Below, piece after piece: positions 1 through 64,000 of a stretch of DNA of 64,000 bases; within the stretch, counting starts at the first letter, position 1, and each line of letters opens with the position of its first letter. The translations under genes and the position numbers were made by a program. The DNA lies in assembly GCF_030553075.1 (NCBI RefSeq), contig NZ_CP130702.1:124001-188000 (forward strand). The letters run 5' to 3'. Source of the DNA: Halomonas sp. I5-271120 (lineage in GTDB: Bacteria; Pseudomonadota; Gammaproteobacteria; Pseudomonadales; Halomonadaceae). Below the pieces are notes generated by a model. The model saw only the letters and a list, made by a program, of their open reading frames with translations. It was not told the DNA's origin and did not search any database.

Positions 1-1
1 G

Positions 2-1042
2 AAGACGACCGAAGCAGAGGCCCTCAGCAAGGCGCTGACCGACATCCGAGCTGAGATCGGTGCGATCAAGAAGGAGAACGAGAATCTCGAGACGATCGTT
101 GACGAATATCGTTCCCAGAGACCGGTTGCTCCGTCATCGAACGGCGGGACTAACCAGCACGGGGGTGACGATTTCGGGGTATGGGAGCCTGAAGGTGAGG
201 AGGAGACAACCCAGGACGACTATACGGTGTCTGCGAACCCGATGAAGGACTTTGCCGATTCAGAGCCGCAGTCTGTCGCCGGGGTGGTGGAAGGCTCCAG
301 TGAGAGTGATGGGGCCGAGTCTGCGCCGGCGCCACGTATGATCACCAGCGTGGTAGAAGCCTCTCCGGAAAAGGAAGAGGACGCTAGCAAGTCAGAAGAT
401 GATGAGGGCGCCTTCCTCCCGGCAGGCTCAATCATAAGTGGTGTTCTCTTGACCGGCATGGATGCCCCAACGGGATCTGGCGCACGCCAAGATCCGTTCC
501 CCGCAACTATTCGCATCAACAAGGAAGCGATTTTGCCTAACCGGTTCCGTGCCGATGTTCGGGAATGCTTCATGCTTGTCAGTGGCCACGGCGATCTCTC
601 CTCGGAGCGTGCCTACCTCCGCTCCGAAACTATCAGCTGTGTACGGCAAGACGGCGGTGTGATCGAGACAGGTCTCAGAGGCTATGCCTCAGGGGAAGAT
701 GGTAAGGCGGGAATTCGCGGTCGATTGGTCAGCAAGCAGGGCAGCATCATTGCCAAGTCGCTTATGGCTGGTTTCATGAGCGGAGCAGCGGAAGCCTTTG
801 ATGTTGACTCCGTGCCCGTGATCAACACGGAGAGTGTCGGGGATAGCACGCAATATCAGTCGAACTACGATCCGAAAATGATCCAGGGCGCCGCTTCGTC
901 GGGCGCATCGAGTGCACTCGAACGCATCGCGCAGTTTTATATCGACATGGCTGAAGGCATGTATCCGGTCATCGAAATCGATGCAGGTCGCCAGATTGAT
1001 GTCATTGTCACCAGCGGCTCGCAGCTGAAACTCCAGGGGTAA
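2..1042 (+). CDS. traB: TraB, F-type conjugation channel protein (5' end outside window)
   Basis: The frame is open from the window edge, so only the C-terminal 346 residues are present. TraB is the VirB10-like protein that links the inner membrane to the TraV/TraK outer-membrane core of the conjugation channel. Visible parts are a charged coiled coil (first ~45 residues), a Glu/Gly-rich linker, and the conserved beta-rich domain with PFPATIRI and DVRECFMLVSGHGDL, ending in a hydrophobic SLMAGFMSGAAEAF segment. The N-terminal membrane anchor is missing because of the window edge, not because of a mutation. traV follows after 3 nt, so the two are surely co-transcribed. Gene order traB-traV-traA matches SXT/IncA/C elements. 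Confidence 0.92.
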   Translation, partial: KTTEAEALSKALTDIRAEIGAIKKENENLETIVDEYRSQRPVAPSSNGGTNQHGGDDFGVWEPEGEEETTQDDYTVSANPMKDFADSEPQSVAGVVEGSSESDGAESAPAPRMITSVVEASPEKEEDASKSEDDEGAFLPAGSIISGVLLTGMDAPTGSGARQDPFPATIRINKEAILPNRFRADVRECFMLVSGHGDLSSERAYLRSETISCVRQDGGVIETGLRGYASGEDGKAGIRGRLVSKQGSIIAKSLMAGFMSGAAEAFDVDSVPVINTESVGDSTQYQSNYDPKMIQGAASSGASSALERIAQFYIDMAEGMYPVIEIDAGRQIDVIVTSGSQLKLQG

Positions 1043-1045
1043 GAA

Positions 1046-1660
1046 ATGGGACATAACGTGACACGCTATTCAAAGTTCGTTTCCGCAGGAGCGTTGCTGG
1101 CACTTCTGGCGGGCTGCTCGAGCATGAACGTCGGTGAATCAGAATTTTCCTGTTCCGGAATGCCTGGTGACTGGAATGGCAAAAGTCCGGCCTGTGCGTC
1201 TGCCACCGAAGTCTACGAAATGACGAACAACGGTGAAGTGCCCAACCCAGTTACCCCTGTCGACCGGATGAAGGAAGAGCAGCAGGCTCGTCTGAATGGA
1301 GGCTCCGTTGAGCAGGAAGTCGCTGGCCAGCCGGCTGGCGTCGACCCGGTCACTAATGACTACGTCACCCCTGCATTGCCGAATCGCCCAGTGCCGATCC
1401 GCACGCCGGCAAAAGTGATGCGGATTTGGGTTGCGCCTTGGGAAGACACGTCCGGCAATCTAAATGTGCCAGGGTACGTTTATACCGAGATTGAACCGCG
1501 CCGCTGGACGGTGGGGGAGCAGGTGCCCACCTCGAACCCGACGCTTCGCCCGCTCCAGGTGAGCGAGCCGGCTTCACAGCAAGCGAAGCAGCAGTCCCGC
1601 CAAGGCTCCCCAGGTCAGAAAAGCTCGCTGTCTCAGGACCAGCGACCTTGGCTGCAGTAA
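1046..1660 (+). CDS. traV: TraV, outer-membrane lipoprotein of the conjugation core complex
   Basis: A 204-residue lipoprotein. The N-terminus carries a hydrophobic signal and a lipobox LLAGC, with the lipidated cysteine at residue 24, followed by two further cysteines in FSCSG and PACAS, typical of TraV. The family forms the VirB7-like ring with TraK and TraB in the outer membrane. The middle contains the usual TraV block (GDWNGKSPACASATEVYE) and the C-terminus is Gln/Ser-rich and probably disordered. It starts 3 nt after traB and is followed by a strong intrinsic terminator, so it closes the upstream tra transcript. Confidence 0.9.
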   Translation: MGHNVTRYSKFVSAGALLALLAGCSSMNVGESEFSCSGMPGDWNGKSPACASATEVYEMTNNGEVPNPVTPVDRMKEEQQARLNGGSVEQEVAGQPAGVDPVTNDYVTPALPNRPVPIRTPAKVMRIWVAPWEDTSGNLNVPGYVYTEIEPRRWTVGEQVPTSNPTLRPLQVSEPASQQAKQQSRQGSPGQKSSLSQDQRPWLQ

Positions 1661-1682
1661 AACGCCAACCCCTCCCCGTCGA

Positions 1683-1712
1683 CCGCCCTAAGTTGCTTAG
1701 GGCGGTTTTTTT
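1683..1712 (+). terminator. Intrinsic terminator after traV
   Basis: Perfect 10-bp stem CCGCCCTAAG / CTTAGGGCGG with a 3-nt loop, followed by seven T. It separates traB-traV from traA, so the pilin gene needs its own promoter or read-through. Confidence 0.93.
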
Positions 1713-2084
1713 GTCGTGTTCATGGCGGTAGGGGTACGAACGATGAGAGCTGATGCCAGGATGAAAGGGCAGAAGAAAACTTTTCATCGTTGCGAAAATC
1801 GTAGTGCGCTAAGCAGGTGTTTCATTGCTCTAATCTTTCCATAAAAGAGGACCATTTTAGGGCGGACAGGAGTGTGAAAGGGGTTGATAAGATTGCTCGA
1901 ATCACAGCTAGAGAGATAATTATATGAGATTCTTTTTCTCGGCTATTTTAGGGCAGATAGGCGAGGGCTATTAATTCCTTTGGAGGCCAGATAGTTGGAT
2001 GATTCGTCCTGCAGGCCCTGAGAACAAGGCGCCGCATTGGCTAGAAGCATCCGTCTCTGATTCGTAACTCCAAAGGACTATCGC
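1713..2084 (+). promoter_or_regulatory. Non-coding region upstream of traA
   Basis: No credible gene. It holds a direct repeat ATTTTAGGGCRGAYAGG at 1854-1870 and 1945-1961 (two mismatches, 91 bp apart). A possible promoter lies between the copies: TTGCTC (1893-1898), 16 nt, GATAAT (1915-1920). A possible ribosome site is CCAAAGGA before the traA ATG. The promoter call is weak; that this region drives pilin expression is inferred from the terminator before it. Confidence 0.4.
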
Positions 2085-2471
2085 ATGACCTTCCTCAAGT
2101 CTCTGAACCCCGTCAGCGCCATCAAGCAGAACCGTTCTCGTGCTACTCTCATGATGTTCGTCGCGGCACTGGCAGCTGTCGCTGCTGGCGAAGCTCTGGC
2201 CGGTACTGGTACCGGTACTTTCGACCAGGTTTGGCAGACCGTGACTGACTGGACCCAGGGTACTCTGGGCCGCATCATCACCCTCGCGATGATCGTCGTC
2301 GGTGTGGTTGCTGGTATCGGCCGTCAGAGCCTGCTGGCCTTCGCCACCGGCCTGGGTGCTGGTGTCGGCATGTACAACGCCCCGGACATCGTGGAAGCGA
2401 TCCTGCAGGCCACCCTTCCGGCCGCTGAAAAGGCCACTCCGGTCATCATGCAGCTGAGCAACGGCTTGTAA
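2085..2471 (+). CDS. traA: TraA-type conjugative pilin precursor
   Basis: A 128-residue precursor with the layout of F-type and VirB2-like pilins: a basic start, a long Ala-rich leader (MMFVAALAAVAAGEALAG) with a likely signal-peptidase site after ALA near residue 38, and a mature part of about 90 residues with two hydrophobic helices (RIITLAMIVVGVVAGIG and LLAFATGLGAGVGMY) joined by a basic turn. Codon use is strongly biased compared with neighbours, fitting a highly expressed subunit. The gene stands alone between two terminators. Its position directly after traV matches SXT/IncA/C. Sequence identity to F pilin is low, so the call rests on size, topology and context. Confidence 0.85.
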   Translation: MTFLKSLNPVSAIKQNRSRATLMMFVAALAAVAAGEALAGTGTGTFDQVWQTVTDWTQGTLGRIITLAMIVVGVVAGIGRQSLLAFATGLGAGVGMYNAPDIVEAILQATLPAAEKATPVIMQLSNGL

Positions 2472-2498
2472 GTCGAATGCTCTGAAGGTAGTAACAAG

Positions 2499-2529
2499 AT
2501 GGCGTAGGCATCTCCATGGCCTACGCCAT
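2499..2529 (+). other. Long perfect hairpin in the traA 3' untranslated region
   Basis: Inverted repeat ATGGCGTAGGC / GCCTACGCCAT (2499-2509 and 2519-2529, loop 9 nt) without a strong T-run. It sits upstream of the true terminator and may protect the pilin mRNA from 3' exonucleases; that role is inferred. Confidence 0.6.
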
Positions 2530-2602
2530 TTATTGCATGGCTCATTACTCAAAGGACGCAGGGCACTGCCCGCACAGGCTTCTGAGGTGCTTCTCAGGCC
2601 TT

Positions 2603-2630
2603 CCCCCGGCCCCTACTCCGGGGGTTTTTT
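2603..2630 (+). terminator. Intrinsic terminator after traA
   Basis: Stem CCCCCGG / CCGGGGG with an 8-nt loop, then six T. It closes the traA transcript and shows that the in-frame codons before 2746 are not part of the next protein. Confidence 0.85.
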
Positions 2631-2745
2631 GTATCTGCAGATTCCTTCCATTTTCAGGCGGTTCCAAGACGGCTCGAGATGTCTTCTGGTTTCCTTGTTG
2701 GGCAACATTGGCTCGCATTCCCTTTATGCCAACAAGAGTTCTCCC

Positions 2746-5700
2746 ATGCACAAGATAAAAACGCTCGCATTGAGCGTAATAACCTGTGGTGTGGCCTTGT
2801 CATCCCCACCTTTATTGGCAGACCTGCTGCAATACCGGTTCACGGGAACGGACGGTGATACGAAGCAACTGACGTCCTCTGAACGCTACGCCAGTCCGAA
2901 CGGTTCTATGAGCTTCTCGCTCGCCGGAGGCCTTGAAAGGCGTCTCAAGCTGAAGCTTGTCGCTCCATCGGGAGAGATCTTCTTCGAGGAGCTGACCGGC
3001 GTCATCGGCTCATCCAACCGCATTTCAGTCGATGGTCGTTCCTATTACGGTTACGAGCTCGATGTACCTAGACCTCAGGACGAAGGGATGTACACCATCC
3101 AAGCGGCCCTAACGGATAAGTCGGGGGCTGCGCTGAGCAGTAAGCAGTATCAGGTATATTTCGATACGGACGCTCCCTATGAGGTACTAAAACCAGCGGA
3201 TGAGGAGTGGTCAAATCCTGATCCATGGCCACTTTCCTATGACGGGACCGTCAGAGTGAATGGCGGTGATGAGAACCCAATATCCTACTCACCGACCCGC
3301 TTCACCCCAGAGAAATATGACTATGGCAACGCCTCGGCGGAGGGCTTACTTCAGCTAGAAGAGCAGTCATGGATAAAACTGTCCGTTCAAAACGGTGAGC
3401 TTTTTTACATTAATGTTCACGATATCCAGAACGACCGTACAGGGGGGCGATATAACGCCAGATTCACCAACCTTCCCGACGGCACCAGCGTTGTGGTGGC
3501 GGACGATGGGGGAGAACTAAGGCTAAACCGTAGCACTCAAGGTCAATGGGCTTGGGCAGACTGCTGTACCGATGGTGGAGTCTTGAGCCTCCCCTTCGAT
3601 GTCGATGGGGGACTGGAGTTCGGTGTCCAATATTCCGCCGCCAGAAGCATCGACAGCCTGGTGTTGTTCAACAATGACGGCAACCCGATCACCATGAACA
3701 ACCCCAACTCGAAGCTGGACTTCAAGTTCGGGGGCGACATCGACAAGCTGCAGCTGGAGGCCTGGCAGTTCTATCAGACCGGGGAGGAGCGACCCCGCTA
3801 TGAGGCTCAGGTACGAGGCCTCAACATCGATGAGCCCAACAGCTGGCAGATGGAAACCGCCGAGCTGGTTATGACTTCCACGGAGGATGGTGAAACGACC
3901 AGCATTCCTACCAGCAGCCTCTCCAAGTCGGGCTACCAGTTTGACATGACCTTTGAGCCGACCTTGCATGTGCCGGTGTCTGGTACATACGAGATAGAGC
4001 TTCATGTGGTTGACTCGCTGGGCAATGACCATACCTTCCCACTCGAGACCCGCTTGATCGATGCAGATGCTCCGCAGATCACCTTGCAGCGTGACGGGCA
4101 GCCATTCGATAGCGGGGTCATCGAGTCGCTGGATCAGCTGACCTTTACCCTGGCGGATTCAACCGATCCGAATCCCGAGCCCGTCACCATTCGCTTTACC
4201 GGTGGTCCCGCCGATGAAGATGTCTACTTGACCGCTTCGATGCAGGACGATGCCTACCGGCTGCAGTATCCGTTGATGTTCCCGTCGCTCTCCAGCGATG
4301 AGACGTACACCTGGGAAGTGGTCGCCAAGGACGCGCAAGGCAACACCTCTAAAGAAAGCGCCTCTTTCTCGTACGAGCCTCCGATGGTTGAACTGGCCTA
4401 TGGCGACGGCCGTGATGCTTTCCTGCCTGCTATTTCGAAGCCCTTTTACCGACCTGGTGGGCGCCGAATCATCGAGTCCAAGACGGTGAAACTACGCGAC
4501 GGTTCACCAGTGGTGGGAGAGTACGACTTGGTGGCCTCGCTGCGTGCCGATGCGGAGGTGCCCCTGATCATCAATGGCGAGCGCCTTGAGCCGGGTGACA
4601 CGGTCACGCTGAGCTCTCAGTACGACTTTGCTGCGAATAACAGCACCATCTCGGTCAACGCCTATCCTGCCGAAGACGATGTGATCGGTGACTCGACACT
4701 TCTGCTGACTTCTACGGCGCCCAATGCCCCGATCCTCGTCGCCAACATCCGCACCTGGGTGCCGGATATTGGCCTGAGTGCGGACAGCTGGGAAGTCAAG
4801 CAACTGGTGGATCTGGTAGACGTTCGCGCCAAGCCGAATATCGGCAATACCTGTCGAGTCACGATGGACGCAGCTGAAGCCAAGCAGGCGGACCCGATCG
4901 CCGACCCTATCTGCTTGTTGCAATGGACGCAGATGCCGATCGAAACGGAAGTGGTGACCGGAGGGAGCGGCGATGACCATATCAGCAAGCTGTTCGGCAA
5001 TGCGATCACCTTGGGCGAACAGGACATCGCCTATGAGTTGTTCCTGTACTCCGCCACTGGCGAAAAAATGCTGGTCGGGGAGGGCCGTCGAACGCTGACG
5101 GTGGAGGATGCCTCAGACAGCGTGGTGGCTTCTATCGTCCCTGAGCTGGTATCGACCTACCAACACATCCGTCCTGTGAATGGTGTCCTGCGTGACATCA
5201 GCGATAGCCGTTGCACGTTCTTCTCGGAGCGAAGTGCAGCTCGTCGCTATGCAGAGAGCATCTCTTACGAGAGCCCTCAGCTGTCCTGTTACCTAGGAAT
5301 TACGGAGCTTCCCTCGGGCTTCGACAAGCGGCCAGGCACCCGACCGTCTTTCAGTGGTGTCGCAACGAAGCTTGGCGAAAACGAGATCAGCTGGGAGATT
5401 GTCGCCTACTCGCGGACGGGGCTGGAAGTAGCCGTCGGTGGTGATACGCACTCCTTCCTGGTGCAAGAGCCGGAAATGCCGAGTATCGACTTCATCACCG
5501 ATAACTCCAACCGTCGAGCCTTCGAGACGGAGGACCGTGAGCCGCACATCCCCGAGGATGAGCTGATCACAGTGCCTTACGCCAACAAAACCCTGGGCAA
5601 GGCCTTCTACCGTTCCGGTCCGGGTGGACTGAGCGTGTCAGTCGCCTCTGAGGACGAACAGCTCGTTGAGGACGCGTTCGGGGTCCCGATGTCCGAGCGC

Positions 5701-7857
5701 GAGCGGCTGGTCATGTCCCGAGTGCCGCCTGAGGCGACCTATCCGCTTTTCAGCGAGGTGCCGCTGACCATCCAGGCCGGCTACACCGAGATACCCGGCA
5801 TCACGGCTAATCATCAGGTGAAGGCGCTGGTGGTGCCGGGGGAGAAAGTCCAGCCCTACCTCTATATCGCGGATGAAGATCGGAAGGTGCTCAACACGGA
5901 TACCACCTCTGTCCGTGTGGAGATCGGTGACCCTCGCTTTGATGGCGCTTACAGCGCCGAACGGATGGGCGAGTGGGAAGTGCGTATCGTGAACGAGGTA
6001 AGCCGTGATGACTTCAAGCAGCTGACTGAGTTCAAGGACGCCGAGGACGGCAGCGCCACCTTCGATGTCACCCTGGACCCTGAGGACCAGAACAATGTCA
6101 GGCTGGTGGCCGAGGCTCGCCTGAAGTCACCTGTCGAGGAGTACCAGCGAACTGTCTATTCCAGCTCACCGGTCTATGTGACCGTGCTGGAGGGCAACCC
6201 TCTCGATGCTGCCATCGAGACCCGCACCTTGAGCGGGCCGGCACCCTACCGCGGTATCTTTCAGATCGATTTCTCAACCACCGATCAGCTGCGAGCATCT
6301 GGTTCGATCGAGTGGCGCGTCCGCGAGAAGGGCGGAGAGTGGGACGTTGATCAGCGCGGTATGAACGACCGCCAGCGATTGAGAAAGGTGGCTTATTTCG
6401 AAGAGCCGGGTATCTACGAGGTAGAGGCTCGGGTGACGAACCAATACTCCGGGGCAACATCGCTCACCGACAAGGCACGAATCATTGTCTACGACGTGCC
6501 CACCCTTTCTCTGGAAGGGCCTAGGTCAGCGTTCATCGGCGATGATGTGACGTTCAACGCGGTTGTCCAGGATGAAGATGGTGTCGAGGTGCCGCTCGAA
6601 GACCTGACAGTGGAGTGGTCAACCGATCTTGGTCGCACCTGGGCCGAAGGCAACACTGAATTCCATCTGCAGCGAGATGAGAAGGATGCAGTGAACGTGT
6701 GGGTTCGCGTCAAGCCTGCGCTGGCGCCGTCAGACGATCGCTACGCTTGGGAACAGGACAATGCCGGTGTGTCCTTCCGCGAAGAGAAGGACCCGAAGAT
6801 CTACGTCCGTGGGCCTCGTCAGGTGGAGGCCGGCAAGGAGTACGAGTTCTCCGTGACACGTATGGAGCCCTATATCGGCTTCAACCGTCAGATCGAGGGG
6901 TACTTCACACTCCCAGACGGCCGGCAGATAGCGGACAAGACGGCCTTCAACTACACGCCGACGGCGGCCGACCTGGAAGATGGCATTCTGCCGATTCGTT
7001 ACACCGGCTGGGTCGAGGGATACCGCAACCAGACCACGACTGAGGACACCCTGGAGTCGAGAGTATGGGAGTACATGTGGCCTGAGTGGGCGATGTATCA
7101 AAATACCAACGCGAACGTGGCCCCGGCCGAGGTCCTGCTGAGGATTCGCCAGCTCACCCGTTCAAACCGGCTTGAGGGGCTGCAATACGAGTGGGAGCTT
7201 GATCCGCGCCTCGAGGTCGAGTCGGCCTACTCGGATGTCATGCGCAAGATCGTCGTGCCTGAACCCGGGACGTACTACTACAAAGCGAGGATTACTGACT
7301 CGCGCGGGCACGAAACGGTGCTCGAGGATGACTTGGTATTTGGGGCGCCTGAGCCTTATACGATCGAACAACGACGGTACTTCTCAAACCGATACATGAG
7401 GAGCCCGCTCGAGGTGAGCGTCTCGCCACGCGTGGATGGTGGCCATCCAAGGGATTACGTTCGGAGCTTTGAATTCGAAGTGGATGGCCAGTTGGTCGAG
7501 GGCGCCACGCGCTATCTTCGTACCAGCCTCGATGAGGGAGAGCACGAGATCCTGGTGCGGATGGTGTCCGACCACGGCAAAACTGTAGAGGCAACCGAGT
7601 CCGTGACGGTGATCGCCAACAAGCCCCCGAAGTGTGATCTCCGCCTCAGCGAGAGCAGCACTAGCTGGCGCTACCGTGCTGACTGCCGCGACGAAGACGG
7701 CCGGGTCTATGACTACCAATGGCGGATCAATGGCCAGGTGAGCAGCCTGACAGGGTATGGACTCTCGGTCTCGAAAGGGCAGTACGCAACCAAGCCGGAA
7801 GTCATTTTGCGTGGCCTGGACGATTCAGGCGACTACTCAGACCCAGTGTCAAAATGA
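2746..7857 (+). CDS. Very large secreted Ig/PKD-repeat protein encoded within the tra region
   Basis: A 1703-residue protein. I place the start at 2746 because it gives a clean signal peptide (MHKIKTLALSVITCGVALSS...LLA); in-frame codons further upstream overlap the traA terminator. The rest is a string of beta-sandwich-like repeats of about 90-110 residues, with recurring endings such as YTWEVVAKDAQGN, GTYEIELHVVDSLGN and EGMYTIQAALTDKSG, and a final PKD-like unit (CRDEDGRVYDYQWRINGQ). No catalytic motif, cell-wall anchor or transmembrane helix was found. Large Ig-like proteins are known beside F-type tra genes, for example on IncHI1 plasmids, where they act at the cell surface or pilus. By analogy this may help recipient contact. 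The exact family (possibly DUF4165) needs a profile search. Confidence 0.75.
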   Translation: MHKIKTLALSVITCGVALSSPPLLADLLQYRFTGTDGDTKQLTSSERYASPNGSMSFSLAGGLERRLKLKLVAPSGEIFFEELTGVIGSSNRISVDGRSYYGYELDVPRPQDEGMYTIQAALTDKSGAALSSKQYQVYFDTDAPYEVLKPADEEWSNPDPWPLSYDGTVRVNGGDENPISYSPTRFTPEKYDYGNASAEGLLQLEEQSWIKLSVQNGELFYINVHDIQNDRTGGRYNARFTNLPDGTSVVVADDGGELRLNRSTQGQWAWADCCTDGGVLSLPFDVDGGLEFGVQYSAARSIDSLVLFNNDGNPITMNNPNSKLDFKFGGDIDKLQLEAWQFYQTGEERPRYEAQVRGLNIDEPNSWQMETAELVMTSTEDGETTSIPTSSLSKSGYQFDMTFEPTLHVPVSGTYEIELHVVDSLGNDHTFPLETRLIDADAPQITLQRDGQPFDSGVIESLDQLTFTLADSTDPNPEPVTIRFTGGPADEDVYLTASMQDDAYRLQYPLMFPSLSSDETYTWEVVAKDAQGNTSKESASFSYEPPMVELAYGDGRDAFLPAISKPFYRPGGRRIIESKTVKLRDGSPVVGEYDLVASLRADAEVPLIINGERLEPGDTVTLSSQYDFAANNSTISVNAYPAEDDVIGDSTLLLTSTAPNAPILVANIRTWVPDIGLSADSWEVKQLVDLVDVRAKPNIGNTCRVTMDAAEAKQADPIADPICLLQWTQMPIETEVVTGGSGDDHISKLFGNAITLGEQDIAYELFLYSATGEKMLVGEGRRTLTVEDASDSVVASIVPELVSTYQHIRPVNGVLRDISDSRCTFFSERSAARRYAESISYESPQLSCYLGITELPSGFDKRPGTRPSFSGVATKLGENEISWEIVAYSRTGLEVAVGGDTHSFLVQEPEMPSIDFITDNSNRRAFETEDREPHIPEDELITVPYANKTLGKAFYRSGPGGLSVSVASEDEQLVEDAFGVPMSERERLVMSRVPPEATYPLFSEVPLTIQAGYTEIPGITANHQVKALVVPGEKVQPYLYIADEDRKVLNTDTTSVRVEIGDPRFDGAYSAERMGEWEVRIVNEVSRDDFKQLTEFKDAEDGSATFDVTLDPEDQNNVRLVAEARLKSPVEEYQRTVYSSSPVYVTVLEGNPLDAAIETRTLSGPAPYRGIFQIDFSTTDQLRASGSIEWRVREKGGEWDVDQRGMNDRQRLRKVAYFEEPGIYEVEARVTNQYSGATSLTDKARIIVYDVPTLSLEGPRSAFIGDDVTFNAVVQDEDGVEVPLEDLTVEWSTDLGRTWAEGNTEFHLQRDEKDAVNVWVRVKPALAPSDDRYAWEQDNAGVSFREEKDPKIYVRGPRQVEAGKEYEFSVTRMEPYIGFNRQIEGYFTLPDGRQIADKTAFNYTPTAADLEDGILPIRYTGWVEGYRNQTTTEDTLESRVWEYMWPEWAMYQNTNANVAPAEVLLRIRQLTRSNRLEGLQYEWELDPRLEVESAYSDVMRKIVVPEPGTYYYKARITDSRGHETVLEDDLVFGAPEPYTIEQRRYFSNRYMRSPLEVSVSPRVDGGHPRDYVRSFEFEVDGQLVEGATRYLRTSLDEGEHEILVRMVSDHGKTVEATESVTVIANKPPKCDLRLSESSTSWRYRADCRDEDGRVYDYQWRINGQVSSLTGYGLSVSKGQYATKPEVILRGLDDSGDYSDPVSK

Positions 7858-7950
7858 CAGAAAGCCTGGCTTGCCGTCAGGCAAGTCAGGTTCTGGATTT
7901 ATCACGCCACCATAGAATGAGCTGATCAAAAGAACTCAAGGAGATAGCAA

Positions 7951-8121
7951 GTGGCAAATTCAATCATCATGGGACTCATCATCTCGCTTGCCAGGGTTTC
8001 TGTGGGCGGACTCGCCTTGGGAGGGGCGGTAACGATGGCCTGCATGCACCTCTGGCCTGACGTGATGGCCGAACCGTATGCCTGGGTAGGTGAAGGCCTC
8101 AAGATGGCAGGGGTCCTCTAA
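7951..8121 (+). CDS. Small single-pass membrane protein upstream of dsbC
   Basis: A 56-codon frame starting with GTG at 7951 behind a good ribosome site (AAGGAG, 7938-7943). It encodes a hydrophobic helix (IIMGLIISLARVSVGGLALGGAV) followed by an amphipathic tail ending in GEGLKMAGVL. An 11-bp hairpin (7865-7890) lies between the Ig-repeat gene and this one. Function is unknown. The ribosome site, uninterrupted frame and position inside a tra operon argue that it is real. Confidence 0.6.
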   Translation: MANSIIMGLIISLARVSVGGLALGGAVTMACMHLWPDVMAEPYAWVGEGLKMAGVL

Positions 8122-8141
8122 CACTTCAGTCAACCTCAATT

Positions 8142-8242
8142 CCACCTCGGTACGAAGACGGTCAAAAAACGGCGCCGTTCGCGCCGAGGTGGTGTCGCTC
8201 CAATCGATAGCATGGTGGCAATCATCATGCTTGGAGCGACAC
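8142..8242 (+). promoter_or_regulatory. Double hairpin covering the dsbC ribosome-binding site
   Basis: Two consecutive inverted repeats fill the gap before dsbC. The first is CCACCTCGG / CCGAGGTGG (8142-8150 / 8184-8192). The second is a perfect 12-bp stem GTGTCGCTCCAA / TTGGAGCGACAC (8192-8203 / 8231-8242) whose 3' arm contains the GGAG ribosome site and abuts the ATG at 8243. The second stem would hide the ribosome site. No T-run, so translational rather than transcriptional control is inferred. Confidence 0.65.
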
Positions 8243-9109
8243 ATGACCCGCCCCCACATCCCTCTAGCCCTCACTGCTATCGCGCTCGCGACACTGGCTT
8301 CCACTACCCATGCCGAGGTGCCGGAAGGCCTCTTTGGGCCTTCGCAAGCTCATAAGGCCCCGTCTGGTGCTGGCGCTAATGGCAAAGGCACTCCGTCGAT
8401 GGAGGAGCTTCAGAACGCACTCCGGGAGGACGGAGTGGCTACGGAAGGCATGGCTAGCAAAATGCTCGAGGACTATGAGATCGCCGACATGGAGCCTATG
8501 CCTACGCCGCGGTTCGTCGCCGTTGAGGATGCAAGGACCGGGAAGATGGGATTCATGTCGGCAAATGGTAGGTACTACATCGAAGGAACGCTGGTAGATC
8601 TTTGGGACAGCAAACATCTGAAGACTGTTCAGGATGTACGGAACAGTCGGCAAGTCATTGACGCAGATAACCTCGATTTTCCTAATAAGGCAACATTCCA
8701 GTTCGGTGAAGGTGAGCAGGATGTCGTTATATTCACCGACCCCAACTGCGAGATTTGCCAAGGGGTGATGGGGCAAGCAAAGGACATCGCAGAGGCTAAC
8801 GACCAATATAAATTTAGCGTGGTGCAGTTGCCAGCTCTTGGCGAATCATCAATGCCTGATGTTCAAAGGATGTGGTGCGGTGATGCGCCAGAGTCAGAAC
8901 TCCTCGTTTCCTCAATAACAGGTGAAGTTTCAAATATCGATAGATCTCCCTCCTGCGATACCGGTCGTATGGCACAGGCTTTTGTCGGCGCCGATATGAT
9001 TGGAATAGATGTAGTTCCGATGATTATTGCCCCCGATGGGCATTTGGCAAGAGGCCTAAATACCTCGTTTTCCACTTTTCTGGAAGAACATAGCGGAGAA
9101 GATCAATGA
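8243..9109 (+). CDS. dsbC: DsbC-like periplasmic thiol-disulfide isomerase
   Basis: A 288-residue protein starting at 8243, chosen for its GGAG site and Sec signal peptide (MTRPHIPLALTAIALATLASTTHA). After a linker and an N-terminal dimerisation-type domain comes a thioredoxin fold with the active site DPNCEICQ (cysteines about 169 and 172) and a cis-proline loop VVP near residue 257. DsbC proteins shuffle disulfides in the periplasm; here the probable clients are cysteine-rich TraU and TraN encoded downstream. The active site CEIC differs from the common CPYC/CGYC. The stop overlaps the traC start (ATGA). A dsbC directly before traC is a hallmark of the SXT/IncA/C arrangement. Confidence 0.88.
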   Translation: MTRPHIPLALTAIALATLASTTHAEVPEGLFGPSQAHKAPSGAGANGKGTPSMEELQNALREDGVATEGMASKMLEDYEIADMEPMPTPRFVAVEDARTGKMGFMSANGRYYIEGTLVDLWDSKHLKTVQDVRNSRQVIDADNLDFPNKATFQFGEGEQDVVIFTDPNCEICQGVMGQAKDIAEANDQYKFSVVQLPALGESSMPDVQRMWCGDAPESELLVSSITGEVSNIDRSPSCDTGRMAQAFVGADMIGIDVVPMIIAPDGHLARGLNTSFSTFLEEHSGEDQ

Positions 9110-11589
9110 GCCTTGTGAAAATGCGTCGTGAGGCAGGTAATGGGAAACTGATCGACGAAAGCATCCGGGCAGCAAACCTTTTCCCTCCGCAGGCTTACGA
9201 CGAGGAGCGTGAGCTCTTCATCATGGACGACAATACAATTGGTTTCGTGATCCAGTGTGAGCCGATCTCTTCCATGGATCAGAACACACAAAAGTCAGTG
9301 GAATCATTCTTCCAGAACACGCCGTTCCCCGAGGGGAGCTTTGTTCAAATTAACCTATATCGTTCTCCGGATATCAAGTCACAACTGGCTGATATCTATG
9401 CGTTGAGGCAGGGGAATAATAACAAGCTTTTCAAGAAGCTCATTAACGAGCGTATCAAGTTCTTTGATGACCATACGGTTTCACGCCTGCGTCGTAACTT
9501 CAAAGAAAAGAGACATGACCAGGGTGTCGTCTTTGATTTGAAGTTGATGCTCTCCGTGAAGATGGAAATCTCCGGGGCCTACCCCTCAGATGATGAGATG
9601 CGAAAGGCAGAGAACTTGCGCATCGAAACCATGGCATCACTGGGCACGATCGGCCTGCAGCCACGGTCGCTTGATGCCAAGGGCTATATCCGAATTCTAC
9701 AAACCATGCTCAATTGGGGGGCAGAAGCAAGTTGGCGGCATGGTCATGCCGAATACGATGAGACCCAGTCGATCGCTGAGCAGCTGCTGGACTATGACAA
9801 TCCGATTGAATACCACAAGCATGGCTTGAAGATCGGCGACTACCATGTTCGAACGCTCTCCGCGAAGCGTGCACCGCGTAAAGCCTATTTTGGCATCGCA
9901 TCTGATTACTGTGGTGATCTCTTTCATGGTATCTCGGCTGTAAAAGAGCACTACATGGTAGTGCTGAGCATTTACTTTCCTAAGCACCATAAGAAGAAAA
10001 GCGACTTTGACAGGAACAGGACCTTCGTGATCAACCAATCACAAGGCCCTATTGTCAACTACGTTCCAGTTTTGGCGGAAAAGAAGGCTGACTTCGATGC
10101 GCTGCATAACGATGTGACTGATGAAGGTTACAAGTTCTGCATGATGCATCTGAATGTAGTGGTCTTCTGTCCGAATGAAAAACGTGCAGCAGAGGCGGTA
10201 TCTGACTTTCGAAGCTACTGGCGTAAAAACCAGTTCGAGGTGATGCCAAATACACTGACGCATCATGTGAACTTCTTCAATTCACTCCCACTGTTCACAG
10301 ATCCAACTGCGATGCAGGAGATGCAGCGTTTCAAGACTGGAACCCCAAAGCAGGCTGCTGTGCTAGCGCCAATATTTGGCGAGTGGAAGGGGACTGGCAC
10401 GCCATATATCAACCTCCTTTCGCGCAATGGACAGATCATGTCCTTGTCGAAATACGACTCCTTGGATAACTACAACTCCCTGACGTGTGCTGCCTCGGGT
10501 TCGGGTAAGTCATTCCTGACGAATAATGAAATTGACTCCTATATGTCAGAAGGCGCCCGAGTATGGGTTATCGACGTGGGGCGTTCATACGAGAAGCTAG
10601 CATCCACGCTGGGTGGTGACTTCATCGAGTTTAGTGATGCTTCCAATGTATGTATCAATCCTTTCCCCTTGGTAAAAGATTACAAGGAGGAAGAGGATGC
10701 GCTCGTAAGCATTATCCGCCTGATGATCTCATACGAACACGATATCGATGGGGTACAAGTAGCTGAGCTCAAGCGTGAACTACAAGAAGCGTATAAACAA
10801 TTTGGTGGAAAACTGACGATCGATATCCTGGCAGATCGTCTTCTCGCTAACAGAGATAACCGTGTCAAGGACATGGGTACCCAGCTATTCCCGTTCACCT
10901 CGAACGGTTCATATGGCCGTTTCTTTAACGGCGAGAATACAGTTTCTTTCACAAACCAGTTCACGGTCCTCGAACTGGAGGAATTGAAAGGCCGACCGCA
11001 CCTGCAACAGGTAGTCCTGGCCCAGATGCTGTATCAGATCCAGCAGGCGATTTACCTCGACATCGAAAACAGGGATACAAAGAAGCTGCTGTTTATCGAT
11101 GAAGCATGGTCGATGCTGACCAACGAGGGGATCGCCGAAGCGATTGAGACGGCCTACCGGCGTTTCCGTAAGTACGGGGGCAGTATATCTCTGATTACTC
11201 AGTCACTGCTTGACTTTGATGGTACATCCCTGGGCGAGACGATCATCGCAAACGCTAACTCGATCCAGCTTCTGGGGCAGAAGGCAGAGAACCTGACGCG
11301 CTCTATCGAAAAAGGGTATCTGCAGTTGCCTGATGGGTACGAGCGTATGCTAAGTACCGTCAAAACGATCCCAGGCATCTATTCCGAGGTGTTCATCAAA
11401 GGCTCATACGGCATGGGGATTGGCCGTCTGTTCGTTTCGGAGTACCAGATCCTTATGTACTCCACCCATCCTGATGATGTGGCAGCTATCGAGCGTTACC
11501 GCAAGAAGGGTAAGGATGTTGGCGAAGCGATCGAGCTTGTTATCCGCGACCGCAAGGAACAGTACGGATCAGCAGGGGATGAAAAATGA
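9106..11589 (+). CDS. traC: TraC, ATPase of the F-type secretion channel
   Basis: An 827-residue cytoplasmic/inner-membrane ATPase, the VirB4 homologue that powers pilus assembly. It has the N-terminal TraC_F_IV domain and a C-terminal P-loop domain with Walker A GSGKS near residue 465 and Walker B LLFIDEAW near residue 662, followed by the RRFRKYGGS region found in VirB4-type proteins. Length matches F and SXT TraC (about 800-880). It overlaps dsbC by 4 nt at the start and the trbI-like gene by 4 nt at the end, so translation is coupled. Confidence 0.95.
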   Translation: MSLVKMRREAGNGKLIDESIRAANLFPPQAYDEERELFIMDDNTIGFVIQCEPISSMDQNTQKSVESFFQNTPFPEGSFVQINLYRSPDIKSQLADIYALRQGNNNKLFKKLINERIKFFDDHTVSRLRRNFKEKRHDQGVVFDLKLMLSVKMEISGAYPSDDEMRKAENLRIETMASLGTIGLQPRSLDAKGYIRILQTMLNWGAEASWRHGHAEYDETQSIAEQLLDYDNPIEYHKHGLKIGDYHVRTLSAKRAPRKAYFGIASDYCGDLFHGISAVKEHYMVVLSIYFPKHHKKKSDFDRNRTFVINQSQGPIVNYVPVLAEKKADFDALHNDVTDEGYKFCMMHLNVVVFCPNEKRAAEAVSDFRSYWRKNQFEVMPNTLTHHVNFFNSLPLFTDPTAMQEMQRFKTGTPKQAAVLAPIFGEWKGTGTPYINLLSRNGQIMSLSKYDSLDNYNSLTCAASGSGKSFLTNNEIDSYMSEGARVWVIDVGRSYEKLASTLGGDFIEFSDASNVCINPFPLVKDYKEEEDALVSIIRLMISYEHDIDGVQVAELKRELQEAYKQFGGKLTIDILADRLLANRDNRVKDMGTQLFPFTSNGSYGRFFNGENTVSFTNQFTVLELEELKGRPHLQQVVLAQMLYQIQQAIYLDIENRDTKKLLFIDEAWSMLTNEGIAEAIETAYRRFRKYGGSISLITQSLLDFDGTSLGETIIANANSIQLLGQKAENLTRSIEKGYLQLPDGYERMLSTVKTIPGIYSEVFIKGSYGMGIGRLFVSEYQILMYSTHPDDVAAIERYRKKGKDVGEAIELVIRDRKEQYGSAGDEK

Positions 11590-11999
11590 CTGAACGGAAA
11601 GACGCTCAAGTGAGCACAGGGTCGCTGATTACTACGTCCTTCTCAACACTAGGTGCTCTGGCACTGCTGTGGATGGTTGCAATCAAGGTCGCTCCGGGGG
11701 TTGCCCCGGAGCTGATACCAGCGTCCCCATCCAAGGGTGTGCTCGTAATGGACAGCGCAAGATACTTGACCTCGAAAAGCGATCCTTCTGAAGAACAGAT
11801 GCAAGGCTTGGTGACAGGGGCGCGTCAGCTGGCGGGTTATCTCGCTAGCGAAGGGTATACCGTGGTTCGTGCAGCTAATGTCATCCAGGCTCCCGCTGAT
11901 GCACTGGTCCCGCAAACGCTGCTCGATGATTGGGCTGAGAAAGCTTTAACCGAACGTGGCCTGACGATGCCGGATGATCGCGCTGAAGGGGATAATTGA
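11586..11999 (+). CDS. trbI: TrbI-like inner-membrane conjugation protein
   Basis: A 137-residue protein with an N-terminal membrane helix (ITTSFSTLGALALLWMVAIKV) and a periplasmic tail. The ending VVRAANVIQAPADALVPQTL resembles the VILVSPAVVQGAPDVT region of F TrbI, and size and position between traC and the peptidase/traW genes agree. TrbI influences pilus outgrowth and retraction in F. The start overlaps the traC stop and the stop overlaps the peptidase start, giving a tightly coupled cluster. The assignment is by memory of the family and is moderate. Confidence 0.65.
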   Translation: MTERKDAQVSTGSLITTSFSTLGALALLWMVAIKVAPGVAPELIPASPSKGVLVMDSARYLTSKSDPSEEQMQGLVTGARQLAGYLASEGYTVVRAANVIQAPADALVPQTLLDDWAEKALTERGLTMPDDRAEGDN

Positions 12000-12517
12000 T
12001 GGTTCTGATAAAAAAGAAAGAGTCCTGGAAGAGGTTCAGCATCAAGGCTTCCCTAATGTTGTGCGTGATGGCTGCGGGATTGATTTATTTCAATGCCAGA
12101 TTTCAGATCGGCTTCGATTTTCAGGAAATATCGTCAATTCCGGGGCAACGCCTGTACGTCATTGATAAGTGGGACCAAGAGTTGATCAAGGGCAAACGCT
12201 ATGCGTATTGGTCAAAAGGACTGGAGCCGATTTTCGATGATGGCTCGATCATGGTGAAGATCCTTGTTGCCGAGCCAGGGGATAAGGTCGAGGTCGATGA
12301 TAACTACCAAGTGCTTATTGATGACAAGCCGACACGCTATTACGGGCTTGCCCAAGCAGAACGAGTCGGATACGAACCAGAGGAATTTGTTGGCTCAGCC
12401 TCTTTGGCAGAGGATGAATTCTGGTTCATGGGGACTCACGAGCTGTCGTTTGACTCTCGCTATTACGGCGCCATTTCATCTACTCAAGTCATCGGCCGTG
12501 CATACCCGATTCTGTAA
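11999..12517 (+). CDS. trhF: S26-family signal peptidase of the conjugation system (TraF/TrhF type)
   Basis: A 172-residue peptidase with one N-terminal membrane helix (ASLMLCVMAAGLIYF). The catalytic serine lies in SSIPGQRLY and the general-base lysine in IMVKILVAEPGD, with the closing S26 box FWFMGTHELSFDSRYYG. I start at ATG 11999, which overlaps the preceding TGA and has a GAAGGGG site; a TTG one codon earlier is less likely. The family matures conjugation proteins, possibly the pilin. Its place between traC and traW is as in SXT/IncA/C. Confidence 0.87.
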   Translation: MVLIKKKESWKRFSIKASLMLCVMAAGLIYFNARFQIGFDFQEISSIPGQRLYVIDKWDQELIKGKRYAYWSKGLEPIFDDGSIMVKILVAEPGDKVEVDDNYQVLIDDKPTRYYGLAQAERVGYEPEEFVGSASLAEDEFWFMGTHELSFDSRYYGAISSTQVIGRAYPIL

Positions 12518-12527
12518 GGGACTCGTC

Positions 12528-13736
12528 ATGAAGAAATTAACTTTTCTGATCGCAGCTATCGCGATCAGTTCCACGGCACTAGGTGTACATGCTCAAGATA
12601 GTACGATGCATGACGATCTTAGAGCTTTGAAAGATCTGAATACTGATAGAGTTGATGATACTGGTACGGACCTGATCAGTGGGATTTCTGGCGAGGATAT
12701 TCATCAGCGAGCCCTGGGTTATAAAGAGGAAGTAAGCCGTGCCATGGAATCTGTCAGGGCACGAAATAAAATGGGCCAAAACGAGGCTCTTGAAAAGTAT
12801 GAATCAGTAGGGACAATCTATTTTGTCTCGCTCTCTATGGGCGAAGAATCAATTAAGGAAGTCTTTCGTGATGCTGCGACTGATAAGGAAAAAAGGCTTG
12901 TCGTAATACGTGGTATCCCAGAAGGAGAGAAAATTCCTGATGGGCTTCAGCCATACTTCCAAATGGTCAATGAGGTTCAGCCGTCCCCTCAGTTTGTACT
13001 GGACCCGTCCCTGTTTAAGAAGTTCAGCATTAGAAAGGTGCCTGCGATTGTAAAACTACGCAAGGACAAGGATATTCTTTCACAAAATGGACTTGCTAGA
13101 GTTTATGGTTTGCATTCATCCAACTATTTGAATGAGCAGATTGAAAAAGGCGAGACCGGCAATATAGGAACTCGTGGCAATGTCGTAGATATTCTGGAAC
13201 CTAATCTCATTGAGGTGATGAAACAGAAACTGGCCAACGTCGATTGGGAGCAGAAAAAGAGACAAGCGGCGAGTGGCTATTGGAAAAAACAGGAATTTCA
13301 TTCGCTAGAAGCCGCAACTGAAGATCGTACCAGGTGGATAGATCCCAGCATTACAGTTACGGCTGACCTGAAGAGTGGTGATGGTGAAGTGGTAGTTCCA
13401 CAAGGGACAACGATCAACCCACTAGAGAAGTATCCCTTCAACAGGACGATGTTTGTCTTTAATCCTCTTCGTAAAGCGGAAGTGGACTTCGTGAAGAGAC
13501 AGCTAGAGGGAATGACTGTTAGTGATGGGATACCAGTATTGATGGCCTCTGAGTTCAACAGGGAAGCCGGCTGGGATGGCTATAAATCTCTTACTGACGA
13601 TCTTAATACGCATGTCTACAAGCTCGTCCCTGATGTTAAAAGCCGCTGGCACATTGAAAAGACGCCGACCGTGATCACCGCGGAGGGAAATTACTTCAAG
13701 GTGGTAGAGCATCGTGTCATGGAGGAAGCGAGATGA
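12528..13736 (+). CDS. traW: TrbC-TraW fusion protein, pilus assembly
   Basis: A 402-residue secreted protein starting at 12528 with a signal peptide (MKKLTFLIAAIAISSTALGVHA) and an AAGGG site. Residues about 85-185 match TrbC of F (LVVIRGIPEG, FVLDPSLFKKFSIRKVPAIVKL pattern), a thioredoxin-like fold. Residues about 220-400 match TraW (RWIDPSITVTADL, TMFVFNPL, KTPTVITAEG). In F these are two genes; a single TrbC-TraW polypeptide is known in SXT/IncA/C relatives. Both are periplasmic pilus-assembly proteins. The stop overlaps the traU start. Confidence 0.88.
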   Translation: MKKLTFLIAAIAISSTALGVHAQDSTMHDDLRALKDLNTDRVDDTGTDLISGISGEDIHQRALGYKEEVSRAMESVRARNKMGQNEALEKYESVGTIYFVSLSMGEESIKEVFRDAATDKEKRLVVIRGIPEGEKIPDGLQPYFQMVNEVQPSPQFVLDPSLFKKFSIRKVPAIVKLRKDKDILSQNGLARVYGLHSSNYLNEQIEKGETGNIGTRGNVVDILEPNLIEVMKQKLANVDWEQKKRQAASGYWKKQEFHSLEAATEDRTRWIDPSITVTADLKSGDGEVVVPQGTTINPLEKYPFNRTMFVFNPLRKAEVDFVKRQLEGMTVSDGIPVLMASEFNREAGWDGYKSLTDDLNTHVYKLVPDVKSRWHIEKTPTVITAEGNYFKVVEHRVMEEAR

Positions 13737-14743
13737 AAAAGGTTATTATCGCTGTAGGTATTGCACTTTCCACTGGGGTGTTTTCTTTATCTGCATCGGC
13801 TGCCGCGACCTGTGAAGGAAATGGCATTATCAGCGGCAAATTGGTCACCGAAGTCTGCTGGACTTGCGTTTTCCCCGTTTATATTGGCGGTGTTCCTGCT
13901 GGTGATGAACGATTTGTTCCCGATGAAGCGGTGCGCGAACCTATATGCTCTTGCCAAGACAATAATGGTGTCCTTACACCCGGGATTCCCACGTCAATGT
14001 GGGAGCCAGCACGGTTGATCGAGTTTACAACTTCGCCCGGTTGCATTCACAGCCTTGGTGGCATAGAAATGCCATTCGATAAGGCCAGTCGAGGAAATAT
14101 CGGTTATGACACAGGGGATGGTGGTGCTGACAACTTCCAGTATTACCACTACATGTCATTTCCACTCCTGACCGTCATGGACATGTTTTCTGGAGGCCGT
14201 TGCAATGCTGGTGGCTATGCAGACTTCGATTTGATGTACATGTCTGAAATCGATCCGACATGGAATGACTCCACGATCGCGTTTTATACAAATCCGGAAT
14301 CCGCTGCCGTAGCAAATCCCGCTGCATTATCCGCATGTGCTGCCGATGCCGTGTCCTCGACAGCAGGCGAGCCCATCGACTCCATGTTCTGGTGCGCAGG
14401 ATCGTGGGGTGCTCAATATCCTCTCTCTGGTTGGGCCGACCGGGGTACTGGAATTGTTCGTGGTTCCAGTAAGCGTACCGCCCAGACACTGAATGCCCTG
14501 CATCGCCGTGGTCTGGCTTGGAAAACGATGGGCGAGGATTCCATGTGCAAGGGAAACATTGCGCCCATGATGCCTAAATCACAATATAAGTTCACGATGA
14601 TGCACCCTCGCGCAGAGACGGATAAAGCCCATGTTATGGGCCAGTCTACTCTGACCTGGGGCGCTGGTCGGTGGTTTCCCATCAAAGGCGAAGAGCCAGT
14701 TTATTTGATCTGGCGCTGGAACGATTGCTGCAATTCTATGTGA
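13733..14743 (+). CDS. traU: TraU, cysteine-rich periplasmic conjugation protein
   Basis: A 336-residue secreted protein with signal peptide (ending LSASA, residue ~23) and the TraU signature CWTCVFPVYIGG at the mature N-terminus. Many cysteines are present (for example EPICSCQDN, GGRCNAG, WRWNDCCNSM), fitting dependence on DsbC. TraU is needed for DNA transfer and mating-pair stability. It starts inside the traW stop (ATGA) and is followed by traN after about 20 nt. Confidence 0.94.
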   Translation: MKKVIIAVGIALSTGVFSLSASAAATCEGNGIISGKLVTEVCWTCVFPVYIGGVPAGDERFVPDEAVREPICSCQDNNGVLTPGIPTSMWEPARLIEFTTSPGCIHSLGGIEMPFDKASRGNIGYDTGDGGADNFQYYHYMSFPLLTVMDMFSGGRCNAGGYADFDLMYMSEIDPTWNDSTIAFYTNPESAAVANPAALSACAADAVSSTAGEPIDSMFWCAGSWGAQYPLSGWADRGTGIVRGSSKRTAQTLNALHRRGLAWKTMGEDSMCKGNIAPMMPKSQYKFTMMHPRAETDKAHVMGQSTLTWGAGRWFPIKGEEPVYLIWRWNDCCNSM

Positions 14744-14762
14744 TTTAGGTGGTTTGATTACC

Positions 14763-17585
14763 ATGAAAAAATTTCTGACTTATATTCTTGTTGTGGCAAT
14801 GACGTACTCACCACTTCATGGCTATATAACACCTGTTTATGCTAAAGAAAATGCGTACTCAGCAGAGACTAAGCAATGGACGGAAAGTTTCGCTAGTGAC
14901 CTGTGGGATAACTCCTCTACCGATTCCAAATCAAGTGTATCGATCGGAAAGGGGGATACAAGGATTGAGGGTGAGCTCACCGAGATATTCCCTGGGCTAA
15001 AAGACGACGATAACGCTGCGCCGAGCGATAGCCCTAGCACGGCTACACTCGGTGCAGCTTCGCAGGACGAAGATCTGGCTAAATCGCTAGGGTCGAACGC
15101 TAAGTCTGGACTTTTTGACGACGCTACTAAGGATGACGATATCAAGGGTGATCCAGGTGAGCTCAATCACCCAAGTGATAAGCCATGGTCAGATACAAAC
15201 GTTGCTCAAGCCGAATCAACAAAATATGGTGTGGCCTATGATATTATTCGCGAAGATTCACAGCGCCAATATGTTGACTTGACCAATGACCCCATAGTTG
15301 GAAATTACAGAGATACCATTGAAGATTCTTCAATATTTGAGGAGAATTTCTTTTCATGTTCTGAGAGTGAGGTTTTGAATGATAATAGCAGGAATGTGCA
15401 TATTCCTGACTATAAGTTTTGCAACCGGATTAAGACCAGCGATGAATCATGTGATATTACGCATGATTATACAGCAGCAGTAGTTACACACCATGCAGGA
15501 CCGTTTAACTTGAGGTCGTGCTCAAGTGGTAACTGTCAAAATCTATGGATCGGAAAGGTGGGTGACAACTATTTTTCTGGTAATTGTGCGATATATGAGC
15601 AGCGAACTCAAGTTAAGGTCCAGAATCCTGATGCCATTAAGAAAGCTACGTTAACCTACACAAAGTGGGATGACTACATGCAGGTTTACGTGGGCCCCCC
15701 TGGACAAGAGAAACTTGTCTGGAGAGGCCCAAACGGAAACTTTCCTCCTGAAACAGGCGGTAAGTGCGAACTAAGCACATCATGGTCGAAACACCCAAAT
15801 ACAGATCTAACCTCTTACTTTGCTAATGCAGAAGAGGGCGAAGTAATCTCATTTAAAATTAGAGTTTCTGTAACAGGAGAGGGTGAAGCTTATAGTAGAA
15901 TTAGAATAGATTACGATCCGGATAAAGTAGTAACCAAAGATACTTGGTCTCCTGAATCTTGCTTTGAGAGTGCTCAGGCTCTTGATGACAACTTTGCATC
16001 TGGATCTTATAGATGTGTAGATGACCCCGGAGCATCCCGTTCTGATGGTTGTGCAAAAATAGATGGGATACTAGTTTGTCCAGATTTGCTGAAAGAGCCA
16101 CCTATCGATAATGTCTCTAAGACTTGTCGACGTGTAGAAGTCGAAGCTGATTTTGACTTCTATCAAGGTCAAATGGATTGCTGGACTGATCCCCAGGGAG
16201 AGAAGCACTGCCCGGAAGTTAAGAACGAGTTTGAGTCGCAATGTGGCGAACTAGAAGCACAGGGTTGTGGCTTTATCTCACAGGATTGCGTTGGTAACGG
16301 CGCCGGAAAATCCGGTACATGCTATGTGACTGAAGAAAAATGGGATTGTGGTGATTCAGTTAAGATAGATAGCTCTAGTGTTAGTACAGAGTATCAATGT
16401 GACGGTGACTTCCAGTGTATTGGTGCTGATTGCTTTGACACATCTGTTGAAGATAATACAGATTTTGCCAAGGTCTCAGCTATACTTAATGCTGCCCAAA
16501 CCGCTCAACAAGATATGGAATGTGTTGGAACTGATGAAATGAACCAAAATGTCACCTGTGAAATATTTGGTGGCGATGATATGGAATGTAAGACTGCATT
16601 GGGTGGTGCTCAAGACTGTTGTGATCAGCCTGTTAGTGTAAATCGAGCAGATTATCTGAAGATGATCATGGCTGTTCCTAAAATAGACGCAGCTATCCTT
16701 TCTGCCGATCTTACCCAGGGCAGCATGTTCAAGACTGCTCAAAGTGGCTATGCCTCTTTGAGTAATGGCCTGAAAAGCTCCGTGAGTGAGGTCACTCAGC
16801 CTTTCACCAGTTATGTTGATACTGCGACTGCTGAGATAAAAAATACCATGACCGAAGCAATGGATCAGGTTGTCGGCAAGCTAAAACAGAAAGCCGCCGA
16901 AATAACTGAAAAGGTTATTGGTGCAGTTACAGGTGATCCTCAGCTAGCTGCTCAAGCTGGCCAATCTATGGCGGCTGAAACCGGAAAGCAAAGTGCAACT
17001 GAAACTGCTGCTGGAAAAATGATGAGCTTCGGTTCGACAATATTTGCCATATATGGTTATTATCAGCTTGCCATGCTTGCCATTCAAATGATTTGGAAGT
17101 GCGAGCAAGAAGAATTCATGCTTGCGTCTCAGAGGGAGCTAGGTAACTGCCACCACGTGGGATCCTATTGCAAATCTGAGGTCTTGGGCGTTTGTGTGGA
17201 GAAGCGTCGATCATATTGCTGTTTTAAGAGCCCTCTTGCCAGAATTATGAATGAGCAAATTCGCAAGAATACAGGCCTGGATTGGGGCGATGCCGAATCT
17301 CCGTCATGTGGTGGAATTCCACTTAAGAAGCTGGAAACAATTGATTGGGATACTGTAAACCTTGATGAGTGGACCGCTATTTTGCAACAAGAAGGTCTCT
17401 ACCAAGGCGATGCTGCCAATGTCAATATGGAAGCACTCACCGGGGCTGGTAGCGATCTTTCCGGGCCAGTAGGTGGTGGAGCAAGGAAGAATGTTGTGGA
17501 TAGGACTGAGCTACGGGCGAAAGGTTTGGATCTGGAGGCTCAAAAGAAGTCTGCCACAGAGTCCTTTAATGCGAATGTAGAATAA
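14763..17585 (+). CDS. traN: TraN, mating-pair stabilisation protein
   Basis: A 940-residue outer-membrane protein, start placed at ATG 14763 for the signal peptide (MKKFLTYILVVAMTYSPLHG). It is rich in cysteine in the middle and C-terminal parts (for example CVGTDEMNQNVTCEIFGGDDMECK, read as scattered Cys pairs) and has a hydrophobic stretch FGSTIFAIYGYYQLAMLAI near residue 770. The length is close to IncA/C-type TraN and larger than F TraN (about 600). TraN contacts recipient outer-membrane receptors. The coding sequence is clearly AT-richer than the genes on both sides, and the region 15.2-16.5 kb is the most extreme, which may mark the variable receptor-binding part. Confidence 0.92.
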   Translation: MKKFLTYILVVAMTYSPLHGYITPVYAKENAYSAETKQWTESFASDLWDNSSTDSKSSVSIGKGDTRIEGELTEIFPGLKDDDNAAPSDSPSTATLGAASQDEDLAKSLGSNAKSGLFDDATKDDDIKGDPGELNHPSDKPWSDTNVAQAESTKYGVAYDIIREDSQRQYVDLTNDPIVGNYRDTIEDSSIFEENFFSCSESEVLNDNSRNVHIPDYKFCNRIKTSDESCDITHDYTAAVVTHHAGPFNLRSCSSGNCQNLWIGKVGDNYFSGNCAIYEQRTQVKVQNPDAIKKATLTYTKWDDYMQVYVGPPGQEKLVWRGPNGNFPPETGGKCELSTSWSKHPNTDLTSYFANAEEGEVISFKIRVSVTGEGEAYSRIRIDYDPDKVVTKDTWSPESCFESAQALDDNFASGSYRCVDDPGASRSDGCAKIDGILVCPDLLKEPPIDNVSKTCRRVEVEADFDFYQGQMDCWTDPQGEKHCPEVKNEFESQCGELEAQGCGFISQDCVGNGAGKSGTCYVTEEKWDCGDSVKIDSSSVSTEYQCDGDFQCIGADCFDTSVEDNTDFAKVSAILNAAQTAQQDMECVGTDEMNQNVTCEIFGGDDMECKTALGGAQDCCDQPVSVNRADYLKMIMAVPKIDAAILSADLTQGSMFKTAQSGYASLSNGLKSSVSEVTQPFTSYVDTATAEIKNTMTEAMDQVVGKLKQKAAEITEKVIGAVTGDPQLAAQAGQSMAAETGKQSATETAAGKMMSFGSTIFAIYGYYQLAMLAIQMIWKCEQEEFMLASQRELGNCHHVGSYCKSEVLGVCVEKRRSYCCFKSPLARIMNEQIRKNTGLDWGDAESPSCGGIPLKKLETIDWDTVNLDEWTAILQQEGLYQGDAANVNMEALTGAGSDLSGPVGGGARKNVVDRTELRAKGLDLEAQKKSATESFNANVE

Positions 17586-17634
17586 AGGTATATTAACGGG
17601 GGGGGGCATTTACCCCTCCCCACTTATACTTACT

Positions 17635-18540
17635 TTAAGGTCTTTTAAAAAGAAACTCCTTGCCCTCACTAAGCATGTACGGATAATCTTTCCCAATACC
17701 ATATCTTTTCTCTGGCGGAATATATAGGAACACTCCGTCGGGGAGTTCTTCACTCAACTTGGAATAGAGATTTTGCAAGTCATCTCTATTTTCTATGTCC
17801 TCTTGAAGAAACATTACATTTGAACGGTTCTCACCGCCATTATTTACTGTATACCAAGACGCAGCATATTCGGCACCTTCAATCTTCACAGGATCATCAA
17901 CTTCTCGCACCAGTTTTTCGTAGTCTACCTGATCAATGTACCATTCAGCTGGTTGAACCCATGGTGCTGTATTTATAGTGAGGTTGGCGCGAAGAACACA
18001 AGGATTCGTATCTGGGCAGCCCATTTTTTCTGACGTATATATCCAGGCATTAACTTTGCGATCGCCCATTGCATCGTCAGTGACCATCCTCGCCGTACCA
18101 TCAGTTTTGTTTGCAACGGCTTTGATGGCTTTATCCAGCCGCTGTATGAACCAAGCGCTTCCCTGGATATCATCATCACCTTCATTGTATGGCCAATATG
18201 TAAATACAAGCGGCTGTCTATGCACTGGAGTGTCATTGTCGAGCCGGAAGCTGTAGTGTGCTAATGCACTTGCTCCTGGGGTCAGTCCAGGCAAGGGTTT
18301 AGCGGCTCCATACGCAACAAGGCCGATATTGAAGAGTGTTTCTAGTGATGACCCTCTATCGTACCCCGCATCATAGCCAGTTTCTCCATCTTGGATGTTT
18401 GTGGTAAAGCCATTTGAGAGGTTATGGGCAACATTTGCGGCCACCGACAGCTCAGGATCACTATGATGTTGGTACGGGCCATAGGCGCATCCTTGGATGC
18501 TCATAAGGCATACGGCTGATGCGAGGATTTTTTTACTCAT
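17635..18540 (-). CDS. Hypothetical lipoprotein convergent with traN
   Basis: A 301-residue protein with start at 18540 behind AGGAG. The N-terminus MSKKILASAVCLMSIQGCAYG is a lipoprotein signal with cysteine at residue 18. The rest is globular, with a Tyr/Gly-rich block (AGYDRGSSLETLFNIGLVAYGAA) and two cysteines in MGCPDTNPC. I do not recognise the family. Its position next to traN and its envelope location would fit entry exclusion or surface sensing, but nothing in the sequence proves this. Confidence 0.75.
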   Translation of the reverse strand: MSKKILASAVCLMSIQGCAYGPYQHHSDPELSVAANVAHNLSNGFTTNIQDGETGYDAGYDRGSSLETLFNIGLVAYGAAKPLPGLTPGASALAHYSFRLDNDTPVHRQPLVFTYWPYNEGDDDIQGSAWFIQRLDKAIKAVANKTDGTARMVTDDAMGDRKVNAWIYTSEKMGCPDTNPCVLRANLTINTAPWVQPAEWYIDQVDYEKLVREVDDPVKIEGAEYAASWYTVNNGGENRSNVMFLQEDIENRDDLQNLYSKLSEELPDGVFLYIPPEKRYGIGKDYPYMLSEGKEFLFKRP

Positions 18541-18598
18541 TACATATCTCCTATTGCTCATATGTTAATTCTACTAAAAAGATTCGTATCGAGAAGTC

Positions 18599-18630
18599 AA
18601 AAAAAGGCCTCCCTTTTACGGGAGGCCTTT
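18599..18630 (-). terminator. Terminator after the AcaB-like gene (minus strand)
   Basis: Perfect 11-bp stem AAAGGCCTCCC / GGGAGGCCTTT (18603-18613 / 18620-18630), with seven A on the + strand side, i.e. seven U for a transcript coming from the minus-strand gene 18653-19645. It isolates that gene from the lipoprotein gene. Confidence 0.88.
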
Positions 18631-18652
18631 CCTCTTAATCTCGATGGTGTCG

Positions 18653-19645
18653 TCATGCGCCAGCAGGATCTGGAGCTGGAGAGGGGGAAGATTCGGCCTT
18701 TGCCCCTTGCTGGCGTGTAGCCTTATTGGCCTGTTGCCCCTTCAGTTCCTCGGCCTCGCTCTTGCAAGCCTGTTCCGGCTCGAGCTTCTCGCTGAGGATT
18801 TGTGCGTCTTGCTCCTTGCGCTTCGCAGAGGCTTTCTGCTTGCCATTGGCCCGGCCTGACTCGCGGTCATCTTTCGCCTTGGACTTTGCCGATTCGACGG
18901 ACTCCTGGTCGAACCCCATCTCGCTGGCAACAACGTCCATCTCTTTTTCGCGCTTGATGTACTGCGCTCGCATTACGTTTCTCTCGAGATTTGTCAGCGT
19001 CCGCATGCAGCCGATCATGCGTGCTTTCCACTTGCGGGTTGCTCTTTTGGTTGATGTCGCATCGGTGACGCCAAACATGTCCAGGATATTGCTCTTCACC
19101 AGGATACGATCGAGCTTTACCAGCTGTGACAGTAGACGACGGCTCTGTTGGCAGGTGATGGTGAAGTTGATGCTGATCGGGTTTGTGTATTTCACCGGGT
19201 TCTGTTTGAGCGCGCCCGGTGTGACATGCTCACGGATCAACGTATCCAGTCGAAGCTCGCCTTCACGGAGCTGGGCATCCATTTGGTCCAGCGCACTCTC
19301 TACTGCTTGCCAGGTCAGCTCGGCATCCTTTTCGGAGGCAATCGCCTCGAGAATGACTTCGATCCGAAAGAGCGCCAGCATGGTGGTCTGCATGTGCTTC
19401 GTCAGGATTTTCTGAACACTGAGGTGATGGAACTTCTCGGGAACAGTCATTTCCGCGCGCGAGCGCAAGCCCTCGATGCTTTCCATCAGCTTGCTCTGGC
19501 GCTTGACCGCTCCGTTCTGTGAGTCAGAGATGGTGAGGGAGGTCCCCTCATTAGACGACGTGCTCTCGCTAAGCAGGTCGTCCAGCGACATCGTCTCGGT
19601 TGCTCCCTGATCCCAGATCGGTTCGATTGCCTGATGGCTGGCCAT
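18653..19645 (-). CDS. AcaB/DUF1845-like protein, possible transcriptional regulator
   Basis: A 330-residue protein. The start at 19645 (MASHQAIEPIWDQ) follows an AAGGAG site 7 nt upstream. Residues ~60-235 are helical with the pattern of DUF1845/PFL_4669 proteins of ICEs, renamed AcaB after an IncC plasmid activator: a long helix pair, a segment PVKYTNPISINFTITCQQSRRLL, then LVKLDRILV. The last 90 residues are Lys/Glu/Ala-rich and disordered. AcaB helps activate transfer genes in IncC; a similar role here is inferred from family resemblance only, and the resemblance needs a profile search. Confidence 0.55.
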   Translation of the reverse strand: MASHQAIEPIWDQGATETMSLDDLLSESTSSNEGTSLTISDSQNGAVKRQSKLMESIEGLRSRAEMTVPEKFHHLSVQKILTKHMQTTMLALFRIEVILEAIASEKDAELTWQAVESALDQMDAQLREGELRLDTLIREHVTPGALKQNPVKYTNPISINFTITCQQSRRLLSQLVKLDRILVKSNILDMFGVTDATSTKRATRKWKARMIGCMRTLTNLERNVMRAQYIKREKEMDVVASEMGFDQESVESAKSKAKDDRESGRANGKQKASAKRKEQDAQILSEKLEPEQACKSEAEELKGQQANKATRQQGAKAESSPSPAPDPAGA

Positions 19646-19921
19646 GGTCTTTCTCCTTGAATGAACGGATTTCCGACAGTGCACGTCTAGGCTACCGACA
19701 TCGGGCAGAGCACATAGGTACGTTCCGGGCCAAAAAAGGGCGGAAAGCCAGTAGTGTGTAGGCTTAGGGGCCTTGCAAGGCAGGTAGCCCCACGCTAGAG
19801 TATGAGCATCTTCTTGCGTAGCAAGAGATACCGGATGCCAGCCGGTTTATCAATTTGGACCTTACCGTTTGACTGCTTTTCAGCAGATAATTGTCGTCAC
19901 CTTCGTGCCGACCAATCGCTG
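19646..19921. other. Divergent intergenic region before the leader-controlled gene block
   Basis: About 280 bp without a gene between the AcaB-like gene and the first structured leader. It holds short stems TCTTGC-gta-GCAAGA (19812-19826), ACCGG/CCGGT (19830-19834/19842-19846) and CTGC/GCAG (19873-19886). Promoters for both directions must lie here, but I cannot assign clear -35/-10 boxes. Confidence 0.4.
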
Positions 19922-19990
19922 CCCTTACGGGAGATACTCTCCCGCTAGGGATAGATGTCTCCAATTTGGGCCATTACCAAAAGGAGACAT
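19922..19990 (+). promoter_or_regulatory. Structured switch leader 1
   Basis: Hairpin CGGGAGA/TCTCCCG (19928-19934/19938-19944) with outer CCCT/AGGG. Middle arm ATGTCTCC (19955-19962) pairs with GGAGATA of the hairpin (19930-19936, 7 bp) or with GGAGACAT at the ribosome site (19983-19990, 8 bp perfect). ATG at 19994. Confidence 0.75.
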
Positions 19991-19993
19991 TTT

Positions 19994-20428
19994 ATGCTCT
20001 ATTCCCCGGAAACTATTGAGACTGCACAGGCAATCCAAAACCTAAACACAAGCTTTGCTCTGCTTGGTTTGGTGTTGATCTTTGGTCTTGTCGTCTATAG
20101 CAAGGTGCGCACCGGCAAGTCGTCCTCCGGCTCCGGTGGTGGTGGCATGAAGCTACTGTTCGCGCGTTTCTTTGCTTTCTGCTATGCCGTCCTGCGCAGC
20201 CTAAGTGGCATGCTGCGTGAGGTTATCGGCCAGCAGCATCAACTAATCGTTGCGCGTCTCGAAGCACGTAATGAGCTTCGTCGTGCCAACGAGTCTGAGT
20301 CTCAGTCCAATAGCGACATCCTCCCGGCATACGCCGGTAACTACACTCCCATTTCTGTCTTTGGCAAACCGTGGGAGCACTATGAAGAACCTGCTTTCAC
20401 CCGCAAAGGTGTGCAGCTTCGGTTCTAA
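19994..20428 (+). CDS. Hypothetical membrane protein, 144 residues
   Basis: Start at 19994 after AAGGAG. One transmembrane helix near the N-terminus (FALLGLVLIFGLVVYSKV), a Ser/Gly linker (SSSGSGGGG), a second partly hydrophobic helix (LLFARFFAFCYAVLRSL) and a charged cytoplasmic part with LIVARLEARNELRRANESE. No recognised family. It is the first gene of the leader-controlled block and carries its own switch leader. Confidence 0.7.
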   Translation: MLYSPETIETAQAIQNLNTSFALLGLVLIFGLVVYSKVRTGKSSSGSGGGGMKLLFARFFAFCYAVLRSLSGMLREVIGQQHQLIVARLEARNELRRANESESQSNSDILPAYAGNYTPISVFGKPWEHYEEPAFTRKGVQLRF

Positions 20429-20514
20429 TCGATGGGGTCCTCGTGACCCCATCCCCCGTATCCCTGAGAACGTATCCGTTCACTGCTCACCTAGGCCGTG
20501 AAGCGCATATGTTT

Positions 20515-20562
20515 TCGCCTCTTTGAGGTGATTTGCGGTCGTGGCCGCAGTAAATACCCACG
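20515..20562 (+). ncRNA. Pseudoknot element a with preceding hairpin
   Basis: Hairpin TCGCCTC/GAGGTGA (20515-20521/20525-20531) is followed by an H-type pseudoknot: stem 1 TGCGG/CCGCA (20534-20538/20545-20549), loop CGTGG (20540-20544) pairing with CCACG (20558-20562), A-rich linker between. Same plan as nine other copies but with a different loop word, compensated in the tail. Confidence 0.75.
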
Positions 20563-20595
20563 CTATTCCACTTCCGTTTCGACGGTAATTCGTAA

Positions 20596-20658
20596 CCCAG
20601 CGGGGTGTACCATCTCCCGCTGGGGGATGGTGCGCCCTCTCTATAGAGGAACACCATC
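20596..20658 (+). promoter_or_regulatory. Structured switch leader 2
   Basis: Hairpin CCCAGCGGG/CCCGCTGGG (20596-20604/20616-20624). Middle arm GATGGTGC (20626-20633) pairs with loop GTACCATC (20607-20614, 8 bp) or GATGGTG with CACCATC directly before the ATG (20652-20658, 7 bp perfect). ATG at 20659. Confidence 0.82.
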
Positions 20659-21657
20659 ATGACTAGCAAGCTACAAACCACTCAGTATGTCATTGCCGAC
20701 GCCTTCAACCTTCCCGATGCGAATCGGGCTTCGGTGATAGTGGGCTATGAAAGCTCGAGTAATCCGCTCATTCCATCAATGGACCAGCATCATCACTTTG
20801 ATCGTGATGTGCTGCGCCGCGTGCTGAACTTCCTGAACCATCCGGACGGTGACGCTCTGTACCTAACAGGGCCGACCGGATCCGGGAAGACCTCTGGCAT
20901 TGCGCAGATCCTGGCGCGGCTCTATTGGCCGATGCAGTCCATCACGGCTCATGGCCGTATGGAGTTCCAGGAGCTGGTGGGGCATCACACGCTGGTTTCC
21001 CTGCTACCAGGGGAAGAGCCGACGATGACCTTCGTGGATGGTCCGCTGACCAAGGCGATGAAGGAGGGCCACGTCCTCTTGATCAACGAAGTCGACCTGA
21101 TGGATCCGTCAGAGCTCTCAGGGCTCAATGACGTGCTCGAAGGTCGGCCGCTCGTTATCGCCGAAAACGGCGGGGAAGTGGTTCGTCCTCACCCGATGTT
21201 CCGTGTCGCTGTCACTGGCAACTCTGCTGGTGGTGGCGATGAGACCGGGGCATACCTGGGTGTGAGGCAGCAGAACATCGCTGCGATGGACCGCTACCGC
21301 GTGGTGCGAGTCGACTATCTGCCGCCTGCAGTGGAGGAACCTCTGCTGAAGGCCAAGGTGCCGGAGCTGAATGACGTTCTGGTGCCGAAGATGGTCGAGA
21401 TGGCGAACACCCTTCGTACCCTGTTCACAGGGGATGAAGAAACGGGTGCAGGAGGCGAACTTAGCTTCCCGATGTCCACTCGTGTGCTGATTCGCTGGGC
21501 TCGCCAGACGCTGGCCTATGAGTCCTGCTCCAACCGGCTGCAGTATGCCCTTGAGGAATCCCTCATGGCGCGTGCCGCACCGGAAGAGCGCATCGCGATC
21601 GAGCGTGTTGCCACCAACATCTTCGGCAAAGAAGCCTGGAACGGGGGTGCAGCATGA
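20659..21657 (+). CDS. CobS/MoxR-like AAA+ ATPase
   Basis: A 332-residue AAA+ protein: Walker A GPTGSGKT near residue 74, Walker B VLLINEVDLM near residue 141, sensor-1 region RVAVTGNSAGGGDETG, and a C-terminal helical lid. It resembles the CobS-like proteins of SXT/R391 and IncA/C elements. These are MoxR-type ATPases; despite the name no cobalt chelatase large subunit is present, so a role in cobalamin synthesis is unlikely. MoxR ATPases act with VWA-domain partners, and a CobT-like VWA protein is encoded at 27651. The stop overlaps the next start by 4 nt. Confidence 0.85.
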   Translation: MTSKLQTTQYVIADAFNLPDANRASVIVGYESSSNPLIPSMDQHHHFDRDVLRRVLNFLNHPDGDALYLTGPTGSGKTSGIAQILARLYWPMQSITAHGRMEFQELVGHHTLVSLLPGEEPTMTFVDGPLTKAMKEGHVLLINEVDLMDPSELSGLNDVLEGRPLVIAENGGEVVRPHPMFRVAVTGNSAGGGDETGAYLGVRQQNIAAMDRYRVVRVDYLPPAVEEPLLKAKVPELNDVLVPKMVEMANTLRTLFTGDEETGAGGELSFPMSTRVLIRWARQTLAYESCSNRLQYALEESLMARAAPEERIAIERVATNIFGKEAWNGGAA

Positions 21658-22535
21658 GTGATCGCAAGATGAAGGCTGATTTTCGCACCTCTGATGTATC
21701 CAGGGTGATTGAGGCTGAGCGGCTACGTCCGTTCGAATCAACCGACGAGCGCCGCAAGGTGCTCGCCTGGGTCGAGTTGCGTGATCAGCCGGGCTTACCG
21801 GAGCTCTACTTGTTCGAGGAAGATGGCAATAGCCAATTCAGGTTGGTGTCGGATGCCCAGCGTCGCTGTGGCACTCACATCTCCCTGTCTACCCTGTGTG
21901 AGCCAGCTTTCCTGCTCGAGATCGATCCACGCTTGAAGGGCTATGTGCCTGATGCTCTGCCCGAGAATTTGGAGCTTGTCTTCCTTGAGGACAGCGATGA
22001 ACCAATCCTCGCGCTAGATGTTGTCAGTCCGACCCCGAGGTTTGCCTTCCAAGCCACCCTAGGTGACATGGAGTGCGCGGACCTCGTGAAGCGCCTGGAG
22101 GCTGCTTGGTCGTCCCCATCCGTCACGACATCGGCAATGAACGATGTCTTGTCCGGAAACCATAGGGAAGCCAAGTTGGTGACTGGGCCGTTCAAGTACG
22201 GATCCATCAGATCGAGTGGCTCCCTCTCAGGGGCAGTCACGATCGAAGCAATGCTCGGTATTCCGGAAGACGCCTTCCCAACCTTGCTGTTGGCGGCGCT
22301 CTCGGTTTGCTATCCAAGCGCATTGCAGATCGAGTCCTGCCTACTCGAGCAGCCAGCAAGCACGCGGTCTGATGATCTCTGCCAGTATTTCGAAGTCCAT
22401 GCGTCTCGACTTTTCGAGGAGCGTGAATTGGCAGAGACATTCGACTCGTATGTCCGTGAGCTGGGTGGCAACACCTCGTTGCTATCCATAGTAAAAACCA
22501 TGCCATCCGCCACCGGCGTATCGGCTTACTTTTGA
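21654..22535 (+). CDS. Hypothetical protein translated with the CobS-like gene
   Basis: 293 residues, start overlapping the CobS-like stop (ATGA), which explains why this gene lacks the structured leader present at most neighbours. No recognised domain; acidic N-terminal half, a mixed alpha/beta C-terminal half. The C-terminus GVSAYF resembles the ends of the Exo and DUF3150 proteins nearby. Possibly an adaptor for the ATPase; this is inference from coupling only. Confidence 0.75.
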   Translation: MSDRKMKADFRTSDVSRVIEAERLRPFESTDERRKVLAWVELRDQPGLPELYLFEEDGNSQFRLVSDAQRRCGTHISLSTLCEPAFLLEIDPRLKGYVPDALPENLELVFLEDSDEPILALDVVSPTPRFAFQATLGDMECADLVKRLEAAWSSPSVTTSAMNDVLSGNHREAKLVTGPFKYGSIRSSGSLSGAVTIEAMLGIPEDAFPTLLLAALSVCYPSALQIESCLLEQPASTRSDDLCQYFEVHASRLFEERELAETFDSYVRELGGNTSLLSIVKTMPSATGVSAYF

Positions 22536-22593
22536 CCCTGCGAGGGCCGTTCCCTCGCGGGCGGCTCTCTATCCCACTGTTGGAGACAGAGCC
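22536..22593 (+). promoter_or_regulatory. Structured switch leader 3 (ssb)
   Basis: Hairpin GCGAGGG/CCCTCGC (22540-22546/22552-22558) with outer CCC/GGG. Middle arm GGCTCT (22563-22568) pairs with AGAGCC directly before the ATG (22588-22593, 6 bp). The alternative pairing CGGCT with GGCCG (22545-22549) is 5 bp and needs partial opening of the stem. Confidence 0.65.
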
Positions 22594-23244
22594 ATGTCAA
22601 TGTTCCATGAAGCCAAGACCATCCTCGTCGGCAACACCTCTGGTGCGGCCGAAGTCCGTTGGACCAAGGGGCAAGAGCCCAAGAAGGTCGCGAAGCTGCG
22701 CGTCGTCACCGAATACGGTGGTGGCCAGAATCGCGAACCGCACAAGGAATGGCACACCGTCATCTTGTGGGGCCACCTGGCGGATATGGCGGAGAAATTC
22801 GTCACCCGCTCCATGCAGGTCTATGTCGAGGGCAGGCCTCAGACTCGTCGCTGGATAAACAGCGAGAATCAGGAGGTCTCCATGCTTGAGGTGATCGCGA
22901 ATACCTTCAAGCCGCTCGGCTATCGGAAAGGGGATGCTAATCAGGCAGCCCAGCCCCAATCGGGGCAGGGTACAGCGCAACAAGGATATGGACCTGGGCA
23001 GGGAGCTAACGCTCCGCAACAGCCTCAGGGACAGCCTCAAGCGCCTGGCCATCAAGGTCAGCATGCCCAACCCGGGAATGCCCCGCAGCCGAACCAGGGA
23101 CAACCTGCGCCGGCCGCTCAAGGGCGTCCCCATCAACCCGCACCCGGCAATGCGCCTGCCCCCGGAAACTTCGGTGGTGGCGCTCCACAGTCCGCTGGTG
23201 CACCTGGTAACTTCGATGACTGGGACGAAGAAATTCCGTTCTGA
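22594..23244 (+). CDS. ssb: Single-stranded DNA-binding protein
   Basis: A 216-residue SSB: N-terminal OB fold (residues ~1-110; KVAKLRVVTEY, WHTVILWG, VYVEGRPQTRRW), a long Gln/Gly/Pro-rich linker and the partner-binding tail DDWDEEIPF, close to the canonical DDDIPF. It coats single-stranded DNA during transfer and recombination. It leads the ssb-bet-exo group, the arrangement of SXT/R391 and IncA/C elements. Confidence 0.95.
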   Translation: MSMFHEAKTILVGNTSGAAEVRWTKGQEPKKVAKLRVVTEYGGGQNREPHKEWHTVILWGHLADMAEKFVTRSMQVYVEGRPQTRRWINSENQEVSMLEVIANTFKPLGYRKGDANQAAQPQSGQGTAQQGYGPGQGANAPQQPQGQPQAPGHQGQHAQPGNAPQPNQGQPAPAAQGRPHQPAPGNAPAPGNFGGGAPQSAGAPGNFDDWDEEIPF

Positions 23245-23283
23245 GCTGTCGTAAGTCTCTGTTTTAATTGAAGTATTTTACAA

Positions 23284-23335
23284 AGAAGGCCATCCCGTCG
23301 GGGTGGCTTTCTTCTTATCGATAAGGAGTATGAAA
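23284..23335 (+). promoter_or_regulatory. Leader/terminator-like hairpin between ssb and bet
   Basis: Stem GAAGGCCATCCC / GGGGTGGCTTTC with loop GTC (23285-23311), then TTCTTAT that can pair with ATAAG at the AAGGAG ribosome site (CTTATCGATAAG). It may both reduce read-through and mask the bet ribosome site. It is a simplified member of the leader family without a clear loop partner. Confidence 0.55.
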
Positions 23336-24736
23336 ATGACCAAGCAGTTTGCATCCCTCGCGCAGGAAAAAATCGTCATCGATCTGGCTGAGCAGTTTCA
23401 GATCTCCGCAGAGCATTTCCTGACCGTCGTGACCAAAGGCCTGTCTTCTCGGCTAAGCCGGGAGATGACAGAGCTCGAGGTGCTATCGGTCTGTACGCTT
23501 ATCAAGCGGTATCGCCTAGATCCCATTGCCGGCCACCTGTACCTACAGGAGACCGGTCATGGGCCGATCAGCAAGATCCGTCCAGTCCTCACCATCGATG
23601 GCTGGCTGGCGCTTCTGAACGGCCAGGAGGAATTTGATGGCATCGAGTTCAGTTACTCAGATTCGATGATCTCAAACCCCCTGGAGGCGTATGGCGCGGA
23701 TGGCGAGCCGGCTCCCAACGCTCGTCAGGTGCCGGAATGGATGGAAGCAGCGATCTTCCGCAAGGATCGCACGCGCCCGACAGTGGTTCGTGAATACTTC
23801 CTTGAGGTCTTCCAGGGCAATGAAGCCTGGAGGTCCATGGGAGCTCGCCAGCTTCGCCATAAAACCATCATCCAGTCCGCTCGTGTGGCCTTTGGCCTAG
23901 GTGGGTTGTTCGATGAGGACGACGTGCAACGCATGAAGGCCTCGGCAGGTAGTAGCTCAGACAGCGGAACGACAGTGCAGTCCTCTCCTGAACCTGAGCA
24001 ACGTCCTGCCACCGAACGTCCCTCCAACACGAAGTTCGTTCCGGAGGATCCGGCGCCCGAGCAGAACGACGGTGCTGCCGGTGGCGAAGATGATGAGCTG
24101 CTCGATGCAGCCTTCCAGGGTGTCGATGCTTCATCGTCTGATGACGGTGAGGCCGGCACGCCCCAGGAGGCTGATCAGCCCGAGTCGTCCACCCCTGAAG
24201 CTCAGGAAGGTGGTGACAAGGGAGAGCAGAGTGCGGCTTCAGCTGCACAGGACACGCGTTCCGAGGAAACGGACGCGGATGTTGGTGACCAGCAAGCGGC
24301 TGCTGCACCCGCTACCGAGGAATCGAAGCGCGATGCTGAAGGTGACCAAGGTCAGGCGGAGACTTCTGAAACCGAGGAGCCGTCAGCCGAGGCACCTGAC
24401 GCAGCTGCAGCTGATTCGGAGGACGAAGCAAGCTCTAGTCAGGAAGACGCGCAGGCGTCTATCCCGACGCTTGAAGAGCTAGCGGAGACTCTGGATGCGA
24501 CTGCATTGGCTGCGGCCGAAAAGACCCTGAAGGTGTGCTTGGAGCGGATTCGTAAGTGTCCGACTGATGAGGCGCGCAAGGCCGGTGTTGAAAAGACACT
24601 GACCTGGCTCTCTCGCATCACTTTCGAGGGAACCTCTCAAGAGGCTCCGAGGGGCATGCTGGGTAGCGACATCGCCCAGTATGTGACCACGGGGATCTGT
24701 GAAGAGTACCCGAGTCTGGTATCTCAGGCCGCCTGA
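23336..24736 (+). CDS. bet: Bet/RecT-type single-strand annealing recombinase
   Basis: 466 residues. I choose ATG 23336 because it lies 7 nt after AAGGAG; an ATG at 23330 is too close. Residues ~1-205 form the Bet domain (RLDPIAGHLYLQE, PVLTIDGWLALLN, RHKTIIQSARVAFGLGG). Residues ~210-390 are a low-complexity acidic region of Glu, Asp, Ser, Ala; the last ~75 residues are folded (LDATALAAAEKTLKVCLERI). Bet anneals complementary strands produced by Exo. Typical Bet proteins are ~260-300 residues, so the acidic insert and C-terminal domain are an unusual addition. Confidence 0.9.
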   Translation: MTKQFASLAQEKIVIDLAEQFQISAEHFLTVVTKGLSSRLSREMTELEVLSVCTLIKRYRLDPIAGHLYLQETGHGPISKIRPVLTIDGWLALLNGQEEFDGIEFSYSDSMISNPLEAYGADGEPAPNARQVPEWMEAAIFRKDRTRPTVVREYFLEVFQGNEAWRSMGARQLRHKTIIQSARVAFGLGGLFDEDDVQRMKASAGSSSDSGTTVQSSPEPEQRPATERPSNTKFVPEDPAPEQNDGAAGGEDDELLDAAFQGVDASSSDDGEAGTPQEADQPESSTPEAQEGGDKGEQSAASAAQDTRSEETDADVGDQQAAAAPATEESKRDAEGDQGQAETSETEEPSAEAPDAAAADSEDEASSSQEDAQASIPTLEELAETLDATALAAAEKTLKVCLERIRKCPTDEARKAGVEKTLTWLSRITFEGTSQEAPRGMLGSDIAQYVTTGICEEYPSLVSQAA

Positions 24737-24750
24737 TATACCGTAACGCA

Positions 24751-24817
24751 ACCCTCGTGGGGGCAAGACAGCCCCCGCGGGGGTTGTCTTGTCTCTGCTC
24801 TACGTGGAGGCAAGATA
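24751..24817 (+). promoter_or_regulatory. Structured switch leader 4 (exo)
   Basis: A 14-bp hairpin (24751-24764/24771-24784). Middle arm TGTCTTG (24785-24791) pairs with CAAGACA of the loop (24764-24770, 7 bp perfect) or with CAAGATA directly before the ATG (24811-24817, 7 bp with one G-U). The GGAGG site is 24806-24810. One of the clearest members. Confidence 0.85.
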
Positions 24818-25933
24818 ATGCGCTATGAAATCGTTCATTTAGAACAAGGCAGTAGTAAGTGGCATGCCTGGCGGAAAGAAGGTATTACCGCGACAGATGC
24901 GGTGGTGCTGGCCGGCGTGTCACCCTACAAGTCCGAGTGGCGGCTATGGGGTGAAAAGCGCGGCATCGTTGCAGAGCCGGACCTTGGGGGCAACCCTTAC
25001 GTCAGGCGAGGCAACGAGCTTGAGCCGGAAGCCCGGGATCACATGGCCGACTTCCTGTTGGAGATTGACCCCACGCCGGAGGCATACGCCGCGGCGAGGA
25101 GTCACTTCAAGGAAGCCCTCACGCCGTACTGCATCCAGATGGTGAAGTATCCCATGCTTCGTGCCAGCCTGGATGGTCTTCGCGATAACGGAGAACCGAC
25201 CGAGCTGAAAGTGCCTTCATCCCGAACCTTCGAGGATGTGGTGAAGCGCGGCCGGCAGTCGAAGGCGTATCGCTTGTACTACCCTCAGGTCCAGCATCAG
25301 ATCATGGTGACTGGTGCCGCGAGGGGGTGGCTACTGTTCTACCAGCCTGACCAAGACAGTGAGCCTGTGTGCTTTGAGATCCGTCGTGATGATGATTTCC
25401 TCAAAGCCCACATGCATCGCTGTGGGAGGTTCTACAAGAAGCTCCAAGAAGGCGATCCGCCCGTAAAGGATCACCAGAAGGACGTGTATTACCCGACCGA
25501 TGCTGATGAGGCTGAGGCCTGGTATCTACATGCTCCGGCGGCTTATCGACTGGAGAAGCAACGCCAGGCGCTGAAGCGTCAGGTCGAATCCATTGAAGAG
25601 GCCTTGAGTCACCATAAGGAGGCATTGGCCATCTGCATGGGCGACTTCAAGACTGGTGAGTTCGGAGGCGTTCGCCTGAACCGTTCCCAGAAGAAGGGAT
25701 CGGTTCAGTGGGAGCAGCTCATCGAGCAGGAGTTTGGAGAGTCTGTGACTGAGGAGATGAGAGATCGACACCGCAAGGCAACACAAGGTGGCGAAACTCG
25801 TCGTCTCACCGTGACAGAAAAGGGGATGCCGCGTGAGATCCTCGATCCAGACGCTCGCCAATGGCTTGAAGGGTGTGTCGACGAAGAAGGTTTCGTTGAT
25901 TATCCTCAGCCATCCTTGAGTGGGTATTTCTGA
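24818..25933 (+). CDS. exo: YqaJ-type exonuclease, partner of Bet
   Basis: A 371-residue alkaline-exonuclease-like protein. The N-terminal family motif WRKEGITATDAVVLAGVSPY is followed by RRGNELEPEA, the metal-binding Asp in ASLDGL (~118) and the ELK motif in PTELKVP (~129-131), then YYPQVQHQIMVTG. Such enzymes degrade one strand of double-stranded DNA and hand the rest to Bet. C-terminal coiled coil at residues ~245-290. The end is SLSGYF. A strong terminator follows, closing the recombination group. Confidence 0.92.
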   Translation: MRYEIVHLEQGSSKWHAWRKEGITATDAVVLAGVSPYKSEWRLWGEKRGIVAEPDLGGNPYVRRGNELEPEARDHMADFLLEIDPTPEAYAAARSHFKEALTPYCIQMVKYPMLRASLDGLRDNGEPTELKVPSSRTFEDVVKRGRQSKAYRLYYPQVQHQIMVTGAARGWLLFYQPDQDSEPVCFEIRRDDDFLKAHMHRCGRFYKKLQEGDPPVKDHQKDVYYPTDADEAEAWYLHAPAAYRLEKQRQALKRQVESIEEALSHHKEALAICMGDFKTGEFGGVRLNRSQKKGSVQWEQLIEQEFGESVTEEMRDRHRKATQGGETRRLTVTEKGMPREILDPDARQWLEGCVDEEGFVDYPQPSLSGYF

Positions 25934-25946
25934 CGATGACATCTCG

Positions 25947-25977
25947 ACCGGCCCTCAATGAGGGTCGGTTTTTTTTT
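25947..25977 (+). terminator. Intrinsic terminator after exo
   Basis: 10-bp stem ACCGgCCCTC / GAGGGtCGGT (25947-25956/25960-25969) with loop AAT and a run of nine T. Ends the transcript coming from ssb-bet-exo. Confidence 0.9.
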
Positions 25978-25999
25978 GCCCAATCGGAGGGGCGCCTTC

Positions 26000-26287
26000 A
26001 TGGCAGTTCACATCGAGGCAATGGATATCTTGGCTTGGTATCTCGGTGCCAGCCTGGTTGGCTTTCTGGCTTATGCCTGGGACAAGCGGGCAGCGGTACG
26101 CGGGCATTGGCGTATCGCCGAGGCGAAGCTGCATCTGTTCGATTTGGCTGGCGCTTGGCCGGGGAGCCTGCTGGCGCGGAAGTGGCTGCGACACAAGACG
26201 CGCAAGCAACCGTTCATTGCGGTCTTCTGGGTAATGGCGATCGCCAACCTTGGTCTGCTGGTGTGGCTTTTCCGGGCAGTAGCGTGA
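26000..26287 (+). CDS. DUF1294-family inner-membrane protein
   Basis: 95 residues, start at ATG 26000 after GGAGG. Two transmembrane helices (ILAWYLGASLVGFLAYAW and FIAVFWVMAIANLGLLVWLF) flank the DUF1294 signature DKRAAVRGHWRI, LFDLAGAWPGSLLARK and RHKTRKQPF. DUF1294 occurs alone or fused to cold-shock domains; its function is unknown. It sits between the exo terminator and the DUF3150 leader and is transcribed separately. Confidence 0.85.
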   Translation: MAVHIEAMDILAWYLGASLVGFLAYAWDKRAAVRGHWRIAEAKLHLFDLAGAWPGSLLARKWLRHKTRKQPFIAVFWVMAIANLGLLVWLFRAVA

Positions 26288-26336
26288 CAAGCGAGAGGGT
26301 GGAAAACACCTTCCATCATCGCTATCCTGTGATCAT

Positions 26337-26382
26337 TCGGCCTTTGGCTGATTAGTGGTCTGGGCTACTGAAAACAACCCAG
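26337..26382 (+). ncRNA. Pseudoknot element b with preceding hairpin
   Basis: Hairpin TCGGCC/GGCTGA (26337-26342/26346-26351), then pseudoknot: AGTGG/CTACT-side stem (26354-26358/26365-26369, one G-U) and loop CTGGG (26360-26364) pairing with CCCAG (26378-26382), linker AAAACAA. Confidence 0.8.
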
Positions 26383-26415
26383 CTATACCTATCTCGCGTC
26401 ATCTCATGACGCATA

Positions 26416-26478
26416 ACCCTGCGGGGGCATACTAGCCCCTTCGGGGTCGTGTATGCCCCCGTTTTTTTGGAGGCATAC
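26416..26478 (+). promoter_or_regulatory. Structured switch leader 5 with terminator-like alternative fold
   Basis: Hairpin A: ACCC/GGGT (26416-26419/26444-26447) and GGGGC/GCCCC (26424-26428/26435-26439), loop ATACTA. Middle arm GTATGC (26451-26456) can pair with GCATAC at the ATG (26473-26478), or extend to an 11-bp stem GTATGCCCCCG (26451-26461) with CGGGGGCATAC (26422-26432) followed by seven T (26462-26468). The second fold is a perfect intrinsic terminator that destroys hairpin A. Confidence 0.85.
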
Positions 26479-27576
26479 ATGACTGCAACCGTTCTGGATC
26501 AGATGGCCATCGTCCACGTCGATTTCGACATCTGGACTGGTAAGGCCCGTCTAACCGCAAAGGACCTTCGGCTAGGTGACGATGGTGAAATTCCGCCGTC
26601 TTCTCTGGCTACCCTGGGATCAAAGAATGTCTGCGATCCCAAGCTTCTGAGATCGTTTGCTGCCATCAAGCAGCGTATGGCTCGCTACATGGAGGGCGTT
26701 GGTATGCGCTTCATGAGTGGCTATGCTCTGCCGATCAAGCGTCTCGATGAAGTTAACAAAGAGCTCAACCTGCTTCAGGGCGAGTTCTACCAAGCCCGCG
26801 ATGCGTTTCTGCAATCGTATGACAACGCCGTGCAAGACTGGTGTGACGCTAACCCTGAATGGGCCGACATCATTCGTGATGGGGTCCTATCCCGTGACCG
26901 TGTCGCTGACCGGCTAGGGATGAGCTGGGAAGCATTCCAGATCACCAATGGTGACGTTCAAGCGAGCGGAACCCACGGTGTTGAGAACAAGGCTCGTGCT
27001 CTGGGTGGCGATCTCCTCCAGGAGGTCATCGACACCGCTGCTGAGACCTACTCGACTCATCTGTCCAAGCCTCACTTTCATGTCAGCTTCCGCGTGCGCA
27101 AGCCGCTGAAGACGATGAGGGATAAGGTGGATGGTCTGTCGTTCCTCGATAGCCGCTTCAAACGTCTCGTTCAGCTGATGGATGAGGCGCTGCATTTCCT
27201 CCCCGAGGATAGCAAGGAGCCGGTGCATGGAGAGGGCTACTTCCGCATCAGTGCGGTAGTGCAGATCCTGGCGGATGAAGGGAAGGTTGAAGACTTCGTG
27301 AAGGGTTCCACCTCGGTGGACGATGTCGCGAAGCAGCTCGAGAGCAAGGCCCCGGCCGATGCGTCGAAAGCCAAGTCCAAGAAACAGGGCAAGGCCAAGC
27401 CGCAGGAGCAGGCGCCTGATCTACTCGAAGAGCCCTCCGACGCTGAAATGCCCGACCTGGATGAGCTCCTGGCCGGCCTCGATGAGGTGCTCGACCACGA
27501 CTCCGATGAGTCTCCGAGCGTATTTCAGGCTGAAGAGTCGGCTGCAGCGCCTTCAAGGGGCAGCAGCTACTTCTGA
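26479..27576 (+). CDS. DUF3150 protein
   Basis: 365 residues from ATG 26479. It matches the DUF3150 proteins that accompany CobS-like and CobT-like genes in SXT/IncA/C elements: N-terminal MAIVHVDFDIWTGKARLTAKDL, then helical blocks (RRLDEVNKELNLLQGEFYQARDAF-type) to residue ~270 and an acidic, Lys/Ala-rich tail. The C-terminus GSSYF repeats the ending pattern seen in Exo and the 21654 protein. Function unknown; probably works with the adjacent CobT-like protein. Confidence 0.82.
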   Translation: MTATVLDQMAIVHVDFDIWTGKARLTAKDLRLGDDGEIPPSSLATLGSKNVCDPKLLRSFAAIKQRMARYMEGVGMRFMSGYALPIKRLDEVNKELNLLQGEFYQARDAFLQSYDNAVQDWCDANPEWADIIRDGVLSRDRVADRLGMSWEAFQITNGDVQASGTHGVENKARALGGDLLQEVIDTAAETYSTHLSKPHFHVSFRVRKPLKTMRDKVDGLSFLDSRFKRLVQLMDEALHFLPEDSKEPVHGEGYFRISAVVQILADEGKVEDFVKGSTSVDDVAKQLESKAPADASKAKSKKQGKAKPQEQAPDLLEEPSDAEMPDLDELLAGLDEVLDHDSDESPSVFQAEESAAAPSRGSSYF

Positions 27577-27591
27577 CGCATTTCCTACCCA

Positions 27592-27650
27592 CCCTCAAGG
27601 GACACCGACTCCCTTGATGGGGCTGGTGTCCCTCCATTTGGAGATACACC
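27592..27650 (+). promoter_or_regulatory. Structured switch leader 6 (CobT-like)
   Basis: Hairpin TCAAGGG/CCCTTGA (27595-27601/27611-27617) with outer CCC/GGG. Middle arm GGTGTCCC (27625-27632) pairs with GGGACACC (27599-27606, 8 bp) or forms GGTGT..CTCC with GGAG..ACACC at the ribosome site (27640-27650, 9 bp with an internal loop). Confidence 0.8.
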
Positions 27651-29750
27651 ATGAAAAAACAGCGTAAAGCCGACGTATTCAAGGCACTACCCATTGTTGC
27701 CGCCTCTATGGGGCGCAAGTTCGGGGTGAGGGTCTTGTTTCAAGGCTCAACGGCTATGACGGATGGCAATGTCATCTACCTGCCGACCATGACGGAAGCA
27801 TCGGAACACATCGATGCGCTATGGGGTTATCTGGCTCACGAGTCTGCCCATGTGCGTTTCACGAATTTCGATGCCCTGAGGGAGCAGGGGAAGCGGAGCC
27901 CAATCGAGAAGAACATTCACAACATCCTCGAGGATGGTGTGATCGAGCGGGAAATCATGCGTGTTTTCCCGGGGACCGTTTCTAGCCTACGCGATACCTG
28001 CCAGCACCTGATCGACCACGAGCTATGGATGGACGCTGATGACTTCGACAAGAAGGGCATGGCGACCCCACCAGAGCACACGCTGACGGGCTATATCCTG
28101 TTTCGCATTCGCTGCGACGCAGGCCTAAGCGACCAGGCCGATCTGCTGCAGGGCTACCTGGACCGGTTTGAAAGCCGTTTCCGGAATACCTTCAGTCAGG
28201 CCGTGCAATCTGGATTAGACGATATCCTCGATCGTGCGCATCTCAATGCTGACACAGCGGACACGCTGGCGATGACTGCTGAAATCATGGATTTCCTGCA
28301 GCTCTCGTCGGAAGACCAGGGTGACAGTGACGATACAGATGGTTCATCTAGTCAGGGTGGTGACTCTCAAGACGACGATGAATCAGATGATCAAGGAGGC
28401 GGCGATAGCCAGGACTCATCTGACCAGAGTGAAAGCGACGATGACGCCGATGGCGACGACTCATCCGACCAGAGCGGAAGCGATGGTGACGATGACGCCG
28501 ATGGCGATGACTCATCCGACCAGAGCGGAAGCGATGGTGACGATGACGCCGATGGCGATGACTCATCCGACCAGAGCGGAAGCGATGGTGACGATGACGC
28601 CGATGGCGATGACTCATCCAGCCAGAGCGGAAGCGATGGTGACGATGACGCCGATGGCGATGACTCATCCAGCCAGAGCGGAAGCGATGGTGACGATGAC
28701 GACTCGGCAGGCAGCTCAGGCGAAGAGGGGGATGATGCGGACTCAGATACCTCAGGCAGCTCCTCCAATGGAGATGCCAAGGGTGGCGATGATGCATCGA
28801 CCAGTCCGGATCAGCGCAAGTCACTTCAGGATGCCCTGGCATCGGAAGACGACGATGCGATGGCCGGCGATGTACTGAAACCCCTCAGCGAGGCCATGGA
28901 GGAGGAAGCCAAGAAGACGGCCTCCACGTCCATGGGTAGTTCGGCTCAAACGACTCAGGTGGCAGCGTCCTATGGCGTGAATCCTGATGAGGCAGCCGAC
29001 TTCGTTGCAGCCGGTGCTGACCTGGACCTCGAGGCGCGACGGGTAACGCGTAAGCTGCGCCAGCAGCTGACCGGGCTTGTCCAAGCAAGTCGCTCCTCTC
29101 GGCCTTATGCCACTCGCCGTGGTCGCAAGATGAGCACGGGACGGCTAACTCGACTCAAGACGGGCGATACTCGCGTGTTTAATCGTGAGGATCACCAGAC
29201 TGAGCCCGATACGGCAATTCACCTCCTGGTGGACCGTTCAGGGTCAATGTCGGGTGCTAAGGCTGAAATGGCAGGTCAGGCTACCTACGCGCTTGCGATT
29301 GCCCTGGAAAGCATCGAAGGCGTGAAGGTGTCTGCGAGTTCATTTGGTGGCCAACCGATCCAGAACCTACACCAGCGAGTAGATGAGAACCCGGTGAAGA
29401 CCATTCTCACCGCTTCGCAGACTGCCCGTCGGGCTCCCGGACGCTTTGTGGTCCGCCCCGAAGGCTTGACGCCGCTGGCGCCAGGTATCTGGAGTGCCAT
29501 CTCAGCATTTCGTGAGGCAACGGCAGAGCGCCAAGTGCTGATCGTGCTGACTGATGGAGGCGCCTCTGACTATGAGCCTGCGTCCGAAGTCATGAACCAA
29601 GCTCGCCGACAAGGCGTCGAGGTCTATGGCATCGGCATTGAGGTTCTGGCCAACCCTGAGCTATTCGATGATTCGGCATTGATCACCGAGCTCTCCAGGT
29701 TGGGGCCGGAGCTTTTCCAGCTAGCCAGGAAGCGCATCTTCGCAGCCTGA
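27651..29750 (+). CDS. CobT-like protein with VWA domain, acidic repeats and an HExxH motif
   Basis: 699 residues. The N-terminal ~210 residues resemble CobT-like proteins and contain HESAH (~63-67) inside a helix, a zincin-type HExxH pattern. Residues ~225-400 are an extreme Asp/Ser/Gly region with 17-residue tandem repeats. From ~520 there is a von Willebrand A domain with a complete MIDAS start DRSGSMS and LIVLTDGG. MoxR ATPases and VWA proteins act as pairs that insert metal or remodel complexes; the partner here is the AAA+ protein at 20659. Whether HESAH is catalytic is not known. Confidence 0.83.
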   Translation: MKKQRKADVFKALPIVAASMGRKFGVRVLFQGSTAMTDGNVIYLPTMTEASEHIDALWGYLAHESAHVRFTNFDALREQGKRSPIEKNIHNILEDGVIEREIMRVFPGTVSSLRDTCQHLIDHELWMDADDFDKKGMATPPEHTLTGYILFRIRCDAGLSDQADLLQGYLDRFESRFRNTFSQAVQSGLDDILDRAHLNADTADTLAMTAEIMDFLQLSSEDQGDSDDTDGSSSQGGDSQDDDESDDQGGGDSQDSSDQSESDDDADGDDSSDQSGSDGDDDADGDDSSDQSGSDGDDDADGDDSSDQSGSDGDDDADGDDSSSQSGSDGDDDADGDDSSSQSGSDGDDDDSAGSSGEEGDDADSDTSGSSSNGDAKGGDDASTSPDQRKSLQDALASEDDDAMAGDVLKPLSEAMEEEAKKTASTSMGSSAQTTQVAASYGVNPDEAADFVAAGADLDLEARRVTRKLRQQLTGLVQASRSSRPYATRRGRKMSTGRLTRLKTGDTRVFNREDHQTEPDTAIHLLVDRSGSMSGAKAEMAGQATYALAIALESIEGVKVSASSFGGQPIQNLHQRVDENPVKTILTASQTARRAPGRFVVRPEGLTPLAPGIWSAISAFREATAERQVLIVLTDGGASDYEPASEVMNQARRQGVEVYGIGIEVLANPELFDDSALITELSRLGPELFQLARKRIFAA
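28415..28705 (+). repeat. 51-bp tandem repeats inside the CobT-like gene
   Basis: About five to six copies of a 51-bp unit (core GACTCATCCGACCAGAGCGG, then AGCGATGGTGACGATGACGC) encode a 17-residue Asp/Ser/Gly unit. The inner four copies differ by only a few bases, so copy number has probably changed recently by slippage or recombination, always in frame. Confidence 0.9.
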
Positions 29751-29763
29751 TACTTCATAACTC

Positions 29764-29825
29764 ACCCACGCGGGGCTCTTATTCCCGCCTGGGGGATATG
29801 CAGCCCCATCACTACGGAGCTGCAT
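29764..29825 (+). promoter_or_regulatory. Structured switch leader 7 (methylase)
   Basis: Hairpin GCGGG/CCCGC (29770-29774/29784-29788) with outer CCC/GGG, loop GCTCTTATT. Middle arm ATGCAGC (29798-29804) pairs perfectly with GCTGCAT between the GGAG site and the ATG (29819-29825). The loop word GCTCTTAT is a degenerate version of GCTGCAT, so the pseudoknot partner is weak here. Confidence 0.7.
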
Positions 29826-30713
29826 ATGTTTTCTACTTCGATCGTCTCTTATCCGGATCGTGGCCGTTACGGCAAGTCCTCCTACCGGGGGAACTGCTCC
29901 GGCCATATCGTTCGGGATTTCGTTGAGACCTACATGCCGAATGGCGAGGGCCTATTCGTTGACCCTTCCGAGGGTGGCGGTACGTCCCGCGACGTGGCGA
30001 GAGATCTTGGGGTCCGGTATTTCGGTACCGACCTGTCCCAAGGGTTCAACCTGCTCACTGATGACCTCGCAGAGGCCGCTGGTGAACAGGCTGCTGCCGC
30101 GTGGTGGCATCCCCCTTACTGGGACATGATCGCCTACTCAGGCAAGCAATGGGGCGGTGAAGCCCATCCGCACGATCTGAGCCGGCTACCCCTGCCAGAG
30201 TTTGTCGAGGCCCTCGAGCTGGCCATCATGAATCTTCATGATGCGACCCGCCCGGGTGGCACCTACGGCATCCTGATGGGGAATCTTCGACGGCAAGGCC
30301 GGTACTACAACCTGTCCTCCCTAGTGGAGCGGGTGGCGCCGGGCATGCTGGTCGATGAGATCATCAAGGTCCAACACAACTGCATGTCAGACACGCGGCA
30401 GTATTCATCACGGCTAGTGCGTATCGCGCACGAAAAGCTACTGGTGTTTCGCCGTGACCAGAGCACGTCGCTCATGTTTCTCGAAACCGCCACCGTGCGG
30501 GCGAATAACATGATGACGACGACCTGGCGCTGTGTCGTACGTCGGGTGCTGCAGTGTGGCACCACATTCGATCTGCAGGCGATCTACGCGCGCGTCGAGC
30601 CCTATGCTCAACAGCGTTCTAACAGGAACTGGAAGGCCAAGGTCCGACAGGTTCTGCAGAACCCTGAGCATTTCGATCGCGTGACCAAAGGCGTCTATCG
30701 CCTAGCAAGCTAA
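29826..30713 (+). CDS. DNA methyltransferase-like protein with C-terminal winged-helix segment
   Basis: 295 residues with an N-terminal Rossmann-type methylase fold: SAM-binding region FVDPSEGGGTSRD (~45-57), acidic strand end YFGTDLS, and the catalytic loop HPPYW (~94-98). Amino-methylases usually have D/N/S-PPY/W; His in the first place is unusual. Later, GGTYGILMGNLRRQG fits motif VIII-X order. The last ~50 residues (LQAIYARVEPYAQQ, FDRVTKGVYRLAS) look like a HARE-type winged helix that binds DNA. No restriction partner is adjacent, so a protective or regulatory solitary methylase is likely. Confidence 0.75.
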   Translation: MFSTSIVSYPDRGRYGKSSYRGNCSGHIVRDFVETYMPNGEGLFVDPSEGGGTSRDVARDLGVRYFGTDLSQGFNLLTDDLAEAAGEQAAAAWWHPPYWDMIAYSGKQWGGEAHPHDLSRLPLPEFVEALELAIMNLHDATRPGGTYGILMGNLRRQGRYYNLSSLVERVAPGMLVDEIIKVQHNCMSDTRQYSSRLVRIAHEKLLVFRRDQSTSLMFLETATVRANNMMTTTWRCVVRRVLQCGTTFDLQAIYARVEPYAQQRSNRNWKAKVRQVLQNPEHFDRVTKGVYRLAS

Positions 30714-30719
30714 TTCCAC

Positions 30720-30786
30720 CCCCAGAGGGGACGATCCGTCCCCTCTGGGGCGGTAGTCCCCTCATTTTTAGTCTGAGGAGACTGCC
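30720..30786 (+). promoter_or_regulatory. Structured switch leader 8
   Basis: Perfect 13-bp hairpin (30720-30732/30738-30750, loop GATCC). Middle arm GGTAGTCCCCTC (30752-30763) pairs with GAGGAGACTGCC (30775-30786) over 11 of 12 positions, covering the GAGGAG ribosome site up to the ATG. Loop pairing is weak. Confidence 0.75.
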
Positions 30787-31080
30787 ATGATTAACCGCAT
30801 CATTAACGCGATTCGCACATCTCGTGACGCCCGTCGGGTTCGTCGGCTGCGCAGGCTAATGGGGCTCTCTGAGTCCTGTTCGTTTGCAACGCCGGCCGAA
30901 CCCACCCCTCAACCGATTGAAGGATTTTTGGAGATCGGAAAGGGGATGGAGGTGAGAACCGTCGATGTAGATCCCGCCGAATTTGGCCTCTCGGCCAAAG
31001 GAGAACGGGAAGTTCATCTCGGTGACCGCGATGAGATCAGCATGACCGATCTCGAGCGGGCTCTAAGCCAAGTCGGCTAA
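30787..31080 (+). CDS. Hypothetical protein, 97 residues
   Basis: Basic N-terminus rich in Arg (TSRDARRVRRLRRLMGL), then a Pro-rich hinge and an acidic C-terminal half (VDVDPAEFGLSAKGEREVHL). No transmembrane helix or known domain. The strong leader and good codon use support that it is real; the basic start could bind nucleic acid. Confidence 0.65.
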   Translation: MINRIINAIRTSRDARRVRRLRRLMGLSESCSFATPAEPTPQPIEGFLEIGKGMEVRTVDVDPAEFGLSAKGEREVHLGDRDEISMTDLERALSQVG

Positions 31081-31112
31081 GAGCACACTTCCACAAAGGC
31101 CTCTGGCCTGGT

Positions 31113-31139
31113 GGGAGAGCCCCTCATAGGGGCTCTCTC
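31113..31139 (+). terminator. Possible terminator hairpin without T-run
   Basis: 12-bp stem GGGAGAGCCCCT / AGGGGCTCTCTC region (31113-31124/31128-31139) with loop CAT, after the 97-residue gene. Lacks a T-run, so it may be an mRNA-end stem rather than an efficient terminator. Confidence 0.45.
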
Positions 31140-31162
31140 ATGAGGGGCAATAGCCCATTCAC

Positions 31163-31229
31163 CACCCTGACGGGGGTACGCGAATACCCCCTCGGGGGTG
31201 CTCCGTGCCCGTCGTCTTGACGGAGTCAC
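31163..31229 (+). promoter_or_regulatory. Structured switch leader 9
   Basis: Hairpin GGGGGTA/TACCCCC (31172-31178/31185-31191) with outer CACCC/GGGTG. Middle arm CTCCG (31201-31205) pairs with CGGAG at the ribosome site (31221-31225). Loop pairing CGCG (31179-31182) with CGTG is only 4 bp. Confidence 0.6.
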
Positions 31230-31946
31230 ATGATGCTAGCGAATCGCGCAAACCAGCTATCCCTGGACTTGGATGCACTGCTCTCTGAGGAACCTGGGCC
31301 TGACAAGGCACCGGCGGAGGAAGAGATCTCGATCGATTGGGCCCTGGAGGAAATCCGGAAGCTCTTCGAACCCGAGGTGTCGCCCCTGGCAGTGCCGGAC
31401 GGGTTGTCGAAAGGTAAGGGCAGCAAGACGGACATGCCCCGGCCTCGATACCTGGTCAGGAACCAGACGCCCATTACGAGCCTTTCCGACGTGGAGTGGC
31501 TCGAGCAATTGGGTGCAGAGTTGCTGCAACAAGTCCTCTACGGCTACGAGCTTCACCTGCTGGTCGCTCCCTGCAAGATTCGGCTGTCGACGCCTTCCAC
31601 TGATCCTGATATTCAGGCGGTGTGGGCAGAGATGGCTGAGCTGCTGGAGTGGTCAGATCAGGGGATCGAACAGCTCTGTTACTCATTGGTTGATTACCAG
31701 CTCGACATGCTCGAAAAGGCCCAAAACGTCCATTACGGGCGCGATGGCAACCTTGGCGAGGAGGTTCGGGACATCTGGAACTGGATCAATGAAACCGGGC
31801 CGTATGCCGGCAAGCACAGCCTACCGTTTAGCGAACTGGCGAAGCTTTCCGGTTGCGATGGCGATGAACTGGCGAAAGGGTTGTGGGCACGCCTCCCAGC
31901 CTTTGTCGAACAGGAGCTCCAGCAGGAGCAGAAACGCGTCGCCTAA
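31230..31946 (+). CDS. Hypothetical protein, 238 residues
   Basis: Starts ATGATG at 31230/31233. Acidic, mostly helical; blocks VEWLEQLGAELLQQVLYGYELHL and IWNWINETGPYAGKHSLPFSELAKLSG are the most structured-looking. No known motif, signal peptide or membrane helix. Unknown function. Confidence 0.65.
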   Translation: MMLANRANQLSLDLDALLSEEPGPDKAPAEEEISIDWALEEIRKLFEPEVSPLAVPDGLSKGKGSKTDMPRPRYLVRNQTPITSLSDVEWLEQLGAELLQQVLYGYELHLLVAPCKIRLSTPSTDPDIQAVWAEMAELLEWSDQGIEQLCYSLVDYQLDMLEKAQNVHYGRDGNLGEEVRDIWNWINETGPYAGKHSLPFSELAKLSGCDGDELAKGLWARLPAFVEQELQQEQKRVA

Positions 31947-32048
31947 GCGAGGATAGCCACGGGAAGCCCTCCACCGACAAGTCGGTGGAGGGCCGCTCCC
32001 TAGCCCTCATCGAATTGCTGGCGCTGTCAGCAACTCCATGACGGTTGT

Positions 32049-32095
32049 GCTCTCTTGAGAGCTCAAAGCGGTCTGGGCCGCTCGAAATACCCCAG
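32049..32095 (+). ncRNA. Pseudoknot element c with preceding hairpin
   Basis: Hairpin GCTCT/AGAGC (32049-32053/32058-32062), then pseudoknot stem AGCGG/CCGCT (32067-32071/32078-32082) and loop CTGGG (32073-32077) pairing with CCCAG (32091-32095). The first hairpin differs in sequence from the usual TTCGG..CTGAA form. Confidence 0.75.
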
Positions 32096-32129
32096 CCTTA
32101 CCAACTTCGTCGCACTGCGACATACACCA

Positions 32130-32187
32130 CCCATCGGGGACTCATCCCGATGGGATGGAAGTCCCTGGCAACTCACGAGGGACGACC
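32130..32187 (+). promoter_or_regulatory. Structured switch leader 10
   Basis: Hairpin CCCATCGGG/CCCGATGGG (32130-32138/32146-32154). Middle arm AGTCCC(T) (32160-32166) pairs with GGGACT of the loop (32137-32142, 6 bp) or AGGGAC at the ribosome site (32178-32183, 6 bp). Confidence 0.8.
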
Positions 32188-32658
32188 ATGACAAACCTAC
32201 GCTACAACCGTGTCACTGCCAGCATCGACACACTACAGCGGATCGAAGCAACCGCGGTGCCCATGATGATGGTATGGCCCCACGAGGCTGGTACTGCAGC
32301 GGACCCGACCCTGGTCGATCATCCGACTGCGGCCAAGCTGTGTGAGGCTTACCGCCAGCAGGGGCCTGACGTGCAGGCGAAAATGGAACACATGATCGCT
32401 TCACGTCGCGCCACCTTCGAGTCGCTGTACCGGCAGTTGTTCGGTGCTGTGAATCATGCACCCGAGAGCGACATCGGTGACCACCTCTCAACGGATGTGA
32501 CGCTGATCGATGCTCTTGTGGCGTATCGGGCGAAGCCGATTCCCGTCGAGGAAGAGGTTTCATCCAGTGACCAGCCTGGCCGGCTATCTCGCCTTGCGAG
32601 TGCTCTGGGCCAGACTTTGAGGCAGACCACCGCGCGTATCGGTGCGATGTCCTGGTAA
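32188..32658 (+). CDS. Hypothetical protein, 156 residues
   Basis: Start at ATG 32188, fixed by the leader and its GAGGG site. Helical, no signal or membrane segment; LFGAVNHAPESDIGDHLSTDVTLIDALVAYRA is the central block and the C-terminus is Arg-rich. Not recognised. Confidence 0.65.
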   Translation: MTNLRYNRVTASIDTLQRIEATAVPMMMVWPHEAGTAADPTLVDHPTAAKLCEAYRQQGPDVQAKMEHMIASRRATFESLYRQLFGAVNHAPESDIGDHLSTDVTLIDALVAYRAKPIPVEEEVSSSDQPGRLSRLASALGQTLRQTTARIGAMSW

Positions 32659-32679
32659 TCCACCGCCGTAAATAACCCA

Positions 32680-32743
32680 CCCTCTGGGGGCTCACCACGC
32701 CCCTTGGGGCAGGGAGTCCCCTTCAATCTCGATGGAGACTTCC
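32680..32743 (+). promoter_or_regulatory. Structured switch leader 11
   Basis: Hairpin GGGGC/GCCCC core (32687-32691/32699-32703) with outer CCC/GGG. Middle arm GGGAGTC (32712-32718) pairs with GACTTCC directly before the ATG (32737-32743, 7 bp, one G-U). It argues for the start at 32744 rather than ATG 32732, since GGAG (32734-32737) is then the ribosome site. Confidence 0.7.
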
Positions 32744-33265
32744 ATGCTTAACCTGATCTTCGAAGCTGATATTGATGTGCTGTCCTCACTGTCCGGCACC
32801 ACCGCGCACCTACCTGTGACGTACTGGGCAGGGGAGGTGACTGCTGAACATCAAGTGCTGGAGCGGTTCCACAGCACATGCCTACCTGACGACGCCTGGG
32901 CCAGTCTCAAGCTTCCGTCCGGTGGCAGTCTGCTGGGGCTCAACCTGACCGGTGCCCGGCTCTATAACCGGGAAGGACGCTTCGTTCTTGGGGGCTACTT
33001 CGATCAAGTCGCCGGCACCATCCGCTGGGTGACGCCGGTCATCGATCAAGTCAGTCGAGCCGGTATCGAGCAGCTCGCCGGCCAGCTTCGCCAGGAGGCG
33101 GATCGAGCCAGCTATTGCGGCCATCTCGTGCGGCAGACAGCCCAGATGCTTGAGCTAAGTCTCGTGGATGAGACGGATGCCATGACGTTGGGCTTTCCGA
33201 CCACCGGTACCGCAACCGCTCGTATTGCCATGAACCACGGCATCACGCTGCAGACAGCAGCCTGA
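32744..33265 (+). CDS. Hypothetical protein, 173 residues
   Basis: Predicted alpha/beta protein. GGSLLGLNLTGARLYNREGRFVLGGYFDQVAGTI suggests a small beta-rich fold in the middle, and AGQLRQEADRASYCGHLVRQTAQMLEL a long helix after it. No known family. Start chosen from the leader at 32744. Confidence 0.65.
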   Translation: MLNLIFEADIDVLSSLSGTTAHLPVTYWAGEVTAEHQVLERFHSTCLPDDAWASLKLPSGGSLLGLNLTGARLYNREGRFVLGGYFDQVAGTIRWVTPVIDQVSRAGIEQLAGQLRQEADRASYCGHLVRQTAQMLELSLVDETDAMTLGFPTTGTATARIAMNHGITLQTAA

Positions 33266-33274
33266 TGCCATAAC

Positions 33275-33333
33275 CCCCACAGGGGCACTTCGCCCCAGTG
33301 GGGCGGAGTGTCTCTTGTCTACAGGAGATACCC
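33275..33333 (+). promoter_or_regulatory. Structured switch leader 12
   Basis: Hairpin CCCCAC/GTGGGG with GGGGC/GCCCC (33275-33303). Middle arm CGGAGTG (33304-33310) pairs with CACTTCG (33286-33292, 7 bp); the overlapping GTGTCTC (33308-33314) pairs with GAGATAC at the ribosome site (33325-33331, 7 bp). The two pairings exclude each other. Confidence 0.82.
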
Positions 33334-34206
33334 ATGAACGTGTTTGATCGCTACCTAACCTGGCTTTTCGAGGCGAATGGCTTCCGTGACGCTGATGTCG
33401 CTTACAACATCGGTTTCTGCCAGGGAGATCATTGCACGCTTAAACGTGCCAATGTCTCGCTGTCGGATCCGAAAATACTGGAAGCACTTTGGCCGGTAGA
33501 AACGGCATCCAGGATTCACACCTCTGCTGATATCGTCAAATGCCGGCGCATGCATGAAGTCATACGTGCGCTGGAAGTCGAGTTTGAAGCTGAGGTAAGC
33601 CTGAGCCCCTTCGAGCGATATAGCCTATCCATTACCACTGATATCCCCGATATCGTCAATCGTGTAATACACGATGAGGATGAAGCCGAGATAGCAAGGA
33701 TTGCTCAGCTCTCACAACTGTCTTCTGAGGAAGAATGGCAGAACTGGGCAGAAGATCTCGAGCGTCATGTTGTCGATGAGCTAAATGAGTTCGCAAAGTC
33801 ATTAGGAAGTCGTGCCTATAGCACCCTATCCGATGCGATTCTCAGCTCACCTTTTCAAGAGAAGCCGATACAGGATCGTACGATTGGTGATTATTCCGTA
33901 AAGATCGAGGCATTTTCGAATGATAATGACTTCGAATTTGCGTTCGATATGCTCGAGGATGATGATCATTTTCTCAGTATTCTTTTGGATCTATCCAAGA
34001 GAAAGCTGACATGCGCATCAATCCGTTGTGTGATCGAGCACCTTCCTTCAGGGGAAGAGGCGAGTCACGAATACAACGGAATTATTTGCAGAAGCGATGA
34101 CCCTCGGTACGAAGGTCTGTACTGGGATGTTTTCGCCGAAGCAAAAGCCATGATGCGCGAGATCGTCGGCCCTCATGATAGCAGCATGACGAATCAAGCA
34201 GCCTAA
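33334..34206 (+). CDS. Hypothetical protein, 290 residues
   Basis: Start at ATG 33334, 6 nt after AGGAG. AT-richer than its neighbours. Acidic protein with a helix LEVEFEAEVSLSPFERYS and a C-terminal part containing FAFDMLEDDDHFLSILLDLSKRKL. No recognised domain. Confidence 0.65.
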   Translation: MNVFDRYLTWLFEANGFRDADVAYNIGFCQGDHCTLKRANVSLSDPKILEALWPVETASRIHTSADIVKCRRMHEVIRALEVEFEAEVSLSPFERYSLSITTDIPDIVNRVIHDEDEAEIARIAQLSQLSSEEEWQNWAEDLERHVVDELNEFAKSLGSRAYSTLSDAILSSPFQEKPIQDRTIGDYSVKIEAFSNDNDFEFAFDMLEDDDHFLSILLDLSKRKLTCASIRCVIEHLPSGEEASHEYNGIICRSDDPRYEGLYWDVFAEAKAMMREIVGPHDSSMTNQAA

Positions 34207-34220
34207 CGGCATAACTAACC

Positions 34221-34270
34221 AGAGGTTCCACGCCCCTTAGGGGGCGGGTTCCTCTACAACGGAGGTATCA
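34221..34270 (+). promoter_or_regulatory. Divergent switch leader 13
   Basis: Central hairpin CGCCCC/GGGGCG (34231-34236/34241-34246). CCTCT (34251-34255) can pair with AGAGG before the hairpin (34221-34225), and CCTC with GAGG at the ribosome site (34262-34265). Same logic as the other leaders with the 5' partner outside the loop. Confidence 0.5.
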
Positions 34271-35215
34271 ATGGACGTTTTTAACGATGGCCTAAAATTG
34301 GATGTGTGCAACCGCCATGTGGATATGATGCTGAGTAATGCAGGCTACTCGCTTTCCGTGGTAGAGCTGGAATTCTCGGAAGATGAGGATGAGGCAAGCC
34401 CTACTATAGGCCAACCACATGTCCTTTCCACTATCTATATCGAGGACATAGAGGTGAGTTTTCAAACCACCACCTTCCGCGAGCGTTTGTTGCGAGACAA
34501 CAATGACTCGATGCTGGATAGGGTTTACAATAAACGCTTGTTTTATGCGCTGAATAATTACGAAAGAACCCTTGGTAGTCCAGTTTTTGTGATGGACCCG
34601 AAATCAAGGAGTAATATCAGACAGAATCAGCAAGCGATTCACCTGATGTGGCAAGACCCTTGTCAGGATGTTATCGACGCATTCCCTAGCAACAGAGAAG
34701 CGGTATCGGGTTTCGATGCTGCTCGCCCCTTTGTACAGGCGATGTGCTCGTTGCCTAGTGCGCCGAAGAAGGTAGACCCTGACAACCTGAAGGTGGCAAT
34801 AAAGAACTTCCGAAACATGATATATGATCTGTGTGTCGCTCAGGTGAGGAAAGATCTAACGTTGATCTGGAACAGCACCCTTGAGTTGTCACGTAACTTC
34901 CTTCCATACGAAAAGGAATGGCCTGAACTAACCTGCGAGGGCCGCTTCAAGGTCAGGACGTATTCTGTCCTAAAGGCGCCAAGCTTCGAAGAAGTGCCAG
35001 ACGTGCCAACGGAGTTGCGTCTTCGTCTCGCCAGGGGAGAAGGGGAATTCCATCGTTTGGAGTCCCATGTCGTGGATACTGTCACCGGAAAAGAAACTAG
35101 CTTTCGTCATGGTTTTCATGAAATACCGAAAGAATTCGGTGGTGGTGCCAAGGTGATTCGTCAGCTTACCATCGATGCTGTGAAGCATTTGAAGGAAGAG
35201 GCAATCGCCGCATGA
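34271..35215 (+). CDS. Hypothetical protein, 314 residues
   Basis: Start at 34271 after GGAGG. Acidic N-terminus (LEFSEDEDEASP), helical middle (VRKDLTLIWNSTLELSRNF) and a beta-rich C-terminus. No family recognised. Like the previous gene it is AT-richer than the block average. A terminator follows directly. Confidence 0.65.
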   Translation: MDVFNDGLKLDVCNRHVDMMLSNAGYSLSVVELEFSEDEDEASPTIGQPHVLSTIYIEDIEVSFQTTTFRERLLRDNNDSMLDRVYNKRLFYALNNYERTLGSPVFVMDPKSRSNIRQNQQAIHLMWQDPCQDVIDAFPSNREAVSGFDAARPFVQAMCSLPSAPKKVDPDNLKVAIKNFRNMIYDLCVAQVRKDLTLIWNSTLELSRNFLPYEKEWPELTCEGRFKVRTYSVLKAPSFEEVPDVPTELRLRLARGEGEFHRLESHVVDTVTGKETSFRHGFHEIPKEFGGGAKVIRQLTIDAVKHLKEEAIAA

Positions 35216-35217
35216 TC

Positions 35218-35263
35218 AAGGGAGTCACTGTATCCCGTTGGGATGCGGTGACTCCCTTGTTTT
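35218..35263 (+). terminator. Terminator after the 314-residue protein gene
   Basis: 11-bp stem AAGGGAGTCAC / GTGACTCCCTT (35218-35228/35248-35258) enclosing an inner ATCCC/GGGAT stem, followed by GTTTT. The final bases also start a second perfect 10-bp stem TGTTTTCGAT / ATCGAAAACA (35258-35267/35284-35293) that leads into the pseudoknot element. Confidence 0.7.
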
Positions 35264-35293
35264 CGATTTTCCCCTTGGGTATGATCGAAAACA

Positions 35294-35325
35294 GGTGGTC
35301 CGAGCCACCTTCATAAGCATCTCGG
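35294..35325 (+). ncRNA. Pseudoknot element d1
   Basis: Stem GGTGG/CCACC (35294-35298/35305-35309), loop CCGAG (35300-35304) pairing with CTCGG (35321-35325), linker TTCATAAGCAT. First of a tandem pair in a 342-nt gene-free stretch; the second is d2. Confidence 0.8.
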
Positions 35326-35409
35326 CCTTACCTACCTTCGGTCTTCATCGACCCTTATCTCGCAAGACTGCATGGCAGTGTTCTCCCTAGGAGCATAGTG
35401 TCATGCGGT

Positions 35410-35460
35410 TTCGGTCCCTTTGGGACTGAATGATGGCACGGGCCATCCAAAACACCCCGT
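35410..35460 (+). ncRNA. Pseudoknot element d2 with preceding hairpin
   Basis: Hairpin TTCGGTCCC/GGGACTGAA (35410-35418/35422-35430, 9 bp), then pseudoknot stem GATGG/CCATC (35432-35436/35443-35447), loop ACGGG (35438-35442) pairing with CCCGT (35456-35460). Confidence 0.85.
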
Positions 35461-35494
35461 CTATCCGACCTCGGATGCACTCGCATCCATCAAC

Positions 35495-35557
35495 CCCCCA
35501 GGGGACGTATCTGTCCCTTTGGGGCAGGTGTGTCTCCTGTTCTATGGAGATGTACCT
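35495..35557 (+). promoter_or_regulatory. Structured switch leader 14
   Basis: Hairpin GGGAC/GTCCC with outer CCCC/GGGG (35495-35524). Middle arm AGGTGTGT (35526-35533) pairs with ACGTATCT (35505-35512, 8 bp with three G-U), or AGGTGTGTCTCC (35526-35537) pairs with GGAGATGTACCT (35546-35557) over 12 contiguous positions with three G-U, reaching the ATG. The longest start-site pairing of the set. Confidence 0.87.
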
Positions 35558-35986
35558 ATGACTAAGCAAATCGCAGTGATCTTCCTGATCGTTGGCACCG
35601 CCCTTGTGTCCGCAGCCTTGCCGTATGCGGTCTCGGACCTCCGTGGCCTAATGCCTGAAGCCATCTTTGGGCCGTCACTCTGGTGGAACGATCTGGTGGT
35701 AATCGGCACTTGCATTACAAGTGTGCCGGTTTACTGGTACCGCAAGTGGATCGCCTTGCCCTTCGCTCTGTTCGGTGTGGCATGTGTGGTTGGTGCTCTC
35801 ATTGCCGTTCCCTTCGTGGGGATGGCGGCCATTACGGAGCTGATGCTGCCTTATGGCGGTATGTGCTTCGCCGTGGCAGGTGGGATGCAGTGGTACGTCA
35901 CCTACGCCGACCCGATCGATCAGATGGATACCAACCCCGTTCTCTACACCGCTGATGAGCGTTATCGCTCGAAGCAGGTGGATTGA
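35558..35986 (+). CDS. Hypothetical membrane protein, four helices
   Basis: 142 residues from ATG 35558. Four predicted transmembrane helices: QIAVIFLIVGTALVSAAL, WWNDLVVIGTCITSVPVYW, LPFALFGVACVVGALIAV and GGMCFAVAGGMQWY region. Short charged tail. No known family. It follows the longest regulatory RNA stretch in the window. Confidence 0.7.
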   Translation: MTKQIAVIFLIVGTALVSAALPYAVSDLRGLMPEAIFGPSLWWNDLVVIGTCITSVPVYWYRKWIALPFALFGVACVVGALIAVPFVGMAAITELMLPYGGMCFAVAGGMQWYVTYADPIDQMDTNPVLYTADERYRSKQVD

Positions 35987-36014
35987 GACCTCGACAGCAG
36001 TAACAAAACTCACC

Positions 36015-36064
36015 CCCACACGGGCCAAGCCCGTGTGGGCCGGTCCTGCAATTGGAGAAACACA
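36015..36064 (+). promoter_or_regulatory. Hairpin leader 15 (primase), switch not evident
   Basis: Perfect 11-bp hairpin CCCACACGGGC / GCCCGTGTGGG (36015-36025/36029-36039) with a 3-nt loop. The loop is too short for a pseudoknot and no start-site partner was found. GGAG at 36054-36057. Confidence 0.6.
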
Positions 36065-37600
36065 ATGCCTTACTTCAAGACCGATGAGGTGAAGTCTGCT
36101 GTCCAGGGACGGTGGATGGAAATCCTCGACATCGTGGCCCCCGAGCTACAAGAAGCGATCGACAAGGCTCCCCGCCTGGTGACCTGTCCTGTTCATGGAG
36201 GCAAGAAAGACTTTCGCCTCTTCAAGGATGTGGCAGAAACAGGCGGTGGCCTATGCAACAGCCCGGCGTGCCTGGGCGTACATCGTGATGGCTTTGCACT
36301 TCTCATGGCGATCACCGGTAAGTCTTTCACGGAAGTGAGAGATGAGATCGGTGAGCTTCTGGACCTGAAGTCTTACCCGACCCGGGAAGAACGTCAGCAA
36401 GCCCAGAAGGATCGTCAGTCACAGCAGGCAAAGAGGGCTCAAGCCCCGGCACCGGTCTCTGCATCGGCGCCGGCTCCCTCACCGGCTCAGGGGACTGCTC
36501 CTGCGCCGGGGCCTCAGCCGACAGCGTCTGATTCCAACCTGTCTCCGACCAACCGTGTTGGTCAGGAGCCGTCGTGGAAGCAGGACATGCCGAGCTTTGG
36601 GGCACCGCCCGCAAGCCAGGCTGCCCCGGCACAAGCCATGGCAGCTCCGGTAAGTGAAGAAGTGCCAGCCAGTGCTGCGGTAGTGCCAGGTGTTGAGGAG
36701 GTGGAAGCCTCTGAGCCTGCGCATGACGTTCACGACGCGCAAGAGAGCAATGTCGTGCCCATCCGCCAGGATGAGCCGGTCAGTGCCCTTGAGCAGATGC
36801 GTGAGCGTAATCCGGAGCGTTATCAAGCAATCCAGGAGCGCAAGGAGAAGCTGGAGCGCCAGCGCAAGCGTGAAGCCGAACGGGCTGATGGCAAGATCGA
36901 AGAGGTCTGGGCTGGAACGGTGCCGCTGTTGTCAGCAGGTACGGAACCGGCAAAGGCGTACTTCAAGTCCCGTGGCATCACGGTTCGCTGGCATGACTTG
37001 CTGGCCCAGGACTGCATCCGTTTTCACCCCAAGCTCGAATACTGGGGCGAGGACGCGGATGAAAATCCTGAGCTAAAAGGCAAGTTTCCAGCGATCGTCT
37101 GCGCGATCCGTGACCTGAAGGGCAACATTCGTACGCTCCATCGGACGTACCTCACCAAAACCGGCAAGAAGCTAACCCGGTTTGGCGATGCACGAAAGAT
37201 GATGTCTGTTGCTCATGAGACCAGGGGAGAGGTCACTGGTGCGTCCATTCAACTGGGCGAGCCTGTCGACGGTGTCCTCGGCGTTGCCGAAGGCCTGGAG
37301 ACAGCCCTCTCTGCATACCGGGGCACCGGTATCCCTTGCTGGTCCGCGGTCAACGCGACCTTGCTGGAGAAAATCGAGATCCCCGAAGGTGTTCATACCG
37401 TGATCATCTGGGCGGATCGAGATAAGTCCCTGACTGGCCAGAAAGTAGCCGAGTCGCTTGCGACCAAGCTCAAGGCAGCAGGACTGAAGGTGATCACCAT
37501 GATTCCAGAGATGCCGGTCCCGACGCGGGCCAAGGGTATCGATTGGAATGATGTGCTCATCAAGCAAGGCATGCTCGGGTTCCCGAGGCGTGTTGCCTGA
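36065..37600 (+). CDS. Toprim-domain DNA primase
   Basis: 511 residues. N-terminal zinc-binding region CPVHGGKKDFRLF...GGGLCNSPAC (Cys/His at ~41-72), a variable Ala/Pro/Gln-rich linker (~120-240), then a primase/Toprim part: RFHPKLEYWG, LHRTYLTKTGKK, Toprim glutamate in GVAEGLETALSA (~405) and DxD-type ADRDKS (~447-452), ending GIDWNDVL. This is the layout of P4-alpha-like plasmid/ICE primases without a helicase domain. It probably primes the complementary strand after transfer or supports element replication. Confidence 0.87.
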   Translation: MPYFKTDEVKSAVQGRWMEILDIVAPELQEAIDKAPRLVTCPVHGGKKDFRLFKDVAETGGGLCNSPACLGVHRDGFALLMAITGKSFTEVRDEIGELLDLKSYPTREERQQAQKDRQSQQAKRAQAPAPVSASAPAPSPAQGTAPAPGPQPTASDSNLSPTNRVGQEPSWKQDMPSFGAPPASQAAPAQAMAAPVSEEVPASAAVVPGVEEVEASEPAHDVHDAQESNVVPIRQDEPVSALEQMRERNPERYQAIQERKEKLERQRKREAERADGKIEEVWAGTVPLLSAGTEPAKAYFKSRGITVRWHDLLAQDCIRFHPKLEYWGEDADENPELKGKFPAIVCAIRDLKGNIRTLHRTYLTKTGKKLTRFGDARKMMSVAHETRGEVTGASIQLGEPVDGVLGVAEGLETALSAYRGTGIPCWSAVNATLLEKIEIPEGVHTVIIWADRDKSLTGQKVAESLATKLKAAGLKVITMIPEMPVPTRAKGIDWNDVLIKQGMLGFPRRVA

Positions 37601-37641
37601 CCAGGAGGTTCCTGGCTAATCCACGGCCCTTCGGGGCCTTT

Positions 37642-37705
37642 CCCAAGGGGGAGTCCATCCCCCTTGGGGCACTGGGCTTCCTCGTTACTGAAGGAGGTAG
37701 ACCCT
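37642..37705 (+). promoter_or_regulatory. Structured switch leader 16
   Basis: Perfect 11-bp hairpin (37642-37652/37658-37668). Middle arm TGGGC (37673-37677) pairs with the whole loop GTCCA (37653-37657), or GGGCTTCCTC (37674-37683) pairs with GAGG-TAG-ACCC at the ribosome site (37694-37704) with one bulge. Two more small hairpins precede it (CCAGGA/TCCTGG at 37601 and GGCCC/GGGCC at 37625). Confidence 0.75.
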
Positions 37706-37963
37706 ATGCAACATGGCAGCCTAACGAGCCGCAATACCACTCGTAGTGGGTATTTTGAGGCATATCTCGAAAAGGATGAGCTCGGCCTCGATGAGTCGAA
37801 GCTCGTCTTCGCCGAGAAATGCCCTGGCTGCGGCCAATATGCAGTCGCCAAGCAGTGGGATCAGCCAATCCCGGGATGTTCCGACGAATTCACTGTTCGG
37901 GCCATGGACTGCGAGCACTGTGGTTATAGCCATTCCAACCAGTTCGATTATGACCCCAGCTAG
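37706..37963 (+). CDS. Small zinc-ribbon protein
   Basis: 85 residues from ATG 37706, 7-8 nt after GGAGG. Two cysteine pairs CPGC and CEHC about 28 residues apart form a likely zinc ribbon. Otherwise acidic. Such small ribbons bind nucleic acids or proteins; the target is unknown. A related two-pair pattern occurs in the gene at 45215. Confidence 0.7.
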   Translation: MQHGSLTSRNTTRSGYFEAYLEKDELGLDESKLVFAEKCPGCGQYAVAKQWDQPIPGCSDEFTVRAMDCEHCGYSHSNQFDYDPS

Positions 37964-38020
37964 GGCGTGATCTGGCTATAAGCGTCTCACCCGGGCATCC
38001 GGTTGGGACGTTCTCTTCAA

Positions 38021-38086
38021 CCCGCGTGGGGCATTGCTCCCCGTGTGGGGAGAGGTGCCCCATCAGAACATCCGTAAGGAGGTCTT
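38021..38086 (+). promoter_or_regulatory. Structured leader 17
   Basis: 11-bp hairpin with G-U pairs (38021-38031/38039-38049). TGCCCCA (38056-38062) can invade it by pairing with TGGGGCA (38027-38033, 7 bp perfect). Pairing with the AAGGAGG start region was not found. Confidence 0.6.
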
Positions 38087-38599
38087 ATGGGGGTAGCTGC
38101 AAGCACTGATGTGATGGAAGGTCGTCAGTATCGAGACTTTCCCGATCACGCCTGGCTACAGGCAGAGCTGGAGCATGGTGATGAGATTGATCAGCTAATG
38201 CTTGAGGAGGCGGCAAAGCTGGCATGTGAGCGCAACGACGCTTGGCATGCCATCTTGCAGGCCTGCGACGGCGACCTGATCGGTGTTGAGCTGCAACAGA
38301 AGCGACTGGCGCAATATGCGCTGATTCTTCCTGATGCCAGCGAGCCCGGCAGGTATCGAGCACAGCTCTTTGACGCCAAGGGGTTCTTCGGGCACTTCAC
38401 CCGAGACGAGCCCATGGAAGTGCTCGAGGCTCTGGTCGGCGAAGGCTATGTCTCCCTGGCGACAGGGCGGCTATCTGAGCTGAGCCAAACATCCGAGTGG
38501 ATGCGAGGCACCAGGATCACCAATCTCATCGCTGAGCTTAACCAGGGGCGAATTACGCATTCCGAGCTGTTGGCATCCATGGCAGCCGCGGGCGCGTAA
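38087..38599 (+). CDS. Hypothetical protein, 170 residues
   Basis: Start at 38087 after AAGGAGG. Helical: HAWLQAELEHGDEIDQLMLEEAAKLACER and EVLEALVGEGYVSLATGRLSEL are amphipathic. No known domain and no membrane segment. Confidence 0.65.
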   Translation: MGVAASTDVMEGRQYRDFPDHAWLQAELEHGDEIDQLMLEEAAKLACERNDAWHAILQACDGDLIGVELQQKRLAQYALILPDASEPGRYRAQLFDAKGFFGHFTRDEPMEVLEALVGEGYVSLATGRLSELSQTSEWMRGTRITNLIAELNQGRITHSELLASMAAAGA

Positions 38600-38646
38600 C
38601 GATCCTCAAGGAGGCAATGCCTCCGCATGACGGGCGAATGCCCATT

Positions 38647-38704
38647 CCCTACGGGTGAGTCTTCCCGTCAGGGGAGGCTCTTCCCTCAATCTAAGGAGAG
38701 CATC
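38647..38704 (+). promoter_or_regulatory. Structured switch leader 18
   Basis: Hairpin CCCT/AGGG with CGGG/CCCG (38647-38673). Middle arm AGGCTC (38675-38680) pairs with loop GAGTCT (38657-38662, 6 bp), or GCTCTTC (38677-38683) with GGAGAGC at the ribosome site (38695-38701, 7 bp). Confidence 0.8.
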
Positions 38705-38914
38705 ATGTTCGATTTCATCGTGTTGTACTGGTCCCAGGCAAGCCGCCCGACAGATCCCCCCGAGGGTTATCAATGTCGAGCGCCTCATGCTGGCGCGGCA
38801 ATGCGGCTAACACGGCTATATAGCCCAGGCTGCAGCATCGCGTCCGTTGCCAAGACCAATGAATGGGAAGTCGCCTACAGCGACTTCTGGGGTGATAGCA
38901 GCATCGCTGCCTGA
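38705..38914 (+). CDS. Small hypothetical protein, 69 residues
   Basis: Start at ATG 38705 after AAGGAG. Contains a short hydrophobic start (FDFIVLYW) and two cysteines; no known motif. The leader with a full switch pattern is the main support that this is a real gene. Confidence 0.6.
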   Translation: MFDFIVLYWSQASRPTDPPEGYQCRAPHAGAAMRLTRLYSPGCSIASVAKTNEWEVAYSDFWGDSSIAA

Positions 38915-38930
38915 TCATCCGTAACACTTA

Positions 38931-38999
38931 ACCCATCTGGGGCCACATCCGCCCCAGTGGGGGGAGGGTGTGGCCTTTTCTATAGCAAGGAGAAGGTCT
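38931..38999 (+). promoter_or_regulatory. Structured switch leader 19 (cytosine methylase)
   Basis: Hairpin GGGGC/GCCCC core (38939-38943/38951-38955) with outer CCCA/TGGG. Middle arm GGGTGTGGCC (38966-38975) pairs with GGCCACATCC (38941-38950, 10 bp, one G-U); overlapping GGCCTTTTC (38972-38980) pairs with GAGAAGGTC at the ribosome site (38990-38998, 9 bp). Strongest case for mutually exclusive folds. Confidence 0.88.
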
Positions 39000-40844
39000 A
39001 TGAGCACCCTCATCAATACCCGTCTGGGAGAGCATCGCGGTAATCGTCGTATCTATCTGGAAGGCGGCAAGCTGTCGCGTGAAGGATATGAGCCGGGCAA
39101 CAGGTATGACCTGTCGATGGAAGACGCCAAGCTCGTGCTGACCCCCAATGACGAGGGTAAATACACGATCAGCAGTAAGAAGCGAAACGGGCGACTAAGG
39201 CCCATCATCGATATCTCGCGCAAGGAATTGGCTGAGCTATTTGATGGTGTCGAAACCCTGCGTGTGATGGTCACCAGGGGCAAGATTGTCGTAACGGCTC
39301 ACCACCAGCAGAAGAAAGTGAATGAGCGTGTCGATCGGCTATTGTCTCGTGTGAAGGATGGTGAACCGCTGCGCGTCTGTTCGTTATTCCATGGTTCGGG
39401 GGTTCTGGATAAAGCCCTCCATGAAGGACTGGAAGCAGGAGGGATCGCTTCTAAGATTGGCGTCGCTGTTGAGATAGACAGTGAATATCTTGATTGCTCA
39501 AGGCAAAACAATCCTGAGCTATGGGATGAAAAGTCGATTGCAATCGAGTCGCCAATCGAGAAAGTTGATCTATCAAAAGCACCGCCTCAGCAGGATATTG
39601 TTGTCGCGGGAATTCCTTGCACAGGAGCATCTCTCGCAGGGCGTTCGCGAAATAAGCTAAAACATGCTGAAGAGCATGATGCGGCCGGCGCAATGTTCTT
39701 TTCGTTCTTGGAGTTTGTGAAGACGCTCAACCCTTCGATCGTAATAGGGGAGAACGTCCCACAGTATTCCAACACCGCTAGCATGGCCGTTATTCGGTCT
39801 GTGCTGTCGACGTTGGGCTACGAATTGCAAGAACGTGTGCTGAATGGCAATGAGTTCGGGGCTCTCGAGAATCGGGATCGGCTATGCTTCGTTGCGGTAT
39901 CAAAGGGGCTTGAAGGCTGCTTCGATATTGATGACGTGGTTCCTCGGCGCTTCAAGGAGGCAAATATCAATTGCATCCTGGAGCCTGAAGAAAATATTGC
40001 CGAAAAGCGCTGGAAGTCATTCTCCTATCTCGAAGATAAAGCTGCGCGAGATAAGGCGGATGGTAAAGGCTTCAAGCGTCAGATGCTTGATGGTAGCGAA
40101 AGTAAATGTGGCACGATCGGCAGGGGCTATATGAAGGCCCGTTCGACTGAACCTTTTTTGGTTCATAAGGAAGATAATTCCTTGTCACGTCTCTTCACTC
40201 CCAAAGAGCATGCCCGAGTCAAAGCCATACCAGAGGAAGTCGTTGATGGACTCAGTGACACCACTGCCCATGAGGTGCTTGGGCAGTCGGTTGTTTACCC
40301 TTGCTTCTCAGCATTGGGTGTAGTCCTGTCACGGTCCATCCTGATGTCCTTGGAGGCTGCGAATGATCATGATCGCTCTGTGGCTATCGAAGTTGAGGGG
40401 ATGAATCCCGATAGCGGTGGCACGCTAGGTGGCGAAGACTTTGACTTCTCCCCCGGCAAGATCGACATGGATTCTGGCCGTGTTCGACTCGTCGGAAAAG
40501 GGTGGAGCAAAGGATGGCCCATTGCCATCGGTCCGGGGAGGATGATTCGCCTCAAAGCAAATGGCGCAGAGGTTTCAGCCACGGTAGTCGGACCAGGCCC
40601 AGAGCCGAAAGACCCACTGGAGGAAATCGGTGAAAATGATCAGGAGCACGTTCGAAAGTATGGCGACTCTGTCTACGTCGAGATGACGCCAGAGTTGTTT
40701 CAGGCGATCGAAGGGAAAGGTGATACCAACGCTGTGGTCGCGCCTTCAGTCACTGAACCCGATGCGCAAGCACCGGATGAGGTGATCGAGGCAAGCTGCG
40801 GTACCGAGGAAGAGCAACCTGATCTTTTCTCGGATGTCGCCTGA
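39000..40844 (+). CDS. DNA (cytosine-5) methyltransferase
   Basis: 614 residues from ATG 39000. After an N-terminal ~110-residue extension come C5-methylase motifs in order: motif I LFHGSGVLDKAL (~125), acidic AVEIDSEY, motif IV with catalytic cysteine AGIPCTGAS (Cys207), motif VI IGENVPQY (~250), motif VIII-like ENRDRLCFVAV, and a late LTPKEHARVKAIPE target/motif IX-X region. The last ~150 residues form an extra domain with KGWSKGWPIAIGPG and an acidic tail. No restriction enzyme is adjacent. Solitary C5 methylases on conjugative elements usually protect against host restriction. Confidence 0.88.
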   Translation: MSTLINTRLGEHRGNRRIYLEGGKLSREGYEPGNRYDLSMEDAKLVLTPNDEGKYTISSKKRNGRLRPIIDISRKELAELFDGVETLRVMVTRGKIVVTAHHQQKKVNERVDRLLSRVKDGEPLRVCSLFHGSGVLDKALHEGLEAGGIASKIGVAVEIDSEYLDCSRQNNPELWDEKSIAIESPIEKVDLSKAPPQQDIVVAGIPCTGASLAGRSRNKLKHAEEHDAAGAMFFSFLEFVKTLNPSIVIGENVPQYSNTASMAVIRSVLSTLGYELQERVLNGNEFGALENRDRLCFVAVSKGLEGCFDIDDVVPRRFKEANINCILEPEENIAEKRWKSFSYLEDKAARDKADGKGFKRQMLDGSESKCGTIGRGYMKARSTEPFLVHKEDNSLSRLFTPKEHARVKAIPEEVVDGLSDTTAHEVLGQSVVYPCFSALGVVLSRSILMSLEAANDHDRSVAIEVEGMNPDSGGTLGGEDFDFSPGKIDMDSGRVRLVGKGWSKGWPIAIGPGRMIRLKANGAEVSATVVGPGPEPKDPLEEIGENDQEHVRKYGDSVYVEMTPELFQAIEGKGDTNAVVAPSVTEPDAQAPDEVIEASCGTEEEQPDLFSDVA

Positions 40845-40870
40845 CTTGGCCCTGCCAAGGCATTAACGAT

Positions 40871-40918
40871 GCCTCCCCACCAGCCAGTGGGGAGGCTCTC
40901 TCAATGGAGATTCCTGCT
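40871..40918 (+). promoter_or_regulatory. Simple hairpin leader 20
   Basis: Perfect 10-bp hairpin GCCTCCCCAC/GTGGGGAGGC (40871-40880/40887-40896). TCTC after it can pair with GAGA at the ribosome site (40907-40910). Reduced member of the family. Confidence 0.55.
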
Positions 40919-41176
40919 ATGTCATTTATCTACTTTATTACTGACCAGCGCCCCGGTGAGAAAGATGTCCTCGCGGGAAATGAAAGACACCCGCTGGTGA
41001 TTCGCTCCTGTTCCGACAGGCGTGAGCTAATCCGAGTGCTACCTACGTCCCCCTGGACGCATGAACAACTCGACACGACGGGTACGCAGCTGCGTGCACT
41101 GCTCGAGGCCGAGTTTACTCATGAGGGGGCTGACGCTTTTCTGGGTCAGCAGTGGGTCGGCAGTACCGAGTGTTGA
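40919..41176 (+). CDS. Hypothetical protein, 85 residues
   Basis: Start at 40919, 8 nt after GGAG; ATG 40904 would place the ribosome site inside the gene. Short alpha/beta protein (SFIYFITDQRPGEKD, HPLVIRSCSDRRELIRVL). Not recognised. Confidence 0.6.
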   Translation: MSFIYFITDQRPGEKDVLAGNERHPLVIRSCSDRRELIRVLPTSPWTHEQLDTTGTQLRALLEAEFTHEGADAFLGQQWVGSTEC

Positions 41177-41299
41177 ACGCGATGCGCTGGGGGTTCTCCC
41201 CAGTGCCTCGTCAACACCCCGCTCAGGCACTTTGAGATGCGATCCCTATGTTCCGCTCATGCGACTGCATATTGGCAGCAGTGTGCAGCCGCATGAGGT

Positions 41300-41349
41300 T
41301 TCGGTCCCATTGGGACTGAAAATGGTACGGGCCATTCAAAACAACCCGT
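41300..41349 (+). ncRNA. Pseudoknot element e with preceding hairpin
   Basis: Hairpin TTCGGTCCC/GGGACTGAA (41300-41308/41312-41320), then pseudoknot stem AATGG/CCATT (41321-41325/41332-41336), loop ACGGG (41327-41331) pairing with CCCGT (41345-41349). Upstream, CTCATGCG/CGCATGAG (about 41257-41298) forms a further closing stem. Confidence 0.85.
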
Positions 41350-41396
41350 CTATACGACCGATCGGCCACACCTACCTTGGTAAGGCCATAACTCTG

Positions 41397-41460
41397 CCCA
41401 GCGGGCGCTATCCCGCTGGGGTGGCGTACGTCCGGGCTACTTCCCGAAGGAGCAAGGCGT
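41397..41460 (+). promoter_or_regulatory. Structured switch leader 21
   Basis: Hairpin CCCAGCGGG/CCCGCTGGG (41397-41405/41412-41420). Middle arm GTGGCG (41421-41426) pairs with the loop CGCTAT (41406-41411, 6 bp), or TACGTC (41427-41432) with GGCGTA (41456-41461), which includes the first base of the ATG. Confidence 0.75.
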
Positions 41461-41718
41461 ATGACCACGAATGCTGATCCTCAAAACAACCGCCTCATCA
41501 CCTCACAGCATCCGGCTGTGCTAGGCGAGAAGGTTGCGTTCGATGACCCGGACGACGCGGTATCGACAGGCCTCTATGAGGTAGTCGGTGTACCTGCGCT
41601 AGATCCGAACGAGTTGGAGGCGCTGGGTAATGCCGGCTATTCCGATCTGGTTCTCGATCTCAGCAACGGATCGAGCTTTGTCGAGGCTTACCCGGGTGAT
41701 CTACGTCGGGTGGCTTGA
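41461..41718 (+). CDS. Hypothetical protein, 85 residues
   Basis: Start at 41461. Acidic; TGLYEVVGVPALDPNELEALG and YSDLVLDLSNGSSFVEAYPGDL suggest a small beta-rich domain of the KOW/SH3-like size, but no family is recognised. Confidence 0.6.
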   Translation: MTTNADPQNNRLITSQHPAVLGEKVAFDDPDDAVSTGLYEVVGVPALDPNELEALGNAGYSDLVLDLSNGSSFVEAYPGDLRRVA

Positions 41719-41767
41719 TTCAGACGTAATCCATAAACCGGGTACGAAGCAGTACCCATAAACCTGT

Positions 41768-41827
41768 CCAGCGGGCCCTATCCCGCTGGGGGATGGTGCC
41801 TGTTGGTTATTTGACCTGGAGGTCACC
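41768..41827 (+). promoter_or_regulatory. Structured switch leader 22
   Basis: Hairpin CCAGCGGG/CCCGCTGG (41768-41775/41782-41789). Middle arm GATGG (41792-41796) pairs with CCTATC (41778-41782), or ATGGTG (41793-41798) with CACCAT (41824-41829), which contains the start codon. Preceded by GGGTAC/GTACCC (about 41740-41757). Confidence 0.75.
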
Positions 41828-43717
41828 ATGAATAATGCCATCAATGCCATTCCGTCAGTCGAGATCGCACAAGGCCCACAGCATGAGTATGCCGGGCACT
41901 TCGCTGGTCTAGTTGAGAAGGCCGAACCCGCCATTCACAGGATCGGTGAGCTAATCGATGAGGGCTACACCCTCAGCTGTGCGTGCAGCTTCGGCAAGGA
42001 CAGCAGCGTTGTGCTGGTGCTCATGCTCGAGGCGATCCGTCGCCGGGTAGAGGCGGGGCTATATGTCCCTACCTGCTACGTCTCGCACAGCAACACCGAG
42101 GTGGAAAACCCTGCCATGGATGTCTACACGAATGCGCAGATCGTAGATCTTCAGGCGTACTGTGAACGTCACCACCTGCCGGTGGAGGTCGTCTATGTCA
42201 CGCCGTCGCTATCGTCGTCATTCACCTATGCGACCATAGGTCGGGGGAAGCTACCGATCTTCGCTGGTGCCTCTCGTGCGTGCTCGATCGACTGGAAGCT
42301 GCGCCCGCAGCAGAAAGCGCTCAAGCACATTCTCTCGACCCTGCAGAACCCGGGTGACCTTGTCACGCTACTTGGTACTCGCTTCTCGGAGTCGACCGTT
42401 CGCGGTGGGAATATGCGTGGTCGCGGTGATGGTGGCATGGCGCTTGTACCGACAGACTCGGGCGGCTACACCTGCGCGGTCATCGCCGACTGGGAGCTAA
42501 CCGATGTCTGGGAGATGCTCGTTGCCTGTGATGAGAAACGACAGGGCCCCTACCGGACCTATGTCAGTGATTTCTCATGGTGTCTTGAGCTATACAAAGA
42601 TGCCAATGAGGGAATGTGCTCCATCATTACCGGAGATGGCGGCAATCGTGCGGCTTGCGGGTCTCGCCACGGCTGCATGACCTGTTGTGCTACTGGCGAT
42701 CGCGACAAGAGCATGGAGTCGATGATCGCCTCCGGGCCTAGCAAGCATGGCCACCTGGAAGGCATCAATCAGTTCCGCAACTTCCTTATCCAGACACGCT
42801 GGGACATGTCTCGGCGTGAGATCCTGGGGCGGAAGGTGTCCAAGGCCGGCTATTTTGGCGTGGCACCGACCAACTACTCGGCAGAGATGCGTCGCGACAT
42901 GCTGCGCTACCTGCTGACCCTGGATGTTCTGGAAGAGGAGAGGGCGGAAGAGCATGATGCTGCCATGTTCCGCGGCGACGTTAGTGATGAGGGCCTTGAG
43001 ATGATACAGAGCCTGCGAGGGCCGACGTATCAGGTCATCACACCCAAGAAGCTGCTTGCCATAGAGTTCGCCTGGTCGCTCAGCCATGGCTTCGATCACG
43101 CCTTCCCGGCGCTGTCGATATGGTATGAGATCCGTGTCTTGGGCGAACGCTACCCGATTCCGCCCATGGACACGGTACAGAAGGCGGGGGTGCCCAGCAT
43201 GTGCTGGTTCAAGATCCCCGAGGGTGAAGGTCCGGCTCACGAAGCTGGCCTGCAGGATGCCCTCATCGCCAAGTCAAACCTGTCGCAGTATCCCGAGCGT
43301 CCGCCGATGCGGACCGTGCGGGATCGCTACGAAGGCAAGCCGAGGCAGATCGTCTACTACGAGGAAGCTGATGAGATGGAGGTCGATGCGGCCGAGGCCA
43401 CGCTGTTTGTCGAAGCTTTCGATGAAGAGCGCTACCTTGCGTCCAAGTCGTTTCGCTCCTGGGAGAGTGCCAAAATCTTGCTGAATCATGGCCTGGTGAC
43501 ACTGGGTCGTGGCAAGGCGAGTGATTACGATGAGCTGGCGCGTCGTGCCCAGTATTGGGACCGGCTCCAGCAACGTCTGGGCACTCAGGGCCTCGAGGAG
43601 TACCTGCAGGAGCAGTCGATCAGCGATGCTGATCACAACCGGCTTCTGGAGGAGCTCGAGCAGCAGCAGGAGGAATCCGAGCCCCAAGCCGGCCAGGTTA
43701 TTGACCTGTTCGGCTAA
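41828..43717 (+). CDS. PAPS-reductase/DndC-like PP-loop protein
   Basis: 629 residues. The ATP-pyrophosphatase PP-loop SFGKDSS lies at ~54-60, followed by the strand-loop CYVSHSNTEVENP and the second half of the fold with SIDWKLRPQQKAL. A cysteine cluster (RAACGSRHGCMTCCATGD, ~275-292) could hold an iron-sulfur cluster as in DndC. A large C-terminal extension has no known domain. DndC takes part in DNA phosphorothioation, but dndA, B, D and E are absent here. Similar stand-alone genes occur on IncA/C-type elements. A nucleic-acid thiolation or anti-restriction role is possible but unproven. Confidence 0.8.
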   Translation: MNNAINAIPSVEIAQGPQHEYAGHFAGLVEKAEPAIHRIGELIDEGYTLSCACSFGKDSSVVLVLMLEAIRRRVEAGLYVPTCYVSHSNTEVENPAMDVYTNAQIVDLQAYCERHHLPVEVVYVTPSLSSSFTYATIGRGKLPIFAGASRACSIDWKLRPQQKALKHILSTLQNPGDLVTLLGTRFSESTVRGGNMRGRGDGGMALVPTDSGGYTCAVIADWELTDVWEMLVACDEKRQGPYRTYVSDFSWCLELYKDANEGMCSIITGDGGNRAACGSRHGCMTCCATGDRDKSMESMIASGPSKHGHLEGINQFRNFLIQTRWDMSRREILGRKVSKAGYFGVAPTNYSAEMRRDMLRYLLTLDVLEEERAEEHDAAMFRGDVSDEGLEMIQSLRGPTYQVITPKKLLAIEFAWSLSHGFDHAFPALSIWYEIRVLGERYPIPPMDTVQKAGVPSMCWFKIPEGEGPAHEAGLQDALIAKSNLSQYPERPPMRTVRDRYEGKPRQIVYYEEADEMEVDAAEATLFVEAFDEERYLASKSFRSWESAKILLNHGLVTLGRGKASDYDELARRAQYWDRLQQRLGTQGLEEYLQEQSISDADHNRLLEELEQQQEESEPQAGQVIDLFG

Positions 43718-43892
43718 GCTTGGGATCTCTGACCCGACAGGGCCACCACTGCAACACGGTGGCCTTCGTTACGTCTGGCTCACGTCGTCCCTATGGGGCG
43801 GCGTGATGCCAGGCATCTTAGATTTACTTGCAGGCGCGTTGCGCGGCGCCGGCTGGTTGATGTAGCAAAGGGAAATCAGTATTCTGAAATAA

Positions 43893-43923
43893 GGTGGTCC
43901 GGGCCACCAGATAAGCATCCCGG
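43893..43923 (+). ncRNA. Pseudoknot element f1
   Basis: Stem GGTGG/CCACC (43893-43897/43904-43908), loop CCGGG (43899-43903) pairing with CCCGG (43919-43923). Compared with d1 and g1 (CCGAG/CTCGG) one base pair has changed on both sides. In a 443-nt gene-free stretch together with f2 and leader 23. Confidence 0.82.
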
Positions 43924-44001
43924 CCATACTCCCTTCGATATCCCGATCAGCTTGAGTGCATGTGTCTGGGCGCTCCCCCCGAGCGGCTATAGGCATGCAT
44001 T

Positions 44002-44052
44002 TTCGGTCCTTCTTGGACTGAATGTTGGTACGGGCCATCTGAAACATCCCGT
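44002..44052 (+). ncRNA. Pseudoknot element f2 with preceding hairpin
   Basis: Hairpin TTCGGTCC/GGACTGAA (44002-44009/44015-44022), then pseudoknot stem GTTGG/CCATC with one mismatch (44024-44028/44035-44039), loop ACGGG (44030-44034) pairing with CCCGT (44048-44052). Between f1 and f2 lies a stem GCATG/CATGC enclosing CGCTC/GAGCG. Confidence 0.8.
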
Positions 44053-44096
44053 CTATACCTTTCCGGCTGCGTCTTTGATGACAACGCCATAATCTG

Positions 44097-44160
44097 CCCA
44101 GCGGGCGTTATCCCCGCTGGGGACGACGTGCGCCTGGGTTCCGACCTATGGAGCATGACT
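44097..44160 (+). promoter_or_regulatory. Structured leader 23
   Basis: Hairpin CCCAGCGGG/CCCGCTGGG (44097-44105/44113-44121), same stem as leader 21. GACG (44122-44125) can pair with loop CGTT (44106-44109); GTGC (44128-44131) with GCAT (44153-44156) next to GGAG. Both pairings are only 4 bp. Confidence 0.55.
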
Positions 44161-45078
44161 ATGACTACTATCGCCGCAATCCTTCCGCGCCCGATGGCGA
44201 AGATCGGCAACCGCGCTGTAATGCTGTCTCCGTTGGCCCTTGCCAGCGTGAATCAGCTTTCAGTGCTTACCCAGCACTCCCTGATCACGAAGCTACTCAC
44301 CATTGAGGCTCCTGAACCTTGCGCAGAGTCGCAGGCCTTCACGGGACTGATATTGGTGACGCTTCGTACGCGCTTTCATAACCAAGTGAGCCGTGACGCC
44401 CAGCAGCAAGCCTTCAGTGATGTCTCTGAAGCGCTGGACTTCACGAGACACTGGGCCATAGAGCGTCTGTGCGAATACTTCGCCGGCCTTTGTGGGTCCG
44501 ATCTGACAGCTGGATCCGAAGACATGGATGACCTGGTCGAGATCCTGGGCCATGCCCGGGAGGTCTCCGGGGAATTCATCGAGGAGCGGCTGGTCGAGAT
44601 TGGCCATTCCTCCGATGCGGGTCAGATCGATCCCATCATGGAATTCCTGCTGAGCTGGACAGCCTCTCTCGATGCTATCGATACGATCGATTTCATCGCG
44701 TCGGTGTTCTCCTATCTTGAGTCCAATGCCGTCGTAGAGAGCAGTGCTGTCATTTCGCCTGTCATGGTGGATGCGAAGCATGCGCCAAGCTACACGACAC
44801 GTTCGCCCTCTCGTGAGACCGCACAACGGGCGGTGGAAGTGCTGAGCAACTATCAAGCAGAAGTCTCCGATGATAACCCGGAGCTCGCTGCTGAGATCGA
44901 TCGGCTGTGTGGTGAGCTGAACGCGTCGTCTGACGGTTCCGAATCCCGATCCGAGGCCGACAAGGCGCTGGACAGGATGCAGGAGCTGTTAGATGGCAAG
45001 GAATGGGAGCCTGAGCACCTGGCCATGATTGCGGACATGATTCGCTTTACTGGCCGGGAAGTGCGTGACATCGACTGA
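44161..45078 (+). CDS. Hypothetical protein, 305 residues
   Basis: Start at ATG 44161, 7 nt after GGAG; the ATG at 44155 is too close. Helical, acidic protein (DFTRHWAIERLCEYFAGLCGSDL; FLLSWTASLDAIDTIDFIASVFSYL), with the C-terminal third charged. No membrane segment or known domain. Confidence 0.65.
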   Translation: MTTIAAILPRPMAKIGNRAVMLSPLALASVNQLSVLTQHSLITKLLTIEAPEPCAESQAFTGLILVTLRTRFHNQVSRDAQQQAFSDVSEALDFTRHWAIERLCEYFAGLCGSDLTAGSEDMDDLVEILGHAREVSGEFIEERLVEIGHSSDAGQIDPIMEFLLSWTASLDAIDTIDFIASVFSYLESNAVVESSAVISPVMVDAKHAPSYTTRSPSRETAQRAVEVLSNYQAEVSDDNPELAAEIDRLCGELNASSDGSESRSEADKALDRMQELLDGKEWEPEHLAMIADMIRFTGREVRDID

Positions 45079-45151
45079 GCTCGATCGGCGTATTCTTGCC
45101 TGACAGGTAGGAAATGCTGACTCTTACCAACGCGCCTCTAACGGGCGCACA

Positions 45152-45214
45152 ACCCCACGGGGCGCACTGATGCCCTATGGGTGTCGTGCGTCCCGATACC
45201 TAGAGGTACGCAAC
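45152..45214 (+). promoter_or_regulatory. Structured switch leader 24
   Basis: Hairpin ACCC/GGGT with GGGC/GCCC (45152-45182). Middle arm GTGCG (45186-45190) pairs with CGCAC (45163-45167), or TGCGT (45187-45191) with ACGCA before the ATG (45208-45212). Both perfect 5 bp. Confidence 0.75.
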
Positions 45215-45694
45215 ATGAGCAAGAACCATAACTGCCTAGAAGGCATCGCCTGCCCGAAGTGCAAGCAAGAGGATGTGTTCTCCATCGTCACTACGTGCAA
45301 AGCACTAGTCCATGATGATGGCATCGAGGGAACCAATAGGCACGAATGGAATAGCAATGCTTCGATCACCTGCCGAGAGTGCATGTACTCGGGCACGGTC
45401 GCGGAGTTCAGCGGGGTTCCCGCTGCGCCGGTCATTCCGGAAGAGCGCATGGGAGTGCTAAGCACCGCCCACGTCAGCTATGAGGAGTCACTGTTGATCC
45501 CGGTGCTGCTTGCCAGCGGTGCGCTGATTGGCATGGAGCGTGAAGAGGGATGGCTGGTCCACACCTCGAAACCCCATGACGATGCACCTAACCTGGCCTA
45601 CATCCAGGGTTACATGCAGAGCAAAGGGTTTCAGTGGATCCTCTTCGACAGAGACGCTTCTGGAGTTGAGGTTTTTTCCACCTTTGACTGGTAA
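45215..45694 (+). CDS. Zinc-ribbon protein, 159 residues
   Basis: Start at 45215, 9 nt after AGAGG. Residues ~12-60 carry two cysteine pairs, CPKC and CREC, a probable zinc ribbon. The C-terminal half (LIGMEREEGWLVHTSKPHDD, FQWILFDRDASGVEVF) looks like a small alpha/beta fold. Unknown function; possibly nucleic-acid binding. Confidence 0.68.
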   Translation: MSKNHNCLEGIACPKCKQEDVFSIVTTCKALVHDDGIEGTNRHEWNSNASITCRECMYSGTVAEFSGVPAAPVIPEERMGVLSTAHVSYEESLLIPVLLASGALIGMEREEGWLVHTSKPHDDAPNLAYIQGYMQSKGFQWILFDRDASGVEVFSTFDW

Positions 45695-45711
45695 CGACTA
45701 GACCCATCAAA

Positions 45712-45773
45712 CCCTAACAGGGCCATACCGCCCTGTGGGGGGGGATGGCCCGTCAACTGAAGGAGCCATACCG
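45712..45773 (+). promoter_or_regulatory. Structured switch leader 25 with identical loop and start words
   Basis: Hairpin ACAGGGC/GCCCTGT (45717-45723/45730-45736) with outer CCC/GGG. The 9-nt word GCCATACCG occurs at the loop (45722-45730) and again directly before the ATG (45765-45773). The middle arm ATGGCCC (45745-45751) pairs with GGGCCAT (7 bp), or ATGGC with GCCAT at the start (5 bp plus two). Confidence 0.85.
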
Positions 45774-45959
45774 ATGATGGAAGATAAGATGTTACAAGCC
45801 ATGCAGGCCATGCGTTCACAGGGATATGCCGTCGCTCTTTGGTCCCCCGAAGAGATCGCGGATTCCTGCCTGGATCGGCGTGAATTTGAAGAGCAGGTTC
45901 ACATCGAGGGCAATCGTCTCCTATGGGATAACCCGGCTGACGAAGACGATAGCGACTGA
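45774..45959 (+). CDS. Small hypothetical protein, 61 residues
   Basis: Starts ATGATG at 45774 after AAGGAG. Helical and acidic with C-terminal ADEDDSD. No known family; supported by the full switch leader. Confidence 0.6.
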   Translation: MMEDKMLQAMQAMRSQGYAVALWSPEEIADSCLDRREFEEQVHIEGNRLLWDNPADEDDSD

Positions 45960-45990
45960 CTTACCTCGCCGCTGCTGGCGCTAAATACTA

Positions 45991-46052
45991 CCCCCTGGGG
46001 CACTCCACCCCTAGGGGGATGGTTGTGCCCCGTAAACAGAAAGGACACGACC
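45991..46052 (+). promoter_or_regulatory. Structured switch leader 26
   Basis: Hairpin GGGG/CCCC with outer CCCCC/GGGGG (45991-46018), loop CACTCCA. Middle arm GTGCCCC (46025-46031) pairs with GGGGCAC (45997-46003, 7 bp perfect), or ATGGTTGTG (46019-46027) with CACGACCAT (46046-46054, 9 bp, one G-U), covering the start codon. Confidence 0.85.
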
Positions 46053-46619
46053 ATGAGCAACGATACACTGAACGCTACCCCGACCCTGGATCAGCAGAAT
46101 TCGTCACAGCCGACACGCAAAGTCGACTTCACTCTACGGGCGCTCACTGCAGTAGAGATGACGGTGACAGCGGATGTGCCGCTGGATGCCGACGATGAGC
46201 AGCTGTTCAAGATCGCCTCGCAGCTGTACAGCAATTGCGATGGCTCAGAGTTCGTAGATGATGGTGTCACCTTCGATGAGGGTACTCACGACTGGAGTGA
46301 AAACGAGGGCGCTCAGTCGAGCATCCTGGAATTCACCTTCAAGCTGGACCCCATGGGATGTGCTGCGCACGGCTGCTTCTTCGAGCTGGTCGCTGACATG
46401 AGCTATTTTCTTCACCACCGCCTCATCGAAAGGACTGAAGTGCGATCAACGCATGCGGACAAGCGCCAAATCTGCGTCGTTGCCTTCTTGCATCACTCCG
46501 TCACGGAGACCGAGGCTCAAGAGATCTCCTCTTCTTTGGCCTTCGAGTTCCTCGAAGTGGGGAACGATGAGGAGTTGGCCGCGGAGTTGTTGGATGTGAG
46601 CTTCCCAAGCTGGTGCTAA
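46053..46619 (+). CDS. Hypothetical protein, 188 residues
   Basis: Start at 46053. N-terminal Thr/Gln-rich 25 residues then a beta-rich part (VDFTLRALTAVEMTVTADVPL) and an amphipathic C-terminus. It has FKLDPMGCAAHGCFFEL with paired cysteines. Not recognised. Confidence 0.65.
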   Translation: MSNDTLNATPTLDQQNSSQPTRKVDFTLRALTAVEMTVTADVPLDADDEQLFKIASQLYSNCDGSEFVDDGVTFDEGTHDWSENEGAQSSILEFTFKLDPMGCAAHGCFFELVADMSYFLHHRLIERTEVRSTHADKRQICVVAFLHHSVTETEAQEISSSLAFEFLEVGNDEELAAELLDVSFPSWC

Positions 46620-46695
46620 GAGGCTCGCTGATGCTGGATAAATGATTGAAGGATGAAGCTATGGCGCTTTACAGCGTCGAATAGCCGGCATAAGG

Positions 46696-46759
46696 TCAAG
46701 AGGAGTCCCGTGGTAAGGGATCTCCTCTTGATTGCTGTTTTCCTCCCAGGAGGTGACAT
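46696..46759 (+). promoter_or_regulatory. Hairpin leader of the first microprotein
   Basis: 10-bp stem TCAAGAGGAG/CTCCTCTTGA (46696-46705/46722-46731) with inner CCC/GGG, then TCCT (46741-46744) that can pair with AGGA of the ribosome site AGGAGG (46748-46753). Similar in idea to the other leaders but different in sequence. Confidence 0.5.
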
Positions 46760-46873
46760 ATGCAGCCTGAAATTGCTCTGCCGTTGGCCATTCTCGGTGT
46801 GACGCTGACCTTCTTTGCGGGGGCCTATGTCTGGGCTCGTCACAAGGACCGCAACCACCATAGCGGGAAGTAG
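46760..46873 (+). CDS. Single-helix membrane microprotein A
   Basis: 37 codons from ATG 46760, 6 nt after AGGAGG. One transmembrane helix and a short basic C-terminal tail (RHKDRNHHSGK). It shares the pattern P-L-x-I-L-x-V-x-L-x-F-F-x-G-x-x-V-W-A with the 41-residue protein at 47897, so the two are paralogues about 1.1 kb apart. The conserved pair and good ribosome site make it a real gene despite its size. Confidence 0.72.
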   Translation: MQPEIALPLAILGVTLTFFAGAYVWARHKDRNHHSGK

Positions 46874-46943
46874 CTTTTTGCTGCAGGATATTGATTTGCT
46901 TGGGGTTGACCGGTCTCGCGTTGCCCGGTATCGTTAAGACAGC

Positions 46944-46974
46944 GGTGGTCCGAGCCACCCGAAAAGCAACTCGG
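46944..46974 (+). ncRNA. Pseudoknot element g1
   Basis: Stem GGTGG/CCACC (46944-46948/46955-46959), loop CCGAG (46950-46954) pairing with CTCGG (46970-46974), linker CGAAAAGCAA. First of a tandem pair in a 323-nt gene-free stretch. Confidence 0.8.
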
Positions 46975-47046
46975 CCATACCGTTTGACCCTACTAAGAGA
47001 CTCTAATGTCATACGCACCCCAGAAGTGCGTGTATGACTTTATAGT

Positions 47047-47096
47047 TTCTGCTCCTTGTGAGCTGAATAGTGGCTCGGGCCACTCAAAATATCCCG
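47047..47096 (+). ncRNA. Pseudoknot element g2 with preceding hairpin
   Basis: Hairpin TTCtGCTC/GAGCtGAA (47047-47054/47060-47067), then pseudoknot stem AGTGG/CCACT (47069-47073/47080-47084), loop CGGG (47076-47079) pairing with CCCG (47093-47096). Between g1 and g2 is a 13-bp-scale stem GTCATACGCAC/GTGCGTGTATGAC. Confidence 0.75.
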
Positions 47097-47150
47097 CTTT
47101 TGCACTCTTCCTTTGCTCTTCTGTCTTGCGCAGATGCTTGGATACCACCC

Positions 47151-47196
47151 CTCAGGGCTATACCGCCTTGAGCGGTGCCCTTGTAAGGAGCAAGTA
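47151..47196 (+). promoter_or_regulatory. Structured leader 28
   Basis: Hairpin CTCAGGGC/GCCTTGAG (47151-47158/47165-47172, one G-U). GGTG/GCCC (47174-47180) can pair with parts of the loop and stem; CTTG (47180-47183) with CAAG after the GGAG site (47191-47194). Pairings are short. Confidence 0.5.
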
Positions 47197-47364
47197 ATGA
47201 AACTTGGAACCATTTCCCGTTTAACATATCGTGCCGGCCTCGTTGAGCCAGGCACTTATGAAATTGTGAAGTTCCTTGATGATAACGGTAACGTTGTCGT
47301 GAAAAATGTGATGACTGGCGTTAATTCTGTGATTAACACATCTCATCTCAAAACTGATCGGTAA
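47197..47364 (+). CDS. Small hypothetical protein, 55 residues
   Basis: Start at 47197, 6 nt after AAGGAG. Small beta-rich protein (YEIVKFLDDNGNVVVKN) of SH3/KOW-like size. No known family. Confidence 0.6.
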   Translation: MKLGTISRLTYRAGLVEPGTYEIVKFLDDNGNVVVKNVMTGVNSVINTSHLKTDR

Positions 47365-47387
47365 GAGGACTTTCCGATGAGCTTTAA

Positions 47388-47456
47388 CCCTGCGGGGGCA
47401 ATCTAGCCCCTTAGGGGATAGTTGCCTCCGAATTTTAACTATCTATGGAGGCAATT
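47388..47456 (+). promoter_or_regulatory. Structured switch leader 29
   Basis: Hairpin GGGGC/GCCCC (47395-47399/47406-47410) with CCCT/AGGG. GTTGCC (47421-47426) pairs with the GGCAAT loop word (47397-47402), or AGTTGCCTCC (47420-47429) with GGAGGCAATT (47447-47456, 10 bp, one G-U). The stem is nearly identical to leader 5 but the words differ (GCATAC there, GCAATY here) and remain complementary. Confidence 0.87.
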
Positions 47457-47885
47457 ATGAAAAAAGCTATACTAATGAAAGTCGGTGGACTAGGCAGATC
47501 CCTTTTCGCTTTAGGTATCATCTGCTCAGTCTATTACGAAATTGATGTGCTCCTCATTATCACTATCTTTGCTGGTCTGGCTCTTATGGGCTTCGGCTTC
47601 TGCATTAGCGTCAAGGACAAGCTAAGAGATTTCAGTGATGACGAGACTGATCGATATACAAAAGCCGTGCTGTATGCGGTTTCGGATACTTCTTTTGACC
47701 TGTTGGTCACGACCTCAACGTCTGGCCTTACATTGCTCATGAAGTGGTATCTTGGTAAGCCGATCACCCTTGCAGGTATCAAGCTGGTGTCTTGCATGAT
47801 GCCGGTTGCCATCGTGTTCGGTTTGATCTCGTTGTTCACCTATGCTACTTATAAAGCATACGAATCTAAAGATTCTGATAACTGA
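47457..47885 (+). CDS. Hypothetical inner-membrane protein, 142 residues
   Basis: Start at 47457, 6 nt after GGAGG. Predicted helices: SLFALGIICSVYYEIDVLLIITIFAGLALMGFGF (two close helices) and a C-terminal pair around LTLLMKWYLGK and SCMMPVAIVFGLISLFTYA. A soluble acidic stretch DFSDDETDRYTK lies between. Family unknown. Microprotein B follows 11 nt downstream and may associate with it. Confidence 0.68.
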   Translation: MKKAILMKVGGLGRSLFALGIICSVYYEIDVLLIITIFAGLALMGFGFCISVKDKLRDFSDDETDRYTKAVLYAVSDTSFDLLVTTSTSGLTLLMKWYLGKPITLAGIKLVSCMMPVAIVFGLISLFTYATYKAYESKDSDN

Positions 47886-47896
47886 GGATTTGGCTC

Positions 47897-48022
47897 ATGT
47901 CTGCTGAAACTGTAATTCCGCTTGGGATTCTAGCAGTATCACTTGTGTTCTTCGGTGGCTCGATCGTCTGGGCCAAGAATATGGACCAGAAGATGAAGCA
48001 TCGAAAGCAGCAAGAAGCATGA
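47897..48022 (+). CDS. Single-helix membrane microprotein B
   Basis: 41 codons from ATG 47897, with GAGGAT as ribosome site, 11 nt after the preceding gene. One transmembrane helix followed by a basic tail (KNMDQKMKHRKQQEA). Paralogue of the microprotein at 46760. A strong terminator ends the transcript just after it. Confidence 0.7.
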   Translation: MSAETVIPLGILAVSLVFFGGSIVWAKNMDQKMKHRKQQEA

Positions 48023-48040
48023 CCAGTAAGGAAACGAAGA

Positions 48041-48072
48041 AACCCCCTCGCCTTTGGCCAGGGGGTTTTTTT
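48041..48072 (+). terminator. Intrinsic terminator ending the microprotein operon
   Basis: Stem AACCCCCT / AGGGGGTT with GC-rich inner part (48041-48067) and eight T. Roughly marks the end of the leader-controlled block. Confidence 0.9.
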
Positions 48073-48375
48073 GTGCCTGTGGAACAGGAATCCGGCTGAC
48101 GATATACCTGGGTTCTCGTTTACAGGCGGTGCTGCTATGTTGACACGAAAACCATACGGAGATGGCCAGTGGGAGCGAAAACATATAAGTGCAACCGGCC
48201 TGAAGATGCAGAACCTAGCGGTGAGGGTGGTCAATACCATTGTCCGATACTCACCCTGACAATCTGTGTCTGTCTCTCAATGTTCTTCTTGAGAATACGT
48301 TTAGCTTCCCGAATCACGCGATAGAGATAAGCTGTTCGCCATAACCCAAAGCCAATCTAAGGGAGCGACCATCAA
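48073..48375. other. Gene-free stretch
   Basis: About 300 bp. A 62-codon frame (48071-48259) starts inside the terminator T-run without a ribosome site and is not supported. No pseudoknot or switch leader was found. The AGGGAG site before 48376 is the only clear element. Confidence 0.4.
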
Positions 48376-48726
48376 ATGAATTCGCTTAGCACCATGCCTG
48401 ATAAAATTGCCCTCGATCATGTACGCACGATGGTAGTCGAGCACTATATAAATAATGAAGATGATCCCCGGCATTCGACATGTGAAGACATGATCGCGGA
48501 ACTCTCCGCGGCGCTGCACTTCGATGCCCTGGATGACGGCATCGATATTGATGCAGAGCTCGGCAGTGCCTTTCATCTCTTGCAGCAAACCCATTCCGAA
48601 TACTGCCAGGTGAAAGCAGCGCTGGAGGGAAAAGGGGAGAATGACACAACTTTGCTCAAGCTCTACTCAGAGATTGAAGCCCGAGTCTATCGTGACCTCA
48701 CTTCACCCAGCTTCGTTGCCCATTGA
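48376..48726 (+). CDS. Hypothetical protein, 116 residues
   Basis: Start at 48376, 10 nt after AGGGAG; ATG 48394 is an alternative. Acidic and helical (DDPRHSTCEDMIAELSAALHFDAL; AELGSAFHLLQQTHSEYCQVKAAL). No known domain. A 10-bp hairpin GAGGCGTCGG/CCGACGCCTC (48732-48741/48751-48760) follows. Confidence 0.62.
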   Translation: MNSLSTMPDKIALDHVRTMVVEHYINNEDDPRHSTCEDMIAELSAALHFDALDDGIDIDAELGSAFHLLQQTHSEYCQVKAALEGKGENDTTLLKLYSEIEARVYRDLTSPSFVAH

Positions 48727-48796
48727 ATGCCGAGGCGTCGGAAATCTTGGCCGACGCCTCCTTGTGAAAACCCAAACCATTCCCTAGGAGCGGTCC

Positions 48797-49090
48797 ATGT
48801 ATCCAGCTGAGTATCGAAAGATAGCCCAGCAGCGCGAGGCAGAGCGCCGCTTGAGCGAGCAAGAATCCCTAGCCCCGGTTCACTTGATGGCCCTGGCACA
48901 GAAGCTTGCACACCAGTTCTATGCCCTAGCAGGGTATGAGGCGAATCGAGAGCACGACTTTCGTGACGCATCTCATCCACACGAGCAGATGGTCTGGCAC
49001 CAAGGCTGCCTGGCTGTGGAAACCCTCCGATGCTGTGACATGATGGATGTATGTGATGAATACGATGACGACTGTGATGCTGACAGCTAA
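48797..49090 (+). CDS. Hypothetical protein, 97 residues
   Basis: Start at 48797, 7 nt after TAGGAG. Charged helical protein with a cluster of His/Cys/Asp near the C-terminus (HPHEQMVWHQGCLAVETLRCCDMMDV) that could bind metal. No family recognised. Confidence 0.6.
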   Translation: MYPAEYRKIAQQREAERRLSEQESLAPVHLMALAQKLAHQFYALAGYEANREHDFRDASHPHEQMVWHQGCLAVETLRCCDMMDVCDEYDDDCDADS

Positions 49091-49226
49091 TCACAGCATC
49101 CCGCTAGAACAAGCATCATGATGGTAGCGCAGATTAGCTACATAGTTATTTGGAGCACTGTTCTTTCACTACCTGAAACGAGCCGGACGCCTGCAGCGGC
49201 GGATGGCGACTCCAGAAGGATCTGAC

Positions 49227-49871
49227 GTGGATACCTCCAAGACTAAGTCCTCCCCGCGCAACCGCATCGCTGCAATTAAACACGTCCTGATCGCCGCTCA
49301 AGAGGACGCTGAGAGGATCTCAAAGTCATCCTTGCACCGGATGCCCGAGTTCTTTATGGCCGTGAGAGTGGCCGACTACTTCGCTTCCCAGTTCCGCAAC
49401 TTCGGGTATCGCCTGGAGCCCCAAGTGAAGCGTACCTTTCAGCGCGCCGACCTCAGGCACTCAGACTTGGAACAGCTCCTTAGCGATAAGGAGATCCGTC
49501 CAAATGGACGCTTCGACCTGGTATTGCTAACCGGTAAGAAAGGAAGACCAGCCCACATCATGGAATTCAAGCGGGGAACTAAGGTGGAGCCTCTGATCAA
49601 GGATGCCAAGCGACTGGCCAAAGTCTGCACCCATGCGGGAGAGGAGCGGCTAAAGACAAACTACCTGGTCTTCACTCGCCGATTCAGCTCGGCGGGAGAG
49701 AGGGAAGAGATCGATGACACTGCCATCAAGCTTGCTCTGGATGCCTTTACCGATGTCCGCTGTAGGATTGAGTGCACACCCCCATTGGGAAGCTTCCTCG
49801 ACAAGGATCACCAACCCAAGCCGGGGGTTAAGTTTCAGGCTGTGATCGTGGAAATCTCTTCGGTCGACTAG
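49227..49871 (+). CDS. Putative PD-(D/E)XK-type nuclease
   Basis: 214 residues if the GTG at 49227 is used (AAGGA 6 nt upstream); the in-frame ATG at 49203 gives 222. The core RFDLVLLTGKKGRPAHIMEFKRG shows an Asp followed ~15 residues later by E-F-K, the spacing of PD-(D/E)XK nucleases, with a long helix after it (VEPLIKDAKRLAKVCTHAG). The N-terminus is helical (AAIKHVLIAAQEDAERI). It could be a stand-alone defence or repair nuclease. It lies between the leader-controlled block and the minus-strand group and has no structured leader. Confidence 0.55.
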   Translation: MDTSKTKSSPRNRIAAIKHVLIAAQEDAERISKSSLHRMPEFFMAVRVADYFASQFRNFGYRLEPQVKRTFQRADLRHSDLEQLLSDKEIRPNGRFDLVLLTGKKGRPAHIMEFKRGTKVEPLIKDAKRLAKVCTHAGEERLKTNYLVFTRRFSSAGEREEIDDTAIKLALDAFTDVRCRIECTPPLGSFLDKDHQPKPGVKFQAVIVEISSVD

Positions 49872-49904
49872 AAAGCTAGTGCGGATGGGGACTGCCACAA
49901 TTCC

Positions 49905-50411
49905 TCACGCCTGGGTGAGGGTAGCCAGCAGTTCTTTGAGCATCCCCTGAAGCCTCTCATCGGCTTTCTGCATAGCCTCCACATCACCTTTTTTCTCAGG
50001 CAGGTAGATCTTCCGGAAGGCCTTTGTCAGGTTCTCACTGCCACTAAGGTTGTGGAAGATGTCAGCCAGCTTGATCGTCTGAGCGCGATAGGAGGCCGAC
50101 GCCAGGGATGCCCGTGCCGTTGCGACTCGGTCAGCCCGACCCTGGCCTTCCGCCTCGGGTTTCGTAACGGCGGACACCAGTGTGGCCACGTCGGTGCCAA
50201 ACGCCTGCTCGATGGTGTCGAGATCCAGCTCGGTATCTTCCACGACATCGTGGAGCCAGGCAGCCGCCTGCATCGCCTCGTCTCCACCGAACAACGCCAC
50301 GATGCCGGCCACGGCCTCGGGATGCACGATATAGGGTTCGAGGGTGCCTTTCCTGCGCTGCCCAGTCGCCCCATGAGCGGCGATCGCGAACAGGCGGGCC
50401 TGCTGGACCAA
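49905..50411 (-). CDS. HD-domain hydrolase of the MESH1/SpoT-like family
   Basis: 168 residues. Motifs of (p)ppGpp hydrolase-like HD proteins: YIVHPEAV (His ~31), AWLHDVVEDT (HD, ~53-58) and TIKLADIFHNL. Members hydrolyse (p)ppGpp or related nucleotides. The start is uncertain: the only nearby initiator is TTG at 50411, with GGAGG 14 nt upstream, and the same frame stays open further upstream into a G8 run. The preceding gene is a degraded antitoxin in another frame, so a frameshift at the G8 run may have altered the original start. Confidence 0.72.
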   Translation of the reverse strand: MVQQARLFAIAAHGATGQRRKGTLEPYIVHPEAVAGIVALFGGDEAMQAAAWLHDVVEDTELDLDTIEQAFGTDVATLVSAVTKPEAEGQGRADRVATARASLASASYRAQTIKLADIFHNLSGSENLTKAFRKIYLPEKKGDVEAMQKADERLQGMLKELLATLTQA

Positions 50412-50419
50412 TGGCGAGC

Positions 50420-50617
50420 CTAGCGCCTCCTGGCCGGCTTGCCGGGCCTGCGCCAGAACGTCTTCAGTGGTGAGAGCGTCAACGTTGCCCCCCCCGTTGT
50501 CAGGCAGGTTTCATTGAAGCTGGCCATGGTCTTGTGGTCGATGGCGCCCACGTCGTGCATGTCCTGCATGGTCTCGTGGATCGCGCCCATCGCCTCGCTG
50601 CGGTATGCCTTGGTCAT
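50420..50617 (-). pseudogene. Remnant of a HigA-type antitoxin
   Basis: The first ~40 residues (MTKAYRSEAMGAIHETMQDM, then KTMASFNETCLT) match the N-terminus of HigA/XRE-type antitoxins. The expected helix-turn-helix is missing; after a run of eight G (on the minus strand) the frame continues as unrelated Arg-rich sequence to a stop. No HigB-like toxin is adjacent. Read as a truncated gene joined to the upstream side of the HD gene. Confidence 0.6.
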
Positions 50618-50645
50618 CGTCCTCTACCTCTAAATATCGTACGGC

Positions 50646-51455
50646 CTACCGATCTTCGACCTTTCTCAGCAAGGACACTAACGACTTGGCCAATTCTGTG
50701 TCGCCGTTCTCGACGGCATTAGCGATCTGCTGCTTTATCGCTTCCTTTTCTTCATCGGAACCATTTTTCAGGCTGCTACGGGTCGAATGCTTTACAGCTT
50801 CGGAGAGCGCCAGGTTATGGATACGGCGCTCATCCATGGCGCGGATGCCATTCTTTACCAGCTTGGGAAAAGTTTCGCGCAAACTACCCCATATCCTGCG
50901 CAAGATGACCAGTCCAAGAAGCACACCGAAAAGAGATACCACCCCGGTCGCGATGATTTTCAATCGCACCATCATGAGATCGGTAGAGAGTGACTCACGC
51001 TCGTTTTCGGTGGTTTTCTGAGTATATTCCTCGAAATCCTCCAGCCAGTACGGGGAACTCTTATGCAGCACGATGGGGTTTTCTGCTCGCTTCAGAGCAA
51101 CATATAGGTTCGAAGAGTATATTCGGGATACATTCCAATGACTGACCATGTCGCCATTCTTTTTCCGAACTTCGAGCACTTCCCCCTCAATGCCACTACT
51201 CATTATATGGTTAAAGATGGTGTCACGGGTCGGCGCAAGGTCTCCTCTACACTCAATGCTAGGCCAATACTCATTGTCATCACTAATTCGGCATGAAATC
51301 TCAGCAGTGATGGTGGCATGTGTTGTGAGCTTCCACTCAGCAGCGCCTGACTCATTTACTTCGATAGGAATGCGCTTCGCCTCATCCGAATAAGCAGGTG
51401 AGGCGAGCAATACCGCAAGACCGAGAGCGGCGACAGGTCTGAGGAACTGAGGCAT
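50646..51455 (-). CDS. Secreted/membrane protein with coiled C-terminal tail
   Basis: 269 residues with a signal peptide (MPQFLRPVAALGLAVLLASPAYS), an extracytoplasmic part with one cysteine pair (ISCRISDD, SIECRGD), a transmembrane helix (IIATGVVSLFGVLLGLVIL, ~168-187) and a charged cytoplasmic tail ending in a small two-helix unit (KEAIKQQIANAVENGDTELAKSLVSLLRKVE). The family is not recognised. It is separated from recD by about 130 bp. Confidence 0.7.
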   Translation of the reverse strand: MPQFLRPVAALGLAVLLASPAYSDEAKRIPIEVNESGAAEWKLTTHATITAEISCRISDDNEYWPSIECRGDLAPTRDTIFNHIMSSGIEGEVLEVRKKNGDMVSHWNVSRIYSSNLYVALKRAENPIVLHKSSPYWLEDFEEYTQKTTENERESLSTDLMMVRLKIIATGVVSLFGVLLGLVILRRIWGSLRETFPKLVKNGIRAMDERRIHNLALSEAVKHSTRSSLKNGSDEEKEAIKQQIANAVENGDTELAKSLVSLLRKVEDR

Positions 51456-51584
51456 GGGTCATTCTCTTCATCCATGAAGTGCTAACTCTACCATGCCCTG
51501 CCAACGCTCGATGCCCATGGTTTCCTCACTGCAGCTAGAACCGCCATGCCCCGCCTGGTATAGACGGGGCAGGGAATGTGGCAT

Positions 51585-53663
51585 TCACACCAGAAACAGC
51601 TGGCTAGCTCGCTGAATCTGGGCGCGGACTACCTGCTGGGCGACTTCCTGTCGTGTCTCGACCAGGGTGAACAGCTCCCGGGCCCGGGTCACCGCGGTGT
51701 AGAAGAGCTCCCGCGTTGCAATCGGCGTCGGGGAGTCCGGCAGGATCAGGGCTGCGTGGGTGAACTCCGAGCCCTGTGACTTGTGCACCGTCATGGCGAA
51801 GACCGTCTCTACCCGCTGCAGGCGACTCGGCAGGATCCAGCGAATGTCGCCCGAGCCATCGCCAGCCGGGAAGGCGACCCGAAGTCCCATCACCGGTGCG
51901 CCCGCCTCGTTGGTGTCGACCGGCACCTGCAGCGCAATGCCGATATCGCCGTTCATCAGCCGCAAGCCATAGTCGTTGCCGGTCACCAGTACCGGGCGAC
52001 CCTCGTACCACTGGGCACCGTTGGCCGCATCCGCCTGTAGATGGCCTGAGATCACCAGTCTCGCCTCGATGCGCGGCGTCAGCTCTTCGACCCCGGCCGG
52101 TCCCTCGCGCAAGGCACAGAGCAGCTGGAACTGGCTGTGGGCGGCCAGCACTTCCGCGGCCCAGGCATCGAACACGTCTTGTTCCGCATCATCGGCGGGG
52201 CGCTCGTGCTGCAGAGTCTCCAGGTAGTGGGCATAGCCGTGGCCGCGACCGGCCACCCCATCCATCACTAGGGTTTCCAAGGCAGTGTCGTTGATCTCGG
52301 TCAGCGCCAGCCGGTGCACGTCGGTTAGCGAGGTATCCGCCAGCACCTTGCTCACTTGGGCGGGCTGGTTGTGATTGATGGCCCGCGCCAGCTGGCCGAT
52401 GCCGCTGTCCTGTCCGAAGCGATGGCTATGGCGCAGCATGGCGATCGACTGATCCAGTGGCCGGGCCGGGTCGCACACGTACTCGCTCTCCGGCGCCGCG
52501 CCGGCCACCTTGGCCAGCCAGTCGGCGGTGTCCTGGCGGTAGTGACCCTCCGCAGCCTGTGCGCAGAGGCTGCCAAGAATGGCGCCAGCCTCGACCGAGG
52601 CCAGCTGATCCTTGTCGCCCAGCATGACCAGGCCGGCATGCGGGGGCAGGGCGTCCAGCAAGCTCGCGATCATCTCCACGTCGATCATCGAGGCCTCATC
52701 GACCACGACCAAGTCTGTCGCCAGCGGGTTGAACCGGTGATGGCGGAACTTGCGGGTGTTGGGCCGGGCGCCCAGCAGCCGGTGCAGGGTCGTCACCTCG
52801 GTGGGTACCGCACTGCGCACCTGCTCGCCATGCGGTACGTCTGCCAGGGGCAACCGGGTGACCTGACTGGCGATCGACTCATTCAGCCGCGCCGCGGCCT
52901 TGCCGGTCGGGGCGGCCAGCCGGATCCGCAGCGGCCGGCGAGCCTCACCCTGCAGGGCCATGGCCTGCAACAGCGCCAGCAGCTTGACCACGGTGGTCGT
53001 CTTGCCGGTGCCGGGTCCCCCGGTGATCACGCTGAACTGGGTACGGGCGGCCAGAGCACAGGCCAGCTTCTGCCAGTCGGGCTGGGGGCCGCTGGCGCCA
53101 GCCGGAAACAGCTGCTCGAGGATGGTGGCCAGCTGAGCGTCATCGATGTCCCGGCGCTGGGCCAGCTTGGCTTCCACCGCTCGGGTGATGTCGGCCTCAA
53201 AGCGCCAGTAGCGCCGCAGGTAGAGGCATTGCCCATCCAGCACCAGCGGTCGCCGCTGGGTTTCGCTGGCGCCGGAAAGGGTCACCAGCTCGCTGTCGGC
53301 CAGCGTGTCCCGCCAGCTGGCCGGGTCGAGCGTCTCGAGGATGGCCGTGGGGGGCAACGCCGGGGCCTGATCGGTGGCCGCAACATCGGCCATGGTCACG
53401 ACCGCGCCGGGGTGACGACAGGCCTCGCCAAGATCCAGCAACAGGTGGCCCCGGCCGCTCAGGTGACTGGCCAGTGCGCCGGCCAGCAGTACCGGAGGCG
53501 GGGTGTTCGGGTGTTGTTGGGACAGGAATTCCGCCAGGGCGCAGTCCAGTGCTCGGATCCAGCCGGCGTCACGCCATTGGCGCAGCAGCTCGAGCATGTC
53601 GTCGCTGGCGCTCAAGGGGGTCGCCGGGGCGAGGGTGGCTTGGGGCAGGGTCTCCGTGACCAT
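51585..53663 (-). CDS. recD: RecD, alpha subunit of exonuclease V
   Basis: 692 residues; 5'-3' helicase of RecBCD with Walker A GGPGTGKTTT near residue 216, motif II VVDEASMID and the late motif VHKSQGSEFTHA. N-terminal domain normal. The start overlaps the recB stop, so the operon order is recC-recB-recD with no gaps. Very GC-rich compared with the leader block. Confidence 0.95.
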   Translation of the reverse strand: MVTETLPQATLAPATPLSASDDMLELLRQWRDAGWIRALDCALAEFLSQQHPNTPPPVLLAGALASHLSGRGHLLLDLGEACRHPGAVVTMADVAATDQAPALPPTAILETLDPASWRDTLADSELVTLSGASETQRRPLVLDGQCLYLRRYWRFEADITRAVEAKLAQRRDIDDAQLATILEQLFPAGASGPQPDWQKLACALAARTQFSVITGGPGTGKTTTVVKLLALLQAMALQGEARRPLRIRLAAPTGKAAARLNESIASQVTRLPLADVPHGEQVRSAVPTEVTTLHRLLGARPNTRKFRHHRFNPLATDLVVVDEASMIDVEMIASLLDALPPHAGLVMLGDKDQLASVEAGAILGSLCAQAAEGHYRQDTADWLAKVAGAAPESEYVCDPARPLDQSIAMLRHSHRFGQDSGIGQLARAINHNQPAQVSKVLADTSLTDVHRLALTEINDTALETLVMDGVAGRGHGYAHYLETLQHERPADDAEQDVFDAWAAEVLAAHSQFQLLCALREGPAGVEELTPRIEARLVISGHLQADAANGAQWYEGRPVLVTGNDYGLRLMNGDIGIALQVPVDTNEAGAPVMGLRVAFPAGDGSGDIRWILPSRLQRVETVFAMTVHKSQGSEFTHAALILPDSPTPIATRELFYTAVTRARELFTLVETRQEVAQQVVRAQIQRASQLFLV

Positions 53664-56600
53664 CAGGCACGCTCCTTGTCAGTAGTGGTGGCACGGGCAG
53701 TGCTCTCGCCGTTGAACAGCACATCCAGGGATTCGATCAGCTGGCGCGGGGGCTTCTCGTGGTACACCCCGGCGCCGGGCTCGCCGGCCCCGCGCAGGAA
53801 GACATAGAGGGCACCGCCGAGGTGCCGGTCGTAGTCGTAGTCCGGCAGGCGCAGCCGCAGGTGGCGATGCAGCGCCAGCACATAGAGGCACAGCTGCACG
53901 TCATGACGCTTCTCGCGCATGGATTGGCGCATGGCCGCGCGGGTGTAGTGGCTCGGATCCGGCCCGAGCCAGTTGGACTTCCAGTCGATCACGTAATAGC
54001 GCCCGTCGTGCTCCGTCACCAGGTCGATGAAGCCCTTGAGCATGCCGTTGAGCACGTTGTACCCCAGCGGCGGGCGGGCAATGCCGTCCAGCGTGTCGGC
54101 GCTGATCAGGCGATCGAGGACCGGCGTGGCCACCTCGTGGGCCTCGAACCAGAAGTCCTGCTCGATCAGGTAGGCCGTGGGCGGCAGGGCCGCTGGCTGC
54201 AGGGTGGGGACCTCGGCCAGCAGCGGCATCTCGAGCAGAGCCGTCAGCCAGGCATCCAGCCCCGGGGCAAAGTCCGCCCAGCCCCGCAGCAGGCAGCGAC
54301 GCTCGATGAGCCGGCGCCGCTCTTCGGGATGCGCCAGCACCTCCGCGAAGCCCTGCTCGCCGGCCCATTCCAGCAAGCCGTGGAGGAAGGTGCCAGCCTC
54401 CGGCCCACGGGGGAAGGCATGGATGGAGCCGGGCGCGGGCTCGCCATCGCTCAAGGCCACCCCGGTCGCGTGGGCCTCGTCCGCCTGAGTGGCCTCGTCC
54501 GCGGTATCGGGGGCGGCAACCGTATCGCCGCTGGCGCCGCGCTCGACAATCGCGGTGTAACTGCTGATCCACCAGCGCCGGAAGGGCGCATGACTCGGCT
54601 GGCTCGCCGGCACGAAGGTCCCGGGGCTCTCCGCCTTGGGCGACCGGGTACAAGCGATCTCGTCAGGCACCAGCGCAAGGGAGGCCTGCTCCATGGAGTC
54701 GATCAGTGAAGTGAGGGCGGCTTCCATGTCCTCATGGTTGGCGAAGGGCTTACCGCCATTGAGCGCATAACCAATGCTGGCCCGGTGGATCATGGGCTTC
54801 TTCGACTGTGTGGAGGCCAGCGGGGTGAGCCCCAGGAAGGTGGCATGCTGGGCGCGGGTCAGCGCCACATAGAGCTGGCGCATGTCTTCGGAGAGGCGCT
54901 CGTCGTCGGCCGCCTTGTGGGCTGCCTCCGCTTCCTTCTTCTTGGCCAGCTCAAAGACCATGCCGTCCTTGTGATAGACGGGCGGATCCTTGCGCGAGGA
55001 CACCTCGACCCAGTTGGCGATGAACGGCAGCATCACCAGCGGGTACTCGAGGCCTTTCGACTTGTGGATGGTGACGACCTTGATCAGGTCCGCGTCGCTC
55101 TCCAGGCGCAGGATCTGTTCCTCACCGCCCGGTTGGCTGATGTGCTCGGCCAGTTCACGAATCAGGGCCTGCTCGCCATCCAGCTTCTCGCTGGCCTGTT
55201 GTGCCCATTCGGCGAGATGGAGCAGGTTGGTCAGGCTACGTTCCCCGCCCTCGATGCCCAGCAGGCGCTCGGCGAGGTCGAACTCCTGCATGAACAGGCG
55301 CAGCATCGGCAGGGGGCCTGTCTTCTGCCAGTAATGCCGGTAGCGGTGGAACCGGTCCTGATAGCTTTCCCACTCCAGCTCGGACTGGTTCAGATGGTCG
55401 AGGGTGGCGAGGCTCAGCGCCAGCGTCGGCGTGGCCAGGGCGGTGCGCACCAGACTGTCGTTGTCCGGCTCGGCACAGGCCTGAAGCCAGTACAGCACGT
55501 CGCGGGCCTCGTCACTGCCGAACACCGAATCACGATCCGAGAGATAGACACTGGGCAGCTGGCGCCGGCTCAGCGCCTTGCGGATGAGAGCGGCCTCCTT
55601 GCGGTCACGGACAAGGATGGCGATGTCGGAGGCCTTCAAGGGCTCGAGCTGCTCGCCACGACGAAAGCCGGCGCGTCCTTCCTTGGCCTGATGCAGCCAG
55701 CCCGAGAGTTGCTCTGCCGCATGCTCGGCCAGGGTCTGCATATATTCCGGGGGACGCACGAAGTCGCCTCCGCGATACCACCAGACGTTGAAGGCCGACG
55801 CCGGGGCACCGTCCAGCTCGAGCACCTCGTCTCGGCCCTTGGCCGCGACCGGCTGGAACGGCAAGGGGTTGCCGGTCTCCGTCGCGAAGCGGAAGGCCCC
55901 GCTGGGGTGGCCGTCGGCATGGGTGAAGAAGCCGTTGACGGCATTGATCATCCCCTCGGAGGAGCGGAAGTTCTTGCCCAGGGTGTGATGGCGTCCCTCG
56001 GTGTCGGCCTTGGCCGCCAGATAGGTGCGGATGTCGGCGCCCCGGAACGAATAGATCGCTTGTTTGGGGTCCCCTATCAGGGTGATGCAGGTCTCCTCGT
56101 CATTGGTACTGACCCGATAGACCGCTTCGAAGATCCGGTACTGCAGCGGATCCGTGTCCTGGAACTCATCAATCATGGCCACCGGGAACTGGTCGCGGAT
56201 GCGCTCGGCCAGTGCGTCGCCGTTGATACCCGACAGAGCCTCATCCAGCCGCTTGAGCAGGTCATCGAAGCCCATCTCGGCCCGTTCGCGCAGCTGGCGC
56301 TGGAGACGATCGAGCACCCACTCACGCGCGTCGGCGAGGATGTGCGGCCGCAGGTCTGGAACGGTCTGCCTGGCCCCCTGCCATTCCTCCACCAGCGCAA
56401 AGAAGGGGTGGTCCGGCACCTGATGGCCTCGATTCAGCTTCATTGAGTCGGCGCCCAGCTTACCGATGAACCCGGAGGCTTCGGCGCCGTCTGCCCAGGC
56501 GTCCAGCTCCTCAAGCCAGCCTTCAAAGACGGCATCACTGGCCTTGCCACGGAAGCTGTTGCCATTCATCCCCGGGCGCAGCGCTGCCAGATGGTCGCGT

Positions 56601-57382
56601 ACGGTGTCCCGATCGTCCCGGTAGGCTTGGCGGGCCTGATGTTCGGCCTCGTTGGCTTGCTCGGTGCTGGCGCTGGCCACGCCGAGCTTGTCGGCCAGGG
56701 CGCCCGGCGCCACCGGCACCTCACCGTATTCCAGCCGGGCATCTTCGCGCTTGAGCAGCGGACGCAGCGCTTCCTCGAAATGGTCGAGACGGCCGAACTC
56801 CTCATAGACCAGCGGGGCCATGGCCGGCGCCATGGGGTAAAAGCGGGCACGCCAGTAGTCCTGCACCGCCTCGGTGATCAGGTCGGACTGGTCGGAAATC
56901 AGGTTCTGCTTGAACAGATTGCCGCTGTCGAAGGCATGTTCGATCAGCATCTTGTAGCACCAGGCATGGATGGTGGACACCGCGGCGTCGTCCATCCATT
57001 CCGCCGCCATCTGCAGGCGCCGGGCACAGGACTTCCAGCGCTCGGGCGGGTATTCGTTGCGCAGCGCCAGCAGCGGGTCGGCACTGGTCAGGTCAGCCGT
57101 CTCCGGGGCTTCACGGAACGCGCTGGCCGCGTCGACCAGCCGATCCCGGATACGGGACTTGAGCTCCTGAGTCGCGGCCTCGGTGAAGGTCACCACCAGG
57201 ATCTCCGGGGGTGTCAGCTGGCGCTGGAAACCATTGTCACGCGCATGGCTGTCGTCCTCGGGGTTGCCATGGCCGAGCACGAGCCGGACATAGAGCAGGG
57301 CGATGGTGAAGGTCTTGCCGGTGCCAGCGCTGGCTTCGATCAGCTGACTGCCGCGCAGGGGAAGGTCCAGTACGAGTGACAT
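53663..57382 (-). CDS. recB: RecB, beta subunit of exonuclease V
   Basis: 1239 residues; UvrD-like 3'-5' helicase with Walker A ASAGTGKT (~18-25), motif II VAMIDEFQDTDP and motif III ITLIGDPKQAIYSFRGAD, plus the C-terminal nuclease domain with GFIDLVTEHDGRYYVIDWKSN (catalytic D...DWK). Length is normal for the family (~1180-1250). It overlaps recC and recD by single bases. Together they repair double-strand breaks and degrade foreign linear DNA. Confidence 0.96.
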   Translation of the reverse strand: MSLVLDLPLRGSQLIEASAGTGKTFTIALLYVRLVLGHGNPEDDSHARDNGFQRQLTPPEILVVTFTEAATQELKSRIRDRLVDAASAFREAPETADLTSADPLLALRNEYPPERWKSCARRLQMAAEWMDDAAVSTIHAWCYKMLIEHAFDSGNLFKQNLISDQSDLITEAVQDYWRARFYPMAPAMAPLVYEEFGRLDHFEEALRPLLKREDARLEYGEVPVAPGALADKLGVASASTEQANEAEHQARQAYRDDRDTVRDHLAALRPGMNGNSFRGKASDAVFEGWLEELDAWADGAEASGFIGKLGADSMKLNRGHQVPDHPFFALVEEWQGARQTVPDLRPHILADAREWVLDRLQRQLRERAEMGFDDLLKRLDEALSGINGDALAERIRDQFPVAMIDEFQDTDPLQYRIFEAVYRVSTNDEETCITLIGDPKQAIYSFRGADIRTYLAAKADTEGRHHTLGKNFRSSEGMINAVNGFFTHADGHPSGAFRFATETGNPLPFQPVAAKGRDEVLELDGAPASAFNVWWYRGGDFVRPPEYMQTLAEHAAEQLSGWLHQAKEGRAGFRRGEQLEPLKASDIAILVRDRKEAALIRKALSRRQLPSVYLSDRDSVFGSDEARDVLYWLQACAEPDNDSLVRTALATPTLALSLATLDHLNQSELEWESYQDRFHRYRHYWQKTGPLPMLRLFMQEFDLAERLLGIEGGERSLTNLLHLAEWAQQASEKLDGEQALIRELAEHISQPGGEEQILRLESDADLIKVVTIHKSKGLEYPLVMLPFIANWVEVSSRKDPPVYHKDGMVFELAKKKEAEAAHKAADDERLSEDMRQLYVALTRAQHATFLGLTPLASTQSKKPMIHRASIGYALNGGKPFANHEDMEAALTSLIDSMEQASLALVPDEIACTRSPKAESPGTFVPASQPSHAPFRRWWISSYTAIVERGASGDTVAAPDTADEATQADEAHATGVALSDGEPAPGSIHAFPRGPEAGTFLHGLLEWAGEQGFAEVLAHPEERRRLIERRCLLRGWADFAPGLDAWLTALLEMPLLAEVPTLQPAALPPTAYLIEQDFWFEAHEVATPVLDRLISADTLDGIARPPLGYNVLNGMLKGFIDLVTEHDGRYYVIDWKSNWLGPDPSHYTRAAMRQSMREKRHDVQLCLYVLALHRHLRLRLPDYDYDRHLGGALYVFLRGAGEPGAGVYHEKPPRQLIESLDVLFNGESTARATTTDKERA

Positions 57383-60300
57383 CAGTCAGCCTCCTTGCTG
57401 GTGAGATGGCGATGGAAGGGCGCATAGAGGTCGTTTGCATGATTAAGGAACAGACCGTCGCGGCAGAGTGTTCCGAAATCCTCGAAATGGCGACGCACCA
57501 CCAGGCTATCCTTCTGATCCTCGGCGAAGCGTTTCTCGACCGCGGCCCAGTTCGGTTGTTCGGCGTGAGCCACGTCCTCATCGAGGGCCTTGAAGCCTGC
57601 CTTACAGGTCAGCGCCAGCGGCGCCTGCATGCCGTAAAGCCAGCCATCCAGCAATTCCTCGAGAATGGCCTGAGCGTCATCGGCAGACATGCCGCGGATC
57701 TCCACGTCGCCAGACTGGCCGACCACGACGGTCGGGGTCATAGGCGCGACCAGCTGCAGGGCGAGATGGGCCGGCCAATACTTGATCAGGCTGGTCCACT
57801 TGTAGTGATCGCCCTCGTGCAACTTGCTGGTCTCCAGCACGAGACGCATCTGGTGACCGTCTGGGGCTCTCTGCACTTGATCGATGCTGTCTTCCAGCGC
57901 AACCACGCTATAGATGAAGGACACCTCCGGCGCCGGCGCCACGGCATGCGGGTAGTCGCGCAACCGGGACTGGTAGCGTTCCAGCTGGTCATACAGGGGG
58001 GCAGCAATGGTCATGCTGGCGCTTTCCGTGAACGGCGGGTGGGGCAACTCCCCCTGGCGCTCCCGCTCGCTCAGCTTGTCGGTCAGTACCGTCTCGATGG
58101 TGCGCTCCGGGTGCAGGCGCAGCTGCTGGCCGACGGGTTGCAGCACGGCATCCTGTTGCTGCCACAACTGAAGCTCATCGAAGCCGAAGGGCTCGGCATC
58201 CTCGCTCTCGAGATCCCGGTCGTGGAAGTACACGTTCAGGCGCTGGCGATACAGTTGATCGATCGGCCGGCGCAGGAAGCGGGCCAAGTGCGGCAGGGTC
58301 AGTGGCACGGCGGGCATCCAGGGCGACAGCTCATCTGACGGGGCCTCCTCGGTAGCAGGCTCGGTGACAGGACGGTGCAGGTGCTCCCACTCCCGCGAAT
58401 AGGTCACCAGCCGGGACGCGGCGATCGCCTCCGATGGGGACAGGGCGCCAGCATCGATGCGGCGGAAGTAGGCCTCACCGAAGGGTTGCAGAGGGTGCTC
58501 GGTGGTCAAGGCATCGAGCAGGGCGGTGCCGCTGTGGTCTCCCTCAACGCCGGCCATGCGCCAAGCCGTGGCAATGTGGTCGCGCAGCTGGCCCACCAGT
58601 ACGGAGGGGGTGCGTTCGGCGTTATCGCGGATGCTCCGGCCGACCCAGCTGATCGAGAGCCGCTTGCGGGCGGACAGCAAGGCCTCCAGCAGCAGGTAGC
58701 GGTCGTCCTCGCGCCGGGAACGATCGCCGGGGCGGTACTGGCGCTTTCTGGCCATCAGGTCGAAGTCGATCTTCTGGCTCTGGCGCGGATAGTCGCCATC
58801 GTTCATGCCCAGCAGGTAGACATGCTCGAAGGGGATGGCCCGCATCGGCATCAGGGTGGCGATGGTCACGGCACCGCCGATGAAGCGCTGGGAGAGCTGG
58901 CTGGCGTCGACCCGATCCAGCCATGTATCGCGGACGATGTGCAACGGCAGCGGCTCCTCGAAGGCGGCGCCTTCCGCCTCGTCCAGCCACGCCACCAGCC
59001 CGTCCTCCAGAGACAGGATTAGGCGTTCTTCTTCGCGCGTCTGAGGGGCGAAGAAATCGCTAAGCAGCTGGCGCAGCAGCGGTGCCCACGCCTGAACCGA
59101 GCGGCTTTCGCCCAGCTGGCGCCAGTAGTGGTCGAGCATGCCGGTCAGCTGGTACAGCGGGCCGATGAGGGCTGCATCCAGTCCACCGACCTCGGTGAAT
59201 GGGGAGATGTGCTCCCAGTCCTCGAGCCCTTCCTCGCTATCGCCCAGAGCAAAGCCGGCCAGCATGCGCTCGAGGCCGAATCGCCAGCTGTTGCGCTCAT
59301 CATGGCTGGGCAAGTCCTGTGCGGTGCGCTGTTCGGCATGCAGGCCCCAGCGGATATTCGCGCCTTCGATCCAGGCCTTCAGTGTGGCCAGATCGGTCTC
59401 GGCCAGCCCGAAGCGATGGCGCAACGCCGGCACGTCGAGCAGGTCCAGCACGTCGCTGGCGCTGACCCGCAGCCGCGGCAGGTTCAACAGGGTCTCGAGG
59501 GCCACCATCAGCGGGGCATGGTGACGGTCCTTCTGGTCGGCGAGCTGGTAGGGGATGTGGCGCCGATCGCGGAAGCCATACTGCCCGAACACCGCATGGA
59601 TGAAGGGGCCGAAGGTGTCGGCATCCGGCACCATCACAATCACGTCCCGGGGCTGAAGGGACGGGTCCGCGGCAAAGGCAGACAACAGCTGGTCGTGCAG
59701 GATCTCGACCTCGCGCTGGGCACTGTGGGCCATGGTGAACTGCAGGGAGGTATCGTCCCGCGGATCGACAGGGGCCCAGGTGATGAGGGACTCCCGCGCC
59801 GGCCGCAGGTTGAGGATGTCGTCCTGCAGCTGGCCCAGCAGGGTCTCTGTCTGGCCGGGCTGGAACAGATCGATGCGAAGCCCGTGGTGTTGGAACAGGC
59901 CTTGATAGGCCTCGCGCTCGTCGTGCTCATCCAGCAGGTGAAGGTAGTCCCGGCCCTGCTTGCCCCAGGCGGCGAGGAGCGGGTGCGCGTGCAGGTGAAG
60001 GTCATCCAGATCCAGCTCGTCAGGCATGCCGTCGCGCCGTGCCTGACGCCGGTATGCCGACCTCAACAGCTCCTTGTCCTCCACGATGTCACCCCAGTAG
60101 TGCTGGCAGGGGTTGAGCGTGCACAGCACGACCTGGCTGGCGCTCGACAAGGCCTCCAGCGCTTCCAGGGTTTGTTGAGGAAGGGCGGAGATGCCGAACA
60201 CGACGACACGGCGGGGCAGCCCAGCTGGCAGGGTGTCGGGGGTGAGCGCCTTGGCATCTTCGAGATAGCGGGTATGGATGGCCGCGCGGTGGGTCGCCCG

Positions 60301-60930
60301 CTCGTTGTCGGTCATGTCCTCGTGGATGTCACGCCACAACTGAGCCTGCCAGCGATCATCCTCTTCCAGCTCGGTGGCCACGCCTTGAGGCGAGACGATG
60401 TGATCGCGCCCCGCCAGCCAGCTTTCCAGCCAATCGGCCCGGTAGACCTGGTATTGGTCGAACAAGTCGGCGAGCCGTTCGGCGAGCTGGAAGTGCTTAC
60501 GCTGATCGGGATCGTCGCCGAGGAACTTGGCCAGGGGCGCATACACCGGCTCATCGAGCTTCTCGGGCAGCAGACGCAACAGGCGCCAGCGCAGCAGCGG
60601 CTTATCGAAGGGGGAGACGGTGGGGACGGCACCACGGCCCTCGACCGCTTCGATCACGCGACGGTACGCCAGCCACTGGAAACGGGCCGGCAGCATCACA
60701 TCCACGGCCGTCGCGACGCCCATCCCCCCTGAGCCGTCCTCACGCGGAGACGCGGCCAGAGCCATCTTCATCCACTGGGCGATGCCGTTCGACTGGACCA
60801 GGAACACCTCGGGTGCGAGCGGGGGCAACGGGTTGGCCCGCGACCACTCGATGGCGAGTTGCTGCAGGTCTTCCATCCGGTTGCCATGGATCACCATGAA
60901 TCCTGGCTCGATAGTTTCAAGATCGGGCAA
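57382..60930 (-). CDS. recC: RecC, gamma subunit of exonuclease V
   Basis: 1182 residues from a TTG at 60930, chosen because GGAGG lies 6 nt upstream and the protein then begins with PDLETIEPGFMVIHGNR, the usual RecC start; a longer frame to 61008 has no ribosome site. Family blocks: EVFLVQSNGIAQWMK near the N-terminus, VVFGISALPQ and FGLAETDLATLKAWIEGANIRWG. RecC recognises Chi and holds the complex together. A decayed copy of its N-terminal coding region is found at 62051-62121. Confidence 0.94.
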   Translation of the reverse strand: MPDLETIEPGFMVIHGNRMEDLQQLAIEWSRANPLPPLAPEVFLVQSNGIAQWMKMALAASPREDGSGGMGVATAVDVMLPARFQWLAYRRVIEAVEGRGAVPTVSPFDKPLLRWRLLRLLPEKLDEPVYAPLAKFLGDDPDQRKHFQLAERLADLFDQYQVYRADWLESWLAGRDHIVSPQGVATELEEDDRWQAQLWRDIHEDMTDNERATHRAAIHTRYLEDAKALTPDTLPAGLPRRVVVFGISALPQQTLEALEALSSASQVVLCTLNPCQHYWGDIVEDKELLRSAYRRQARRDGMPDELDLDDLHLHAHPLLAAWGKQGRDYLHLLDEHDEREAYQGLFQHHGLRIDLFQPGQTETLLGQLQDDILNLRPARESLITWAPVDPRDDTSLQFTMAHSAQREVEILHDQLLSAFAADPSLQPRDVIVMVPDADTFGPFIHAVFGQYGFRDRRHIPYQLADQKDRHHAPLMVALETLLNLPRLRVSASDVLDLLDVPALRHRFGLAETDLATLKAWIEGANIRWGLHAEQRTAQDLPSHDERNSWRFGLERMLAGFALGDSEEGLEDWEHISPFTEVGGLDAALIGPLYQLTGMLDHYWRQLGESRSVQAWAPLLRQLLSDFFAPQTREEERLILSLEDGLVAWLDEAEGAAFEEPLPLHIVRDTWLDRVDASQLSQRFIGGAVTIATLMPMRAIPFEHVYLLGMNDGDYPRQSQKIDFDLMARKRQYRPGDRSRREDDRYLLLEALLSARKRLSISWVGRSIRDNAERTPSVLVGQLRDHIATAWRMAGVEGDHSGTALLDALTTEHPLQPFGEAYFRRIDAGALSPSEAIAASRLVTYSREWEHLHRPVTEPATEEAPSDELSPWMPAVPLTLPHLARFLRRPIDQLYRQRLNVYFHDRDLESEDAEPFGFDELQLWQQQDAVLQPVGQQLRLHPERTIETVLTDKLSERERQGELPHPPFTESASMTIAAPLYDQLERYQSRLRDYPHAVAPAPEVSFIYSVVALEDSIDQVQRAPDGHQMRLVLETSKLHEGDHYKWTSLIKYWPAHLALQLVAPMTPTVVVGQSGDVEIRGMSADDAQAILEELLDGWLYGMQAPLALTCKAGFKALDEDVAHAEQPNWAAVEKRFAEDQKDSLVVRRHFEDFGTLCRDGLFLNHANDLYAPFHRHLTSKEAD

Positions 60931-61242
60931 GTTACACCTCCGTATGTTTTGCTCCATGGTCGCACTAAGGCTCAAATGCGGAACCCAAGCAGCGGGCGCT
61001 GCTGCCATTTGCGATGATCACAATGTAGTCACTCCTCGTTGATACAGCACAGATGGCCATAGAGGGTGAGAACGCACTAACGGGGAAAGGCTCAACACAG
61101 TTGCATTGCAACAGACGGCCAGCATGGTGGGTAGTAAATAATATTCTTTGAAAAGTTGGAGATTAAATTAGCGCTTGGAAGTGGCGTACGCTGCCCCCAC
61201 CTAAGAAATATAGCGAAATTGTCCGAAAGAAGGAAAAGCCAA
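60931..61242. other. Divergent intergenic region between recC and the 61.2-kb gene
   Basis: About 310 bp without a gene. It must contain the recC promoter (minus strand) and one for the plus-strand gene at 61243, where the sequence becomes AT-rich (TAAATAATATTCTTTG, 61135-61150). No clear -35/-10 pair is assigned. Confidence 0.4.
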
Positions 61243-61584
61243 ATGTCAGGAATCGGTAGTGGAAAGCCAGGAGTCCGTGAGCTGATTGACCCCCGTATAA
61301 ATGATTCATGGGTGGCAAAGAATGCCTATGTCGATGAGGATGGAAGAAATCTCAATATTCAAATGGAAGAATTTCCATATCCCAATTCGGAGGTGGGGAT
61401 GGCCAAGTTTCCTATCCCCCAGACAACATATAGCGACGGTCGCAACAAATATTACGAAACGGCCATGGAAATCAAGGATCGGATAAACGACGCCTATACA
61501 GCGGGTTCGCATCTTATATGGGAGAGCATTAATGAAGATCGGGAGCTAGGGAAAATGAGGAAAATTATCAAGCTGGTAACATAG
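61243..61584 (+). CDS. Hypothetical protein, 113 residues
   Basis: Start at ATG 61243 with AAGGA about 9 nt upstream. AT-richer than recBCD. Contains GSGKPGVRELIDPRINDSW and FPIPQTTYSDGRNKYY; the GSGKP string is not a P-loop in this context because no Rossmann strand precedes it. No recognised family. Confidence 0.6.
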   Translation: MSGIGSGKPGVRELIDPRINDSWVAKNAYVDEDGRNLNIQMEEFPYPNSEVGMAKFPIPQTTYSDGRNKYYETAMEIKDRINDAYTAGSHLIWESINEDRELGKMRKIIKLVT

Positions 61585-61640
61585 AGCTATACTGTGGAAG
61601 TGACCTGATTTGGGGGAGGTGAGGTCTTCAACATTCAGGT

Positions 61641-61712
61641 GCTGCGGGAGCCGACTGACTCTGCGGAGCACCATTGATTCTCTACACCGGCCGGTGCCAT
61701 TCGCCCGGCAAG
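61641..61712 (+). repeat. 72-bp direct repeat, copy A
   Basis: Matches 62701-62772 in exact register at 62 of 72 positions, with identical ends (GCTGCGGGAG at the left; TTCGCCCGGCAAG at the right) and a perfect palindrome CACCGGCCGGTG. It sits just before a small gene (ATG 61721), as copy B does before the 62821 gene. Confidence 0.88.
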
Positions 61713-61720
61713 GAGGGGGC

Positions 61721-62014
61721 ATGACCTGCTTGTTACTCGGTATAGGGCTGCTCGTGGTGACGACCGCTATCACCTTCTTGGTCTGCGGGTCGAGCAACGA
61801 CAATTATGTGGTCGTGGGGAGTACCTTTGCTTTCGTCGCGCTGTTGCTGGGCGGTGCTTACTTCTGGCTCGATACCGCGCTTCCCTTCGACCTGCCAGAC
61901 TTCTCTGACTGCGGCGTTACGATAACATGCTCTGGCGGCGGAATACCGCGTCTCGACGGAAGCTGTGAATGCTCGGAGGAAGAAATGTCTTTCCGATTGG
62001 ACGCCCGATGCTGA
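61721..62014 (+). CDS. Small cysteine-containing membrane protein
   Basis: 97 residues from ATG 61721 behind AAGGAGGGGG. Two transmembrane helices (LLLGIGLLVVTTAITFLVCG and VVVGSTFAFVALLLGGAYFWL) and a C-terminal cysteine-bearing tail (CGVTITC, CECSEEE). Unknown family. Confidence 0.6.
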   Translation: MTCLLLGIGLLVVTTAITFLVCGSSNDNYVVVGSTFAFVALLLGGAYFWLDTALPFDLPDFSDCGVTITCSGGGIPRLDGSCECSEEEMSFRLDARC

Positions 62015-62050
62015 ACAGCCGACCGACCCGTGGCTGTCCCCCGTCCGAGT

Positions 62051-62121
62051 GAGCGATGCCATTGGACTGCACGAGAAACACTTCGGGCGCGAGTGGGGGG
62101 CAACGGGTTGGCTCGCGACCA
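62051..62121 (-). pseudogene. Decayed fragment of recC
   Basis: About 60 of 70 aligned bases equal recC 60777-60845 (same strand sense), encoding the segment around EWSRANPLPP and VQSNGIAQW. A one-base insertion in a G run (GGGGGG against GGGGG) breaks the frame. Nothing recC-like remains on either side. This is the remains of a second recC copy or of a rearrangement. Confidence 0.75.
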
Positions 62122-62156
62122 AGAGCAGATCGAGTTTAGCCGAAACGAAGAGAGCT

Positions 62157-62281
62157 GGTGAGCCAGTAATGCTATTGAAGAGCTGGAAGTCGCTTTCGGG
62201 GATGAGTCGGATAAGTGGATGTGCAGCATTGCTGAGTTTCAGTACCTAGGGGACACAACCGACCCGTATCTGAAAGAGTAG
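62157..62281 (+). pseudogene. 3' end of a broken gene of unknown kind
   Basis: A frame without a start (TGA directly before it) encodes about 40 residues of protein-like sequence (EELEVAFGDESDKWMCSIAE, ending DPYLKE) and ends in two stops. It looks like the C-terminus of a truncated gene. It lies next to the recC fragment, marking a degraded zone. Confidence 0.4.
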
Positions 62282-62411
62282 TAGACGATGATCTTTAATG
62301 GAATGACAGGATCTGTCAGGGCATAATGGATAAGCGGATCAGGAAGCTAAACTTTAAGCGCGGTTAAGCACGAGCAAGGGTTTCCAGTTGCTGTTAATTG
62401 CTTAGGAAAAA

Positions 62412-62690
62412 ATGGAGATAGTGCGAATGGTAGATGGGCTTCTCAATAAAACGTTACGGGAATACTCGAACCAGGAGCTTGAGGATCTCGAAATGTCTGT
62501 TTCTCAAGAGCGAAAATCCCGCGCTTTTAAAGAGCTAGAGCGTGTCGCGGAAATGTATGTTGAGGTTTACGGATTTGAGAATGGGTTAAATGAGATGGGG
62601 GAGGAGTTGTGCAAGAAAATTGCTCCTCATCAGATGCACCCCGATGGGTGGGATGGGTTGTTAAGGCACCTAATTAAAATAAGTGGATGA
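62412..62690 (+). CDS. Hypothetical helical protein, 92 residues
   Basis: Start at 62412 (AGGA 6 nt upstream) or 62427. Long charged helix (EYSNQELEDLEMSVSQERKS) followed by a short C-terminal unit (HQMHPDGWDGLLRHLIKI). It vaguely recalls the dimerisation helix of H-NS-type proteins, but no AT-hook motif is present. Function unknown. Confidence 0.58.
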   Translation: MEIVRMVDGLLNKTLREYSNQELEDLEMSVSQERKSRAFKELERVAEMYVEVYGFENGLNEMGEELCKKIAPHQMHPDGWDGLLRHLIKISG

Positions 62691-62700
62691 TTGATGGGAT

Positions 62701-62772
62701 GCTGCGGGAGTCGACCGAATCCGCAGTGCATCGTCGATTCTCTACACCGGCCGGTGTCATTCGCCCGGCAAG
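62701..62772 (+). repeat. 72-bp direct repeat, copy B
   Basis: Second copy of the 61641 repeat, exactly 1060 bp downstream, 62 of 72 identical, with the same CACCGGCCGGTG palindrome. Confidence 0.88.
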
Positions 62773-62820
62773 TCGGTTATGGAAATAAACAGGTCTTCGG
62801 AGAAAGGGGGTATTATTACT

Positions 62821-63483
62821 ATGGACGGTAAGGTATGCAAGTGGATGGATGACAAAGGCTTTGGCTTCATTCAGCCTAACGATGGTTCAGATACGATTTT
62901 TTTTCATATCTCCAGCATCAAGAGATCAGTGGCTAGACCCAAAGTTGGCGATAAAGTTCATTTCGCAAAAGAGCGAGATTCCCAGGATAGAGTTCGTGCA
63001 AATAATGTCGTTATTTGCGGTTCTCACAAATCCTCGCGATGCTCAGAAGAAAGCCTGACGCCTGGCATAACACCGAAAGGAAATAATGTTGTCGACTACG
63101 TTGGCTATTTGATAATTGCTGCCTCCTTTGTGTTAATTACTGTTGCATTTTATTATTACGGAGCGCTGGAAAGATCGTGGTTTTATGGTGCGCCGGCGAT
63201 TGCAGGATTTCTGATTCTCAATCGACAGCGAAAACCTGTTGAGAAGACTTTTACATGCTCGCGGTGCAAAAGGGTGTCAGAGTTCGATTCCAGAACTATA
63301 AAAGCTTGGAGTAATGGTTACATTAAGCTCTATTGCAGAAACTGCCATAGAAAGTGGATAGAGAACAATCCAGGCAAAGAAAAGACACAGGACCGCAGCA
63401 ATACAGGGTGTCTTGGGGTGCTGTCGGCAATAGTTTTAATACCATCTTTGGGTGCGGTTAGTTTGTATCAGTGGTTGGTGTGA
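62821..63483 (+). CDS. Cold-shock-domain membrane protein with zinc ribbon
   Basis: 220 residues from ATG 62821 (upstream in-frame ATG 62779 is less likely). Residues ~1-68 are a cold-shock domain with the RNA-binding motif KGFGFIQPNDGSDTIFFHIS (RNP1/RNP2 order). Then two close membrane helices (YVGYLIIAASFVLITVAFYYYG, WFYGAPAIAGFLIL), and a C-terminal zinc ribbon with CSRC and CRNC. Cold-shock domains fused to membrane segments are known (often with DUF1294); this combination with a ribbon is less usual. It may be a membrane-tethered RNA-binding protein. Confidence 0.78.
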   Translation: MDGKVCKWMDDKGFGFIQPNDGSDTIFFHISSIKRSVARPKVGDKVHFAKERDSQDRVRANNVVICGSHKSSRCSEESLTPGITPKGNNVVDYVGYLIIAASFVLITVAFYYYGALERSWFYGAPAIAGFLILNRQRKPVEKTFTCSRCKRVSEFDSRTIKAWSNGYIKLYCRNCHRKWIENNPGKEKTQDRSNTGCLGVLSAIVLIPSLGAVSLYQWLV

Positions 63484-63503
63484 TGCATCGCCCCAAAGGC
63501 AGA

Positions 63504-63896
63504 TTACCCGGCCATGAGCCGCTGGCGCACATGGATGATGTAGGCCAGGTGAAGAACGATGATCAGCACTCCGGCAAGCAGGACAATATCGGTCGTCAGG
63601 CCGCCGTAGTAGGTGAAGCACGCCATGACGCCGACGAGGGACAGAAACCGGAAGGGGGCGACGTGCAACAGGCCACCTTCTCGAAGTGGAACGGATTCTT
63701 TCGGCAGTTTCCGGCGTACCTCGAACATCTGATGGACAGACATGGCCAAGAGCAACAGGTACGGGAAAAACGAGAAGACCGCGGCCGGCAGTCCGCCCTG
63801 GAATGCCTCGGGACCGTTCTGAATGATCGGAACTGCGACATTAAGGAGGGCGAGGGCAAAGAACCCGAGCGGAAAGAGCATTGCCTTACTGAGCAT
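63504..63896 (-). CDS. Hypothetical membrane protein, about four helices
   Basis: 130 residues from ATG 63896 (GAGG 4-5 nt upstream); a longer frame to 63971 has no ribosome site. Helices: MLFPLGFFALALLNVAVPII, AAVFSFFPYLLLLAMSVHQMF, FLSLVGVMACFTYYGGL and DIVLLAGVLIIVLHLAYII. Basic loop EVRRKLPKES. GC-rich like recBCD, so it may belong to the same background genome. Family unknown. Confidence 0.68.
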   Translation of the reverse strand: MLSKAMLFPLGFFALALLNVAVPIIQNGPEAFQGGLPAAVFSFFPYLLLLAMSVHQMFEVRRKLPKESVPLREGGLLHVAPFRFLSLVGVMACFTYYGGLTTDIVLLAGVLIIVLHLAYIIHVRQRLMAG

Positions 63897-64000
63897 GTGG
63901 CCTCGATGTATCGAGTGAGTTGAAGATGTAGTGCATTGTATCAAGACCTGCCAACAACCCCGACTCGGCACTACAGGCGGCTATCGGGGGAGAAGTCGAC

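Follow-up and report, generated by a model that had tools for sequence, protein, structure and literature searches.

The window considered here is a stretch of 64,000 nucleotides from contig NZ_CP130702.1 of Halomonas sp. I5-271120, part of a conjugative plasmid. Between 19.9 and 47.5 kb it carries a block of genes in which most + strand starts are preceded by a leader of about 80 nt. The block holds ssb, bet, exo and methylases together with many genes without a known role. Its first gene (19994) encodes a small protein with a hydrophobic N-terminal part, the product of 20659 is an AAA_5/MoxR-type ATPase, and that of 29826 gives an N6_N4_Mtase match below the Pfam cut-off. From 29 to 48 kb, promoter-like sites are below the shuffled mean (6 versus 8.9) and terminator-like sites above it (26 versus 14.2).

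Four segments follow one another in each leader: A, B, M and S. A and B form a GC hairpin (H1), A being its loop together with the top of its 5′ arm; M is a middle word, separated from the upper stem by a median of 8 nt; and S covers the ribosome site and start. Over 31 starts taken together, M is gene-specifically complementary both to its own A (A:M) and to its own S (M:S). The words quoted in an earlier note on this DNA are present at the genes it named, such as 20659 and 24818, as are the 12 bp at 35558; the long alternatives it gave before 39000 were found and measured here as 12 and 10 bp. Leaders along the block are the following.

Leader of 19994, 19914..19996, + strand: A GGAGATA / M TGTCTCC; M:S 10 bp; predicted switch
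Leader of 20659, 20579..20661, + strand: A ACCATC (20609-20614), M GATGGT (20626-20631), S ACCATC (20653-20658)
Leader of 22594 (SSB), 22514..22596, + strand: A GAGGGCCG / M CGGCTCTC; GGCTCT / AGAGCC
Leader of 24818 (YqaJ exonuclease), 24738..24820, + strand: CAAGACA (24764-24770), TGTCTTG (24785-24791), CAAGATA (24811-24817)
Leader of 26479 (DUF3150), 26399..26481, + strand: A GGGGGCATAC (26423-26432), M GTATGCCCCC (26451-26460), S GGCATAC (26472-26478)
Leader of 27651 (VWA/CobT_C), 27571..27653, + strand: A AGGGACACCG / M TGGTGTCCCT; TGGTGT / ACACCA
Leader of 29826, 29746..29828, + strand: A GGGGCT / M AGCCCC; ATATGCAGC / GCTGCATAT
Leader of 30787, 30707..30789, + strand: GAGGGGAC / GTCCCCTC; GGTAGTC / GACTGCC
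Leader of 31230, 31150..31232, + strand: in the duplex listing and the ATG scan
Leader of 32188, 32108..32190, + strand: TCGGGGACT / AGTCCCTGG; GTCCCT / AGGGAC
Leader of 32744, 32664..32746, + strand: GGGGGCTC / GAGTCCCC
Leader of 33334, 33254..33336, + strand: GGGGCACTTCG / CGGAGTGTCTC; GTGTCTCTTGT / ACAGGAGATAC
Leader of 35558, 35478..35560, + strand: GGGACGTATCTG / CAGGTGTGTCTC; 12 bp each way
Leader of 38087, 38007..38089, + strand: A:M strong; predicted full-length fold without M:S
Leader of 38705, 38625..38707, + strand: passes the joint shuffle test; duplexes listed
Leader of 39000 (C5 cytosine methylase), 38920..39002, + strand: A GGGGCCACATCC (38939-38950), M GGGTGTGGCCTT (38966-38977), S GGAGAAGGTC (38989-38998)
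Leader of 41461, 41381..41463, + strand: in the duplex listing and the ATG scan
Leader of 41828 (629 aa, no Pfam match), 41748..41830, + strand: in the duplex listing
Leader of 44161, 44081..44163, + strand: passes the joint shuffle test
Leader of 45215, 45135..45217, + strand: GGGGCGCAC / GTGCGTCCC; TGCGT / ACGCA
Leader of 45774, 45694..45776, + strand: GCCATACCG in both loop and start
Leader of 46053, 45973..46055, + strand: TGGGGCAC / GTGCCCCG; ATGGTTGTG / CACGACCAT; helices strong, joint shuffle test failed
Leader of 47457, 47377..47459, + strand: GGGGGCAAT / GTTGCCTCC; M:S 13 bp

The window sample comprised 31 hand-chosen starts, 21654 being omitted as a coupled start. For these, the own A-M duplex reaches −11.6 kcal/mol versus −8.0 with permuted words and the own M-S duplex −12.7 versus −8.8 kcal/mol, and in neither case is the own value matched by any of 5000 word permutations. 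A joint test with dinucleotide shuffles of M is passed by 22 of the 31 leaders and failed by nine (23336, 26000, 34271, 36065, 37706, 40919, 46053, 46760, 47197); the separate shuffle tests at 0.05 are passed by 12/31 (A-M) and 15/31 (M-S), and both together by only 6/31. Both helices are strong in 21/31 leaders, at least three M bases being common to the two in 19 of these 21. The dual complementarity claimed earlier for 17-18 of 28 leaders was about right, and in the 22 leaders that pass the joint test it exceeds what shuffled M words give. When 2344 ATGs of the two strands were scanned with thresholds fixed after the leaders had been inspected, 15 qualified as full predicted switches. Of these, 12 belong to the 31 starts and represent 11 genes (31230/31233 counting as one); the other 3 lie elsewhere. 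A looser step, with two strong helices and the hairpin, retained 53 ATGs, 18 at starts and 35 elsewhere, so that pairing strength alone is unspecific. Chance or composition as the source of the pairing is rejected by permutations, shuffles and scan.

By permutation within plasmids the design was found again on several plasmids, IncC and IncA among them; L018 and L020, two relatives without it, are the control plasmids. In the relatives, part of the annotated + strand genes was used, namely those in and around the block with an upstream gap of at least 45 nt; of 228 leaders, the 6 lacking a usable hairpin were dropped and 222 kept. The hairpin was bounded in the final permutation runs and is still misassigned in a few leaders (IncC bet). 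The joint shuffle test is passed by 23/31 IncC leaders. For orthologs of 8 genes (70 leaders, including the doubtful annotated starts of L014 ssb and of L014 and L017 moxR), none of 5000 permutations reaches the own A-M or own M-S value; the words change and the pairing is retained, the gain being smallest for toprim and ssb. Covariation, the kind of support named in the earlier note, was not confirmed among close orthologs: A:M and M:S have no double changes, and the changed cells kept (28/38 for A:M, 20/33 for M:S, 28/54 for H1, the last with three double changes) resemble slid controls (0.70, 0.67 and 0.49, respectively), in a count with few changes from which 5 rows below 70% identity and groups without both helices were dropped.

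In the window itself, the leader of the RecT gene (23336) does not show the design. In the IncC bet leader (L013 16371) the arrangement of hairpin, M and S can be recognized by eye; this leader failed the automated tests, in which its A:M hairpin was mistaken for H1. Searched with the MoxR protein, the contigs yielded six loci, at 30-37% identity, and a MoxR-type search of a phage collection gave, among the best ten of 598 matches, one genomic island and besides it ATPases at 31-32%. No SXT copy is among the matches listed, the best 60 of 3208 E. coli records, which are two plasmid matches at 99.9-100% and otherwise chromosomal bet over 4-12% of the query.

Both states of a switch, with an open nascent A:M fold and a closed complete leader, are predicted for 16/31 window leaders. 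The control consisted of chimeras in which a native leader was given the hairpins of other leaders, M and S coming from one leader. Predicted switches in native leaders and chimeras, respectively, amount to 16/31 and 6% in the window, 16/31 and 5% in IncC, 10/16 and 7% in L010, 10/18 and 4% in L011, 7/24 and 5% in L014, 6/22 and 2% in L017, 6/12 and 6% in L019, 14/32 and 4% in L021, 16/35 and 5% in L023, 7/24 and 5% in L025, 9/22 and 7% in L026, 6/25 and 6% in L027, 2/20 and 4% in L016, and 1/15 and 1% in L015; the control plasmids have 0/18 (L018) and 0/15 (L020). H1 together with M:S is present in the predicted full-length optimum of 24/31 window and 21/31 IncC leaders, and of 7/18 and 4/15 on the control plasmids. 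This closed fold is equally frequent in chimeras (78%) and native window leaders because M and S share one leader there, so that the specificity of the prediction lies in its A:M half alone. The nascent A:M optimum is missing in 13/31 window leaders. The predicted cost of freeing S is about the same in native leaders as in chimeras (7.7 vs 7.9 in the window, 7.4 vs 7.9 in IncC, 8.8 vs 8.2 in L010), so A:M brings no clear gain at equilibrium. In these models the equal cost would favour kinetics or an outside input; A:M could also never matter in the finished RNA. An RNA thermometer is disfavoured: between 37°C and 42°C the median opening cost predicted for 22 window leaders falls from 8.4 to 7.2.

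By computation, A:M and M:S are gene specific, overlap on M, pair in the manner of RNA, and recur across plasmids. On balance, each leader probably acts as a cis-acting translational switch whose segments A-B-M-S have a closed ground state and an open alternative reached via A:M. In the finished leader A would pair with B as H1 and M:S would hide the ribosome site; in the alternative state M would pair with A, B would be looped out, and S would be free. The loop may serve as a toehold, with strand exchange completing the opening. Fold prediction suggests that A:M is the nascent optimum as long as S has not been transcribed, and the closed form the optimum afterwards. The best guess for what opens the switch is a co-transcriptional timer, by which the start would be open on freshly made mRNA only; an activator-driven block would then be translated in bursts and old message would go silent. 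More tentatively, the block may possess an operon-wide set of orthogonal strand-exchange timers, each cistron being translatable only while the message is fresh. If this is true, protein output would track bursts of transcription, such as those immediately following activator induction or arrival in a new cell, and would stop without mRNA degradation; because the words vary by gene, leaders on one long transcript would avoid cross-pairing.

The earlier note had proposed a toggle between a closed start and an H-type pseudoknot in which the loop pairs with M and the hairpin stays intact. In six pooled loci (142 leaders) the loop alone is gene specific for M (z 7.2), and the spacing between upper stem and M would permit a pseudoknot. 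However, the top five bases of the 5′ arm pair contiguously with M as well (z 8.0), which an intact hairpin would forbid; arm plus loop give z 17.4, the next five arm bases z 0.2, and the 3′ arm z −1.7, the own arm beating the mean of other arms in 101/142 leaders and being worse in 36/142. Since A:M takes in these five bases, it would displace the hairpin top, and strand exchange between nested hairpins therefore appears likelier from the sequences than a loop-only pseudoknot, an improbable open state. What stands of the proposed toggle is a set of gene-specific, mutually exclusive pairings able to close or free the start, with at least three M bases common to both helices in 73/82 strong leaders of the six loci. 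Hairpins in single-stranded plasmid DNA, acting as a promoter, replication or recombination site, would suit GC hairpins on a conjugative plasmid, but such a DNA-level element is very improbable. A:M has 162 G.U pairs to 33 A.C, a large excess such as RNA requires, and M:S a smaller one (108 to 63); at each gene the partner of M is the ribosome site; and of the 15 predicted switches of the ATG scan, 13 fall within the block on its + strand, 12 of them at chosen gene starts. The earlier claim of selected RNA structure is supported by this G.U excess, the permutations, the ortholog pairing, and the fold predictions.

The same two structures might also be flipped in all leaders by a trans-acting factor or ligand through the common GC hairpin, candidates being an RNA chaperone, a plasmid protein, a small RNA, or a metabolite. 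This reading, conceivable if doubtful, would suit a common frame with differing words: among 87 CCC-anchored leaders, roughly three quarters have AA ahead of the initial CCC, and G-rich arm bases beneath the loop are their second common trait. It would also fit an opening that, in the models, equilibrium alone does not favour, and a large SXT recombination-system operon that starts at the SetCD-activated s089 according to PMC4344509. Against it, the loops vary and no common unpaired core or aptamer was seen on comparing the 87 leaders; nor was a candidate RNA-binding protein found in the window or relatives scanned, where the block's first gene has no Pfam family over the cut-off. It is unlikely that A:M is a folding guide or by-product and the leader a fixed brake giving low translation per gene. 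A closed full-length optimum in 24/31 window leaders and an opening cost not lowered by A:M would suit such a brake, but A:M and M:S are kept with about equal strength, orthologs included, and a by-product would need less. There is also little probability in translational coupling, by which a ribosome finishing the upstream gene would disturb H1 and open the next start. H1 starts no more than 30 nt from the upstream stop in 10/21 window, 12/23 IncC, 6/11 L010 and 9/14 L011 leaders, but at least 100 nt from it in 5/21, 10/23, 3/11 and 5/14, respectively, and these distances disfavour coupling as a general input.

IncA/C plasmids, important carriers of drug resistance, share the design. If the switch family spans the block, RNA levels there say little about protein, the published bet attenuator gains a wider frame, and each plasmid offers as many as about 20 natural versions of a single bistable RNA design; related plasmids without the design could serve as controls.

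Among known systems, translational riboswitches have a sequestor/antisequestor logic, which M:S and A:M match, but the present leaders have no common aptamer seen and no Rfam match. Against Rfam release 15 the window has no match that reaches the gathering score, the six found with E-values allowed up to 5 all scoring lower, and in four relatives only group II introns on L023 were matched, the leaders remaining unmatched. Attenuators of the erm/cat type mask or expose the ribosome site through alternative hairpins, as proposed here; their alternative joins segments 2:3, in contrast to 1:3 in these leaders. Leader-peptide attenuation of this type is rejected, as an ATG leader ORF of at least 5 codons with a GGA-type site occurs in 0/22, 1/23, 0/12 and 0/15 leaders of four sets, counted over −85..−1 in leaders passing the joint shuffle test; with or without such a site, ATG ORFs occur in 4/22, 2/23, 3/12 and 4/15. 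The MS2 maturation-gene leader is a single cloverleaf of an RNA phage and is not known to have a repeated three-word design. The timing logic proposed here has a parallel in it, as a transient fold permits translation before the closed cloverleaf forms, and in the hok and aapA3 type I toxin mRNAs metastable pairing during transcription governs access to the ribosome site (both from PMC6733600); in these toxin mRNAs the transient fold closes the site or guides closure, whereas the transient fold predicted here is open.

The nearest relative is the bet attenuator of SXT/R391 ICEs. A passage in PMC4542580, citing Garriss et al. 2013, reports that bet of SXT is preceded by a strong translational attenuator, a leader that reduces the translation of this highly transcribed gene and is said to occur in IncA/C plasmids as well. 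On this description it is very likely that one member of the leader family is already in print, and the SXT attenuator may be identical with the IncC bet leader. The earlier note, which knew of no described family of this design, agrees with Rfam and needs qualifying for this attenuator. In the literature searched, with few subscription journals covered, no description was found of such leaders before at least 20 genes, or of the A word. As described in PMC4542580, the bet attenuator concerns one gene; here such leaders stand before many genes (22/31 in the window and 23/31 in IncC passing the joint test), each with its own words and with the A word in addition.

The leaders are a real, selected, widespread and gene-specific family, and they most likely act as translational switches. 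When the segment from -85 to +9 of each start was folded, most starts of the window presented a GC hairpin (H1), then a second hairpin of a middle word (M) with the ribosome site or start (S). Each leader was cut into A (five bases of the H1 5′ arm plus the loop), M and S. For A-M as for M-S, a leader's own words form better duplexes than words taken from the plasmid's other leaders, and none of 5000 permutations equalled the own words in either pairing, which bears out the gene-specific dual complementarity of M described in the earlier note. For A and S, which are not expected to pair, the excess is slight: z is -2.0 in the window and reaches -3.8 in the related locus L011. The note's comparison with shuffled sequence also favors the design: with M shuffled, joint p is ≤0.05 in 22 of the 31 window leaders, though just 6 pass both single tests. 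Of the 15 switches predicted in a scan of all 2344 window ATGs, 12 belong to the 31 starts chosen; judged by the looser pairing step alone, 18 ATGs pass at these starts and 35 elsewhere in the window. No leader matched an Rfam family, in line with the note, which knew of none with this design.

The words appear to have evolved together. Eight genes (70 leaders of the window and its relatives) were used in a swap test, in which the words of a gene were exchanged between its orthologs on different plasmids. Pairing is stronger with own words than with those of orthologs, both for A-M (-11.4 versus -8.6 swapped; 0/5000) and for M-S (-11.3 versus -8.8; 0/5000), with the least gain for toprim and ssb; thus, word changes at a given gene have left its pairing intact. 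For close orthologs the usual covariation count is uninformative: no double changes occur among 38 changed cells of A:M (28 kept; slid controls keep 0.70) or 33 of M:S (20 kept; controls 0.67). By eye, M G->A and S C->T change together between L013 (IncC plasmid) 29860 and both L021 36270 and L026 (Edwardsiella plasmid) 27495, a case missed by the helix definition. In the best own helices of six loci, G.U pairs outnumber A.C in A:M (162 versus 33) and in M:S (108 versus 63). Allowing G.U raises z from 12.1 to 18.3 for A:M and from 12.0 to 14.3 for M:S, the values with A.C allowed being 10.9 and 12.1. Since G.U here is A.C on the opposite strand, the pairing agrees with sense-strand RNA, and does so best in A:M.

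Two exclusive states would make up the switch: A:B plus M:S, where B is the 3′ arm of H1, and A:M. The earlier note had proposed a loop-M pseudoknot as the open state. In the 103 of 201 leaders whose helices are strong, the median length of A:M is 9 bp, and the H1 5′ arm supplies five of these. In 142 leaders of six loci, the top five bases of this arm are by themselves gene-specific to M (z 8.0), and arm plus loop reaches z 17.4; the next five arm bases (z 0.2) and the 3′ arm (z -1.7) have no gene-specific complementarity to M. Set against the average for the arms of other leaders, the own arm is better in 101 of these leaders and worse in 36. A:M would therefore exclude the top of H1, and strand exchange is more likely than a loop-only pseudoknot as the open state; a partial loop-M pseudoknot may be an intermediate. 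Of 82 strong leaders, 73 have at least three M bases common to A:M and M:S.

Before S is made, A:M is part of the predicted optimum in 18 of 31 window leaders versus 9% of chimeras, which are leaders bearing the hairpins of others. With S present, it is H1 plus M:S in 24 of 31 and in 78% of chimeras, which keep the closed fold because each takes M and S together from a single leader. Both predicted states occur together in 16 of 31 window leaders versus 6% of chimeras. These predicted folds are what a co-transcriptional timer would need, and it is such a timer that we infer: A:M would form before S exists, to be followed by H1 plus M:S once S is made. Against the timer stands the predicted cost of opening: to free S is no cheaper for native leaders than for chimeras, so that the gain, if any, would be kinetic or come from an outside factor. 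Upstream translation was also considered; it cannot be the general input, because at least 100 nt separate H1 from the upstream stop in 5 of 21 leaders of the window and 10 of 23 of IncC.

The same tests were applied to annotated starts of relatives. Both pairings are strong in Aeromonas pAsa4c, Vibrio YMD68, IncC pNDM-1_Dok01, Alcaligenes pGZAF1, Pseudoalteromonas, IncA pRA1, Vibrio alfacsensis, Comamonas, Edwardsiella and Halomonas KO116, and partial in Marinobacter (A-M z -3.0, M-S z -0.1), P. putida pDK1 (-1.3, -2.7) and Azotobacter (-2.3, -4.2). The design is absent from Providencia pPROV278 and Salmonella pSA20083039 (joint test 3/18 and 1/15), two plasmids that bear the same recombination and VWA genes. 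In single loci of the window's class or order, inspected by eye, it is seen at two starts in L031 and one each in L028 and L030, is doubtful in L032 and is not visible in L008 and L009. The Edwardsiella MoxR leader (L026 14365) is by eye closer to the leader at 30152 of the same plasmid than to relatives' MoxR leaders, as if leaders could pass between genes as modules.

The window, bases 124001-188000 of contig C2 in a two-contig genome, is taken to be the accessory block of a conjugative plasmid of IncA/C-like type. A TraU gene (about 13.8-14.7 kb; Pfam match) is followed by a long ORF (14754-17585), given as traN from its position alone. From 19.9 kb on, the block encodes SSB, RecT, YqaJ exonuclease, an AAA_5/MoxR-type ATPase, DUF3150, a VWA/CobT_C protein, a Toprim primase-like protein, a cytosine methylase and a probable DNA methylase (match below cut-off). 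Among the 30 matches listed, MoxR-type relatives have 54-55% identity and belong to MOBH/MPF_F plasmids of Aeromonas, Vibrio and the IncC group, with gene order much alike. Within the VWA gene, direct repeats at 28430-28700 give an acidic D/S-rich stretch (by eye). The first gene of the block encodes a small protein whose N-terminal part is hydrophobic and whose C-terminal part has the motif P-[TA]-x-x-R-[KQR]1-2-G (motif start 20381). Such a protein also opens the block on eight leader-bearing relatives (L010, L011, L013, L014, L017, L025, L026, L027); the motif was not found in L015, L016, L018, L019, L020 and L031, the last of which says little because L031 is a short fragment.

A second RNA element, an H-type pseudoknot whose third loop is A-rich, occurs in ten copies on the + strand, in gaps upstream of leaders 20659, 26479, 32188, 35558, 41461, 44161 and 47197. 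In the IncC plasmid L013, a repeated gap element, GTGCGATAGCTGGTCGCC AAAAACAAA CAGC and variants, was found by eye and looks like its counterpart.

Repeated elements in the gaps (window copies by start)
20533, + strand, pseudoknot
26353, + strand, pseudoknot
32067, + strand, pseudoknot
35293, + strand, pseudoknot
35432, + strand, pseudoknot
41321, + strand, pseudoknot
43892, + strand, pseudoknot
44025, + strand, pseudoknot (added by eye)
46943, + strand, pseudoknot
47069, + strand, pseudoknot
L013 13579-13797, IncC gap element (by eye)
L013 18434-18632, IncC gap element (by eye)
L013 22189-22452, IncC gap element (by eye)
L013 26676-26866, IncC gap element (by eye)
L013 30415-30646, IncC gap element (by eye)
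L013 36708-37165, IncC gap element (by eye)

In the pseudoknot copies, 98% of cells are paired and 18 are changed on both sides. Their covariation is 0.553 versus 0.217 shuffled and at most 0.118 slid, the copies having been picked partly by this pairing; the number of pair types is no higher than in shuffles, the descriptor gives 21 matches in the window versus 17 in shuffled sequence, and the repeats have no match in Rfam. Directly before copy 35293 lies a strong terminator-like hairpin (35217-35259; 20 pairs, T tail), and between the two, by eye, a promoter-like TTGTTT-N17-TATGAT; similar words precede 43892 and 46943. Of these promoter-like words, the promoter scan, whose total is not above shuffles, listed just TTGACC at 46906.

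A literature search, with most subscription journals outside its scope, found no published account of leaders of this kind as a family, and the parts consulted of PMC4207636, PMC3915882, PMC4790341 and PMC5890775 hold nothing on them. One member is very likely already in print, as the translational attenuator before bet of SXT (Garriss et al. 2013, via a passage in PMC4542580). Inspection by eye shows the layout in the IncC bet leader, which fails the automated test because the script took the A:M hairpin as H1; on folding, the window RecT leader lacks the layout. Another attenuator, before floR, is described in a passage of PMC5890775. In the phage MS2, according to PMC6733600, a transient structure lets translation occur before the cloverleaf forms, and the proposed timer would resemble it in having a transient fold before the closed one.
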